A stretch of 64,000 bases of DNA, taken from assembly GCF_026914185.1 (NCBI RefSeq), contig NC_070569.1:372001-436000 (forward strand), read 5' to 3'. Under the pieces are notes generated by a model. The model had not been told where the DNA came from. It worked only from the letters and a program-made list of their open reading frames with translations, and ran no database searches. Shown here one piece after another: positions 1 through 64,000 of the stretch (within the stretch, counting starts at the first letter, position 1; each line of letters opens with the position of its first letter). The stretch comes from Puccinia triticina (Eukaryota > Basidiomycota > Pucciniomycetes > Pucciniales > Pucciniaceae). A program made the position numbers and the translations under genes.

Positions 1-94
1 TTGATTTTTTTTCTTCTTTTTTTTGTAATTTGCTCATGTGTAGGGGAAACCCTTGATTCTTTTTCTGCAAACCTGAAGCTTTAATATACTTGGA
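1..94 (-). mobile_element. Helitron 5' end (partial, runs off the window)
   Basis: Read on the minus strand, the element begins TCCAAGTATATTAAAG at 94 and continues off the left edge. It shares two features with the better defined Helitrons at 280, 22704 and 62567: the TC-starting end and a nearby subterminal TCAAGGGTTTCCCCT block. The flanking base outside is T (95), as expected for A|T insertion read on this strand. Only about 94 bp is present, so coding content is unknown. Confidence 0.6.
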
Positions 95-279
95 TATGTG
101 GCGGTTCATGTTAAATGTTATAATCCTTGGGATAAAGAAGAAAACAAAGTACTTACTGCCTTGGTGACCGAAATAAACTGGGCTCATGAATCTGAAGCCC
201 GAGGAGCTGGAGCTCAGATCCAAATTTGAACCGCTAGCCATCAGATCTTCTTGCTTAATTATAGGTTCGGGCCTATGAA
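95..279 (-). other. Short host-like segment between two Helitrons, with a possible first exon
   Basis: On the minus strand an ATG at 241 opens 28 codons, serine-rich (start MASGSNLDLSSSSSGF). It runs into a GTAAGT-type donor at 156. This could be a first exon of a gene broken by the flanking Helitrons. No family is recognised, no second exon can be traced, and the segment is too short to exclude chance. Confidence 0.25.
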
Positions 280-2594
280 TCCAAGTATATTAAAGTCTCA
301 GGTTTGTAGAAAAAAAATTCAAGGGTTCCCCCTACAACTTGGCAAAATACAAAAAAAAAAATCAAAGGTTTTGCCTCCTACAAAACATGGGACACCAGGG
401 CATGAGGGGACAACACAAATAATAAATACAAAAAAAAATGGACACAAACAAATCCCGCTCCCTGCCACCCAGCGCAGCAAGCTGGCGCATTGTGGCCCAA
501 CGCCCATCCCTGTCTAGCAGGGTTAAAAAGCGTTGGGAAGAGGATCCCCAGCCCAAAAGCACAGGGGGGTTCCCAAATATCCCCAGCCGGACTGCGCAAT
601 TGCAACAGCGGACGGGGGTGAGGTGACCACCTGACTGGAAATACAGCCCGGCAGGTCGCCTGAAGCTAAATCCCTCCCACCCCCCCCCCCCTTTTATACC
701 TGACATTCACCAAACCCCCACTCTCATTATCTCATCATACACAACACCGCCCGCCGCCCCACCAACCGCACCACGCCACAGCTCTTCGCCCGAGTATCAG
801 ACCCATAAAACTCCCCGCCACTCCCTCTCGCCTTCACAATTGCCTACGAGACGCCCGCAGCCAGAACTACCGTTGAGACGCCCCCAACACCAACTACGTC
901 ACACCCGGGCGAATCGGGACAAGCCCCTGCGCCCACCTGACGCAGGAGTCATACATGCACCAGGTGGGCGTTACAAGACGCCAGCGTGACCATGAGTCAC
1001 GCTGGCGTCACCGTCATATACGGCGGGCCGCCCGAGCCTAGAGGGCGTCAGGTCAACTGTGATATTGACAGGTGCCGCTGAGGGCGTGGGCCAGGCGCCT
1101 CCCCGGGTGGCCAGCCATGCGTCGCGGTTGAGCTGGCGTCAGGCTGTGCCGCAAACTGGGGTCGGCAGCCGATCGCACAGCTCATCCTGACGCCGGCTGG
1201 GACCCGCAGCGAACGGGCGTCCGCATGTTGCCCGCCGGCCTGGTTTGCCGCTTGGACGCCTCGAGGGGGCGTCAGGCTGGGTGGCTCGTTGGGTTGCGAC
1301 CTCTGGCCGGTCAAGGGGCGATATGATGGGGGATCGGCATGATCTCCTCATATGCCCCTATCCGCCTGCCAACGACCACCCGTCATCGTTTCAGACGACG
1401 GCGACCTCAAACGTGCAACATGCACATACATACAAAACAGGGTCGTGTCACACCCCAACCCCGCCCCCAAGAGTGCACTTGGGTCGTTTACCTCGGTTCC
1501 CCGCCTGGGGAGGAAGAGGGTTGGAGAAGAAATAGACCGGTAGAGAAAAGGCCTTCGGCGGCGCGGAGGAGGACGATAGGGCCAAGCAGGGACAGCAAGG
1601 CGGCCGGAGGGAGCCATCGCTCAGCGATCATGGTTGTCAACCTTTGCGGCCCCCCGTCCGCGCCCGGCTCGTTGTCCCCCATCGCCCCCACATCAGCCGC
1701 CGCCTGCTGTTGCTGCTGCTGCTGGTACGCGACCGGCTGTTCGATGTTGTGGACGGGGACCGTCGAAAGCCGCAGCGCAAGGAGATACGTCACCATCTCT
1801 TTGCTTCTGTCTATCTTCCGTTGCGTTGGCCTCTTGCCAATCTCTCAATGACTCCTCTTGGCGAGCAAGCCCCTCTCCCGGTTGGGCCCTCAAAGCCAGC
1901 CCCCGCGTCTCTCTCCCTTCCCTCCGTGATCACCCCCCACCTTGCAGCAATGCCAAAGAATTGCAGCACAAGCCCATCATCCATAGCTATCAAATATCAA
2001 TATTTAAGAAAATGAAATAGAATAAACATAAATCAATAGCCTGTGAATCATAAAGAAAAATTACAAGTCTTTTGGTAGTTTAAGAACTACTGTTATTTAA
2101 TTTAGCACAACTTACTTAAGAGGATAGCAGTCAGGATAAAGCATGAATTTTCTGCAAACCAGCAAAACTTTATGTGAAGTTGGAATATACATATCTCAGC
2201 AGCTGAGAAAAAATAAGCTACCAACACATAATTTAATCCTGATAAGCCCTCATGTCATGCATAGCTGGATGAAAACTACTTGTAGATTAAGAGTTGATGA
2301 CAGTAGGAAGTTCCCAGAGACTAATCTAAAAGGATTAAAAGACATCAAGAACCTAAATGGAGACATTTATTTTTATTGAACTTGGTTTAAGTAGGTGGGT
2401 GGAGAGGAGGGCTTTCCCCAGGGAGGAAAACCAAAGGAGTTGTCTAAAGAAATAATGGGAAGTCTTTGTGAGAGATTTCAGGTAGGCATGGGCCAGAATG
2501 TGAGCTGTGAAATCTGGCTAGAAGGGGGGATTCAAAACAGGACTGAAGGAACTAAACATAAGGTCTGCAGTGGCAAAGCCGCCTTGGCCTCTAG
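280..2594 (+). mobile_element. Complete non-autonomous Helitron
   Basis: The 5' end TCCAAGTATATTAAAG lies at 280, followed by TCAAGGGTTCCCCCT. The 3' end is CTAG at 2591-2594, preceded by a GTGGC-AAA-GCCGC hairpin (2570-2582). It sits precisely between host A (279) and T (2595), without duplication, as Helitrons do. The interior is GC-rich, with short inverted motifs such as gacgccagcgtg / cacgctggcgtc near 980-1010. A minus-strand stretch at 1488-1796 contains a run of eight or so CAG-type glutamine codons and may be a captured gene piece. No Rep or helicase motif was found, so the element is presumably non-autonomous. It continues the same end family as the elements at 19850 and 58388. Confidence 0.75.
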
Positions 2595-3120
2595 TATTAA
2601 CCTAAAAGAACAGTGATTAGGTAATATTATAATTGATAATAAGGACAACTGATTGGTAAAAAAAATATTAGAAAGACTTACTTTTGCAAACGAGGTACAA
2701 AATTTGACATATAAACAAGCATGGTTTAAAACTTCCGTATGGTTTTGTGGAAAGTTCTTGTGGCAGAAGATGATATAATCACAAAGGATATTCTTCTCTA
2801 AGCTATTAAATTCCATCTGGGTAAAAGAATCTTCAAAGACAGGACTGATTCCATTCCACTGAAAACATTTATTATTTCACCCAAAAAAAAAAAAAAAGTC
2901 AACATGAAAGAAATAAAACCAAAATTTCACTCAGAGGAACAAACTGAGCATGCTGAGCCAAAAAAATAAAATGTCCCAAACTGAGCAAAAATAATTGGAA
3001 AATGTTTTGAGATGGTTTTTTTTCACGGGCCTGGAGCGGGCTTGAGCAGGCCTTGAGCGGGCCTGAGATGGGCCTGCCCCAAAAGCACATTGGGTCAGTA
3101 TTAAAGGTGTTTTGCCTTGC
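2595..3120. other. Unassigned sequence between Helitron and LTR
   Basis: AT-rich sequence with no convincing ORF. It includes a short purine/GC block with repeated 'gcgggcctgag'-like units at about 3028-3078. No recognisable gene or mobile element boundary was found apart from those flanking it. Confidence 0.4.
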
Positions 3121-4267
3121 TGTGAGCCTGTGTCTCTTGAGTGACAACAGAACACAAGGAAAAAGGGGGGGAATCTGGTTTGATTTCTTGGGATAAAGAA
3201 ATACAAACAGAGAGAGAAGAAAGAAAGAGAGAAAGAGAGAAGATCAGGCCTAGACTTTAAGTCTTTATAAATTGATCTGGGCTATTCTCAACCTGGAAAA
3301 GTTGGATGCCAGCTGTGCCAGGCCAAAAAGAGAGCAACGACCTCCACTCACAACAAGGAAACATTGGTGGGATTCAGAAGTAGAGTTACTACTCTGCTCT
3401 GGTTTTATAGGTCTTAACCAGAGATAACCTTTTGATCTTTTAAGATTGAAAGAGTATAAGAAATGAAGAAACAGTCAAGAGAAACAGAGTTTCACTCTGG
3501 ATAAGCAAGGTTCAGTGAAAGAGTTTACTTACTGTCAATATCCTAGGCACCTGTGATGGTAGGTATACTGGGAGCGTGGTAATCCCTTTGGTGGTGATCC
3601 TGGGTTATCTGGGGTGTGGTTCTGGTGTGCTGAAGTCTGTAGATTGTTGAGTTAACTATACCGTAGTCATGTTCACTCTTTTGTTTCCCGCTTCAATCTT
3701 CATTTCTCTCACATATCACATGTTGTGACATCTTTCGCTCATCATTCCTCACTCTATATAACCTGAGCCAGCAGCACTCGGAAAGGCTTTTCTTCATCCT
3801 TTCCAAACACTCCTCACATATCGTGTCTGCTGTCTCAGGTATGTCTTTTTCTTTGTGTTTTCTTTTTCCTCATTGAAATAAACTTTATCCTTTCCGAACA
3901 CTCCTCACATATTGTGTCTGCTGTCTCAGTTTATATCAACATAGATCCTCCTCAGGCAAGGGGGATCCTGACTTCAAAAATTTTCACAGTTTGCTTATGT
4001 AATTACATATGTACATGTGGTTTGGCGCACCTGGTAGCGCTGACACATCACAACTGCGCATGCGCGCCACAACTCAAGAACTCAGGGAAGGAGTATAGTT
4101 ACAAAGAATAGGTAAGTTGTAACTAGGGTTAAAATTGCATGAGGAAACAGAATATGAAGTCAAAGAAATGATATCTCTTAAGATGAAAAAGATATGATGT
4201 AATTTCATATGTAATAAGTAGAAAAGAGGCAGACATTAGGTCAGCTGTGTTGACTCTAAGGCTGACA
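3121..4267 (-). repeat. 3' LTR of chromovirus A
   Basis: On the minus strand it runs TGTCAGCCTTAGAG ... GGCTCACA and is preceded by a purine-rich tract (4268-4279) that primes plus-strand synthesis. Solo copies of the same LTR family lie at 4682-5623, 25152-25996 and 33812-34780. A 297-bp foreign solo LTR is nested inside (3645-3941), so the true LTR is about 845 bp, matching the copy at 25152. Confidence 0.8.
3645..3941 (+). mobile_element. Solo copia-like LTR nested in LTR A
   Basis: TGTTGAG ... ATCAACA, 297 bp, flanked by the 5-bp TSD TAGAT (3640-3644 and 3942-3946). It contains a TATA-like ctctatataac and an internal near-duplicate of about 44 bp ending 'gtctgctgtctcag' (about 3795-3838 and 3888-3930). 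The uninterrupted LTR copies at 25152 and 34446 confirm the empty site. The ends TGTTG/CAACA are usual for Ty1/copia LTRs; the family assignment is inferred from ends only. Confidence 0.75.
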
Positions 4268-4304
4268 TTCCCTACCACCAAAAGGGTTGGATTTCTGTAA
4301 GAAA

Positions 4305-4676
4305 TTAAACCACAGGGGTAGACCTCTTCTCACTTCTGAATTTCCTAAGAAGAATAGCAGAGTCTGGAATGTCCTTCTCAAGGAGCCATTCATCATGATC
4401 AGCACTCAAGCCTTTGTATCTAGCTAAGTACATCATGACATCTCTGTTTTCCACTCTCAATCTTTTGTCTCTGAGAATCTTCTGTATGAATTTACTCTGA
4501 GGGGTCTTATCCATGGGGGGAATGACAACTTTAACCTTCTGTCTCAAGGGGAACTTATCTGGATTGGGGTCTCTGTATGGTTTCACTAAACTGACAGGGA
4601 ATGTAGGATGTTTCCTGCTGAATTCTTCAGTCAGAATCACTTCTACAGCATTCTTTACATGTAAAGCTTTCACAAG
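4305..4676 (-). pseudogene. Integrase C-terminus and chromodomain of element A (detached exon-like fragment)
   Basis: This is the last part of the A polyprotein, cut off from the rest of integrase by the solo LTR at 4682-5623. The visible chromodomain core is YLARYKGLSADHDEW followed by LLRKFR. Chromodomains of chromoviruses direct integration toward particular chromatin. The stop codon is at 4305-4307, followed on the minus strand by the polypurine tract and 3' LTR. The first Met in the frame (4673) is not a real start: the frame formerly continued from 5624. Confidence 0.8.
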
Positions 4677-4681
4677 GAAGG

Positions 4682-5623
4682 TGTCAGCCTTAGAGTCAAC
4701 ACAGCTGACCTAAAGTCTGCCTTTTTCTACTCTTTACGTATGAATTACTTCATATCCTTTTCATCTTAAGAGATATCCTTGTTTTGACTTCATATTCTGT
4801 TTTCTCATGCAATTTTAACCCTAGTTACAACTTAGCAATTCTCTGTAACTCTACTCCTTTCCTGAGTTCTTGAGTTGTGGCGCGCATGCGCAGTTGTGAC
4901 GTGTCAGCACTACCAGGCGCGCCAAACCACATGTAAATATGTAATTACATAAGCAAACTGTGGAAATTTTCGAAGTCAGGATCCCCCTTGCCTGAGGAGG
5001 ATCTACAGACTTCAGCAGACCAGAACCACACCTCCAGACAACCCAGGATCACCAGAACAAGGCCACTACACTGCCAGTATCACCAACAGGAATATTGACA
5101 GTTAGTGACCTTTTCATTGAACCTTGATTATCTCAGAGGAGTTCCTCTCTGTCTCTTTGACTGCTTTCTCTCCTCTCTTGTTTGTTTCTCTCCTCTTTGA
5201 TCACAGGTACATATACCTCTAGACATCTACTCTCAAGGATCAAATCACTTCATATCCTTCTTTTTGTCAGTAAAAAACCACATAGGTTTCCCTTAAAAGA
5301 ACCTTGACTATCCACAGAGAAGTCTAAAAAATGGTGGCTGATTAGACTTGTCTAATTGAGATACCTTCCATGTTTCCATTGTGAGAAGAGGCTGTTGCAA
5401 TCTCTGGCACAGCTTGGCAGCACTCCCTTAAGGAGTGGCATTGCTAGTGGATGTTAGTTCCCACCTACAGGTCAACAGAACCTTGAATATCATCTCTCAG
5501 ATCATCTCTTTCTCTCTCTCTCTTTTTCTCTTACTGTTTGTTATTTCTTTATCCCAAGAAATCCAAGCAGTGCCCACCCATTTTTCTTGTGTCCTGCTGT
5601 CACATAAGAGACACAGGCTCACA
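4682..5623 (+). mobile_element. Solo LTR of family A inserted in A integrase
   Basis: TGTCAGCCTTAGAG ... ACAGGCTCACA, 942 bp, with a perfect 5-bp TSD GAAGG (4677-4681 and 5624-5628). It lies opposite to the host element's own LTR, so a relative of A inserted and then recombined to a solo LTR. The integrase frame reads into it for a few codons (ending CEPVSLM), which is an artefact of the insertion. Confidence 0.85.
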
Positions 5624-8104
5624 GAAGGGTCCAGTAAAGGAGTCTCTCATCTTCTTAGGGCCAGACAGGTTGTTGAAGTTTGCTGTGGATATCAGGACTT
5701 TGTCACAAACTTTGAAGGATGGTTCTTTATGAGTCTTGTCCCATCTCTCTTTGTTATAAGAGGTAGCATCTGTTATGCATTGTTCAGCATGTTTTCTTGC
5801 TTTCTCAAAGATTTTTCCATAGGCAAGAGCAGTAGGATGAATGTCTACAGAGTCTTGTTTCAAGAAATTTCTGGGAAGGTTTGGGATCCAGCCTTTCTCC
5901 AGGATGGCAGGAGGTTTTCCAGTGGTTAAATGTGTGCTGGTGCAATATGCTAGCTCAAGGATTGGTAGAAGTGAAACCCAGTCATGAGTGTATCCATCAT
6001 TGTCTTTGAATTCTAGTCCATAGGCACAAAATCTCCTGATCATATCCTCAAGTGTTTGGATCATCCTTTCAGCTAGACCATCAGTCTGGGGGTGGTAAGC
6101 AGTCTGGGGGTGGTAAGCAGTCTGGGGGTGGTAAGCAGTAGAAAAGGAGAGTTTTGTTCCTAGCATACTATGCAAGCCAGTCCAGAATTCAGATGTGAAT
6201 TTAGGATCTCTGTCAGAGATGATGATTCTGGGGATGCCAGTTCTGGGCATCACTCTGTTCCAAAACAGTATGGCAGTGTCCATTGCAGAGTCATCCTTGA
6301 AGCAGGGCACAAATATTGGAGTCTTGGAGTATCTGTCCACTATTACCAGACAAGCATTGAAACTAGCAGCTCCTCCAGGGGATAAGGAATTTACCCAATC
6401 CATGTTAATCACATTGCATGGCTTTGGGGGTTCTTCAATTTTCATGAGCAGTCCAAATCTCTTGCCTGTGGCTTTATTTGCTTTCTGGCATCTATCACAT
6501 GAAGAGCAGTATTCACTAGTGTCTTGTCTCCAATTAGCCCACCAGGCAGTATCAGCTACTTTATCCAAAGTCCTGTCTTCAGAGAAATGACCAGAGTAGA
6601 CACTGTCATGGCATTCATGCAAGATGGTGTTAATGCTGCCTTTGTCAGCTAGGACCAGCACAGAATTGTGTTTTTCTTTGAAGTAGATGAGGCCATCAAA
6701 CAATGAGAATCTTCCTTCATCATATAACTTTCTCCAAGGTTCTTGTAGAGAGTTTCTCAGTTGGGAATCTCTGGCATCCTTCAGCAAAAGCTCAGACAAG
6801 ATAGTAGTGTTCTTATCTTGTTGGTAATCTTCTCTTACTGAGTCAAAGAATTCATTCTTGAAGGTGGAGACATATATGCCCATGATGGGGAATCTATCAT
6901 CATCTTTGTCTTCTGGGTCATAAGCAGGGTTACTTGGATCATTTGGAAAAGCCCATCTGCTAAGTCTATCAGCATTCTTGTGAATATTCCCATCTCTGTG
7001 GATTATGGTCATGTTGCCTCTGTATTCCTGAATAGCAATCTGCCACCTAAGCATATGTCTGTTGGGAGTCTTCATGTTCAGCAGTGATCTCAAAGCTGTG
7101 CAATCTGTTACAACATGGAAGACACTGCCATCTAAGTAGTAATGGAGTTTTTCCAAGGCCCAAACCAGACATAAGCATTCAAGTTGGCTAGCACCATATC
7201 TTGTTTCACTGTCCTTCAGTTTTCTGGATATGAAAACAATAGGCCCTTCTTTTCTCACTCCATCAATGACTTGGACTTGATGTAAAGCAGCACCTAGACC
7301 AGTCATGCTGGCATCAACATATAGTGTGAAAGGATGGGCCCAGTCTGGAAACAGTAGCAAGGGAGCTGTGGTCAGTTTTTCCTTCAACAAGTTGTATGCC
7401 ACTATCCTATGGTGAGTCATCTCATATATGAAATCTATCCTGGTGAGCTCAGTAAGAGTTTTTGCTATCTCACCAAACTTCTCAATATGCTGTCTGTAGT
7501 AACCAGCAAAAACAAGAAAAGATTGCATTTCTTTCCTACTACCAGGCACAGGCTTTTGGAGGACAGCAGCTACTTTGTTCTCATCTATTCCTATAGCAAT
7601 TCCAGAAACAAGATGGCCTAGAGCTTTGATCTGGTCAAATCCAAAGTTACACCTATTCAGGGAGATCTTCATGCTCATGTTGATGACAACTTTAAGTATC
7701 CTGTTTATCCAAGTGAGGTGTTCTTCCCAAGTGTTAGACATAATGATGATATCATCAATGTAGATAATGACCCACTTCTCATCACTCTCATTTCTGAACT
7801 CAATGTCCATCATCCTCTGGAAATGAGAGGGGGCATTCTTGATTCCAAAGGGCATCCTCAGATATTCATAGATTCCTTTGTGCATAATGATTCTGAGCAG
7901 GTGTCTTGAGTCCTCTGCAATGAAATTCTGATGAAAGCCTTTAAGTACATCCATGCTAGTCAGGAATTCAGCTTTTGCCAGATTGTTCAGAGTCTCACTG
8001 ATTTTGGGAATGGGATATCTGTCTGAAGCAGTGTAGGAGTTTAGAGCTCTGAAATCTCCTACCATTCTGGACTTCCCATTATGCCAGGCAATGATAACAG
8101 AAGT
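5624..8104 (-). pseudogene. RT-RNase H-integrase part of element A pol
   Basis: This is the largest intact piece of the A polyprotein, about 825 codons without a stop. In order it shows the RT core with [12 protein letters not shown] (catalytic YIDD), RNase H with FTLYVDAS, a Glu in [15 protein letters not shown] and NADRLSRW, the integrase HHCC zinc finger ([11 protein letters not shown] ... CSSCDRCQK), and a DDE core with NMDWV, SDRDPKF and LAERM. It would copy the element's RNA and integrate the cDNA. The piece is cut at both ends: upstream by the solo LTR at 8105-8774, downstream by the solo LTR at 4682-5623. The substrate-binding loop YHPQT is triplicated (see 6083-6136). Calling a start at an internal Met would be wrong, because the frame once continued from 8775. 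Confidence 0.9.
6083..6136 (-). repeat. 18-bp in-frame triplication in integrase
   Basis: Three perfect tandem copies of an 18-bp unit (agtctgggggtggtaagc on the plus strand) encode AYHPQT three times just before DGLAER. Integrases of this family normally have one YHPQTDG motif next to the catalytic Glu. The array keeps frame and is probably replication slippage. Confidence 0.9.
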
Positions 8105-8774
8105 TGTCAGGGCGGGTCTCTATTGTGGCCGCGCCCTGAATATAAACCTTAGTTATGATCTAAGGTTTCAGCTGATCTCAGCTGTCACGACGTCAGTCGG
8201 AGCTCGACTTGGCCGCAGCGCAAGGAGGAAAAGCCGCGCCTCCGTCTGGAGGGGCTGGTTGAGCGTATACAACCAAAGTCCAAGGGACTCGAAGTTTTGG
8301 TCCTTTCTAGGACAGGAAAGAGATAAAAGGGAAAAGGCCCAACTTACCTAGTGGAACTGGGAGTCGGGTCGAGTGCGGAAAGGATGGAAAGAGAAAGAGA
8401 TGGATCGAGTAAAAACCCCAATTGTTGTGTTCAGCGTGAGTAGTCGAATGCAACAATGGAAGCGGGTGTGGTAACTGATCTGGGGGAACTTCTTGGTAGG
8501 AAGGTTCCCCAGTACTTATACCCCAGCGGTGCTGGGCTGACTTGTGGTCCAATGACCACTGGTCTTGTTCTACGATCTGTCCACCTGGGAATTCGTTTAG
8601 AAGATCCCAGGTAATATTCACTTGCTCACTCGAGGCCAATGCCCGAGCCCCTTGGAACCAAGGTGCTTATGTAGCAGGTTTAGTGTTCTTACCTGTCTGC
8701 AGACCGTCAGCGCTTGCGACGGTCCATGGTTTGTCGACGTCTGATTTGTCTTCTGGACTAGTAGGCGGCTGACA
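8105..8774. mobile_element. Solo LTR (family E) inserted in RT of element A
   Basis: TGTCAGGGCGGG ... GGCGGCTGACA, 670 bp, with 6-bp inverted ends TGTCAG/CTGACA. Flanks are GAAGT (8100-8104) and GGAGT (8775-8779), a 5-bp TSD with one mismatch. Removing the LTR and one flank rejoins the RT frame between the conserved EITTPV and AWHNGKSR motifs. The internal ORFs are not conserved. GC content is higher than in the surrounding pol. Confidence 0.85.
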
Positions 8775-9336
8775 GGAGTGGTGATCTCAACTACTTCATT
8801 ATGGCCAACTTTCCTTGGAACATTCAGGTTCACCAGCTCTTCAATATGTTGTTCAAGAGCTTCTCTGCTTTTGGGGCTGGCAGGATAAGGAGGTCTTCTA
8901 AGAAGAGGAGGATAAGGTCTTTCAGTAGTCAACTTGAGATGAACTTCATGACCTTTAATGGCACCAGGGGGCTGGTTGGTGTTGGAGAAGGCAAGTTTGT
9001 TATTATAAAGGACTTCAAACAGCTTCTCTTTCTGCTCAATGGTTAACTTATCACTGAACTTGGCTTCACAGAGTTCTTCTGCTATAAATTGCTGCAGTTG
9101 AGGATGGGACTTCTTTACAGCAGAAATTTCATTGGAAGGACTCATTTTCTCCAGATGATGAGATTTAAAGCTGAATTTCTTCCTCTTGTTCTCATTTCCA
9201 ATGGTAAAGAATCTTTCTTTGCTGTTTGTAATATCAAAACCATCAAGAGACATGTAATCATTCCCAAGGATAAGGTAGTTTATTCTTGCATTTTTCATAA
9301 CTACAAATTCTGCTAGAATTCTAATGGAACCTCTAG
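8775..9336 (-). pseudogene. Protease C-terminus to RT N-terminus of element A
   Basis: Open on the minus strand between two insertions. It begins with a stretch typical of retroviral-type protease C-termini (LILGNDYMSLDG) and continues through the linker KLTIEQKEKLFEVL. It ends in the RT entry region with LEQHIEELVNLN and the invariant-type VVEITTPV, just where the solo LTR at 8105-8774 begins. The preceding part of protease lies beyond the insertions at 9337-9954. The 291-codon frame visible here extends artificially into both flanking LTRs. Confidence 0.85.
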
Positions 9337-9733
9337 TGTTGAAAAGACGACCGGAGAGCAGATGAGGACTCGAGGAAAAAAGCTCGAGTGAGGTTTGAGG
9401 CCTAGAGGAGAAAAGCTCGAGTGAGGTTTGAGGCCTAGAGGAGAAAAGCTCTGAGGCAACCAAAAAGGAGAAGGAACCCCAGAGAGGGGTCAAGCTGCTA
9501 GCTGTGAGGAGGAAAAAGGCTCCTCACTACAAGAGACTCACTGGTCTCAGGGAAAAGCGCGCAGGAGCTGATGGAGTTTTGATTATCCAGATGAGCAGAC
9601 TTTGTAGCTATTACAACTGAGTGACAAGTTGTGGGCAGAAGGTGAACAAGCATATTCATCTGGAGGGAGGAAAAAGGAGTGACAGATGTGTGACAGGGAG
9701 AGAAATGGACCCTGGGCTGTTGCAGTTTCAACA
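9337..9733. mobile_element. Solo LTR (family F, copia-like) in protease of element A
   Basis: 397 bp with 8-bp inverted ends TGTTGAAA ... TTTCAACA. Flanks are TCTAG (9332-9336) and TTTAG (9734-9738), a 5-bp TSD with one mismatch. The left part has a 33-bp direct repeat, 'gctcgagtgaggtttgaggc' plus 'ctagaggagaaaa', in about two copies (9390-9450). It interrupts the protease between FPHT and RGSI. Confidence 0.75.
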
Positions 9734-9738
9734 TTTAG

Positions 9739-9954
9739 CACCAGGGAAAATGTGATGACAGCTGGTGGCAGGTGACATTGAGTAAAACATGTTCAGACAC
9801 CTGAGCTACTGTGGCAAGACTCCACTATCAAAACAATGGCCCCTTTGTGGTCATTGGGGAGTCCCACTCAATGGGTTTTGGAGTATGATTGGAGACTGAA
9901 CAAGAGTCTTCTTCACATCACATGCCCTCAGGTGACCTCAATTTTTCCCTGGTG
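9739..9954. mobile_element. CACC-ended MITE
   Basis: 216 bp with terminal inverted repeats CACCAGGGAAAA / TTTTCCCTGGTG and 3-bp TSD TAG (9736-9738, 9955-9957). It landed in the right-hand TSD of the solo LTR at 9337-9733. The same terminal sequence and TSD size occur in the 2-kb foldback at 45544-47609, so both belong to one family. CACTA-like (CMC) and PIF/Harbinger elements make 3-bp TSDs; the CAC start favours CMC-like. Confidence 0.75.
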
Positions 9955-12163
9955 TAGTGTGAGGGAAAATTGAAGCCATTTCTATTATGCCCATTGGCTG
10001 TAATTGATCACTACAGCTGTGGAATTTAGCATGATTGATTGGCATGAGTTTGTTTTCCCATTCTGGTATTATAGAATCTAGCAATTTGTTGCTGATGATT
10101 GAACAAGAAGCTACACTATCAAGAAGACATGAGTGTTCTCTGGATTCAATGAGGACAGTAGTGAGATTAGCTTTTCCAGTAAGATGAGCTTTTCCTCTAT
10201 CAGGTTTACATTTCATGAGTCTGGCATCCTCTATATGAGAAAACTGACAGGATTTGTCCCAGGTCTGTGGTTGATGGGTTTCAGCTTGGATTTCAGCAAT
10301 GGAGAAGTCTTGACTTATCTCACATTCTACAGCATGAGGTCCAAAATCAAAATCAACCAATGGATCAAAGTTGCCACCATTTCCATTGTCCATGGCAAGG
10401 ATCATGTGGTTGGTTCTATGGTTCTCTTTTTCTTCATCTAGTTCAGATTCAGACTTTTGCTGCTCACCTTGATCTTCTCCATTATCACTCTTGGCATCAT
10501 CATCATCATCCATTCCTACATTGTTTATCCTGTTCTTCTTCTTAGGGCATTCCCTGGAGAAGTGGCCAGTTTGTTTGCAGAAATGACATATAAGTTTGTC
10601 CTTGTCAGGGGCAGAGACAGGATTTCTTTTTGAGGAGGACTCAGTTGGCTTATCAGCCTTCTCAGGAGTAGGATTATTTCTCCATTGGGATCTGTTTGGG
10701 GCATTATAACTGTTTTTCATAGGCTTGCTCCTTTTCATGACTCTGTCTATGACTTCCTCAGAAATTATAACCATGTCCTCAAAGCTCATTTCAGTAGCTT
10801 CTCTCTTGTATCTGCTTTTAACAGCATGTTCAAGATTTGGAAGGCATTGCTTCAGGATCTTTTCACAAATGAAATACTCACTCAGATCAGGTTGATAAGC
10901 TTTCAGTCTTTCTCTCTGAGTACCAAACCATTTATGAATTCTTTTTCCATCATAAGCAAAGTGATCACTTTCAAACTCCTGTTGCATTTTCCATTTCCAG
11001 TTCTCAGCACCACACTTATTTCTGATGGCATTCTTCCACCAAGCCCAAGATTTGTTCCCACACTTGTCTCTGATTCCAAGGTACCAGTTTCTAGCAGTGT
11101 CAGTCAAGATGATTTTCAGTCTACTGATTATCATATGGTCCAACATTAAATAGTCCCTGACAAGTATATCAGTGTTCTTGATCCATAGCTCATGATTGTA
11201 AGGCAATTCTCCTGAGAACTTCTCCCAGTCACTGTTTTTTGGTATCCCTTTCCACAGCTCTTTCCTCATATCAAATTCAATTGGTCCATGATCAATGTAA
11301 GGGAATTCATCATTGGAAAATGAACTGTTATGATTATTGGCTGGGTTAGAGAAGTTGGGTTTCTCTGATTGGTGAGAGTCTGGTTGAGGGGTATTGTCCA
11401 TGGCAGGAGGTGGTCTGTGAGAAGCAAAATGAGCAGGATCTCTCAAATTTTCCTGGTGATGTTGGCCTTGACTCTGGGCATTGAGTACTGGATTATTATA
11501 GTTGAGATGAGGAGGGAAGTCTCTGTCAGCAGGTCCAATCAATTTCTCTAACTTGGTGTTGGTGCTCTTTACTACAGAAGAAATGTCACAGAGTATTCTT
11601 TTGGTCTGCTCAAATCTATTGTGACCATTAGTTTGAAGGTCACACATTTGATTTTCTAAAGAGGAAAGTTTGTGATACATTTTATCTTCCATCTCATCCA
11701 GATTCTTACCAAGTGAGTATATGTTGGAATGGCATTGGGTTTCATTGACTAGAATGAGGTCTTGCACTCCTTCTAGTTTCTCCTGAACACCTTCTAGCTT
11801 TTCTTCAAGGAGTTTTTTCAATTGTTCAAAATCACTGGAATTCACATTAGGTCTCTCTTTGGCACAGTCTCTTATTTGATTCAGGAATTGGTCAAGCTAG
11901 TGGGGCATGAATTCCTCTCTAAAGATATCAATTATGGAAACATTGAGGACTTCTTTGAAGTTTTGGACACAAGACTCTAAGAGAGTTGCAGGGATTGTCT
12001 CCACAGTGCCAGAGAGTTCAGAAAGAAATTTAGAGAACAATGAATGTAATTTTGCTTCTAACAAAATAGGGCCATTGTTAGACAAATCATTATTAAGATT
12101 ACTAAGAAAATTTTCTCTGCTGGATTGACTAGAAAGATTATCAAGGTCTAAGCTTAAACCCAT
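9955..12163 (-). pseudogene. Gag and protease N-terminus of element A
   Basis: Starting at the ATG at 12163, the frame runs to 9955 with a single in-frame TAG at 11897-11899; both sides are in the same frame. N-terminal helices and a coiled coil (QLKKLLEEKLEGVQEKLEGVQ) are followed by a capsid-like region (WYLGIRDKCG ...). Next come the zinc knuckle CHFCKQTGHFSREC (CX2CX4HX4C), an acidic stretch and a protease-like LLDSVASCSIIS. The active-site DSG is DSV here, so protease is probably inactive. Gag packages RNA and forms the particle. The frame breaks at the MITE/solo LTR insertion after FPHT. Confidence 0.85.
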
Positions 12164-12177
12164 GGGAGAGGCTGAAC

Positions 12178-13131
12178 TTATTGGTGAAAACCTCTGCCTC
12201 TCCCTCTCCCTCTGCCGCGGCCTCTCCCGTTGGACCTGGTCAACCTCATCAAAAACTCCCCGACGTTGATAATCCTGTGGGTATTCGCCAGGGGCGGGTT
12301 CCAGTTCCTCCCGGATCCTCTTGAGCCGTGAAAATGGGACTGATGTTGGTAATCCCCGCGCTGACCTCCCCACTGATGATAATGGAATTGAGGTTGATGG
12401 TAAGGCGCGTTGGGGCGTTGGTAGGGATGATGGCGCGGCGCTTGGGTCCCATCTAGCTGTGTAGAAGCTGGTGGGAGTCTCGCCATTTGCTGCTGTTGCG
12501 GCGGGGGTGGCGGCGGCATTAGATGAGCCTGATGGTCGTATGGGGGCGGCATTGGCGCTTGGGGCGCGTAAGGGGGGGTAGGACCCTGGTAGCCGGTCTC
12601 TTGCGCTTGGTGTTGCGAACCTGGAGGCTCTGGTGTTGGCGTAGCTATTAAAGGTTGGTGGCCTTGGTGTGGGGCTAGAACTAGGCTCGTGTTGGTCTGC
12701 GCGGTTGTTATTGGCGGTGCTCTGGGCTCGGCGTCGAGAATCTGCTGGTATAACATCCTCTTTAGGACGTTGAGGTCCTCTCTGGGGATCCAGTCCTGGC
12801 TGAGACGGATAGATTCTTCTCTCCCCACAATATCTTCCATCATCTCTTGGGTCGTAGCGGCCTGAGAGAGGAGGCGCCTCTGAGCTCGAGTGTTCTGCGC
12901 CTCCTGAGCGTGGACAAATAGTTTGTATTGCTCGTTGAGGAGATTGACTAAGTACAAGATCTCTTGGTCTTCTAGAGTAAGCTCCATCGGTCCAGAGGAG
13001 TCTTGCGGTACCTGGTTCTGAGCTTGGGGAACCAGGGATAGATCTGGCGGCGCTCCCGGTCGTAAAACCTCTGGGTTGGTAGGCTGGGGGGAGGGATGAG
13101 TTCTGGCTGGAATCATCTGCTCCCTCTCCAT
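12178..13131 (-). CDS. P/Q-rich ORF with RG-rich tail, directly upstream of A gag
   Basis: 317 codons from the ATG at 13131 to the TAA at 12178, with the A gag ATG 15 nt further on. An N-terminal helical region (LTLEDQEILYLVNLLNEQYK, VLKRMLYQQILDAE) is followed by a long Pro/Gln/His-rich low-complexity region. The end is GRGRGRGRGRG, an RNA-binding-type box. Base composition is clearly more GC-rich than gag. I do not recognise a family. It may be an extra 5' ORF of element A, the gag of another element, or a captured cellular piece. A second frame over the same DNA (to 13210) is also open, but its product is less protein-like until it joins the gag frame at about 12170. Confidence 0.5.
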   Translation of the reverse strand: MEREQMIPARTHPSPQPTNPEVLRPGAPPDLSLVPQAQNQVPQDSSGPMELTLEDQEILYLVNLLNEQYKLFVHAQEAQNTRAQRRLLSQAATTQEMMEDIVGREESIRLSQDWIPREDLNVLKRMLYQQILDAEPRAPPITTAQTNTSLVLAPHQGHQPLIATPTPEPPGSQHQAQETGYQGPTPPYAPQAPMPPPYDHQAHLMPPPPPPQQQQMARLPPASTQLDGTQAPRHHPYQRPNAPYHQPQFHYHQWGGQRGDYQHQSHFHGSRGSGRNWNPPLANTHRIINVGEFLMRLTRSNGRGRGRGRGRGRGFHQ

Positions 13132-13140
13132 GGGTCGCGG

Positions 13141-14099
13141 TGTGGTAGACGGAAAAGTGAAAAATCAAAAGTTTTTTCTCATACATATATTTACTCACAA
13201 TACGCCTCAAGATACCATCAAACAGACCTCAGAAATGGATTCTACGGCCAATTTTACCCCCAGTCACCACTGGAAGCATCACCTGAACCCCGCTGGATTG
13301 GAACGTACAATTCTTTGGACACTGGACACCCATCACACGTTCAACATACCCAGTCACCAGCCCGTCACAAGCCTCAAGTCAAAGATCACACCATTATGCT
13401 TATACACATCACAGGATACAAAAATACATCTCCCCATCAGACTAAAGTCATTACATATTATCAAGTACTCTTCTATTTCCATATTATGATGTCATCACAC
13501 ACTGACTCTGCAGCCTCAGACTTCATTTATGCACCCCCTGCATTCACCTGTCAACTCATGCAGTCTACTGTCACTTTACGCAGCCTTCATGCGGCCCTAC
13601 TGCATTCTTATGACATCATTTATGTACCCCTGACACATCATGACATCATTTATGTACCCCTGACACATTATGACATCATTTGTATCTACTCTCACCAGCT
13701 AAAATCCCTCACCCCATTGTCTAGATTATTTGAAACCCTAACCCACAAGCCCTCTGGGGCTCCACTTTTGTCTATATAAGGAGCTCTCTCCTTCCCAGTT
13801 GTCAGCTCCTCAGTTCATCACTCACCAATTACAGTCACCCCAACATTTACATTTACCACCTTACATATACTTAACAACCTACATACATAACAACCCTTAC
13901 ATTAAAAATAAACAGCAATTTATTCAGTGTCATCAACAAGCTCATCTTGAACCAACCAACCCTATCACTTCATTAAAAATTTGCCAAGCTTACCTTGGTG
14001 GGTCTTGTTACCTGATAGTATAGAAGGGCAGAGTTTGCACCTCCATCATCCCCTTCTCCATTCAGCAAAAGGTTCTCAGGAACACTTTTGAGTCTCAAA
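13141..14099 (+). repeat. 5' LTR of gypsy element B1
   Basis: TGTGGTAGACGG ... GAGTCTCAAA, 959 bp. It is homologous along its whole length to the two 925-bp LTRs of element B2 (44217 and 57202), which end GAGTCTTACA, so the terminal CA has mutated here. A TATA box (tatataag at 13773) is the likely promoter core. A 30-bp unit around 'gacatcatttatgtacccctgacaca' (13609-13680) is present in one more copy than in B2. The sequence after 14099 matches that after the B2 5' LTR, confirming it is a 5' LTR. Confidence 0.85.
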
Positions 14100-14694
14100 A
14101 GGGAGTCCCCAACGTGATAGGATAATCTTGTTTGATCGACAACGTATAACCAATTTCAATCAAAAATACCAAAACCTTGTCAACGGATCTCGACTTTGTG
14201 CGGTGAAAGGAATCAAAAACTCATCATCAATTCTAGAATTCTCACCGGCATATTTAGTTCCTCTGTTGGACAACTAGTTGAATTTTTAAGAACCATCCAA
14301 AGGACGGATTACAAAACTCTGAAAAAGAGCAAAAACCTTACTACCACTCTGAGCCGAGGATCTTGAAGTAACAAGCATAACTTATTTTTGAGAAAACAGG
14401 AACAAGACCTTAAGCATCTGGATAGGTTATGAGACTTGTGGGAAAGAACTTTGGAACTTACTTAAGGAACAGCCTGATTTATTTTCGAGAAGACGGGAAA
14501 GAGACCCTAAGTAGCTGGATAAATCAGTGGACTTTTCTACAGTAATTCCCAGATTGATAAGTAATTTTTTTTAGAAAGAACCCCCCCAATTTGCCCTGGT
14601 AAAGAAACCAGAGACCAGATATTATTGTTTCTTTTTCAGAGCATAGTAACAGTTACCCAGGATAAACATATTACAAAAATAGGAATCAACAAAA
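14100..14694 (+). other. Leader of B1 (primer-binding region to gag)
   Basis: About 595 bp of untranslated leader beginning agggagtccccaacgtgat, identical at its start to the B2 leader at 45142. The usual TGG start of a primer-binding site is absent in both. Part of the leader is repeated ('aagaccctaag / ctggata' units around 14400-14520). A run of C at 14580 and the block before gag are shared with B2 (47700-47815). Confidence 0.65.
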
Positions 14695-15958
14695 ATGAAC
14701 AAGAATTTACCGTTTAGCACACCAGATTTGGAAGATGGATTTGCTCCCTCCACCCCGTTTAGGAACAGACCATTGGCAGGACCCTCAGGATCATTTTGGA
14801 CTTTGGAATCGCAGAACCCTCTGCCGCCTCCACGAAAAGAAAAAGGGAAAGAACCAGAAAATAAATTCAGAGATCAAGCTGAAGAAGGGCTGTGCGACTC
14901 CGATGAAACTCCACAACACCAGAATATCCCTCCCAGACAAACAACACCACAACAACAGACGTCAGGGTATGGAATTCATAACACTGAAAATGTCAGAGAA
15001 CCAATGTATCAGCCTCAATTTCAACAAAGACAACAGCAGCCTCAATCTCAACAAGAACCTATGAGGCCACAACCACGTGTCCCGACTCCACCATTCCAGC
15101 CGGCACACCCTTCCAAACCAATCATCATAAAAGATCCAGGGCTCTATTACGAAGGAAGTCAGTTTATGAAATTTCTGACCCGGTTCGAAAGAACAGCATA
15201 CGCACACAGAGCCTCAGATCACGACAAAGTGGTCCAGATCTTACGATTCATACGGACAGAGTAGTTATAATGCCAACTCAAAGAAATGGATGGATACGAC
15301 AATTACGACTGGGCAAAACTTCGAGCAGAAATGGTCACAGCTTGGGGAGATCTAGATAACACTGTCATGTATACCGTGGACGACCTAATCAAAGTGGCAA
15401 AAATTCAAGCAGAGGAAGGAATTTCAAGCCACCGGGAATAAAAATCATACCTAGCAAAGTTCACCCCAATCCTCAAATATCTAGTAAAAACAAACACATT
15501 GGTAAAGAAAGCGATGCCGGAATTCTATTCTTAAGCGCATTCTCAGCCAAAGGCCAACAAAGCATCAAACGCACCCTAGTCAACAGAAATCAACTTCCAA
15601 GAGCTAAGGATGGAAGCAACAAGGCTCCTAAATGGGAAGACTTAACGGCAGCTGCACAAACTGAAGTTTGGGTTGGTGAAGGCTACAACAGTTTCTCACA
15701 TTTCTCTGAATCAAACCGACTGATGCAGAAAGATTTGGACGCCAAGAAAGGAGACAACAAACGACAGGAACAAATGCTGAAAGACACCCCAAATGATGCA
15801 GCTGTGGAACAAAAATTCAATGAAATGCATCAAGAAATTGCAGCTCTAAAACAACAGCTGTGGAATGGTCCACCTACGAATTATAATTTGCGAGGTCCTT
15901 CCAATAAACAGGAATTTTCTCGTGGGACTCCTCGACCTTCAACCCCGCTGTACAAAAG
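14695..15958 (+). pseudogene. B1 gag, first part (decayed, cut by the CACTA element)
   Basis: The start MNKNLPFSTPDLEDGFAPST matches B2 gag (MSLPFSLPDMESGFAPST) at an equivalent distance from the LTR. The product would be the structural Gag. The copy is dead: two stops near 15262-15276, another at about 15439, and a frameshift near 15490. After these the frame resumes with the coiled-coil region and the linker ending RPSTPLYK. At 15959 the CACTA terminus begins. The zinc-knuckle half lies at 62807-63071. Confidence 0.9.
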
Positions 15959-16486
15959 CACTACAAACATGGATAAATTTGGGAAAGCATATATTGATCA
16001 ATATGGCATATATTGATCAAATTATATTGATCATTTTTTTTTTGTTTTGAAATTTCTCTTTGATTTGTTTCCTTCCTGCAACATCAAAACCCTTCTATCA
16101 TCTCTCTTTCTCTTGATTTCCTCCTTTCTTAGTTTTCAACCATATAAGTAAAAGCTTCATTTGGTTGCCAGATCAAAGAGTCATTTTTACATACTCATAT
16201 GAATTATTCCTGAGAAAAAATAGTCTGTTAAGTCAGGCAGGGAGGGGAAGGGGGGAGGAAGAATGGGGAGGCATGAATTATTGTCACTTGAACCTTGCAG
16301 AAGTGATGAAATCTACTTTCCAAAAAAAAAAAAAAAAAAAAAACAATCAGTCTCAATGTATCATGCTACATCAATTTTGTTCAAATTTAATGGTTTGTAT
16401 ATGTGACTCATCATATCCAATATCCTAAATTTCTACTAGGCCTGAGATTGATTTAACTTTTGTACCAGATTTGAGTAAGGTGTCTT
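15959..16486 (+). repeat. Left terminal inverted arm of the giant CACTA element
   Basis: About 525 bp, matched inverted by three right-side segments: 62803 to 62568, 58387 to 58131 and 44216 to 44190, which are separated by Helitron 58388-62567 and element B2. It holds the CACTA terminus, three copies of the TATTGATCAA motif, A/T runs and a purine-rich block at 16240. Homology stops at 'aaggtgtctt', where the satellite begins. Confidence 0.85.
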
Positions 16487-19400
16487 ATATCATGGAAGAA
16501 CTCCCATGCTGTGCTGAGATATAGTGGGAGAAACACCAGGTAACTACCAAATCAGTGATATTTGGCAACTGATCACATTGTGGTTGCTACAATTGGGGGT
16601 TTTGAGGTCATTCAAGGTACACCATGATCCGTTGAGGCCATTCGATCATCTTTGTACCAATATCATTGAAGAACTCCCATGCTGCGCTGAGATATAGTGG
16701 CAGAAACACCAAGAAACTGCCAAATAAGTGATATTTGGCAACCAATCACATTGTAGCTGCTACATTTGGGGGTTTTGTGGTCATTAAAGGTACAAAGTGA
16801 ATCTTTAAGGGCATGTGAACAGTTTGGTACCAATATCATGGAAGAACTCCCAGGCTGCGCTGAGATATAGTGGGAGAAACACCAGGAAACTACCAAATTA
16901 GTGATATTTGGCAATGGATCACATTGTAGCTGCTACATTTGGGGGTTTTGTGGTCATTCAAGATACAAATTGAGACTTTGAGGGCATGTGAACATTTTGG
17001 TACCAATATCATGGAAGAACTCCCATGCTGCGCTGAGATATAGTGGCAGAAACACCAAGAAACTACCAAATTAGTGATATTTGGCAACTGATCACATTGT
17101 GGCTGCTACATTTGGGGTTTTTGTGGTCATTCAAGGTACACCATGAATCTTTGAGGGCATGTGAACATTTTGGTACCAATATCATGGAAGAACTCCCACG
17201 CGGCGCTGAGATATAGTGGCAGAAACACCAAGAAACTACCAAATTAGTGACATTTGGCAACTGATCACATTGTGGCTGCTACATTTGGGGTTTTTGTGGT
17301 CATTCAAGGTACACAATGAAATTTTGAGGGCATGTGAAAATTTTGGTACCAATATCATGGAAGAACTCCCACACTGCAATGAGATTTAGTGGGAGAAACA
17401 CCAAGAAACTACCCAATTAGTGATGTTTGGCAACTGATCACATTGTGGCTGCTAAATTTGGGGGTTTTGTGGTCATTCAAGGTACACAATGAATTGTTGA
17501 GGGCATTCATATATTTTGGTACCAATATCATGGAAGAACTCCCATGCTGCGCTGAGATATAGTGGCAGAAACACCAAGAAACTACCAAATTAGTGATATT
17601 TGGCAACTGATCACATTGTGGCTGCTACATTTGGAGGTTTTGAGGTCATTCAAGGTACACCATGATCCCTTGAGGCCATTTGATCATTTTTTTACCAATA
17701 TCATGGAAGAACTCCCATGCTGCGCTGAGATATAGTGGCAGAAACACCAAGGAACCACCAAATTTTTGATATTTGGCAACTGATCACATTGTGGCTGCTA
17801 CATTTGGAGGTTTTGAGGTCATTCAAGGTACACCATGATCCTTTGAGGCCATTCGATCATTTTTGTACCAAGATCATGGAAGAACTCCCACGCTGCACTG
17901 AGATGTAGTGGGAGAAACACCAAGAAACTACCAAATTAGTGACATTTGGCAACTGATCACATTGTGGCTGCTACATTTGGGGTTTTTGTGGTCATTCAAG
18001 GTACACAATGAAATTTTGAGGGCATGTGAAAATTTTGGTACCAATATCATGGAAGAACTCCCACACTGCAATGAGATTTAGTGGGAGAAACACCAAGAAA
18101 CTACCCAATTAGTGATGTTTGGCAACTGATCACATTGTGGCTGCTAAATTTGGGGGTTTTGTGGTCATTCAAGGTACACAATGAATTGTTGAGGGCATTC
18201 ATATATTTTGGTACCAATATCATGGAAGAACTCCCATGCTGCGCTGAGATATAGTGGCAGAAACACCAAGAAACTACCAAATTAGTGATATTTGGCAACT
18301 GATCACATTGTGGCTGCTACATTTGGGGTTTTTGTGGTCATTCAAGGTACACAATGAATTTTTGAGGGCATGTGAACTTTTTTGGTACCAATATCATGGA
18401 AGAACTCCAACGCTGCGCTAAGATATAGTGGGAGAAACACCAGGAAACTACCAAATTAGTGATATTTGGCAACTGATCAAATTGTGGCTGCTACATTTGG
18501 GGGTTTTGTGGTCATTCAAGGGACACCATGAATCTTTGAGGGCATGTGAACATTTTGGTACCAATATCATGGAAGAACTCCCACGCTGCGCTGAGATATA
18601 GTGGCAGAAACACCAAGAAACCACCAAATTAATGACATTTGGCAACTGATCACATTGTGGCTGCTACATTTGGGGGTTTTGTGGTCATTCAAGGTACAAA
18701 ATGAATCTTTGAGGGCATTAGAACATTTTGGTACCAATATCATGGAAGAACTCCCACGACGCGCTGAGATATAGTGGCAGAAACACCAAGAAACTACCAA
18801 ATTAGTGATATTTGGCAACTGATCACATTGTGGCTGCTACATTTGGGGGTTTTGTGGTCACTCAAGGTACACAATGAATCTTTGAGGGCATGTGAAAATT
18901 TTGGTACCAATGTCATGGAAGAACTCCCACGCCGCAATGAGATTTAGTGGGAGAAACACCAAGAAACTACCCAATTAGTGATGTTTGGCAACTGATCACA
19001 TTGTGGCTGCTACATTTGGAGGTTTTGAGGTCATTCAAGGTACACCATGATCCCTTGAGGCCATTTGATCATTTTTTTTACCAATATCATGGAAGAACTC
19101 CCATGCAGCGCTGAGATATAGTGGCAGAAACACCAAGGAACTACCAAATTTGTGATATTTGGCAACTGATCACATTGTGGCTGCTACATTTGGAGGTTTT
19201 GAGGTCATTCAAGGTACACCATGATCCCTTGAGGCCATTCAATCATTTTTGTACCAAGATCATGGAAGAACTCCCACGCTGCGCTGAGATATAGTGGCAG
19301 GAACACCAAAAAACTACCCAATTAGTGACATTTGGCAACTGATCACATTGTGGCTGCTACATTTGGGGGTTTTGTGATCATTCAAGGTTCACAATGAATT

Positions 19401-19849
19401 GTTGAGGGAATTTGAACATTTTGGTAACAATATCATGGAAGAACTCCCACGCTGCGCTGAGATGTAGTGGGAGAAACACCAAGAAACTACCAAATTAGTC
19501 ATATTTGGCAACTGATCACATTGTGGCTGCTACATTTGGGGGTTTTGTGGTCATTCAAGGTACACCATGAATTTTTGAGGGCATGTGAACATTTTGGTAC
19601 CAATATCATGGAAGAACCCCCACGCTGCGCTGAGATATAGTGGCAGAAACACCCAGAAACTACCAAATTAGTGACATTTGGCAACTGATCACATTGTGGC
19701 TGCTAAATTTGGGGGTTTTGTGGTCATTCAAGGTACACAATGAATTGTTGAGGGCATTCATATATTTTGGTACCAATATCATGGAAGAACTCCCACGTTG
19801 CGCTGAGATATAGCGGGAGAAACACCAGGAAACTACCAAATTAGTGATA
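16487..19849 (+). repeat. 173-bp satellite, family A, forward array
   Basis: About 19 tandem monomers of 173 bp. Landmarks are 'atatcatggaagaactccca', 'gagatatagtgg', 'tttggcaactgatcacatt' and 'gtggtcattcaaggtac'. Spacing between equivalent positions (16890, 17063, 17409, 18101) is 173 or a multiple. Repeated 65-codon minus-strand frames are by-products of the repeat. A block around 17409-17606 recurs identically at 18101-18298, 692 bp (four monomers) away, indicating a higher-order duplication. The array is interrupted by a Helitron at 19850. Confidence 0.95.
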
Positions 19850-22704
19850 CTAGAGGCTAAGGCGGCTGCGCCGCTGCAGGGTCCAGGTCTTGCAAAAATT
19901 AAGGCCCTGTTTGGCAGCATCATATTAGGCAGCATAATAATACAAAACATGCTACATTACATATGGTAAAACATGTTGTTCTAGGATAATTTTTTGAAAG
20001 TAAACCTTCACAAGGCTTGGCAGTTTACTTCCAAAAGATCAGGTGGAAAAGTAGTGTCTTACACAATGTAGGGGGACATGGCAAGAATATTTATTGTGTA
20101 ATAATCATGCTGCCAAACAGGGCCTAAACCCCAACTTGCTAGCAATTTCCGACATCTCAACAAAAGACTCTGAGAATAGACTACTTTAATCAGCCAACTG
20201 CTCAACTTGTTGTAAGCCTCACAGCTATTCACAACATATGCTCTGTTTGCCTCCTCTCATGTTCGCGTCAGTTACTTAGGCAAGACTGGACCGACAAAAC
20301 CTTAGGCCTGACACATCCAAACCTCAATGGCCTGCAGATAACAGGTGACTCAATATCCTCCGGACATTTCTGCTTTCTCAGTCCATGCTGCTGGTGGCAT
20401 CACTCAGCTTTGCGTTTAACTCTATTCAATGACCACCCGGTCGCGCGGCACCCGTTTACAAACCACCTAACTCTTTCAATTTATTGGGAATTAGGTCACT
20501 CTTCCCAAATAACAAGCTCTGTGAGTTACACTTATTAAACAAATAGCAAAAATATGTACAGTATGTTGATCATGATGCCTATTGCGGATGAACATATCGT
20601 GGATAACTTCAGGATCCTCTTCCCCGCGCTTCTTGGCCTCAATTGTCAATAATAATCTCTTGTCTTGCCTGGTTGACTTTAAACCGCAAGCTGTGAGCAA
20701 AGAGCCCATGCCTTTCATCAGGCTCTCAAGTCGAAAGAGGGCGAGTACTCAACGCTCGTGGGTATCTAGAAATCTGCTGTATGGTTTGCTCATGTCGACT
20801 CGCAAACAGTCGTCTGTGAAGTTCATGAAATGTTAGTTAAACAGGTCCTTTGGGGCCGACGGTGGCGAATGGACACACATCATGGCGAAGTACATCGTGA
20901 GTTGGTATCCGCTTTGGAGCACTGACGCCTCTTCAAGTGCCTCGTTGTACAAATAATTGTTGACCAGTAGCCCGTGATCGTTGCAAGAACACAAGCACAC
21001 ACCTTCTGACGGGCTGATATAACGCCTGCCGACGTAAGATTTGACTTCATTGTTGCCATCTAAGCTTATTGCCAACCTGACATGGCCCTTGGTTATGTAC
21101 TTATAAAGGTACTTGATGGCTGCCGTGTTGACGGGGATTTCCACGTTGATGTGGGAGCAGAACGCTCTTATAAGATACAGGCAATACAGAACAACAGACC
21201 GGTTGTCAAAAGTAGTCTTATTCTTTTTTTACGGTCCTTCCAACATCTCGTTGAAGGTAAAGGGGATAAGCACCATCAATGTTGACGGTACACTCGGAAA
21301 ACGGTTTTGGATTACCATATTTACAGGACTTCCCGTTCCAGCAGGGCCAACCTTGGCAAGGTCCGTGGACCATAAAATCACCGACCAATCCGTGCAGGAT
21401 TGGTGAGGTCACCGGATTGGGTATTTCGGCTGAGATAAGTTCGTCAATCGCCTTCAATGTCGTTGGCCGGTCCTTATCGTTGAGTGTCAGCAGGAGATTT
21501 AAATGAGGCCACCCTTGTTTTCGGAATTCAACGGTAAAAACAAAAGCCACAACAGGGCCTAGTCCGTCCATTTTGATTAGCACAAAAAGCAAATAACAAA
21601 TTTTCAGATAAAAAACTCTGGTTACAAGGGTGGGATGGTTGACTGGGGAATCATTAGGTGGGATTTCGGCAATGATTTAAGGCCATTGAGAATGACGAGG
21701 GGAAGGGGCTGTGCTGCGGGATTGGCGGGATGAATTTGATGTATAGAGTGATTGAGAGGTGACTGGAGGGCTGAGACAAAGCCTGGACTGATGCATAGGA
21801 GGGATTGGAGTTGCAAGTGGATTGCAAAGCCCTGGAAACGTGGATATAGATATGTACGCCTTGCGCAACGCAATGGAGACCTGAAGCCGCGGAGACAAAT
21901 ATCTACACCGGCGCCTGGGTGTGGATATCTGGAGTGCATATCAAGGTAGGGATTAGATAAGGCCAGGCGATTTCAGAAATGAGAGTGGCAGGAGTGAATA
22001 CATACAGGCTTAGTTGCGGTGATGTTGTGAGGGTTTGCAGCAAGGCTTGAAAATTTGCAACGGTTGGGGCTGTTGATTATTCCAGGTTGGATGCAAATGT
22101 TGGTGTGGATGAAGGGCGGCGGGAACATATATAGATAACAGACCTTGCCTGAGGTTGGAACGCCACACTGCCAGCATATTTGGCTGGGTTGAAGTCATCT
22201 CAGTTTAACTGGGATGCACTCAACCAATTTAAACTTGGTTGATCTCAACCAATTTAATATAAACCCAAGGGGGGTACCTTGGATTTGTGTTTCATCAGCT
22301 GAGATCACCCAAGTTCAAATTGGTTGAGTGCATCCCAGTTTAACTGGGATAACCTCAACCCAGACAATTATGCTGGCAGTGCCAGCCAAGTGCTTCACTC
22401 GGCTCCCTCCCCTCCGCTGTTGCACTTGCACAGTTCAAGGGGTTTATATATTTGGTGGGCCCCCTTTGCATAATGCCTTGACTGCGCGCGCTGGGGCTCA
22501 TCTGTGTTTTGTCTTTTAAACCTGCTAGGAAGGAAGGGACATTTCACAAATTTTTTTATTTAATTGTATGTTAATTTGTATTTAGCTTATTGGTGATAGT
22601 CAATCTTGTAAAAAGGTTAGTATTACATTTTTTTTGGTATGCCAAGAAATAGGGGGAACCCTTGATCCTGAATTCTATGTTTTGCTGTCTTTAATAAACT
22701 TGGA
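19850..22704 (-). mobile_element. Helitron with degenerate Rep gene, inserted in satellite A
   Basis: Minus strand: the 5' end TCCAAGTTTATTAAAG is at 22704 and the 3' end CTAG at 19850, preceded by a GCGGC-GCA-GCCGC hairpin (19862-19874). It is inserted between A (19849) and T (22705). The flanks rejoin to an uninterrupted satellite monomer (gtgata|tttggcaac) with no duplication, the Helitron signature. It contains the Rep remnant at 20740-21592. Near the 5' end, direct and inverted 'ctcaaccaatttaaacttgg' units occur at 22200-22370. Confidence 0.92.
20740..21592 (-). pseudogene. Degenerate Helitron Rep/helicase-like protein
   Basis: Two minus-strand frames, 21592-21218 and 21144-20833, plus a short continuation past the TAA at 20833, read like the N-terminal Helitron replication initiator domain. 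Seen: GWPHLNLLL in place of the usual HxH (HUH) metal motif, ISAEIPNPVTSP, FMVHGPCQG and DGAYPLYLQRDVGRTV. These are followed by KYLYKYITKGHVRLAI, VGRRYISPSEGV and MYFAMMCVHSPPSAPKDL. In active Helitrons this protein nicks DNA for rolling-circle replication. Here the second His of HxH is lost, a frameshift lies near 21200 and stops follow. No helicase domain remains. Confidence 0.8.
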
Positions 22705-23745
22705 TTTGGCAACTGATAACATTGTGGCTGCTACATTTGGGGGTTTTGTGGTCATTCAAGGTACACAATGAATTGTTGAGGGCATTCAAACATTTTGGTA
22801 ACAATATCATGGAAGAACTCCCACGCTGCGCTGAGATGTAGTGGGAGAAACACCAAGAAACTACCAAATTAGTCATATTTGGCAACTGATCACATTGTGG
22901 CTGCTACATTTGATGGTTTTGAGGTCATTCAAGGTACATCATGATCCGTTGAGGCCATTTGATCATTTTTATACCAATATTATGGAAGAACTCCCATGCT
23001 GCGCTGAGATATAGTGGCAGAAACAACAAGAAACTACCAAATTTGTGATATTTGGCAACTGATCACATTGTGGCTGCTACATTTGGGGGTTTTGTGGTCA
23101 TTCAAGGTACACCATGATCCCTTGAGGCCATTTGACCATTTTTATACCAATATCATAGAAGAACTCCCATGCTGCGCTGAGATATAGTGGGAGAAACGCC
23201 AGGAAACTACCAAATTAGTGATATTTGGCAACGGATCACATTGTAGCTGCTACATTTGGGGGTTTTGTGGTCATTGAAGGTACAAATTGGGACTTTGAGG
23301 GCATGTGAACGTTTTGGTACCAATATCATGGAAGAACTTCCCCGCTGGGCTGAGATATAATGGCAGAAACACCAAGAAACTACCAAGAAACTACCAAATT
23401 AGTGATGTTTGGCAACTGATCACATTGTGGCTGCTACATTTGGATGTTTTGAGGTCATTCAAGGTACACCATGATCCCTTGAGGCCATTTGATCATTTTT
23501 GTACCAAGATAATGGAAGAACTCCCATGCTGCGCTGAGATATAGTGGCAGGAACACCAAGAAACTACCAAATTAGTGAAATTTGGCAACTGATCACATTG
23601 TGGCTGCTACATTTGGGGGTTTCGTGGTAATTCAAGGTACGCAATGAATTGTTGAGGGCATTTGAACATTTTGGTACCAATATCATGGAAGAACTCCCAC
23701 GCTGCGCTGAGATATCTAGTGGGAGAAACACCAGGAAACTACCAA
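22705..23745 (+). repeat. 173-bp satellite, family A, forward array
   Basis: Continuation of the array broken by the Helitron at 19850. About six monomers in the same orientation. One monomer near 23370 has a 16-bp internal duplication of 'gaaactaccaa'. Confidence 0.9.
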
Positions 23746-24221
23746 CAACGGTGGGCCGCTACGCTACACTACGCTACAGGGCCACTTAGCGTTAGCGTAG
23801 CGGCAAGAAGCTCCCGCCCATTTTGAGTAGCGTTAGCGCCGCTACGCTGCGCTACGTTTCAGCGGCGCTAACAGCGCGCCAATTGTTTGTTAGTGTTAGC
23901 GCGCCGCTACAGTCACTACGCTACGCTACGCTAAGCTACGCTACGCTACAGCGCTTTTAGCGGAAAAAAGGCCTTTTTTTCAGCTAAAAGCACTGTGGCG
24001 CACCGTAGCGCGCGCTCTTTTGCGCCCTGAGTGTGTAGCGTTAGCGCAATTGCGCGCATCTGCGCTAACGCTACGCTAACAGCTAAATTAGCTGCGCACC
24101 CTTTGCGCGTAGCGTTAGCGCAGAAAAGGCGCAATTCCGCTAACGCTAGGTTAAAATTTAGCGGAATTCCGATACGCTACGCCACGCTAACGCTACGGTT
24201 AGCGTAGCTGGCCCACAGTTG
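23746..24221. mobile_element. hAT-like foldback element made of GCTACG/GTTAGCG motifs
   Basis: 476 bp with terminal inverted repeats CAACGGTGGGCC (left) and CAACTGTGGGCC (right arm, reversed), flanked by the 7-bp repeat CTACCAA (23739-23745, 24222-24228). The body is an imperfect hairpin of endlessly repeated gctacgctaacg-type words and their complements. CAACG fits the YARNG start of hAT elements, which usually make 8-bp TSDs; the observed 7 bp could be an 8-bp copy with one base lost. The minus frame at 23946-24134 is a repeat artefact. Confidence 0.65.
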
Positions 24222-24953
24222 CTACCAAATTAGTCATATTTGGCAACTGATCACATTGTGGCTGCTACATTTGGGGGTTTTGTGGTCATTCAAGGTACAC
24301 AATGAATTGTTGAGGGCATGCAAACATTATGGTACCAATATCATGGGAGAACTCCCACGCTGCGCTGAGATATAGTGGGAGAACCACCAGGAAACTACCA
24401 AATTAGTGATATTTGGCAACTGATTCCATTGTGGCTGCTACATTTGGGGTTTTGTGGTCATTCAAGGTACACCATGTATCCTTGAGTGCATGTGAATATT
24501 TTGGTCCCAATATAATGGAAGAACTCCCAGGGTGCGCTGAGATATAGTGGGAGAAACACCAGGAAACTACCAAATTAGTGATATTTGGCAACAGATCACA
24601 TTGTATCTGCTACATTTGGGGGTTTTGTGGTCATTCAAGGTACACCATGAATCTTTGAGGGCATGTGAACATTTTGGTACCACTATCATGGAAGAACTCC
24701 CACGCTGCGCTGAGATATAATGGCAGAAACACCAAGAAACTACCAAATTAGTGACATTTGGCAACTGATCACATTGTGGCTGCTACATTTGGGGTTTTTG
24801 TGGTCATTCAAGGTACACAATGAATTTTTGAGGGCATTCAAACATTTTGGTACCAATATCATGGAAGAACTCCCACGCTGCGCTGAGATATAGTGGGAGA
24901 AACACCAGGAAACTACCAAATTAGTTATATTTGGCAACTGATCACATTATGGC
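24222..24953 (+). repeat. 173-bp satellite, family A, forward array
   Basis: About four monomers in the same register and orientation. The array stops abruptly inside a monomer after 'cacattatggct', where unrelated sequence begins. Confidence 0.9.
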
Positions 24954-26707
24954 TCAGACCGGCCATCGAGAGGTATGAATCTCCTCGATGCCGGGCTGTT
25001 CCGGTCATCAAGAGGTGGTACCTCCCTCAATGACCGCACAGACCGGTCATCGAGAGCTATGACTCCCTTCGATGACCGGCACAGACCAGTCATCGGAGAG
25101 TAGGAGTGAATCTGCTTGATGCCGGTCTGTACCGGTTGTTGAGAGGTGTGATGTGAGCCTGTGTCTCTTATGTGACAGCAGGACACAAGAAAAGAAGGGG
25201 GAATAGTTTGTATTTCTTGGGATAAAGAAATACAAACTGAGAGAGAGGAAGAGAAAGAGAGAGAAAAGAGAAGATCAGGCCTAGACTTTAAGTTTTTCTA
25301 AATTGATCTGGGCTATTCTCAACCTGAAAAAGTTGGATGCCAGCTGTGCCAGGCCAAAGAAGAGTGCAACAGCCTCCACTCACAACAAGAAAACGTTGGT
25401 GGGATTCAGAAGTAGGGTTACTACTCTGCTCTGGTTTTATAGGTCTTAACCAGAGATAACCTTTTGATCTCTTATGATTGGAAGAGTTGAAGAAAAGAAG
25501 AAACAATCAAGAGCAACAGAGTTTCACTCTGAATAAGCAAGGTTCAGTGAAAGAGTTTACTTACTGTCAATATCCTAGGCGCCTGTGACGGTAGGTATAC
25601 TGGGAGCGTGGTAATCTCTTTGGTGGTTATCCTGGGTTATCTGGGGTGTGGTTCTGGTGTGCTGAAGTCTGTGGATCCTCCAGCTGCATGGGGGATCCTG
25701 ACTTCGAAAATTTTCAAAGTTGGATGAAATAATCACACATGTACATGTGTTTTGGAGCGCTCAGGCGCGACTACAAGGCGCTGCTGCGCATGCATGTCAC
25801 AAACCACAAACTCTATGAAGGAGTAGAGATATTGGAAAGTGATCGGTGAACACTAGGGTCAAAATTGCATGAGAAATCAGAATCTGAAGTCAAAAAAACC
25901 TTATGTTTTAAGGATAAAAAGATATAAACACATTTAGGTATAAAATGGAGATAAAAGGCAGACTTTAGGCCAGCTGCGCTGGCTCTAAGGCTGACATGTG
26001 AGCCCAATACCACTACAGACCGGCATCGAGACAAGATGGAGACCTCGCGGAGGATGCCTTCCCGGCAAGTGGGGACACAACTACTCACAGCCACCTGACT
26101 GGTCATCTTGAGGATTAAAGCTCTCAAGCTGACCTGTAAACACTTGGATGAGTGTGTACAGGCCTGTACAGGCTGCAGGGCCCTGACAACCAAGTTGTCA
26201 AGTTTTGGTACCAAGGATTTCAGGGCCCAGGGTGTGTGAGCTTGGTTGGATACTTAAAGGGCTGAGGGGAAGCTGTTTGTCCCCCCAGGGGATCTGGTTT
26301 CGTCCACCCCCTCCCTGAAGGCCCCCTATTTCATTTGAGTAGGCCCCTTCTTGATTTCAAAAACAAAAATTCCAACAAACCCAAACAAAACTTTAACAAT
26401 TTAAACTTTAAACTCACACAAAACAAGAAAATTTAAACTTTGAACTCACACGCACAACACAAAAACATTTAAACTTTGAGCTGACACAAAACAAAAACAT
26501 TTGAACACAATCAAAACAGACAAAAACAATAATTTAAACTCAAACAAACCAGAAACTCTGTACTGAAAAAATAACTTAAACTTTTTAAACTTAAGGAACA
26601 CAAATTTCAAACTTTTAATTTCTTCTGCCTGCAATTTCAATGAAATGCAGCATGAACCCCGGCCATGAAGTCAGTTTCTGTGAAACTGTGGTTTTAATAA
26701 ACTTGGA
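24954..26707 (-). mobile_element. 3'-truncated Helitron remnant with GACCGGTCATCGAG repeats
   Basis: The right boundary is a Helitron 5' end on the minus strand (TCCAAGTTTATTAAAAC at 26707), again abutting the satellite phrase 'tttggcaac'. No CTAG/hairpin end is found on the left, so that end has been lost. The left part (24957-25150) consists of gaccggtcatcgag words alternating with their complements, as in the foldback at 27766. A solo LTR is nested at 25152-25996. Near 26360-26620 there is a low-complexity stretch of 'tttaaactttgaactcacac'-like units. Confidence 0.6.
25152..25996 (-). mobile_element. Solo LTR of family A
   Basis: 845 bp, minus orientation like the LTR at 3121, with a perfect 5-bp TSD TGTGA (25147-25151, 25997-26001). 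It lacks the nested copia LTR and so documents the empty site for the insertion at 3645. Confidence 0.88.
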
Positions 26708-27153
26708 TTTGGCAACTGATCACATTGTGGCTGCTACATTTGGAGGTTTTGAGGTCATTCAAGGTACACCATGATCCCTTGAGGCCATTTGATCATTTTA
26801 GTACCAATATCATGGAAGAACTCCCATGCTGCGCTGAGTTATAGTGGCAGGAACACCAATAAGCTACCAAATTAGTCATATTTGGCAACTGATCACATTG
26901 TGGCTGCTACATTTGGAGGTTTTGCGGTCATCCAAGGTACACCATGATCCGTTGAGGCCATTTGATCATTTTTGTACCAATATCATGGAAGAAATCCCAT
27001 GCTGCGCTGAGATATAGTGGCAGAAACACCAAGAAACTACCAAATTAGTCATATTGGGCAACTGATCACATTGTGGCTGCTACATTTGGAGGTTTTGAGG
27101 TCATTCAAGGTACACCATGATCCCCTGAGGCCATTTGATCATTTTTATACCAA
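26708..27153 (+). repeat. 173-bp satellite, family A, forward array
   Basis: About 2.6 monomers in forward orientation, ending within 'tataccaa', where a Helitron 3' end (CTAG) begins. Confidence 0.9.
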
Positions 27154-30100
27154 CTAGAGTACAAGGCGGCTTCGCCGCTGCCCCCTCAAGCCTCAACCAC
27201 TCCAAAGCCCCAAGCCACCACCATCACCACGCACCCGGTTGTAGTCCTTGCCCCAATGCAACCCCAGTCACAGATGCAGGATCCATATATTTATGATAAT
27301 TTTAGGAAGTCCTCTCCCAGGATATTTGTGCCCAGATATTTTGAATATATCTCAGGTTCTAGAATATCATATATGACAATTCCATGTTATATTGTAAAAG
27401 GGGCTTGATTGATTGACTCCCAAAAATCAAATTCTGATCCCCAAAAAGTAATTTTTAGGAGTCAGAATTTAATTCTTCTGTGTAGAATGGGAGTCGGAAA
27501 TGTAATTTTACCAAAAATTACAATAATAAAGAAAAATTTATAACTTCTCACTGGGGCACCCAAAGCCCACCAAAACTGGGCCTCTCAAGAGCACATGTTG
27601 AACTGCACGGCATTAGCACACCCCATTCCTGGGGTGTGCAATGTGGGTCTTATTTGGTGGATTTACTACAAAAGAAATACACCAAAACCTTAGCCATTGT
27701 GCTCCAAAGTGCCCCAAACCTTTGCAGCATCAAGTAAATTACTTGTGTGAATACTATTTCAACATCGGATGTACTTCGCGCACTGCAAAAAACTTGTCGC
27801 GCACTGCAGGGGGCGTCCACTCCACGTCCCGGCCGCAGTGCGCGGTAGCTCAAAACTCTTCGCGCAATGCAAACGCAAAACTATGAAATTCTCACTTTTT
27901 TTTCTGCCAGCCGGCAGAGGGGATTTTTCCTGCTCCTCCATCAAATTCTTGGAGGATTTGGAGCCCCCAGCTGGACACAAAAAAAGGATGAAAAATAAAC
28001 ACAAAAAATAACCTGAGCGCAGGCTCCCGCTCCCCTGGGAGCGCTTCTCCGGGGCTTTCAACCTGCCAAATACTCACGGATTGGGTACACAGCCCCTCGA
28101 AAACAAAGTTCGAGGGCAGAAGCTCCGGCTGCCGTACCAATGGCCGGCACAGCCCGGTCATTGAGCAGCGTCTACACACTGGATACCCCGATGACCGGCC
28201 AGGTGCAGTGCAGATTACCGGTCATCAAGGAGAATATGTACTCCTCTTGATGACTGGGTCGCTCCGGTCATTGGAAGGAGCACATACTTTACTCGATGAC
28301 CAAGTCCACCCCGGTCATGGAGAGGAGTAAACCCTTGCCTTGATGACCGGGTCCGTTCTGGTCATTGAGAGTAGTGTTTTGACCGGAACGGACCCGGTCT
28401 TTTAGAGGAGTGCAAACTCTCCTTGATGACCGGGTCTGCTCCGGTTATTGAGAGTATAACATACTCCCCTCGCCGGTCATTGAGGAGTAACCACTGCCCT
28501 CGATGACCGGGTCCAGCTCCTCTTGTTGACCAGAGCGGACCTGTTCATTGAGGGGCTATTCTGAACATCATCAAGAGGGAGTGCATCCTCCCCTTAATGA
28601 CAAGTTTGTTCTGGTAATCAAGAGAAGTGTTTCTTTCCTCTCAATGACCAGAACAGACCCGGCCATCGAGAGGAAGGTTTCTCTCCTCTCAATGACCGGA
28701 ACGGACCCGGTCATCGAGGCGAGTGTTTACTCCTCTCCATGACCGGGGTGGACTCGGTCATCGAGTAAAGTATGTGCTCCTTCCAATGACCGGAGCGACC
28801 CGGTCATCAAGAGGAGTACATATTCTCCTTGATGACCGGTAATCTGCACTGCACCTGGCCGGTCATCGGGGGATCCAGTGTGTAGACGCTGCTCAATGAC
28901 CGGGCTGTGCCGGCCATTGGTACGGCAGCCGGAGCTTCTGCCCTCGAACTTTGTTTTCGAGGGGCTGTGTACCCAATCCGTGAGTATTTGGCAGGTTGAA
29001 AGCCCCGGAGGAGCGCTCCCGGGGGCCCGGGAGCCTGCACTCAGGTTATTTTTTGTGTTTATTTTTCATCCTTTTTTTGTGTCCAGCTGAGGGCTCCAAA
29101 TCCTCCAAGAATTTGATGGAGGGGCAAGGAAAATCCCCTCTGCCGGTGGGCAGAAAAAAAAGTGAGAATTTCATAGTTTTGTGTTTGCAGTGCGCGAAGC
29201 GTTTTGAGCTACCGCGCACTGTGGCCGCGACATTGATTTGCCGACCCCCACAGTGCGCGACGAGTTTTTTGCAGTGCGCGAAGTACATCGGTTCAACATA
29301 TTATCTAAGTATATTAAATCCACACTTTTGTGGAAATTTGGATCATGGGCTCACCCTCCTCCTTTCCCTGTTGTTGTTTTTGGCTTTTATAGGGCCGCAA
29401 TGCAGTCTCCGCGGGAGCAAGTGCACTCTGCCGCCTCAATTATTTGCGGCACAGGACTTGATTTTTGTGTGCAGCAGACAGGACATGCTTTTACCAGGTC
29501 TTTTTGCCTCCTGATTGGGGACATATGTTACAATAGTACACATTTTCCTTGCAGGTGCAATCTAGCTCAAACATCAAAAGAAAATTCAGCTGGGTTTTCA
29601 AGTAGCCAGTAAAGAAGGGGGGATCACTGACCTGGAGGCTGGAGTGCCTAAAGGATGCATGGCAGGGATCGACGGCGGAATAAGATGGGCCGGGCAGCAA
29701 AGGGGCTGGTGGATTATTGGTTGGATTGGCTGCTGTGCGGGCGAGGTGCCAGAGCTGGGTTGGATGAGGCAAAACTTGGAAGAAACAAGCCCTTCAACTC
29801 ACATTGAGTGAGTCAAAGCGGGCGTGCCCTATGTATTAGCCCTGTGTTGACCGCAAGACATGTTGCAGCGGCCTCAAGGGTTCCCCCTATGACGCAGCTA
29901 GGCCGGCTCGATGGTGGTATGGCACTGCCCAGGCCCATACCTCATCTGGGCGCTGTTGAGGCATGTGAGGAATTGATTCGACGACGTGACGCACCCCAGG
30001 GCACCCACATGTGATGGCGCCTTGGGGACGCTTGCGACCCCAGGGCGCCACAAGTGTGACAGTCCGGATGGGCATCGCGGCTGCCGGAGCCTCGCCGTGG

Positions 30101-30239
30101 CAGTCCACCCCGGCGTCCCCATTGCGCCGCGGCCGGTGTCGGCTCTATGACGTACAGGTGTCGGCTCTATGACGTACATGGGGGGACCAGGAATTTTGGT
30201 GGCCACCTAGTGTACAACACAAAGGGCGTCACTGCAACT
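27154..30239 (-). mobile_element. Helitron, 3' end intact, 5' end lost
   Basis: The minus-strand 3' end CTAG lies at 27154 with a GCGGC-TTC-GCCGC type hairpin (27166-27178), inserted after A within satellite A. The matching 5' end is not found; sequence continues to 30239, where a CACTA terminus starts. Contents: AT-rich sequence (27250-27760), a nested foldback (27766-29291), and a GC-rich stretch (29600-30235). The GC-rich stretch has a tandem 'ggtgtcggctctatgacgta' pair near 30134-30178 and a minus frame at 29491-29772 (start MPHPTQLWHLARTAANPTNN) that could be captured gene sequence. No Rep motif was seen. Confidence 0.6.
27766..29291. mobile_element. 1.5-kb foldback transposon with 8-bp TSD
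   Basis: The ends CGGATGTACTTCGCG and its inverted copy are flanked by a perfect 8-bp TSD TTCAACAT (27758-27765, 29292-29299). The arms are inverted repeats of more than 500 bp each, so the same frames appear on both strands (27769-28011 and 29046-29288). The centre consists of alternating gaccgggtc / gatgaccgg words about 25-30 bp apart. An 8-bp TSD fits hAT or MULE elements; the termini do not decide between them. No transposase ORF. Confidence 0.8.
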
Positions 30240-30902
30240 CACTACCAAGATGGATGAATTTGCGATGTCGTATATTGATCAATGTAGCGTTTATTGATCA
30301 ATTTATATTGATCATTTTTTTTTATTCCTCTTGATACCTTTTTCTGTGTTGCATGTCTCCTTAATAGTCTTCTATAATCTCTCTCCTTCCCCCTGTGTTA
30401 GCTTCAAGCCACAGGTATTTTCTTTTTTTTTTGCCTGATAACATTCATAAATTTCTACATACACCATTTGATTCTTCATGAAAAAAAGACATTGCAAGTT
30501 TTAGGATTAATCCAGGGTGGCTGGGGGTCTCAAAGTTTTTTTCTTTTTCTTTTTTACTTCAACAATTGATGTTATCAGAAGTCTCCAAATCTACTTTTTT
30601 TCAAAAAAGGAAAAACATTGACCCCTGACCTCTCTGATGATACCATCCGGCAAAGATTGGTAATTTGGTTGGTTGAAATTCCTGAAGATATTGCACATCA
30701 TATTTGAGGTGCTACATGCATAGAAGGCCTTTTTGAAATTAGTTTACCATGGTTTAGCATATTTTTGTTGGGTTCTTTGTTTTATCTACTTTTGTTATCA
30801 CCCACAGATTAATGAGGAATATTTTGACATAAAAATTTCATCCAAAAATTGTTCTGCATATAAAACCCAGAAATATTGTGTTTTGGGACACATGCATTAT
30901 GC
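30240..30902 (+). repeat. Left arm of the second CACTA element
   Basis: About 660 bp, inverted copy at 40567-41168. The outer part is homologous to the giant element's arm (motif TTGATCAA, then T-run and ctctctcctt block). The inner part around 30660-30890 is shared only with its own right arm. Confidence 0.8.
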
Positions 30903-33811
30903 AGCAGCTACAATCTGATCAGTTGCCAAATATCACTACTTTTGTAGTTTCTTGGTGTTTCTGCCACTATATCTCATCACAGTGTGGGAATTATTCTGCC
31001 ATATGATTATCAAAATTTTTAAATGCCCCCAAACATTCTTCGTGTACCTTTACTCACCACAAAACCGCCAAATGTAGCAGCTACAGTCTGATCAGTTCAC
31101 AAATATCACTACTTTGGTAGTTTCTTGGTGTTTCTGCCACTATATCTCATCCCAGTGTGGGAATCCTTCTGCCATATGGTTACCAAAATGTTGACGGGCC
31201 CCCAAGGATTTATTATGGACCTTAAGTCACGACAAGAACGCCAAACGTAGCAGCTACAGTCTGATCAGTTCCCAAATATCACTACTTTGGTAGTTTCTTG
31301 GTGTTTCTGCCACTATATCTCATCCCAGTGTGGGAATCCTTCTGCCACATGGTTAGCAAAATGTTAAGAGGCCCCAAAAGTTTCATTATGTACCTTTAAT
31401 TACCACCAAACCCCCAAATGTAGCAGCTACAGTCTGATCAGTTCACAAATATCCCTACTTTGGTAGTTCCTTGGTGTTTCTGCCAGTATATCTCATCCCA
31501 GCGTGGGAATCCTTCTGCAATATGGTTACCAAAATGTTTGAAGGCCCCCAAAGATTCATTATGGACCCTAAGTCACCACAAGACCCCCAAATGTAGCAGC
31601 TACAGCCTGATCAGTTCCCAAATATCACTACTTTGATAGTTTCTTGGTGTTTCTGCCACTATATCTCATCCCAGTGTGGGAATCCTTCTGCCACATGATT
31701 AGAAAAATGTTATATCTCATCACAGTGTGGGAATTATTCTGCCATATGATTATCAAAATTTTTAAATGCCCCCAAACATTCTTCGTGTACCTTTACTCAC
31801 CACAAAACCGCCAAATGTAGCAGCTACAGTCTGATCAGTTCACAAATATCACTACTTTGGTAGTTTCTTGGTGTTTCTGCCACTATATCTCATCCCAGTG
31901 TGGGAATCCTTCTGCCATATGGTTACCAAAAGGTTCACAGGCCCACAGGGATTTATTATGGACCTTAAGTCACCACAAGAATGCCAAATGTAGCAGCTAC
32001 AGTCTGATCAGTTCCCAAATATCACTACTTTGGTAGTTTCTTGGTGTTTCTGCCACTATATCTCATCCCAGTGTGGGAATCTTTCTGCCATATGGTTATC
32101 AAAATGTTTACAGGCCCCTAAGGATTGATTACGTACCTTTACTGACCACAAAACCCCCAAATCTAGCAGCTACAGTCTGATCTGTTCCCAAATATCACTA
32201 CTTTGGTAGTTTCTGGATGTTTCTGCCACTATATCTCATCCCAGCGTGGAAATCCTTCTGCCAGATGGTTACCAAAATGTTGACGGGCCTCCAAAGATTC
32301 ATTATGGACCCTAAGTCACCACAAGACCCCCAAATGTAGCAGCTACAGCCTGATCAGTTCCCAAATATCACTACTTTGATAGTTTCTTGGTGTTTCTGCC
32401 ACTATATCTCATCCCAGTGTGGGAATCCTTCTGCCACATGATTAGAAAAATGTTAAGAGGCCCCCAAAGTTTCATTATGTACCTTTACTGACCACAAAAC
32501 CCCAAAGGTAGCAGCTACAGTCTGATCAGTTCGGAAATATCCCTACTGTGGTAGTTTCTTGGTGTTTCTGCCACTATATCTCATCCCAGTGTGGGAATCC
32601 TTCTGCCATATGGTTACCAAAATTTCTACAGGCCCCCAAAGATTCATTATGTACCTTTACTGACCACAAAACCCCCAAATGTAGCTGCTACAGTCTGATC
32701 TGTTCCCAAATATCACTACTTTGGTAGTTTCTGGATGTTTCTGCCACTATATCTCATCCCAGCGTGGAAATCCTTCTGCCATATGGTTACCAAAATGTTG
32801 ATGGGCCCCCAAGGATTTATTATGGACCTTAAGTCACCACAAGACCTCCAAATGTAGCAGCTACAGTCTGATCAGTTCCCAAATATCACTACTTTGGTAG
32901 TTTCTTGGTGTTTCTGCCACTATATTTCATCCCAGCGTGGGAATCCGTCTGACATATGGTTACCAAAATGTTGGCAGACCCTCGAAGATTCATTATGTAC
33001 TTTAGTCACCACAAAACCCTGAAACATAGCAGCTACAGTCTGATCAGTTCCCAAATATCACTACTTTGGTAGTTTCCTGGTGTTTGTGCCACTATATCTC
33101 ATCCCAGTGTGGGAATCCCTCTGACATATGGTTACCAAAATGTTGGCAGACCCCCAAAGATTCATTATGTACCTTTAGTCACCACAAAACCCCCAAATGT
33201 AGCAGCTACAGTCTGATCAGTTCCCAAATATCACTCCTTTGGTAGTTTCTTGGTGTTTCTGCCACTATTTCTCATCCCAGTGTGGGAATCCTTCTGGCAT
33301 ATGGTTACCAAAATGTTTAACTGCCCCCAAGGATTCAGTATGGACCTTAAGTCACCACAAGACCCCCAAATGTAGCAGGTACAGTCTGATCAGTTCCCAA
33401 ATATCCTCACTTTGGTAGTTTCTCGGTGTTTCTGCCACTATATCTCATCCCAGCGCGGGAATCCTTCTGACATATGGTTACCAAAATGTTGAAAGGCCCC
33501 CAAGGATTCATTATGGACCTTAAGTCACCACAAGACCCCCAAATGTAGCAGCTACAGTCTGATCAGTTCCCAAATATCACTACTTTGGTAGTTTCTTGGT
33601 GTTTCTGCCACTATATCTCATCCCAGTGTGGGAATCCTTCTGCCATATGGTTACCAAAATGTTTTCAGGCCCCCAAAGATTCATTATGTCCCTTTAGTCA
33701 CCACAAAACCCCCAAATGTAGCATGTTGACAGGCCCCCAAGGATTCATTATGGAGCTTAAGTCACCACAAGGCCCCCAAATTTCGCAGCTACAGTCTGAT
33801 CAGTTCCCAAA
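30903..33811 (-). repeat. 173-bp satellite, family B
   Basis: About 17 monomers, period 173 bp, with key words 'gatcagttcccaaatatcac', 'actttggtagtttcttggtg' and 'catcccagtgtgggaatcc'. It is clearly homologous to family A (shared gagatatagtggcagaaacacc on the other strand) but diverged in the second half, with 'ttaagtcaccacaa' replacing 'ttgaatgaccacaa'. A shortened monomer at 31700-31720 and a partial deletion near 33725 mark unequal exchange. Orientation is opposite to the family A array at 16487. Confidence 0.92.
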
Positions 33812-34780
33812 TGTGAGCCCGAGTCTCTATAGTGACAGCAGGACACAAGAAATGGGGGGCAATAGTTGGATTTCTTGGGATAAAGAAAATAAAACTATAA
33901 GAGAGAGAGAGAAAGAGAAAAGAGAAAACAGAGCAGGATCAAAATGAAGAGAAGTACTAGGTTATTCTAGTGGGAATGCACGTCCACTGGCAATGCTACT
34001 CTTCAGAAGATTGCTGCTAATCTGAGCTAAGAAGTGCTACAGCTTCCTCTCCGGAGGGTATCTGGATTAGATAAGTTTAATCCAGCCACAATTTTTTAGC
34101 TTCCTTCTGGATAGTCAAGGTTCTTAAAGGGAAACCTGAGGGACAGCCCTGAACCTAGATTTTGAGGCAAAGGCCAAATGGTAAGAAGGGACAGCCCTGT
34201 GATCAAGATAGAGGCAAAGGCCAGTAGATTTGGAGGGACAGCCCTGTGATCAAGAAGAAGACAAAACCAGCAGAAAAGAGAAGATCAAGCAAGACACAGA
34301 GTTGTACCTCTGAGATAAACAAGGTTCAGTGAAAGAGGTTACTTACTATCAATATCCTAGGCGCCTGTGACGGTAGGTATACTGGGAGTGTAGTAATCTC
34401 TTTGGTGGTGATCCTGGGGTTCTCTGGGGTGTGTTTCTGGTGTGCTGAAGTCTGTGGATCCGCCTCAGGCAAGGGGGATCCTGACTACAAAAACTTTCAC
34501 AGTTTGCTTATGTAATTTACATATGTAAGTGTGGTTTGGCGCGCCTGGTAGCGCTGACACGTCACAACTGCGCATGCGCGCCACAACTCAATAACTCAGC
34601 GAAGGAGTATAGTTACAAAGAGTTGGTAAGTTGTAACTAGGGTTAAAATTACGTGAGGAAACAGAATATGAAGTCAAAACAAGGTTATCTCTTAAGATGA
34701 AAAGGATATAAAGTAATTTATATGTAACAAAGGTAGAACAGGCAGCTTTAAGGTCAGCTGTGATGACTCTAAGGCTGACA
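33812..34780 (-). mobile_element. Solo LTR of family A
   Basis: 969 bp, TGTGAGCCCG ... AAGGCTGACA on the plus strand, with a perfect TSD CCAAA (33807-33811, 34781-34785). It inserted exactly at the edge of another solo LTR (34788), within satellite B. Confidence 0.85.
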
Positions 34781-34787
34781 CCAAATT

Positions 34788-35798
34788 TGTCAGCCTTAGA
34801 GATACAACAAGTATCCTAAAGTCTGCAAAAACTGGTCAACCATTTACAAATCCTGAAATATTATTGAATATTCAGAATCCTTGTGTTAAATTAAGGGGGG
34901 TCACCCACTCAAAGTAACCCCTCATTCCTACTCCTTCATACATTTTTTCATACATGTACATATAAGCCATAAAGCGCTCCAAAGAGAAGGAAAACTACAT
35001 AAAAAAATCTTTATATAAATTAAAATACATAAAATTATATTAATTAGTAAAATACCTTTCCCCCGTGAAACAGGAACCACGGGTGAGAGTAACACTTAGT
35101 ACAAATTGATATTACACTTCATATTGAGCTATTTTACATGACAATTGGTTATACAAATGTCACGTGTGGGAGCAAGGGAAGTTGTGTAATATTGTACAAA
35201 TAAAATACCCATAACCAAGGCAGAATACACGTCTACTCTTGGCATTTACCCATAGCCAAAACCAATGGGAATATTTCAGCGCCCTCAAAGACCTCTCCAG
35301 TATTTAAGGAGGTAATTGGGCCACTGTAATTGTCCCCCCAGACATTTCACCACCCATTAACCTGTAAGTTAACCCGTGAAAATTCTCCTCTGGCTTATTA
35401 AAGCCACCACTTCCTTTATTTCTGCCTTTTTGGCACGAAACCCACTAGATCTTAACTCTAAAATTGCCAATATCCTTTATAAGCATTTATTACAGTTAAA
35501 TCTTTATAAATAGTTGCTGTAAGACTCCCTCCTCTGACGCGCAGCCAATCAGTTTAAGCGCTTACCAACTATTACTACGTCAAAACCTTATTTATCCCTG
35601 TTCTTAATAAGTAAACCTTATTAATTACAAATAACCTCCTCTTATAAAAGAGTGTTTAAAGCCCTTGTAGTGGCTAAATACCACGTAACAAGTTTGGCAT
35701 ATTATTGCCAGTGTTTATTTTAGTACAGTTATAGTACTAGGGCAAAAACCCTTATTTCTGACGGGTTTTTACCCTAAGTTTCATAAACATAGCTGACA
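34788..35798 (+). mobile_element. AT-rich solo LTR (family D)
   Basis: 1011 bp with ends TGTCAGCCTTAGAG and AGCTGACA, flanked by AAATT (34783-34787) and AAATA (35799-35803), a near-perfect 5-bp TSD in satellite B. The first 40 bp resemble LTR family A read in the same direction; the rest is different and AT-rich, so it is a related but distinct family. No ORF. Confidence 0.7.
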
Positions 35799-35892
35799 AA
35801 ATATCACTACTTTGGTAGTTTCTTGGTGTTTTTGCCACTATATCTCATCCCAGCTTGGGAATCCTTCTGCCATATGCTTACCAAAATGTTTA
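35799..35892 (-). repeat. Satellite B fragment
   Basis: Half a family B monomer between the solo LTR at 34788 and the CACTG element at 35893. It continues in register at 36822. Confidence 0.9.
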
Positions 35893-36821
35893 CACTGCAA
35901 AAAAAACTCTAGAAACTGCTTGCAGTTGAGATGCAAGATCTCAAGGCAAGTTGTGCCTCATGCAAGAATCAAGTACTGGTTGATTCCATGCACATTGTCT
36001 AATTTATGCAGGAGTGAGTCTAAGGTACAAAAAACTAAGTACAGGAGTTGATATGCAAATCCCCCTTTCAAGTTCAAATTCCCCTTTCATGTGCACATAC
36101 CCCTTTCATGTGCACATACCCCTTTCATGTGCACATACCCCTTTCATGTGCATAAATCCCTTTTGTATGCATTCACCCCTTTCATAATGTGTACATAGCC
36201 TTTTATGTACACATACCCCTTTCATGTGTGTATATCCCTTTGATGTGCATGTATCCCTTTCAAAATGTATACATACCCCTTTCATCATGTGTTCATGACC
36301 CTTTCATGTTTACATGTCCCCTTTGAGTTTTTTAGATCCCTTTCAATTCCCTTTTATCATTCAGTTGTACATACCCCTTTCATGTGTGCAAAAACCCCTT
36401 ACTGCACATACCCCTTTCATGCATAAATACCCCTTTCATGCATACATACCCCTTTCATCATGTGTACATATCCTTTTTATGTGTTAATACACCTCCTCAC
36501 ATTCCCCTTTCATGTGTACATATTTCTTTCATCTGTACATATCCCTTTCATGTGTACATACCCTGTTTATGTTATTCTGGCTGGATTCAATGGTGCATGG
36601 ATTGTTTAACAAAATTAAATAAAAGGGGGCTCAGGGGTGCTTATTTGCCTCAGCCTACTGCATGAGCACTACAGCATGTTGAACATTGAGATACTGAACA
36701 AGGTACACACTCAAGGTGCACCAGCACAGAATTTGTGTGCTTGACTCCAGCTTGAGCTGAAGCTTGGTTGAAGCTTGCTGCATCTCAACTGCAAGCAGTT
36801 TCTAGAGTTTGTCTTGCAGTG
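35893..36821. mobile_element. CACTG-ended TIR element carrying a minisatellite
   Basis: 929 bp. Inverted ends begin CACTGCAA and are alike for about 45 bp, including CTCTAGAAACTGCTTGCAG. The 3-bp TSD is TTA (35890-35892, 36822-36824); removal restores the satellite phrase gtttacagg. Ends and TSD fit the CMC (CACTA) superfamily. The interior is dominated by the minisatellite at 36060-36570. No transposase. Confidence 0.8.
36060..36570 (+). repeat. Minisatellite of about 18 bp (CCCCTTTCATGTGTACATA-like)
   Basis: Some 25 imperfect head-to-tail units of cccctttcatgtgcacata and variants. Frames on both strands (36106-36288 minus, 36384-36665 plus) are read-through of this repeat and not genes. 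Confidence 0.9.
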
Positions 36822-39800
36822 TTACAGGCCCCCAAAGATTCATTATGTACCTTTACTGACCACAAAACCCCCAAATGTAGCAGCTACAGTCTGATCTGTT
36901 CCCAAATATCACTACTTTGGTAGTTTCTTGGTGTTTCTGCCATTATATCTCATCCCAGCGCGGGAATCCTTCTGCCATATGGTTACCGAAATGTTGAAAG
37001 GCCCCCAAGGATTCATTTTGGAGCTTAAGTCACCACAGGCCCCCAAATGTAGCAGCTACAGTCTGATCAGTTCCCAAATATCACTACTTTGGTAGTTTCC
37101 TCGTGTTTCTGCCACTATATCTCATCCCAGCGTGGGAAACCTTCTGCCATATGTTTACCAAAAAGTTGACAGGCCCCCAAGGATTCATTATGGACCTTAA
37201 GTCACCACAAGACCCCCAAATGTAGCAGCGACAGTCTGATCAGTTCCCAAATATCATTACTTTGGTGGTTTCTTGGTTTTCCTGCCACTATATCTCATCC
37301 CAGCGTGGGAAACCTTCTGCCATATGTTTACCAAAACGTTGACAGGCCCCCAAGGATTCATTATGGACCTTAAGTCACCACAAGACCCCCAAATGTAGCA
37401 GCTACAGTCTGATCAGTTCCCAAATATCACTACTTTGGTAGTTTCTTGGTGTTTCTGCCACTATATCTCATCCCAGCTTGAGGATCCTTCTGCCATATGG
37501 TTACCAAAATGTTAGCAGACCCCCAAAGATTCATTATGTACCTTTACTGACCACAAAATCTCCAAATGTGGCAGCTAAAGTCTGATCAGTTCCCAAATAT
37601 AACAACTTTGGTAGTTTCTTGGTGTTTCTGCCACTGTATCTCATTCCAGCATGGGAATCCTTCTGACATATGGTTACCAAAATGTTGACAGGCCCCCAAG
37701 GATTGATTATGGAGCTTAAGTCACCACAAGGTTCCCAAATTTAGCAGCTACAGTCTGATCAGTCCCCAAATATCACTACTTTGGTAGTTTCTTGCTGTTT
37801 CTGCCACTATATCTCATCCCAGCGTGTGAATCCTTCTGCCATATGGTTACCAAAATGCTTACAGGCCCTCAAGGATTCATTATGGACCTTAAGTCACCAC
37901 AAGGCCCCCAAATGTAGCAGCTACAGTCTGATCAGTTCCCAAATATCACTACTTTGGTAGTTTCCTCGTGTTTCTGCCACCATATCTCATCCCAGCGTGG
38001 GAATCCTTCTGCCATACGGTTACCAAAATGCTGACAGTCCCCCAAGGATTCATTGTGGACCTTAAGTCACCAGAAGACCCCCAAATGTAGCAGCTACAGT
38101 CTGATCAGTTCCCAAATATCACAACTTTGGTAGTTTCTTGGTGTTTCTGCCACTATATCTCATCCCAGCTTGAGGATACTTCTGCCATATGGTTACCAAC
38201 CTTTTAGCAGATCCCAGAAGATTCATTATGTATCTTTAGTCACCACAAAACCCCCAAATGTAGCAGCTACAGTCTGATCAGTTCCCAAATATCACTACTT
38301 TGGTAGTTTCCTTGTGTTTCTGCCACTATATCTCATCCCAGCATGGGAATCCTTCTGCAATTTGGTTACCAAAATCTTTACAGGCCCCCAAGGATCCATT
38401 ATGTACCTTTACTGACCACAAAACCTCCAAGTGTAGTAGCTACAGTCTGATCAGTGCCCAAATATAACAACTTTGGTAGTTTCTTGGTGTTTCTGCCACT
38501 ATATCTCATCCCAGGTTGAGGATCCTTCTGCCATATGGTTACCAAAATTTTAGCAGACCCCTGAAGATTCATTATGTATCTTTAGTCACCACAAAACCCC
38601 CAAATGTAGCCGCTACAGTCTGATCAGTTCCCAAATATCACTACTTTGGTAGTTTCCTCGTGTTTCTGCCACTATATCTCATCCCAGCTTGGGAATCCTC
38701 CTGAAATATGGTTACCAAAATGTTGAAAGGCCACCAAGGATTCATTATGGAGCTTATGTCACCACAAGGCCCCCAGATTTAGCAGCTACAGTCTGATCAG
38801 TTCCCAAATATCACTACTTTGGTAGTTTCCTGGTGTTTCTGCCACTATATCTCATCCCAGCGTGGGAATCCTTCTGCCATATGGTTACCAAAAAGTTGAC
38901 AGGCCCCCAAGGATTCATTATGGACCTTAAGTCACCACAAGGCCCCCAAATGTAGCAGCTACAGTCTGATCAGTTCCCAAATATCACTACTTTGGTAGTT
39001 TCCTCGTGTTTCTGCCACCATATCTCATCCCAGCGTGGGAATCCTTCTGACATATGGTTACCAAAATGTTGAAAGGCCCCCAAGGATTCATTATGGACCT
39101 TACGTCACCAGAAGACCCCCAAATGTAGCAGCTTCAGTCTGATCAGTTCCCAAATATCACTACTTCGATAGTTTCCTCGTGTTTCTGCCACTATATCTCA
39201 TCCCAGAGTGGGAATCCTTCTGACATATGGTTACCAAAATGTTAGCAGATCCCCGAAGATTCATTATGTACCTTTAGTCACCACAAAACCCCCAATGTAG
39301 CAGCTACAGTCTGATCAGTTCCCAAATATCACTACTTTGGTAGTTTCTTGGTGTTTCTGCCACTATATCTCATCCCAGCGTGGGAATCCTTCTGCCATAT
39401 GGTTACCAAAATGCTTACAGGCCCCCAGGGATTCATTATGGACCTTAATTCACCACAAGGATCCCAAATGTAGCAGCTAAAGTCTGATCAGTTCCCAAAT
39501 ATCACTACTTCGGTAGTTTCCTTGTGTTTCTGCCACTATATCTCATCCCAGAGTGGGAATCCTTCTGACATATGGTTACCAAAATGTTGAAAGGCCCCCA
39601 AGGATTCATTATGGAGCTTAAGTCACCACAAGGCCCCCACATGTAGAACCTACAGTCTCATCAGTTCCCAAATATCACAACTTTGGTAGTTTCTTGGTGT
39701 TTCTGCCACTATATCTCATCCCAGCTTGAGTATCCTTTTGCCATATGGTTAACAAAATGTTAGCAGACCCCCAAAGATTCAAACCCCCAATTTAGCAGCT

Positions 39801-40290
39801 ACAGTCTGATCAGTTCCCAAATATCACTACTTTGGTAGTTTCCTTGTGTTTCTGCCACTATATCTCATCCCAGCGTGGGAATCCTTCTGACATGTGGTTA
39901 CCAAAATGCTGACAGGTCCTCAGGGATTTATTATGGACCTCAAGTCACCAGAAGACCCCCAAATGTAGCAGCTACAGTCTGATCAGTTCCCAAATATCAC
40001 AACTTTGGTAGTTTCTTGGTTTTTCTGCCACTATATCTCATCCCAGCTTGAGGATCCTTCTGCCATATGGTTACCAAAATGTTAGCAGACCCATGAAGAT
40101 TCATTATGTACCTTTAGTCACCACAAAACCCCCAAATGTAGCAGCTACAGTCTGATCAGTTCCCAAGTATCACTACGATGGTAGTTTCTTGGTGTTTCTG
40201 CCACTACATCTCATCCCAGTGTGGGAATAATTCTACCATATGGTTACCAAAATGTTAACAAGCCCTCAAAGATTCTTTATGTACCTTTTT
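36822..40290 (-). repeat. 173-bp satellite, family B, main array
   Basis: About 20 monomers in the same orientation as 30903-33811. Several variants alternate, for example 'cagcttgaggatcc' versus 'cagcgtgggaatcc' and 'ttaagtcaccacaa' versus 'tttagtcaccacaaaa'. A monomer with an internal deletion lies near 39780. Confidence 0.92.
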
Positions 40291-40566
40291 GTAACCATAT
40301 GGCAGAAGTATTCCCATGCAGGGATGAGATATAGTGGCAGAAACAACAAGAAACTACCAAAGTAGTGATATTTGGGAACTGATCAGATCGTAGCTGCTAC
40401 ATTTGGACATTTTGTGGTCAGTAAAGGTACATAATGAATCTTCAGGGGTCTTCTAACATTTTGGTAACCATATGGCAGAAGTATTCCCACGCTGGGATGA
40501 GATATAGTGGCAGAAACACCAAGAAATACCAAAGTAGTTATATTTGGGAACTGATCAGACTGTAGC
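40291..40566 (+). repeat. Satellite B, inverted segment next to the right arm
   Basis: At 40290/40291 the satellite switches strand ('gtaccttttt|gtaaccatatgg') and runs forward for about 1.6 monomers into the right arm. Each arm of this CACTA element is therefore followed inward by satellite B in the same relative orientation. Confidence 0.85.
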
Positions 40567-41168
40567 TCCTGCATAATGGATGTGACCCCAAACACAATAT
40601 TTTTGGGTTTTCTATGCAGAAAAATTGTCCGATGAAATTTTATGTGGAAATATTCCTCATTAATCTGTGGTTGACAACAAAAGTTGATAAAAAAAAAGAA
40701 CCTGACAAAAATATGCTAAACCATGGTAAACTAATTTCAAAAAGGCCTTCTATGCATGTAGCACTTCAAGTATGATGTGCAATATCTTCAGGAAGTTCAA
40801 CCAACCAAAGTAGCAATGTGTGCAGGATCGTATCATGATACTGATAGAGGTCAGGGGTCAATGTTTTTCCTTTTTTCAAAAAAAGTAGATTTGGAGACTT
40901 CTGATAACATCAATTGTTGAAGTAAAAAAAAAAAAGAAAAAAAAAATTGATCCCCCTCAGCCACTCTGGATAAATCCTAAACCTTGCAGTGTATTTTTTT
41001 CATGTAGAATTGAATGGTGTATGTATAAATTTATGAATGTTATCAGACAAAAAAAAAAGATTCCTGTGGCTTGAAGCAAATACAGGGGAAGGAGATAGAT
41101 TATAGAAGAGTATTAAGGAGACATGGAACACAGACAAAGGTATCAAGAGGAATAAAAAAAAATTGATC
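40567..41168 (-). repeat. Right arm of the second CACTA element (tip deleted)
   Basis: Inverted copy of 30310-30902. It ends at 'aattgatc', then passes directly into satellite A in reverse orientation ('ttggtaccaaaat'). The expected CACTA terminus is absent. Confidence 0.8.
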
Positions 41169-42200
41169 TTGGTACCAAAATAATCAAATGCCCTCAAAGA
41201 TTCATTTTTTACATTGAATGACCACAAAACCCCCAAATGCATTAGCCACAATGTGATCAGTTGCCAAATATCACTAATTTGGTAGTTTTGTGGTGTTTCT
41301 CCCACTATATCTCAGCGCAGCGTGAGAGGATCTTCCATGATATAGGTACCAAAATGATAAAATGCGGTCAAAGATTCATTTTGTACTTTGAATGACCACA
41401 AAACCCCCAAATGTAGCAGCTACAATGTGATCCGTTGCCAAATATCACCAATTTGGTAGTTTTCTGGTGTTTCTCCCACTATATCTCAGCGCAGCGTGAG
41501 AGTTCCTCCATGATATTGGTACCAAAATGTTCACATGCCCTCAAGGATTCATTGTGTACCTTGAATGACCACAAAACCCCCAAATGTAGCAGCCACAATG
41601 TGATCAGTTGCCAAATATGACTAATTTGGTAGTTTCTTGGTGTTTCTGCCTCTATATCTCAGTGGAGCATGGGAGTTCTTCCATGATATTGGTACGAAAA
41701 TGATCAAATGGCCTCAAGGGATCATGGTGTACCTTGAATGACCTCAAAACTTCCAAATATAGCAGCCACAATGTGATCAGTTGCCAAATATGACTAATTT
41801 GGTAGTTTCTTGGTGTTTCTGCCACTATATCTCAGCGCAGCATGGGAGTTCTTCCATGATATTTATATAAAAATGATCAAATGGCCTCAAGGGATCATGG
41901 TGTATCTTGAATGACCTCAAAACGTCCAAATATAGCAGCCACAATGTGATCAGTTGCCAAATATGACTAATTTTGTAGTTTCTTGGTGTTTCTGCCACTA
42001 TATCTCAGCGCAGCATGGGAGTTCTTCCATGATATTGGTACCAAAATGTTCGCATCCCCTCAAAGATTCATTGTGTACCTTGAATGACCACAAAACACCC
42101 AAATGTAGCAGCCAAAATGTGATCAGTTGCCAAATATCACTAATTTGGTAGTTTCTTGGTGTTTCTGCCACTATATCTCAGTGCAGCATGGGAGTTCTTT
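41169..42200 (-). repeat. 173-bp satellite, family A, reverse array
   Basis: About six monomers of family A in reverse orientation, facing the forward arrays at 16487-27153. Relative to each arm of the giant element the family A arrays therefore point the same way. It ends at 'gggagttctt', where family C starts on the other strand. Confidence 0.9.
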
Positions 42201-44040
42201 GAAAGCTGTACAAAAATATTCTTTGGAAATGGATGAATATTCTGGTCCCAATATCATGAAATAATTACCATTCCCGGTTGAGATATAGTGGCGGAAACAC
42301 AAAGAAAACCCCAATTAGGTGATATTTTGAGACTCATGAGAAGGTATCTGCCAAATTTTGGGGTTTTCATGGTCAAGAGCCAACGTAAATTACTTTCTCA
42401 ACATCCCTTATTATAATGGTATCATAATCATGAAATCATTCCCATTGCGGGTTGAGATAAAGGGGTAGAAACACCAAAAAATACCCAATTAGGCAATATC
42501 TTGAGACTAATCAGACTATAGCAGCTCCTTTTGGGCATTTACATACATGAAAGCTATAACAAAATAATCTTTGAAAATGGATGAATATTCAGGTACCAAT
42601 ATCATGAAATAATCACCATTTCCGGTTGAGATATAGTGGCAGAAACACAAAGAAAACCCCAATTTGGTGATATTTTGAGACTCATCAGACTGTAGCTGCC
42701 AAATTTTAGGATTTTCATGGTCAAGATCTGACCCAAATTACTCTCTCAACATTTCTTATTAAAATGGTATCAATGTCATGAAATCATTCCCATTGCGGGT
42801 TGAGATACAGTGGCAGAAACACCAAAGAATACCCAATTAGGCATTGTTTTTAGACTAATCAGACTATAGCAGCTCCATTTGGGCATTTCCATACATGAAA
42901 GCTATACCAAAATAATCTTTGGGAACAGATGAATATTCTGGTCCCAATATCATGAAATGATCACCATTCCCGGTTGAGATATGGTGACAGAAACACAAAG
43001 AAAACCCCAATTTGGTGGCATTTTGAGACTCAAGAGAATGTAGCTGCCAAATTTTGGGATTTTCATGGTCAAGAGCTGACCCAAAGTAATACCTCAACAT
43101 GTCTTATCATAATGGTATCAATATCATGAAATCATTCACATTGCGGGTTGAGATACAGTGGCAGAAACACCAAAAAATACCCAATTAGGCAATATTTCAA
43201 GACTAATTGGACTATAGCAGCTCCTTTTTGGCATTTCAACCCATGAACTCTATACCAAAATAATCTTTGGAAATGTATTAATATTCTGGTACCAATATCA
43301 TGAAATGATCACCATTCCTGGTTGAGTTATAGTGGCAGAAACACAAAGAAAAACCTAATTTGGTGATTGTTTGAGACCCATGAGACTGTAGCTCCCACAA
43401 TTTGGGTTTTTCATTGGCAAGAGCTGACCCAAATTAATCTCTCAAAATGTCTTATTACAATGGTATCAATATCATGAAATAAATGTTAGCCCTGGTTCAG
43501 ATACAGTGGCAGAAACACCAAGAAATACCCAATTAGGCAATATTTTGAAACTAATCAGACTGTAGCCGCTAGGTTTTGGGATTTTCATACATGAAAGATA
43601 CACCAAAATACTCTTTGCAAATGGATGAACATTCTGGTACCAATATCATGAAATAATCAACATTACTGGTTGAGATATAATGGCAGAAACACAAAAAATG
43701 AGGCAATAGTTTGTGACTGATTAAATGGGGCTGCTAAATTGGGAGATGTTCATTGGCAACAAGCTTTCCTAAATTAATCTTTCAAATGTTCTCATCATTA
43801 TGGTCCCAATATCATGGAGTCATCCCCATTGCTAGTTGAGATATAGTTGTAGAAGCACAACAAAACCAACCAATTAGGCAATATTTCACACTGATCAGAT
43901 GGTAACTGCAACATTTTGGGACTTTCATAGACCAAAAATTTCTCAAATTATTGTTCAGATATTGCTGATCCTCATGGTACCAATATCATGATATAAATCT
44001 TAGCCCTGGTTGAGACACAGTGGCAGAAGCACAAAAGACA
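42201..44040 (+). repeat. Satellite family C, dimeric unit of about 348 bp
   Basis: 'atcatgaaataatcaccattcc' and 'atcatgaaatcattcccattgcggg' half-units alternate. Like half-units recur at about 42253, 42601, 42948 and 43297, a period near 348 bp, twice that of families A and B. Shared words (gagatatagtggcagaaacac, ggtaccaatatcatg) show common descent. The last units toward 44040 are more degenerate. Confidence 0.85.
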
Positions 44041-44216
44041 CTAGTTTCAAACCAACCAGACTCAATCAATCTGATCTTTAGATCCAAAAAATGTTGAACC
44101 TCAGATTCTGAGATAACATCAGTTGACCCATTGAATATATTGGGGAAACACCTCCCATTAGTATTGGATTGAAAAACAGAAGCAAAAGACACCTTGCTCA
44201 AATCTGGTACAAACGT
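44041..44216. other. Unique inner segment and start of the right arm of the giant element
   Basis: Positions 44190-44216 match the inner edge of the left arm, inverted. Positions 44041-44189 are unique, and part of the minus-strand frame (43986-44201, with TDVISESEVQHFLDLKIRLI) looks protein-like. It could be a last trace of an internal gene of the CACTA element, but no family is recognised. Confidence 0.4.
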
Positions 44217-45019
44217 TGTGGTAGACGGAAAAGTGAAAAATCAAAAGTTTTTTCGCATACATATATTTACTCACAATACGCCTCAAGATACCATCAAACA
44301 GACCTCAGAAATGGATTCTACGGCCAATTTTACCCCTAGTCACCACTGAAAGCATCACCTGAACCCCGCTGGATTGGAACCTACACTTCTTTGGACACTG
44401 GACACCCATCACACGTTCAACATACCCAGTCACCAGCCTGTCACCAGCCTCAATTCAAGGATCACAGCATTATGCTTATACAAATCACAGGATACAAACA
44501 TACATCTCCCCATCAGACTGCAGTCATTACATATTATCAAGTACTCTTCTATTTCCATATTATGATGTCATCACACACTGACTCTGCAGCCTCGGACTTC
44601 ATTTATGCACCCCCTGCATCCACCTGTCAACTCATGCAGTCTACTGTCACTTTACGCAGCCTTCATGTGGCCCTACTGCATTCTTATGACATCATTTATG
44701 TACCCCTGACACATTATGACATCATTTGTATCTACTCCCACCAGCTAAAATCCCTCACACTGTTGTCTAGATTAGTCAAAACCCTAACCCACAAGCCCTC
44801 TGGGGCTCCACTTTTGTCTATATAAGGAGCTCCCTCCTCCCCAGTTGTCAGCTCCTCAGTTCATTACTCACCAATCACAGTCACCCCAACATTTACAGTT
44901 CAGCCTTATATATATACTTAAACAACCTACATAACAACCCTTACATTAACAATAACAACAATTTATTCAGTGTCATCAACAAGCTCATCTTGAACCAACC
45001 AACCCTATCACTTCATTAA

Positions 45020-45051
<32 letters not shown>

Positions 45052-45141
45052 ATCTGATAGTATAGAAGGGCAGAGTTTGCACCTCCATCATCCCCTTCTC
45101 CATTCAGCAAAAGGTTCTCAGGAACACTTTTGAGTCTTACA
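44217..45141 (+). repeat. 5' LTR of B2
   Basis: TGTGGTAGACGG ... GAGTCTTACA, 925 bp. It holds a TATA box (tatataag at 44819) and is followed by the presumed primer-binding region agggagtccccaacg at 45142, which does not start with TGG. Frames inside are duplicated in the 3' LTR and are not genes. Confidence 0.95.
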
Positions 45142-45543
45142 AGGGAGTCCCCAACGTGATAGGATAATCTTGTTTGATCGACAACGGATAATCAATTTCA
45201 ACCATATAACCAGAAATACATCGTCTACGGATCTCAACTTCGAGCGGAAAAAGGAATCAAATTCATCAACAAATCTATCAAACTCAACGGCATATTCAGT
45301 TATTCTGTTGAACGACTAGTCGACTTTTAGGAACATCCAAAGGACCGATTACGAACCTCTGAAAAGAAAACTTAACCATCCGAACTGAAAAGAGTATCTC
45401 GAAGGAAGCAGCCAGTTATAAAACCTCAAGAAGGGCAAGAGTAAGACCTGAAGAATTTGGATAACTAGGATCCTGTTAGAAGAGAACTCCGGAATCGTTT
45501 GAAGAAAACAGCTGTTTATAAAACCTTAAGAAGGGCAAGTGTA

Positions 45544-47609
45544 CACCAGGAAAAAAAAGTAGTCAGTTGATGACAACTGACATAACACAGCTCTGGTTTC
45601 AGCTCCAAAGCTACTCCATCTGCTAGTTCAGGGCTGGCTGGCACACAGCTCAGTGCCCATTTTGGCACAGCTGAAGCCTCTAGCTTGCAATTTTCACAAG
45701 CTGCTCCTCAGCTTTGTCCCAGGCAAAGCTGCTGCTCAGCCTTGGCCTAGGCCCAGCTGCCCCTCAGTCTTGGCACAGGACAAGCCACTGCTCAGCCTTT
45801 GCCTGAGCAAGAACGGGTGTTGATAAACACACACCCGTCCCCCGGAGGCAAGCCCTCGCCCACGCCCTTTGAAAAGGGCGTGTGGGACCGCACACCCTTG
45901 ATAAAGGGAAAAAGGGCATGCACACCCCTGTATGGGCGTGCGAGGGCGTGCACGCCCCCACATGGGCGTTCACGGGCGTGCACCATGGCTCGTCGGGAGC
46001 TCCTCGGCGGGCAGATGCAAGTATACCTGCTCGCCGAGAGCCCCTCGGCGGGCAGTTACAGATACCACCTCGCCGAGAGCCTCTCGGAGAGCAGGTATAC
46101 ATGCACCTGCTCGCCGAGAGCCTTGCCTGCTCGCCGAGAAGGATAACTCTCGGCGAGCAGGTATACAAACACCTACCCGCCAAGCCTGCTCACCGAGAGC
46201 CCCTCGGCGGGCAGGTGCATGTATACCTGCTCGCGCAGAGAAATCCTCGGCGAGCAGGCATACAGATCCCACCTCGCCGAGAGCCTCTCGGCGAGCAGGT
46301 ATACATACACCTGCCCACCGAGCCTGCTCACCGAGAGCCCCTCGGCGGGCAGGTGCATTTATACCTGCTCGCCGAGAGAAATCCTCGGCGAGCAGGCATA
46401 CATATCCCACCTCGCCAAGAGCCTCTCGGCGAGCAGGTATACTTGCACCTGCCCGCGGAGAGGCTCTTGGTGAGCAGGCTCGGCGGGCAGGTGCATGTAT
46501 ACCTGGTCGCCGAGAGAAATCCTCGGCGAGCAGGCATACACCTCTCGGCGAGCAGGCATACATATCCCCGCTCGCCGAGAGCCTTGCCTGCTCGCCGAGA
46601 AGGATAACTCTCGGCGAGCAGGTATACAAACACCTGCCCGCCGAGCCTGCTCGCCAAGAGCCCCTCGGTGGGCAGGTTCAAGTATACCTTCTCGCCAAGA
46701 GCCCCTCGGCGGGCAGGTTCAACTATACCTGCTCGCCGAGAGGCTCTTGGCGAGGTGGGATATGTATGCCTGCTCGCCGAGGATTTCCCTCGGCGAGCAG
46801 GTATAAATGCACCTGCCCGCCGAGGGGCTCTCGGTGAGCAGGCTTGGTGGGCAGGTGTATGTATACCCGCTCGCCGAGAGGCTCTCGGCGAGGTGGGATC
46901 TGTATGCCTGCTCGCCGAGGATTTCTCTCGGCGAGCAGGTATAGATGCACCTGCCCGCCGAGGGGCTCTCGGTGAGCAGGCTCGGCGGGCAGGTCTGCTC
47001 GCCGAGAGGCTCTCGGCGAGGTGGGATCTGTATGCCTGGAGCAGGTGTACATGCACCTGCCCGCCGAGGGGCTCTCGGTGAGCAGGCTCGGCGGGCAGGT
47101 GTTTGTATACCTGCTCGCCGAGAGTTATCCTTGTCGGCGAGCAGGGATACATACACCATACCCGCCGAGGGGCTCTCGGCGAGCAGGTATATGTACTTGC
47201 GCCAACCCACCGAGGGGCTCTCGGCGAGCAGGCACGGTGCACGCTTGTGCACGCCTATGTGGGGGCGTGCACGCCCTTGATAAAGGGTGCGCGGTCCCAC
47301 ACGCCCTGTTCGAAGGGCATGGTCGTGGGTGTGCCCCCGGAGGACAGGTGTGCATTTATCAATGCCCGTTCTTGCTCAGGCAAAGGCTTGGTCGTGGGCG
47401 TGCCCCCGGAGGACAGGTGTGCATTTATCAATGCCCGTTCTTGCTCAGGCAAAGGCTGAGCAGTGGCTTGTCCTGCGCCAAGACTGGAGGCAGCTGTGCC
47501 TGGGACAAAGCTGAGGATCAGCTCGTGAAAATTGCACTAGAGGCTGGATAGCCAGCTGGAGCAGGTGTCATGTCAGTTGTCATCTAGTGACTACTGATTT
47601 TTCCTGGTG
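45544..47609. mobile_element. 2.07-kb CACC-ended foldback in the B2 leader
   Basis: The ends are CACCAGGAAAAA and TTTTTCCTGGTG, with inverted homology continuing through 'agatgacaactgacat'. The 3-bp TSD is GTA (45541-45543, 47610-47612), and the empty site matches the nearby repeat 'gggcaagagtaagacctg'. The arms carry ggcgtgcacgccc words and gaacgggtgttgataaacac; on the right a 69-bp unit is duplicated (about 47320-47455). The core (46000-47235) is built from CTCGGCGAGCAGGTATAC and its complement. All long frames here on both strands are repeat artefacts. Confidence 0.85.
45999..47235. repeat. Self-complementary CTCGGCGAGCAGG minisatellite
   Basis: Dozens of copies of ctcggcgagcaggta and of its complement ctgctcgccgagag alternate at 20-60 bp spacing, so almost any stretch can pair with a neighbour. 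The word CTCGGCGAG itself is nearly palindromic. The orientation bias reverses near 46740, the centre of the foldback. Confidence 0.9.
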
Positions 47610-47817
47610 GTAAGACCTGAAGAATTTGGATAGGCAGAGACTGTTTGAAGAACAATCTCAGAACGGTAAAGTTATTTATATCAATTATTAAAAGAAAACC
47701 CCCAATTTGCCCTGGTAAAGAGACCAGAGACCAGATATTATTGTTTCTTTTTCAGAGCACAGTAACAGGTAGTAGCGGATATTCATATTACAAAACCAGG
47801 AATCAACACGAACCGGC

Positions 47818-50800
47818 ATGAGTTTACCGTTCAGTCTACCAGATATGGAGAGCGGATTTGCTCCCTCCACCCCGTTTAGAAACAGAACATTGACAGGAAC
47901 TTCGGGACTGAATTGGAATTCGGAATCTACAAATCCACCTCCACCACCTAGGAAAGACAAGGGAAAGGGACCAGAGAATCAATTCAGAGAGCAGACTGAA
48001 GAGGACTTATCAGACACTGATGAAACTCCACAACCCGAAAATATACCCCCAAGACAAACAACTCCACGACAACGACCTTCTGGGTACGGAATCCACAATA
48101 CAGAAAATCAGCAAGAATATATGTTTCAGCCTCAATTTCAACAACAACAAATACCGATGCAAAATCCGCAACCTATGTATTATTACCCCCAACCAATACC
48201 CCAATCAAAGCCAGTCATCATCAAAGAACCTGGGCTTTTCTACGAGGGTAGCCAGTTTATGAAGTTCCTGCAACGATTCGAGCGAGCGGCATATGGTCAC
48301 GGAGCGTCGGATCGCGAGAAAGCAATCCAGATACCACGATTCATACGAACAGAAGAGTTAAAGTGCCAGCTTGAGGAAATGGATGGGTACGATGATTATG
48401 ATTGGAAGAAGCTTCGAGCGGCAATGGTCAAAGCCTGGGGTGACCTCGATAATACGATCATGTATACTGTGGACGACCTTATCAAAGTAGCTAAGCAGCA
48501 AGCTAAAGAAGGAATTTCAAGCTATCGGGATTATAAAGCGTACCTTGCAAAATTCACCCCGATCCTCAAGTATCTAGTAAAGAACGAACATATCAACAAA
48601 GACGATGACGCCGGTTTACTATTCGTAAGTGCCTTCTCGACAGAAAGCCAACGAAGCATTAAACGCACACTCATCAATAAAAATCAGCTTCCGAAGGCCA
48701 AGGATGGAAGTAACAAGGCACCAAAATGGGAAGACTTAACAAAGGCCGCGGAAACAGAGGTACAAGTTGACGAAGGTTACACAAATTTCTCCAGTTTCTC
48801 CGAATCCACGCGCATCATGCAGAAGGATTTGGATCTTAAGAAAGGCGACGGAAAGCGACGAGAGCAGATGCTAAAGGAAAGCCCAAGCAATAAGGAGGTA
48901 GAACAGAAACTACAAGAAGTACAGCAGGAGCTTGCCACGCTTAAACAACAGATCAAGAATGGAGCACCCACCGGCTATAATCGGCAAGGACCATCAGAAA
49001 AACAAGAATTCAACCGCGGAAATGCTCGGCCGTCAACCCCGCTATATGAAGCCCAGAACTGCTTTTATTGCAAGAGAGAAGGACACCCTACCTATCAATG
49101 CCCAGAAGCAGCAAAAGACATGAAACAAGGCTTGGTGAAGCGAATTGGTAAAGAATGGTATTTACCTGACGGCCAGCAAATACCGTGGGTACCTTCGAGA
49201 CCAATACGATCAGTGGTTGCAGGAGCATCAGCCGAACCTCGAATGCAAGAAGCCATCAAGCAATTGGCGGACTCACAGCAAACTGAAAATGGGAACACGG
49301 CCTTCATGAAAGCCTCAGTACAAACCATCCATTGGAGCCCTCCTACCTTAGGCGCGGAAAACTTCATGAGATCTCATCCTGTCACTAGGTCAGAAGCTCA
49401 AGAAGGCCGACGCGAAGTTAGGATCCAGGAACCAGAAAAAGATGCCATGGATATTGATTGTGAAGAAGAAGTGGACAGATCACCAAAAGAAACTCCGAAA
49501 AAGGCGCCTGAGAAAGTCTGGAGCCGGGAACGAGTACCGACAATCCTGAAAAGAGACTCACCAGAGGAAGCCCTACTACAGGACTTGGACAATGTCAAGA
49601 TTCCCACAACGTTTGCACAACTCACTACAATATCGCCTTCATACACAGAACAGATCATAGCAAAATTACAGGGACGTCTGTCAGGCAAGAATACCTCCAC
49701 CACCTACATCGCAACTGAAGCGGCCAAAGTAGCTGCACCAATAACCACCTTACCAGAGGAAGAAGGACCTTCAGATCCATGCTACTACAGTTGTGCCCTG
49801 GGATACGTAACCGCGCAAGTTGGGGGAGAAAAAGTCGACTTTATGGTGGATTCCGGTTCTATGGTCAACGTCATACCCCGATCAGTAGCGGAGGACTTGG
49901 AGCTAGAATCTGTGATAGTGAACATACCCATGCAAGGTGTTGGTGGAGCCAGATGCGACATTACCGGCGTAGTCGAGAACTGCCCAATACAGATCGGCCG
50001 ATTTTCCGGACCCGCTCACCTCTTTATATCACCAAAGGCTCAAGATTGTATTTTAGGGCAACCTTTTCTATTTGATTACGATTGCACTTTAGAATACCAC
50101 GAAACAGGGGAGACTCTCACGTTTCAAGGAAACAAGGGTCGGCGAATTTCGGTACCATTGGCTCGAACCGGACAAGGACAAGGATGGGATAATCGAAAGG
50201 ATCTCAGTACCAATAGTATGAAATCAGTCCCAGCATCAGAACCTAGCGATAACGAAGAACATCGAATGTTTAAGAAGAAGCCGAATCAGCATTTTTTAAC
50301 TACCGGAATCCAGCTAGGGAGTAATTTGCTTCAGCTAGTCAAGCAGGTTATATCTCGGACGCCGGGTTCTCTCGACTGGCCTAAATCATTTCTCCTAAAA
50401 AACTTTCAACAAACATCAAAACAGACAAAAATATTTTTTTCTAAAATCCTATCACTCATAGGGAATATTCTTATCATTTTCTTTACGCTATTGAAAATCT
50501 GTAACATTAGAAAAGACTCACTACCAGTTCCAGAAACAGTGCCTTCGGAAAAACCCGGCATTTTTGGATTAACTCCTTCAGTCAACACCACTAGAATACC
50601 GAAACCGGACAGCAACTCACAACAGCTTCTTGGATCCTTACTTACTAAAGGTTTGGGATCAAGGTTTCAAGATGGATTGTGCCAGAGTTGGAGGGACGGA
50701 AGCTTGTGGTGCATGACAAAGTATAAACCTGTAGCAAAGAAAATCAGACCAATCAATCAACCAATTCCACAAGCACTGAATCCACCTCTTCAAAGACCAC

Positions 50801-51870
50801 CGCTATCACGAGATCCCTACCAAACACCTCTTACGCCTCATCCACCAGACTTTAAGCCTACCGCTAGGATTACGGAAGAACGCTTGAAGGTAGTAAACTT
50901 TGGACCCGACGGATGGCTGTGGGAGGAGGAATTAAAATTGTTCAAGCATTTAATCGTGATTCGAGAAAAAGCTGTGGCCTTCACGCCGGAGGAAAGAGGA
51001 CTCTTGAAACATTCATATGGTTTACCATATGTCATACCGGTAATTGATCATGTACCATGGCAGAAGAAACCGATTCCAATCCCAGCAGCAATCAAAGACG
51101 AATACGTGGAGCAAGTACGGGAACGGGTACGGAATAAACTCTACGAGCAATCAACGTCAAGTTACTCTAGTCCGGTTTTTTGCGTACTCAAACATGACGG
51201 GAAGTTAAGGATAGTTCACGACTTACAAGAAATGAATAAAGTCACCATCAAAGACGCAGGGCTACCACCAGCAACAGAAGAGTTTGTGGAATCCTTTGCC
51301 GGACGAGCCTGTTATGGATTAGGTGATATTATGGGTGGATATGACGAAAGGGAATTGGCCCCGGAATCAAGACCTCTCACCACCTTTGATACTCCGTTAG
51401 GAAGATTTCAACTCACCAGACTTCCGCAGGGCGCAACCAATTCAGTAGCAGTCTATCAAGCACAAATGATGTGGATTCTCCAGGATGAGATACCCGACCA
51501 CGTAGGCGTATTTATTGACGATGGCAGTATCAAAGGGCCAAGTTCCACATACAATGATGAAGTTTTAGAAGAGAATCCCGGAATTCGACGTTTTATCTGG
51601 GAATACGCTCAAACGCTGGAAAGAATCTTATTCCGAATTGAAGAGGCGGGACTCACTATCTCAGGAAAGAAATTTGCATGCTGCGTACCTGCTTTGGATA
51701 TTGTGGGTCATGTGGTCTGCAAAGAAGGACAAAGGGTTTCAGATCAGAAGAAGAATAAGATAACGACATGGCCAACTCCCAATAACGTCACGGAACTCCG
51801 AGGCTTCATGGGAATCGTAACTTATAATGGCTCTGGGACAAAAGCTGTGACGATGCCTTCAATCAGCTAA
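47818..51870 (+). CDS. B2 gag-protease-reverse transcriptase polyprotein (truncated by frameshift)
   Basis: One 1350-codon frame. The N-terminal gag with a helical capsid region (KFLQRFERAAYGHGASD) leads to a zinc knuckle CFYCKREGHPTYQC at about residue 415. Aspartic protease VDFMVDSGSMVNV follows at about 678, with the flap-side ILGQPFLFDYD near 750. A variable linker has a hydrophobic stretch (IGNILIIFFTLLKIC) near 890. RT extends from about 1110, with YGLGDIMGGYDE and the catalytic FIDD at about 1232. The start ATG matches B1 gag. The frame ends at 51870 because a deletion of roughly 80-110 bp after GIVTYN removes the RT-RNase H connector and shifts frame. The correct frame resumes at about 51850. 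Confidence 0.92.
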   Translation: MSLPFSLPDMESGFAPSTPFRNRTLTGTSGLNWNSESTNPPPPPRKDKGKGPENQFREQTEEDLSDTDETPQPENIPPRQTTPRQRPSGYGIHNTENQQEYMFQPQFQQQQIPMQNPQPMYYYPQPIPQSKPVIIKEPGLFYEGSQFMKFLQRFERAAYGHGASDREKAIQIPRFIRTEELKCQLEEMDGYDDYDWKKLRAAMVKAWGDLDNTIMYTVDDLIKVAKQQAKEGISSYRDYKAYLAKFTPILKYLVKNEHINKDDDAGLLFVSAFSTESQRSIKRTLINKNQLPKAKDGSNKAPKWEDLTKAAETEVQVDEGYTNFSSFSESTRIMQKDLDLKKGDGKRREQMLKESPSNKEVEQKLQEVQQELATLKQQIKNGAPTGYNRQGPSEKQEFNRGNARPSTPLYEAQNCFYCKREGHPTYQCPEAAKDMKQGLVKRIGKEWYLPDGQQIPWVPSRPIRSVVAGASAEPRMQEAIKQLADSQQTENGNTAFMKASVQTIHWSPPTLGAENFMRSHPVTRSEAQEGRREVRIQEPEKDAMDIDCEEEVDRSPKETPKKAPEKVWSRERVPTILKRDSPEEALLQDLDNVKIPTTFAQLTTISPSYTEQIIAKLQGRLSGKNTSTTYIATEAAKVAAPITTLPEEEGPSDPCYYSCALGYVTAQVGGEKVDFMVDSGSMVNVIPRSVAEDLELESVIVNIPMQGVGGARCDITGVVENCPIQIGRFSGPAHLFISPKAQDCILGQPFLFDYDCTLEYHETGETLTFQGNKGRRISVPLARTGQGQGWDNRKDLSTNSMKSVPASEPSDNEEHRMFKKKPNQHFLTTGIQLGSNLLQLVKQVISRTPGSLDWPKSFLLKNFQQTSKQTKIFFSKILSLIGNILIIFFTLLKICNIRKDSLPVPETVPSEKPGIFGLTPSVNTTRIPKPDSNSQQLLGSLLTKGLGSRFQDGLCQSWRDGSLWCMTKYKPVAKKIRPINQPIPQALNPPLQRPPLSRDPYQTPLTPHPPDFKPTARITEERLKVVNFGPDGWLWEEELKLFKHLIVIREKAVAFTPEERGLLKHSYGLPYVIPVIDHVPWQKKPIPIPAAIKDEYVEQVRERVRNKLYEQSTSSYSSPVFCVLKHDGKLRIVHDLQEMNKVTIKDAGLPPATEEFVESFAGRACYGLGDIMGGYDERELAPESRPLTTFDTPLGRFQLTRLPQGATNSVAVYQAQMMWILQDEIPDHVGVFIDDGSIKGPSSTYNDEVLEENPGIRRFIWEYAQTLERILFRIEEAGLTISGKKFACCVPALDIVGHVVCKEGQRVSDQKKNKITTWPTPNNVTELRGFMGIVTYNGSGTKAVTMPSIS

Positions 51871-53792
51871 AAGAGATAATTGGAGAAGATATCACCCTGA
51901 AGAACCTTGATTATTCGAAAGACGCAGGGCTTATTGTTTTAGCAGTGGACTCCAGTTTCATTGCGGCCGGTGCAGTACTCTCACAACAGGAGCTTGAAAC
52001 CGGATTAAATCGACCAGTATTGTACGAATCAATTGTGTTTTCGCCAGTCGAATCGAAATATTCACAGCCTAAACTGGAACTCTGTGGGGTGGCACGAATC
52101 CTGAAAAAACTACAAACGCTCTTATGGGGTCAACATTTCGAACTCCAAGTGGACGCGCAGTCCCTAATTCAAATGATCAACTCACCTTCACTTCCAAATG
52201 CCCCCATGACAAGATGGGTAGCATTCATCCAACTTTTTTCGTTCGAAATGGTGCATAAGCCAGGGAAAACGTTCACGATGCCAGACGCCTTGTCCAGACG
52301 TCCAATAAGCGACGAAGAGGAAGAATTCTACAATGATACGGAAGACTTTGACGAGGAAGAACCCCTAATCAAAGCCTGCTCATGGTATAACATAATTTCA
52401 GCCTCAACGGAACTATTGGAGTGGGAGACTTCTGGTTTCTGGACAGACCTCAAATATTATCTACAAACACTGCAGAGACCTTGTTCTATGGATCTGGAGG
52501 ACTTTCAGAAACTTAAACGAAAATCGGTTAACTATTTTATCCAGAATGGACGACTCATGAGAAGACATTCACCCATGCCACAACTAGTGATCTCCAAGAT
52601 ATCCTACCAGAGCAAGTTATTACGAATGGTTCACGAAGATCTAGGACACCGGGGACTTGAGGAAACATACCAGCGATTAGTCTGCCGATTTTGGTGGCCA
52701 AGTTTGAAGAAAAAAGTCAAATTATGGGTACATAGCTGCGAACCTTGTCAAAAGAGGGACCCATTAGTTCCACGAGAAATACGGCACCCCACAGGAGAGA
52801 GTAGCTTATTCGGACGAGTAGCTTTGGACGTCTGTCATATCAAAGCTGGACGGTACAAGTACTTGCTAGTAGCACGGGATGATTTGTCTGGATGGGTTGA
52901 AGCAGCTCCTCTGGTGAAACTGACAGCCGCAACTATTGGAAAATTTCTCCTTGAAGAATGGGTCTATCGATATGGCGTAATCAAAGCGGTGACGGCAGAC
53001 AATGGACCGGAATTCAAGAATGAATTCATCAAAGCAGTCGAAAAGATTGGAGCAGTATTTAGGCCTCCTACACCTTATTATCCTGAAGCCAATGGTATGA
53101 TTGAAAGAGGACACCGACCCATTAAAGACACCCTAATCAAGATGTGTGGCGAATCTGGTGGGAAATGGAGGGAATATCTGCCTTTAGTACTCTTTGCTGA
53201 CAGAATTTCGACAAAACGCACAACGGGATATTCACCTTACGAGCTGGTGTTCGGCCAGAAAGCGGTTCTCCCGGTTGACTTGGAAATGGACACTTATCTG
53301 GGGATTGATTGGACTGAAGTCAGCACCACGGAACAACTCTTGGAGGCAAGGACTATGCAACTGGAACATCGAGAAGAAATTCTAGGGATAGCTCACGAAA
53401 AGTTGATGAAGGTCAGAAATTCATCTGTTCGATACTGGGATTGACGAATGGCAGCAAGACTTCGGAAGCCGTTAGATCCAGGAGAACTAGTTTTGGTCTA
53501 CAACAAAAGCCTGGAGGATCAGTGGGGAAAGTTGTTTGCAAATCGATGGAACGGACCTTTTCGGATCAAGCAACAACTACCCAAGGGTTCCTATATCTTG
53601 GAAGAATTGGATGGGACTGAACTCAAGAGGGCTTATGCAGCTTCACATATCAAACGGTTTTACCCTCGAGGACGTGAACTAGCAGACATTCAGGAGGATG
53701 AGGATCCATCTCAGCCGGAGCCTGCAGACGACGAAATGGAGGAAGTATCTGGCAACAGTTCGGATGGTGGATCATCAGATGGCTCTGACTGA
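51852..53792 (+). pseudogene. B2 RNase H-integrase (out of frame with RT, one internal stop)
   Basis: This continues the polyprotein in another frame. RNase H carries IVLAVDSSF, PKLELCGV, LQVDAQSL and MPDALSRR. The integrase zinc finger is VHEDLGHRGLEET ... CEPCQK. The DDE core shows ALDVCHI, VTADNGPEF and GMIERGH. A TGA at 53442-53444 interrupts the C-terminal domain, after which the same frame continues (RKPLDPGELVLVYNK, KLFANRWNGPFRI) to an acidic tail, ending at 53792. Integrase would insert the cDNA. With the RT-side deletion and the stop, this copy cannot make a complete Pol, though proteins from relatives could mobilise it. Confidence 0.9.
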
Positions 53793-53951
53793 GCTGGATC
53801 ACACCTACCAGGGTTGTTGTTTAAGTTGGGGGAGGAAAAAAGACCTGCTCCTGACAAAGTCACTCTTTAAATAATTTCAATTGTCAGTTCAGTGGATATC
53901 AGGACCATCTTTTCAAACCAAAGCAAAAACTCAACATAAAACAACAACAAC

Positions 53952-53983
<32 letters not shown>

Positions 53984-54388
53984 CACACAGCTTCTATACT
54001 GTTCCTTCTTCTCCATTTCTCTTATCTTTTTTCTCTCTCTTTCTCTCTCAGTGGTATGCTTACAGGGAAGGTTGGGGACAACCTGTTTAAGTTGGGGGAG
54101 GGGGGTCTGGGATGGATTAATTTCAAAAATGAAAAGAACAAAAGACAACAATAAAATAAAAATAACTAATCATCTTTATCCTTAGGGTTCTGGGGGTTTT
54201 ACAATTTTTTTTTTTTTTTTTTTGAGTTTTTTAGGATTATCTATCGATTTTTTTGAGAAGGATACGTTTTACCCCGGGTACTCTGGACAAAAGATTAGTA
54301 AAAACAGAAAACTAGGAAAGAAACAAGCCAGAGGATCAGTATTGTGGGTGTAAGCAGGTGTAAAAAGAGGAGGAAACTCACGAAGGAA
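53793..54388 (+). other. B2 post-pol segment with A- and T-runs
   Basis: A purine-rich 'gttgggggaggaaaa' block at 53824 and another at 54089 resemble the terminal polypurine tract at 57189. Between them are a run of about 30 A (53950-53989) and CT-rich repeats. No gene is seen on either strand before the end of the antisense gene at 54389. Confidence 0.5.
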
Positions 54389-55731
54389 CTAGTCATTGTA
54401 GCCAGCTTGACGCATGGTAGATCGAAACTCTTCGGATACGACCTGGAAGATGTGAACTCGCTGGATTCGACCGTTGACAACCTCGTTGGGAATCTGCTGG
54501 CAGTAGGGTACGAAGGCTTGAGCAAAAGTGTGATAGAGCCTAGTATAGGCCTCGGAGTCGATTGCGAAACGAGCACGATGCTCGATAGCTAAGGGACGAT
54601 GGGGCTCCAGGAGAGCTTGGACTTGGAGGTCGCTTAAGAAGGGGTAATCCTCGATCGGGGGTTGACCAATGATGGAGGGGGTGGAAGCACGAGAAATGCT
54701 ACTCATGCTGACGTCGTCCGCCAGATCAGTCTCGGTGACACCATCGGCATCGGCCTCACCATCGGCATCACCATTGGCATCATCAACGCCGTCGGCATCG
54801 GCACCACCTTCAGGATCAACGGCATCAACCTCGATGGGTTGATGACCGTTGGGCTCGTTACCAGTAGGCGCGGGCTGGTTAAGCCAGTCGGGTGATAGAG
54901 TAAGGAGAAGGACGTACACCACCCGACCACTCAATAAGGAGGTCCATCCCATCATCGGCGCGATCGGTCTCGGCAGTAGCTTCCCCGGATTGAGATGAGC
55001 CTGACGCACCCGAACCCTGGGAACGATCCCCATACTCGGCCGAGGAATGAGACCCGTACTCGGACGAATCTGCGATTGAGTTTCGACAGCTGATAGCCGG
55101 CGAAGTGAGGTTGCTGGGACGAGGAGCAGCCGGTACCAGCCACTCGTCGCCTATGACAACTCGGTTGGATACTAAGAACTGTGTGGCGAAGATTGGTGGT
55201 CAGGAACTCGCATGGAAAAAAAAGGGAAGAGAAAGATTGACTCACTGGATTGTCGGCTTCGTCGGAAGCGGGTCGATAAACGGGCGAGTTGGGATGCGAT
55301 CTCTCACCCGGGAGGCGAGGTTGGTATACTGGAGACGCCTGGCCGGGACTGGCTGCATCCGCACCCTGAAAGCGGGGGTGGAGGCCCACCAACCCGGGGG
55401 GAACCCGCGACGGGGAGGGCGACGGGGTCCGGAGTTCGGACGGGGAATCCGGACGATCACTGGATGCGATAATCTGAAGTAACCGAAGAATGGAGTCAGT
55501 ATCGGATCGGATAGCTTACAGCGGTCCGGATATACAACTCACCGAAGCCACTTGGGCCATCGCCGATCCGGCAACGACAAAAGGCCGATGATCCGGAGAA
55601 GCCGGGCCATCAGCTGAGCGATTGACTCGGGTTCGAGGTCGATTGGGGCGGTTGAACGCTTCCAAACGCTGGCGGGACCATTGGAACCATGAAGGACGAA
55701 TCACCCCGCCTCTGTACATAGGCCCGTCCAT
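54389..55731 (-). CDS. Spliced antisense gene inside element B2 (unknown function)
   Basis: Proposed minus-strand model: exon 1 55731-55543 (63 codons), exon 2 55473-55246 (76), exon 3 55178-54918 (87), exon 4 54874-54389 (161 plus stop), all in phase 0, about 387 residues. Introns 1 and 2 (69 and 67 bp) have GTGAGT donors, CTGAC branch sites and CAG ends. Intron 3 (43 bp, GTACGT ... CCAG) is short and less certain. The product is basic at the N-terminus and Pro/Ser-rich in exons 2-3, with an acidic DADG-repeat. The C-terminal region is conserved-looking and helical (FLSDLQVQALLEPHRPL ... VVSEEFR). No known domain was recognised. It lies opposite to gag-pol, between pol and the 3' LTR, and could be a captured gene or an accessory/antisense gene of the element. 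Confidence 0.55.
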
Positions 55732-57188
55732 GATAAGGATAGGGTTGTGTACAGAGGAACCTGGCTAGTAGCAGAACAACCAACACGGGTCAGCAGTGCG
55801 ACAGGACCGCAAGCTACTGGTATGAGGAACAAAATGGACGCACTCGAGTTGAAGCGCTAGCAGAGGCCCCGCGGGCTCGTAACGGGTAAGGGGACGGGGA
55901 AAAGTAGGTACGATAGTAGGGTCTGTTGAACATGGCAGCAGACGAAAGTAATAAGCCTAGAAAAGTAGTACTGGGGAGGAGTGAGGTGGATGATGAGGTG
56001 GGAGGAGGCGAGGGGAACCTTTTTTATACTCACCTCGGATTCTGTGAGGACTCATAGGGACTTAAGGACCCGTAGTCCTTTTGCCCCATGCGCGGGCTCT
56101 GAACGGAGGCCACAGACCATTGGTAACTAGAGGTTGGATCGTTCGACTCGACCAAATAGGAACCCCAGATAGAGTCGAGCCGGACGGCGTGCGGGGCCAT
56201 CTCTCCCTCCGGAACGATACGTACTCGAACCCACGGCCAGGTCTTGAGAAGCCGGCTGTTGTAGGAAGCGGAAAGAATGCGGCAATTAGTCTTACCGTCT
56301 TAGGGCCGGCCGCTATGAGATCGCCGGCTGGAAACCAACCTTGCCGGCGAAGGCAGCCCAATCAGAAACCCCGAAGACCTGTCAGATTCGGTGGTGCGAG
56401 TGGGGCTGGTAATAAATCTGACGGCTGCATCAGCCAACGTAACGGCCACTCAGCTGTTGAGGAAGAACACGAACGCACTTACTTCGAAAATGAACCCTGC
56501 TCACTAGCAGGGTTCAGTCTAGCTGCAGGCTTGGATGGTGCGAGACCTCGACGGCGGCGGTTGACCATTGGCGGCGGTGATGTATCCGAGGGAATCGGAA
56601 GGTCGGCGAAGTTGTGTATGGGTCTTGAACCCCAAACCCATACGCCTTGAACTCCTGAATAAGCCATACCCCCGAAGGGGGTACGACCGACACACATACA
56701 CACTCAAGACCCGAATGCGGGGTCGGGATAGCTATTGGACGGGTACGACCAACACTAAGTACCCGGGCCCAAAGCCCGATCAGTCAACCATCAAGAACGG
56801 GTACGAGTCCCCAATCACTACTCGACACTCGAGGCCCGCGGCCTCGACAGCGCGCACCCTGAGGCGCTGGAGCAGCAGCTGCGGCCGCCACCATAGCACA
56901 AGCAGCACCATTGCGCAACTGCGCAACTGCGGACTGCGGACTGCGCGCAGCACTTCGACTCCCAGACACCTTAAAAATTTCCCTTCAAGAAAAGTCAGAA
57001 AAACGACAAAAGTTGAATTTTTGACCAAAATTCACCCCACCCAGCCTCTCTGACACAGTACCCAGAAGACATCCAACGGCCAAATTCCCAAGGATTCTTC
57101 ATGTCACCCAGTAAAAAACTCAAGCCTCAAGCTTCCAAAATTCAAGATACGGCACTTTTCCGGTGGAATTGTCTGGGGACAGACAATA
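55732..57188. other. B2 tail between antisense gene and polypurine tract
   Basis: GC-rich 1.4 kb with several mid-length frames on both strands (for example 56081-56650 plus, 56062-56361 minus), none recognisable. The minus strand here would be the promoter and leader of the antisense gene. Inverted words around 56630-56720 ('acgcct/aggcgt', 'ccccttcggggg') could form small hairpins. A 'gcgcaactgcgcaactgcggactgcggactgcg' run lies at 56912. Confidence 0.4.
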
Positions 57189-57201
57189 AGTTGGGGGAGG
57201 A
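57189..57201 (+). promoter_or_regulatory. Polypurine tract of B2
   Basis: agttgggggagga directly precedes the 3' LTR (57202), the position and composition expected for the plus-strand primer of an LTR retrotransposon. Confidence 0.8.
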
Positions 57202-58004
57202 TGTGGTAGACGGAAAAGTGAAAAATCAAAAGTTTTTTCGCATACATATATTTACTCACAATACGCCCCAAGATACCATCAAACAGACCTCAGAAATGGA
57301 TTCTACGGCCAATTTTACCCCTAGTCACCACTGAAAGCATCACCTGAACCCCGCTGGATTGGAACCTACACTTCTTTGGACACTGGACACCCATCACACG
57401 TTCAACATACCCAGTCACCAGCCTGTCACCAGCCTCAATTCAAGGATCACAGCATTATGCTTATACAAATCACAGGATACAAACATACATCTCCCCATCA
57501 GACTGCAGTCATTACATATTATCAAGTACTCTTCTATTTCCATATTATGATGTCATCACACACTGACTCTGCAGCCTCGGACTTCATTTATGCACCCCCT
57601 GCATCCACCTGTCAACTCATGCAGTCTACTGTCACTTTACGCAGCCTTCATGTGGCCCTACTGCATTCTTATGACATCATTTATGTACCCCTGACACATT
57701 ATGACATCATTTGTATCTACTCCCACCAGCTAAAATCCCTCACACTGTTGTCTAGATTAGTCAAAACCCTAACCCACAAGCCCTCTGGGGCTCCACTTTT
57801 GTCTATATAAGGAGCTCCCTCCTCCCCAGTTGTCAGCTCCTCAGTTCATTACTCACCAATCACAGTCACCCCAACATTTACAGTTCAGCCTTATATATAT
57901 ACTTAAACAACCTACATAACAACCCTTACATTAACAATAACAACAATTTATTCAGTGTCATCAACAAGCTCATCTTGAACCAACCAACCCTATCACTTCA
58001 TTAA

Positions 58005-58036
<32 letters not shown>

Positions 58037-58126
58037 ATCTGATAGTATAGAAGGGCAGAGTTTGCACCTCCATCATCCCCTTCTCCATTCAGCAAAAGGT
58101 TCTCAGGAACACTTTTGAGTCTTACA
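57202..58126 (+). repeat. 3' LTR of B2
   Basis: 925 bp, the same length as the 5' LTR and identical by eye except C at 57268. TATA box at 57804. The TSD ACGT follows at 58127. Confidence 0.95.
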
Positions 58127-58387
58127 ACGTTAAATCAATCTCAGGCCTAGTAGAAATTTAGGATATTGGATATGATGAGTCATATAAACAAGCCATTAAA
58201 TTTGAACAAAATTGATGTAGCATGATATATTGAGACTGATTGGTTTTTTTTTTTTTTTTTTTTGGAAAGTAGATTTCAACACTTCTGCCAGGTTCAAGTG
58301 ACAATAATTCATGCCTCCCCATGCCTCCTCCCCCCTCCCCCTCCCTGCCTGACTTAACAGACTATTTTTTCTCAGGAATAATTCATA
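58127..58387 (-). repeat. Right arm of the giant CACTA element, middle segment
   Basis: Inverted copy of roughly 16205-16470 of the left arm, between the B2 insertion and the Helitron insertion. It includes the pyrimidine-rich block that mirrors the purine block at 16240. Confidence 0.88.
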
Positions 58388-58753
58388 CTAGAGTTCAAGG
58401 CGGCTACGCCGCTGCACTTCCAGGGGTTCACAAATTAACATCTCCTCTCCCCTGAAATTTGAGCTTCAATCATCATCAAGATCCTGTGTGGTACATTTTC
58501 CTCAATAAGAATTCCATTAATCATTGGATTTTCTACATCATCTCCTAAGAAACAAAACACCACTTCAGGTGGGCCCATTTGGTTACTTTAAAACAGTGAA
58601 ACTCTATTTGACCAAAGAGATGAGGTAGCCCTGCCAAACACCGGAGATATACATTATCAAAGACTCAACTGTGACAAAAAATTAAACTGGCCAGAGGTAC
58701 CAACATAAACTTTGGGACTTGAACACTTATAAACAACACACTCAGTTATTAAG

Positions 58754-59931
58754 GGGGATATTGAATTTTACAAAGTGTTTTTTACAAGGTACAAGGCCCT
58801 GTAAAAAATATCTTTGTAAAAGTACACATCAAGGGGGAGAATGTGTAATTTTACAATGTGTTGGCTAGATTCCCACCTTGTAATGTAAAAGCAACCTTGT
58901 AAAATTGTACCTGAAGTCTTCCATGTGGAATTTTACTTGGTGTTTTTTTTACAAAATGCCACCTTGTAAAAAAAGTACCTTGCAAAATTGCATATTTGCA
59001 GCAAAAACCTGAATTTTACAAGGCAAATTTTGAGGAAGCAGTACACCATGCAAAATGTACCTTGTAAAAATCAATAATAATGGCAACCAGGTTTGAAATT
59101 ACAAGGTGTTGTGTAAATTTTACAAGGTGGTTTTGGTACACTGCACAAAATCTACCTTGTAAAAGTCAGTAAAAGTGATTAAAAAGCTCAAATTTACAAC
59201 TTGCTGTGGGAAATTTACAAGGCAGTTTTTTTTTTTTTTTTGGAAAACCCACTACTACCAACTGCACTTGGAAAATATGAACTTCTGCTGGAATTATGAA
59301 GTTTCTGGGAGTCATGAATCACCACATAACCCTTGGTCAAGGTTTATGTCAGTGGAGTGAATTCTCTTATTGCCCCTGCACCTTCAATAATTTCAGAAGG
59401 AGTGCATATTGGACAATGTGCAGTTTGGGGAAGTCAATTTTCCAAAGGAGGAAGGAGTAAAAACACCCTGTAAAATCTCCACAACACCTTGTAAATTTGA
59501 AACTGGTAGTCAATTTTATTGATTTTTGCAACACATGTTTTGCTTGGTGTACTGCTTCCTCAAAATTTGTCTTGTGAAATTCAGGCCTTTGCAACCACCA
59601 TTCAGAAGAAACTTTCTTATTACGCCAAACCTTGCACCAGCCCAAGTGAATTACTTTCGCAGAATTTCTTACAATTTTTTGCCGCTGCAAATATGCAATT
59701 TTGCAAGGTACTTTTTTTACAAGGTGGCATTTTGTAAAAAAACACCAAGTAAAATTCCACATGGAAGACTTCAGGTACAATTTTGAAAGGTTGCTTTTAC
59801 ATTACAAGGTGGGAATCTAGCCAACACATTGTAAAATCACACATACACCCCCTTAATGTGTACTTTTACAAAGAATTTTTTTACAGGGCCTTGTACCTTG
59901 TAAAAAACACTTTGTAAAATTCACCCACCCC
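58754..59931. mobile_element. MULE-like palindromic element (TTTTACAAGG repeats)
   Basis: 1178 bp. Inverted ends GGGGATATTGAATTTTAC / GGGGTGGGTGAATTTTAC are flanked by a perfect 9-bp TSD GTTATTAAG (58745-58753, 59932-59940). The arms are near-identical for over 250 bp and the homology continues toward the centre. The word ttttacaagg and its complement recur throughout. A 9-bp TSD with long inverted arms is characteristic of Mutator-like elements. No transposase; frames at 59367-59780 and 59519-59786 overlap the arms and are artefacts. Confidence 0.82.
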
Positions 59932-61085
59932 GTTATTAAGGTGTTTACCAACTGAGTTGACAAAATAAATATGAGTGCTTTTGTAATATGGAGAGTATTA
60001 CTTGTGGTTCTAACAATGTCAGATTGTATGCAAACAAAGAGTTATGACCAATCATTGATGATTGTTGTAAAACAAATAATGATCTAAACATTGGGCTGAC
60101 TAATATTTTATTGACAAAAATACAGGTTGCTTATTAACTTCATTGGATCATGCATAAAAAGGGGGATGGATTTAAGCATTGGTTTCATTGCTTCAGGAAG
60201 CCTTTAGCCTTGCCAGTTCTACTTTAAAACATACTAAGTTGCATTTGTGAGCCATCAATAGTTTTGACAGGCTTTTGGTCATATGGCATTTCAGGACAGC
60301 CATAACTAATCACAGCAGCAGCAAGCAGGTATGTAAAAAAGGGAGGGTTCTTCAAGTCAAAGCTGCCCCTCAGGCCCAGATTGAGTCAGGTGCAAATTGT
60401 GCAATGCTCTCTCACAAAATGGCTTTGTTTTTTTAAACCTCAATGAATCCAAACAGAGAATTGGATTGGGGCAGGGGGAGTTTGGTTGAACATTGAATTT
60501 CATTTGTGCAGGGACAACATGGGGCAAACATTAATTTATTAGTGACAATATTATAAGGTCCGGGTTGTTAAGTTTTTTAACAGCCCTGCGTGCAAGGAAT
60601 CCAACAAATCACTTTCAGAGCAAGGGGAGGATGAGAAAGTTGTGCATGCTGACCAAGGCTTCACCAGCGGAAGCTGAGGCGCTCCACTGGGTGTCACCGG
60701 TGTCAGTGGAAGCTAAAAAAATTTGCACAGATAAGAGTTTGAATTAGTAAGACATATATTGCCTGCCTGTCAAGAGATACCAAACGTCCTTGCAACACTG
60801 ACCCCAATCAATTGTGGCTTCAGCGGCAGCGGTCCCTTGGAGATCAAAGAACTCTTGGCATAAGAGCGACCAGTTCAATCCAACCGAGTGATTTTCCTTG
60901 TTTTTGATTGGGATCACAACATTGACAAAGGTCAATGAGACATTGGTGTCAAATGCCCGGTCACAGGAATGTTGATGTATGACGGGGTTCCTTGGAGGAT
61001 CCGATGATGTAATTGGTGAAGTTACAAGCTGTGATTTACAGAGACATTTTTTCAATCAGCTAGACTTTGAGGGGGAGGAGGAAAG

Positions 61086-61613
61086 TCAGATGGATACCAA
61101 CAGGTGAGCCAGCCGGCAATAGCCTGGGCTCCGGTGTTGGCATCCAATTTCAGCACTGCTCGGTGTCCGCAGGGACCAAGAGAGATCACGCAAAAGTTGA
61201 ACAGCCAAGAGAAGGCTAATGTCCTCCTCAGTGGCAAGGCCGGCGGCAGACAACCCAAAGCCATATTGATGAGTCGGGTCGGTTTTTCGTGGGGATACTA
61301 AGCGGGTGGTCAAAGGAGCGCTAGAAATTTGCTTGATACCCAGTGAGATATCTTGACGAGAACAGGGTGAGTGACCGATTTGGAACTGGTGGCAGAGGGA
61401 AATGGTCGCGGGCGCCGCTTGCATTGGAGAGGCTGTGGTCGAAGGCTTCCTCAGATTGAAGGCCACGTAGGCCAGGCGTATTGAGCGAGGAGACAGAGTA
61501 GAATTAAATTGACGAAGAGAAAGCAGGCAAGACTCCCTGCCGCAAGTCATAGACCACCTGTGCTGGAGATTGCTATTTTCATCACGGGTTGAAATTTGAA
61601 TTGTTGATCCCAA
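61086..61613 (-). CDS. Possible captured gene fragment in Helitron (unknown)
   Basis: 175 codons on the minus strand, start [20 protein letters not shown]. An adjoining frame continues downstream to about 61052 ([15 protein letters not shown]). Composition is more coding-like than the flanks. No family is recognised. Captured host gene fragments are common in Helitrons, which is the reason for listing it; it may also be chance. Confidence 0.25.
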
Positions 61614-61937
61614 GCACCTGGTGACTCCTCCGCAATCTCTCCCAGCGCGTGATGCAACGAGTCCGTTTTTTCTCTTCTAATGAAGGAGGGAAGAGCACCA
61701 AGAACCAAAGACATGATCTCTGAGAGATGCTACAATGTGGTATAGGTGCAAGCGACTGGATGGTGGAGGGGTCATGGGCCTCAACAGACTCTTGAGGGGC
61801 GGATCAAGCAGGACAAGTTTACACCTGGTGAGATGCCTACATGACAGGTTACAAGGAGTGTTAGGGTGAAGTGTTTCATTTTAAAGCAGTAATTCATGCA
61901 AAGGTCTTTCGTCGAAGTTCAGACAAATGATACATAT

Positions 61938-62354
61938 TTACATGCTGAGGTAGTCAGAGCAGACCCGTCGTGGGACTGGGAGGCAATCAGGTTGTGTTAC
62001 GGTGAAAACACCACGACTGTGGAGATAGTGTGTATGTATCCAACTCAAAGGTGATATTATCAACTGTATGCCAAAGGCAGTCTTGTCAGAGTTTACATAG
62101 TCGGTTGTCAGAGCAATGGTGAAATTGGGTGTTGAATGAGATGGTTGACCGTGGCGGTGGGGGTGATTCATGGTGTACTTGACAACAGCCAGTGGAGTCA
62201 AAGCGTTCGGAGGCCGTGGCAAGGATATAAATATCTGTCCCTCAAAGCAATGGTGAAACTTCCTCAGGGCATCCCCCGTTGCACTTGCGCGGGTTGATGT
62301 CCTCAGCCCCGACTTTTGCCCCACGCACTTGCGCCAGGCTGAGCGGGTTAACAC
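61938..62354 (-). CDS. Possible second captured fragment in Helitron (unknown)
   Basis: 138 codons on the minus strand, with a protein-like middle (FISLPRPPNALTPLAVVKY, TPNFTIALTTDYVNS). It lies close to the Helitron 5' end. No recognised domain; low confidence. Confidence 0.25.
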   Translation of the reverse strand: MLTRSAWRKCVGQKSGLRTSTRASATGDALRKFHHCFEGQIFISLPRPPNALTPLAVVKYTMNHPHRHGQPSHSTPNFTIALTTDYVNSDKTAFGIQLIISPLSWIHTHYLHSRGVFTVTQPDCLPVPRRVCSDYLSM

Positions 62355-62567
62355 CGGTCTCTTTTCACCTGTGGCATGTCACAGGCTGGGAGTTTGTTAA
62401 ATCTGTTGCTTTTCATCATGTACATTAGAAATTTTGAAATTGTTACTTTGGTTTGGCTTTCTATTTAGCTTGTAGGGAAAACCTCTTTTGTGTTTCTGAA
62501 GAAACTCATGTACAGGGGAAACCCTTGATTTTTTTTTTTGTGAATCTGTGGTTTTAATAAACTTAGA

Positions 62568-62803
62568 TGAGTATGTAAAAATGACCTATTCAATCTGGCA
62601 ACAAAATGAAGCTTTTACTATTGTTGAAAACTAAGACAGGGGGAAATCAAGAGGAAGAGGGATGATAGAAGGATTATGATGTTGCAGGAAGGCAAAAAAT
62701 TAAAGAGAAATTTCAAAAAAAAAAAAAAAGATCAATATAATTTGATCAATATATGCCATATTGATCAATATATGCCTTCCCAAATTCATCCATGTTTGTA
62801 GTG
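62568..62803 (-). repeat. Right arm of the giant CACTA element, terminal segment
   Basis: Inverted copy of 15959-16200, including the T-run and three TTGATCAA motifs, ending in the CACTA terminus at 62803. By-eye identity to the left arm is high, with scattered substitutions and short indels. Confidence 0.9.
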
Positions 62804-62806
62804 AAA

Positions 62807-63071
62807 TCAGTCCTGTTTTTATTGTTCCCGAGATGGTCACACCACTTACCAGTGCCCTGAATTGGCAAAAGATGAGGGTCAAGGTTTAGTCAGTCGTCAG
62901 GGTCGAGATTACTTTCTACCAAATGGGCAACAGATACCATTTATACCTTCAAGGCCCATACGATCTGTAGTAGCCACAGAGACTGCCAAGCCTGAGATGC
63001 AGGAATTCGTCCAGAACCTGGCAAATTAACAACAAACCGGAACTGGTAACACTCCGTTAATGAAAACCTCC
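62807..63071 (+). pseudogene. B1 gag, second part (zinc knuckle)
   Basis: Continues the gag broken at 15958. It carries the zinc knuckle CFYCSRDGHTTYQC, then GLVSRQGRDYFLPNGQQIPF and RPIRSVVA, aligned to the B2 gag residues after RPSTPLYE. A TAA at 63027-63029 adds to the decay already seen in the first part. Homology to B2 stops near 63071, where another element begins in the opposite orientation. Confidence 0.9.
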
Positions 63072-63157
63072 ACACGCTTGCCGTTGAATTTCAGCTCCCT
63101 GTCTTGGGGCTTGATCTTCACCATCTTCGACCCGACTGACGCCGCCGCTTCTGCCAT
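63072..63157 (-). pseudogene. N-terminus of another gypsy-type gag (truncated)
   Basis: On the minus strand an ATG at 63157 opens about 28 codons (MAEAAASVGSKMVKIK, then RELKFNGK) and then crosses the junction with B1 gag. The motif 'IK..-LxFNG' resembles the start of the capsid region of B gag (IIKEPGLFYEGSQF). The position downstream of an LTR and primer-binding region supports a gag start. The rest of the element is missing. Confidence 0.5.
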
Positions 63158-63471
63158 CTCGTCTCAATGAATCCAAGGAGGAAAAAGGCGGAGAAATCTG
63201 TTGATGAAAAGAGACGAGTCGGGGAAGGCTCACAGCACGTGGCAAATTGTAATGCTTTCAACACGTAGTAGATACCCTCGGAGGTGCACTATTGGATGGA
63301 ACTTACTTTTGTTCCTCCAAACCTCCGCGAGATAAACCAAATGCCTATGACGCCCGAAAGAGCCGCCTGAAATAAGATCCTTGAAAAGAGAAAAAAGAAG
63401 AGAACCCCGGAAGAAGAGCCCGAAGGAAACAATGAGATAAAACAGTGATTCTAAAAAAAGAAAGCGCCTAA

Positions 63472-63549
63472 AACCGCCAGCCGTCTCGAAATCCTGAGGC
63501 GAGACTGTAAATCTTGAGGTTGCTGGTTCGATCCCGGCTTGGGGGACCA
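63472..63549 (+). tRNA. tRNA-Tyr(GUA)-like sequence at a retrotransposon primer-binding position
   Basis: The plus strand reads like the 3' three-quarters of a tRNA: anticodon stem-loop agaCTGTAAAtct (anticodon GTA), T-arm GGTTCGATCC, and acceptor strand ending ...GGGGGACCA. The D-arm region matches less clearly and the 5' acceptor strand (expected tccccc-) is absent, so it is not a complete gene. The encoded CCA and the LTR end two bases beyond indicate a primer-binding site of the minus-strand element, carrying far more tRNA sequence than the usual 10-18 nt. Confidence 0.6.
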
Positions 63550-63551
63550 AA

Positions 63552-63992
63552 TGTGGAACTCCGACCGGTGCTGGGCCGGCGGCAGTTACTGGAAGGGAAT
63601 GTGCGCTGTTGAGCGCTGCCTTCAAGGTGGTCCGGAGATTCTAGGATTCAAAGTTAATAGCAGAAGTGGGGGGGGGATTTGTTCTGAGACGACGGGGGGT
63701 AGATTCCCGTTGGCGGTAGTTTGTTTTGTTGAGGATTTAGGGGAGCAGCCGGCGAACTGGACCGGGGAAAGTGATCTAAAACAATAAAAAAGACGGAGGA
63801 GAAGGGATCGTCGCGGGCTGAGAGGATTGACTCAGAAGCTCCGCGAGTATATCTGGACTAGGATCAATAAGCTTTAGATTTGAAGTGACGAGATGATCTG
63901 ATAAAATTTGGGTTCAGACAAAGTCTCATGCCGCCCCTTCCGCCTAAGCTCCAAAGAACTTAAACTTCAGGGATGATGACCATCTCGTGACA
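63552..63992 (-). repeat. 5' LTR of a minus-strand LTR retrotransposon
   Basis: Minus strand TGTCACGAGATGG ... GGAGTTCCACA, 441 bp. It is followed by the two-base spacer TT and a primer-binding site starting TGGTCCCCCAAG (63549 downward), the canonical arrangement. The 5' boundary at 63992 lies 8 bp from the window end, so the TSD cannot be checked. Frames across it, such as 63230-63625, include the antisense of the tRNA-like sequence. Confidence 0.65.
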
Positions 63993-64000
63993 GGTCATCA

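What the first reader, a model, noticed from the sequence alone, without database searches (positions are those of the whole stretch)
15959..62803. A 46.8-kb CACTA-type transposon that splits a gag gene
Seen: inverted CACTACAAACATGG ends, arms of about 525 bp, AAG/AAA flanks, and gag halves of one retroelement on either side. Excision with one 3-bp flank restores the gag frame just before the zinc knuckle, exactly as in the intact relative B2. Known: CACTA (CMC) elements have CACTA ends, 3-bp TSDs and subterminal repeats. Inferred: everything between is one insertion plus later nested insertions. Even without these, about 9-10 kb of satellite-filled, apparently gene-free element remains.
Basis: partly seen in the sequence, partly recalled or inferred. 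Interest (0 to 1): 0.9.

Follow-up and report, generated by a model that had tools for sequence, protein, structure and literature searches.

The report
Jumping gene built from satellite DNA

Summary
In detail: inverted CACTACAAACATGG ends at 15959 and 62803, arms 94% identical, and flanks that are two halves of one degenerate gag, rejoining in frame with one 3-bp flank. The genome has 114 exact ends in 39 facing pairs; 37 of 39 have identical 3-bp flanks (chance 2.4%). The window copy (AAG/AAA) is one of the two exceptions. The 15 shortest pairs were read in full: 14 are arm, 173-bp satellite, inverted satellite, arm; none has an ORF above 168 aa. It is a non-autonomous CACTA-type foldback transposon with a satellite body. 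With related end types there are 605 ends; 19 of 19 tested satellite sites on three chromosomes lie inside such elements. Eight close copies differ by whole monomers, with hybrid monomers at the joins. A 33-kb copy with SNF2 and CACTA-transposase genes looked autonomous, but those genes form a separate nested transposon. The family's own transposase was not found, and 22 long copies were not fully read. Closest precedents: Tetris (foldback, 8-9 bp duplications) and Chenopodium CACTA elements with a 171-bp satellite. New variant of a known kind.

The parts
15959..16486 (+). left arm, begins CACTACAAACATGG; TTGATCA motifs at 36, 55 and 69 from the end
   Evidence: 40 arms at 92-100% identity in the genome, itself included, 40 of 521 candidates scored
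16487..19853 (+). 173-bp satellite array, plus orientation
19854..22703 (.). later insertion in the array, ending AATAAACTTGG
22704..27151 (+). rest of the left satellite array (22704-23745, 24217-24956, 26707-27151), split by two more insertions
27152..30239 (.). inserted DNA including a 607-bp inverted repeat (27768-28374 / 28683-29289, 94.6%)
30240..41168 (+). nested relative with end CACTACCAAGATGG: arm, satellite (-) 30900-33816 and 36826-40236, short satellite (+) 40303-40574, right arm lacking about its last 70-80 bp
41170..42199 (-). 173-bp satellite, minus orientation, assigned to the outer element
42200..43925 (+). 174/348-bp satellite subtype next to the right arm, colinear with the left end of the C2 copy
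43926..44216 (-). inner right arm region (arm proper 44190-44216)
44217..58127 (+). B2, a Ty3-type LTR retroelement nested in the right arm; its two 926-bp LTRs differ at 1 position; 4-bp repeat ACGT at the target
58131..58387 (-). middle part of the right arm
58388..62567 (.). second insertion in the right arm (4.2 kb, starts CTAGAG, ends AATAAACTTAGA)
62568..62803 (-). terminal part of the right arm
13138..15958 (+). left part of the target: LTR-like and degenerate gag sequence of a B2 relative
62804..63900 (+). right part of the target gag, starting just before the zinc knuckle (its end was not determined)

Best explanation
A non-autonomous CACTA-type (En/Spm, CMC) foldback DNA transposon. 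Ends CACTACAAACATGG and up to three subterminal TTGATCA motifs per end are probably recognised by a Transposase_21 protein supplied from elsewhere in the genome (inferred). Cut-and-paste insertion leaves 3-bp duplications of varied sequence (the duplications are shown by 37 of 39 pairs; the cut-and-paste step is inferred from the family). Between the arms lie two kilobase arrays of a 173-bp satellite in opposite orientation, usually with a 255-bp centre (shown in the copies read). The unit moves as a whole (shown by near-identical same-side arms at unlinked sites), while its arrays gain and lose whole monomers by in-register recombination or slippage (shown by hybrid monomers in three tested joins). 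The window copy inserted into a gag gene and later collected about seven insertions.
For:: 114 exact ends, 37 of 39 exact 3-bp flanks, 26 different triplets, cross-pair chance 35/1482; the 15 shortest pairs read in full; 14 are arm/satellite(+)/satellite(-)/arm; no ORF above 168 aa; the 255-bp centre is at least 98% identical in 13 of 15. TTGATCA at all of 36, 55 and 69 at 16 of 30 ends and at least once at 30 of 30; all three also in the diverged nested end at 30240; in the 8 copies sharing a 2430-bp piece, same-side arms differ by 0.35% (left) and 0.83% (right) between copies, left and right arms by 2.7% within a copy; in 5 copies without the piece 1.5%, 1.0% and 3.9%; monomer order is largely colinear among the 8; three junction monomers tested fit the two flanking parents with 0-2 mismatches against 4-8 for the best single parent; 605 ends over related end types; 19 of 19 satellite 60-mer sites on C1-C3 lie in pairs or within 15 kb inside an end (3.7% of that sequence); 17 of 22 adjacent CACTACCAAGATGG pairs in a partial listing have exact 3-bp flanks (cross pairs 12/462); at least 150 Transposase_21 matches exist in the genome.
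Against: No transposase belonging to the family was found. Transposase_21 falls in only 2 of 39 pairs (3 hits, 0.9 expected), and in the one copy followed up it belongs to a nested element with its own ends. One transposase unit in the C13 pair has five copies at about 99%, three of them not near an exact end; the other C13 hit and a hit in a 40-kb pair of the second end type were not resolved. 22 of the 39 pairs (all 13 kb or longer) were not read, apart from pieces of two of them. The window's own flanks are AAG/AAA, not identical. 5 of the 22 second-type pairs lack an exact flank, some perhaps mispaired because listed ends were incomplete.
Confidence: 0.86

Rival explanations
1. The family is autonomous: long copies carry SNF2 and Transposase_21 genes of their own, and the satellite copies are deletion derivatives.
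For: The 33.4-kb C2 copy contains SNF2 and Transposase_21 ORFs; the 58.8-kb C13 pair contains two Transposase_21 hits; a 40.3-kb pair of the second end type on C3 contains one.
Against: The C2 unit is also found on C17 at 99%, with homology ending at C2-element positions 7207 and 31806, inverted ends CACCACGGACG and its own 3-bp flanks TAT/TAT and ATA/ATA. Of five copies of one C13/C3 unit, three are not near an exact end. The other cases were not examined.
Confidence: 0.1
2. Foldback element of another superfamily with 3-bp duplications (PIF/Harbinger).
For: 3-bp duplications and short inverted ends occur there too (recalled).
Against: Harbinger favours TWA targets (recalled); only 3 of 37 exact duplications here are TTA or TAA. 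The ends are CACTA and subterminal repeats are present.
Confidence: 0.03
3. Free satellite arrays that CACTA ends captured repeatedly, so the satellite is not primarily transposon DNA.
For: Chenopodium CACTA elements are described as capturing a 171-bp satellite (PMC8978399, passages).
Against: 19 of 19 tested satellite sites on C1-C3 are inside elements; members with two different end types carry homologous satellite.
Confidence: 0.1

Closest known systems
Tetris foldback transposon of Drosophila virilis (PMC4079207; outline with abstract and the section 'Characterization of Tetris' read)
   Same: Long inverted ends with an outer unique domain followed by tandem repeats (220 bp), no conserved ORFs, repeat number varying by duplication, and a role in satellite origin.
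   Different: Tetris complete copies have 8-9 bp duplications, are three in number and have inverted ends of up to 1.7 kb; here 3-bp duplications, CACTA ends, 39 facing pairs of one end type and arrays of up to about 6.3 kb.
CACTA-like Jozin elements of Chenopodium with a 171-bp satellite array (PMC8978399, passages; PMC7320549, abstract)
   Same: CACTA element carrying a kb-scale satellite of nearly the same monomer length (5550 bp, 32.5 monomers).
   Different: There an array sits near the 3' end of a transposase-coding element; here two inverted arrays are nearly the whole element and no transposase gene was found in it.
En/Spm (CACTA, CMC) transposons in general (recalled)
   Same: CACTA ends, 3-bp duplications, repeated subterminal motifs.
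   Different: Foldback body made of satellite; no transposase genes in the copies read.

Membership tests
CACTA / En-Spm (CMC) | terminal inverted repeats starting CACTA | tested here: met
   CACTACAAACATGG and two variants, facing pairs, reversed control 0
CACTA / En-Spm (CMC) | 3-bp target duplication without fixed sequence | tested here: met
   37 of 39 exact, 26 different triplets; 17 of 22 for the second end type; the window copy itself has 1 mismatch
CACTA / En-Spm (CMC) | repeated subterminal transposase-binding motifs | tested here: inconclusive
   TTGATCA at 36, 55 and 69 at 16 of 30 ends, at least once at 30 of 30; binding cannot be tested
CACTA / En-Spm (CMC) | Transposase_21 encoded by the autonomous member | tested here: inconclusive
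   many in the genome, none shown to belong to these ends
Foldback elements | long inverted arms containing tandem repeats, with a middle domain | tested here: met
   inverted arrays in 14 of 15, and in the other orientation in the fifteenth; 255-bp centre in 13 of 15; L052 is near-palindromic (86%) with no centre
Tetris | 8-9 bp target duplication | tested here: not met
   exact matches of 3 bp in 37 of 39, of 4 bp in 2, of 5 bp in 1, longer in 0
PIF/Harbinger | TWA target duplication (recalled) | tested here: not met
   3 of 37 exact duplications are TTA or TAA

The most novel reading that the evidence does not exclude
A satellite DNA exists in this genome only as the body of a transposon family (about 300 elements if most of the 605 ends pair). 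The mirrored arrays are then not passengers but a functional part: an amplified subterminal domain whose conserved core (TGAGATATAGTGGCAGAAACA, kept between the 173- and 174-bp subtypes, which are only about 70% alike overall) is bound by the transposase or by chromatin proteins and helps the element move or escape silencing.
Probability: 0.2. Interest if true: 0.78.

Novelty: new variant of a known kind. Interest (0 to 1): 0.58.

Why it matters
How satellites spread to unlinked sites is a long-standing question. Here complete copies, eight of them with same-side arms under 1% apart on average, show dispersal by transposition and array change by in-register recombination side by side, with the molecular scars (3-bp duplications, hybrid monomers) intact. 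It also shows a foldback element with CACTA-type ends. My full-text searches (CACTA with satellite and Puccinia; foldback with CACTA, tandem repeat and terminal inverted repeat; satellite DNA with CACTA and fungus; foldback with transposon, satellite and fungal genome, no paper) listed no title or abstract opening that reports such a family in a fungus; the listed papers were mostly not opened.

Tried and rejected
Autonomous copy on C2: proposed, rejected after (nested 24.6-kb element with its own ends and 3-bp flanks). Transposase unit near ends on C3 and C13 (98.9% alike): five copies at about 99% in all, three not near an exact end, left open. Plavaka transposase (PF18759): 29 matches, 20 at the cut-off; 26 of 29 coincide with hits and none lies in a pair. 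TGATCA inside the satellite as an extension of the subterminal motif: not more conserved than the rest of the monomer. Evening-out between the two arms of a copy: not seen, left and right differ as much within as between copies. A first attempt at monomer conservation by exact length left only 3 and 2 monomers and was redone by profile with 559 and 89. Solved structures for the C2 transposase: one meaningless match at E 0.069. Rfam on 15900-62900: nothing. Pfam on three of five ORFs of 120 aa or more from a 5.5-kb piece of a 16.6-kb copy, and one from the 2430-bp piece: nothing over a cut-off.

Full report
What is there. The window lies in an unnamed 122.8-Mb genome of 18 contigs; size and contig number suit one haplotype of a rust fungus, which is recall, not a test. 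CACTACAAACATGG occurs once on each strand of the window, at 15959 and 62803. The two arms, the right one in three pieces, are 94.4% identical over 519 ungapped columns, far above 200 random comparisons that exclude the arm regions (an earlier control that did not exclude them reached 411). Outside lie two halves of a degenerate gag related to B2 (44217-58127). The left half matches B2 up to residue 425, the right half from residue 427, and joining them with one 3-bp flank supplies the one codon between and keeps the frame at the joint. Elsewhere the outer gag has stops and a frame change.

Is it a transposition product? The 14-base end occurs 114 times in the genome, its reversed control never. 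All 114 flanks were listed. They form 39 facing pairs shorter than 80 kb; 37 have identical 3-bp flanks, one has one mismatch (the window) and one has two (C5:4537907, AAA/TTA). Cross-pairing gives 35 of 1482. Identity of 4 bp is seen in 2 pairs and of 5 bp in 1. Lengths run from 5.96 to 58.8 kb.

Anatomy. I read the 15 shortest pairs in full (5.96-12.3 kb), a size-selected set. Fourteen show arm, satellite in one orientation, satellite in the other, arm; the fifteenth (L025/L026) contains the related 174/348-bp form in the opposite arrangement. Thirteen share a 255-bp centre at 98% or more; eight share a 2430-bp extra piece at 98.7% or more. No stop-to-stop frame exceeds 168 aa. TTGATCA lies at all of 36, 55 and 69 at 16 of the 30 ends and at least once at 30 of 30; the nested relative at 30240 keeps all three. 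173- and 174-type monomers are homologous, sharing the cores TGAGATATAGTGGCAGAAACA and TACCAATATCATG.

How copies differ. Among the eight copies with the 2430-bp piece, left arms differ from each other by 0.35% and right arms by 0.83% on average, while left and right arms of one copy differ by 2.7%; in five copies without the piece the values are 1.5%, 1.0% and 3.9%. So whole units moved recently and the arms were not evened out. Arrays of the eight hold largely the same monomers in the same order, with whole-monomer losses and duplications. Three junction monomers tested fit a hybrid of the monomers bounding the gap with 2, 1 and 0 mismatches, against 8, 4 and 6 for the best single parent: in-register recombination or slippage.

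A larger superfamily. Allowing related ends with up to two mismatches gives 605 ends (305 and 300; control 0); the 100 rows listed show the end types CACTACAAACATGG, CACTACCAAGATGG and CACTACCAACATGG. One member of the second type, L052, is a 4803-bp near palindrome (halves 86% alike) of arm and satellite with TGA/TGA flanks. Of 22 adjacent pairs of that type in a partial listing (100 of 235 rows; ends with C six bases before the end not in the pattern), 17 have exact 3-bp flanks against 12 of 462 cross pairs. An exact satellite 60-mer found in 13 of 14 elements occurs 103 times in the genome. On C1-C3, where the end listing is complete, 19 of 19 sites lie in a pair or less than 15 kb inside an end, a zone of 3.7%. 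The sites on other contigs were not tested this way.

The transposase. Transposase_21 has 150 scored matches (179 candidates), 3 of them inside 2 of the 39 pairs (0.9 expected). The 33.4-kb C2 copy (read but for its last 214 bases) has SNF2 and Transposase_21 genes, which I first read as the autonomous member. A 99% copy of that unit on C17 ends at C2-element positions 7207 and 31806; its ends are CACCACGGACG... inverted, with TAT/TAT flanks on C2 and ATA/ATA on C17. It is a different, nested CACTA-like element, and what remains of C2 outside it has no frame of 150 aa or more. One transposase unit on C13 and C3 near family ends has five near-identical copies, three not near an exact end; the second C13 hit was not followed beyond a comparison. 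So mobilisation in trans is the likeliest reading, inferred and not shown.

The window copy. Its own parts are arm, 173-bp array (+) in four pieces, 173-bp array (-) 41170-42199, 174/348-bp array 42200-43925 and the broken right arm, 9.66 kb in all (the assignment of inner pieces to the outer element is inferred). The remainder is nested: B2 (its two LTRs differ at 1 of 926 positions), a 4.2-kb insertion, a CACTACCAAGATGG relative at 30240-41168 without its right tip, and several insertions with a common AATAAACTTRG end. Left and right ends carry different satellite subtypes, so the copy is a mosaic.

Known or new. Foldback arms that seed satellites are known from Tetris, and a CACTA element with a kb-scale satellite is known from Chenopodium. 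The rust transposon survey PMC12210899 names CACTA among superfamilies, and a word search of its main text found no satellite, tandem repeat or foldback. The combination seen here, CACTA ends with a body of inverted satellite arrays, is a new variant as far as searches go.

Noticed in passing
L037-L040 (about C2:5796016-5820609) and about C17:3164639-3188745: A 24.6-kb CACTA-like element with an SNF2-type helicase gene and an 829-aa Transposase_21 protein, ends CACCACGGACGTTTGCTCAGCAC, 3-bp flanks TAT/TAT and ATA/ATA; the SNF2 part recurs at 96-99% on C18, C10 (two), C5, C7, C8 and C13.
   Followed up: partly
window 19854-22703, 24957-26706, 27152 onward, 58388-62567; also the 2430-bp piece of L014: Several insertions share an AATAAACTTRG(A) end or a CTAGAG start, and some sit between A and T without a clear duplication; possibly one non-autonomous family.
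   Followed up: no
window 3115-5628, 25149-25997, 33811-34780: A second inverted-repeat structure recurs outside and inside the element.
   Followed up: no
window 27768-29289: 607-bp inverted repeat at 94.6% identity around short tandem repeats.
   Followed up: no
window 45988-47237: GC-rich 138-bp tandem and inverted repeats inside the B2 retroelement, between its LTR and gag.
   Followed up: no
C3:576069-616381: A 40.3-kb CACTACCAAGATGG pair contains a Transposase_21 hit and an SNF2-like hit; whether nested is not known.
   Followed up: no
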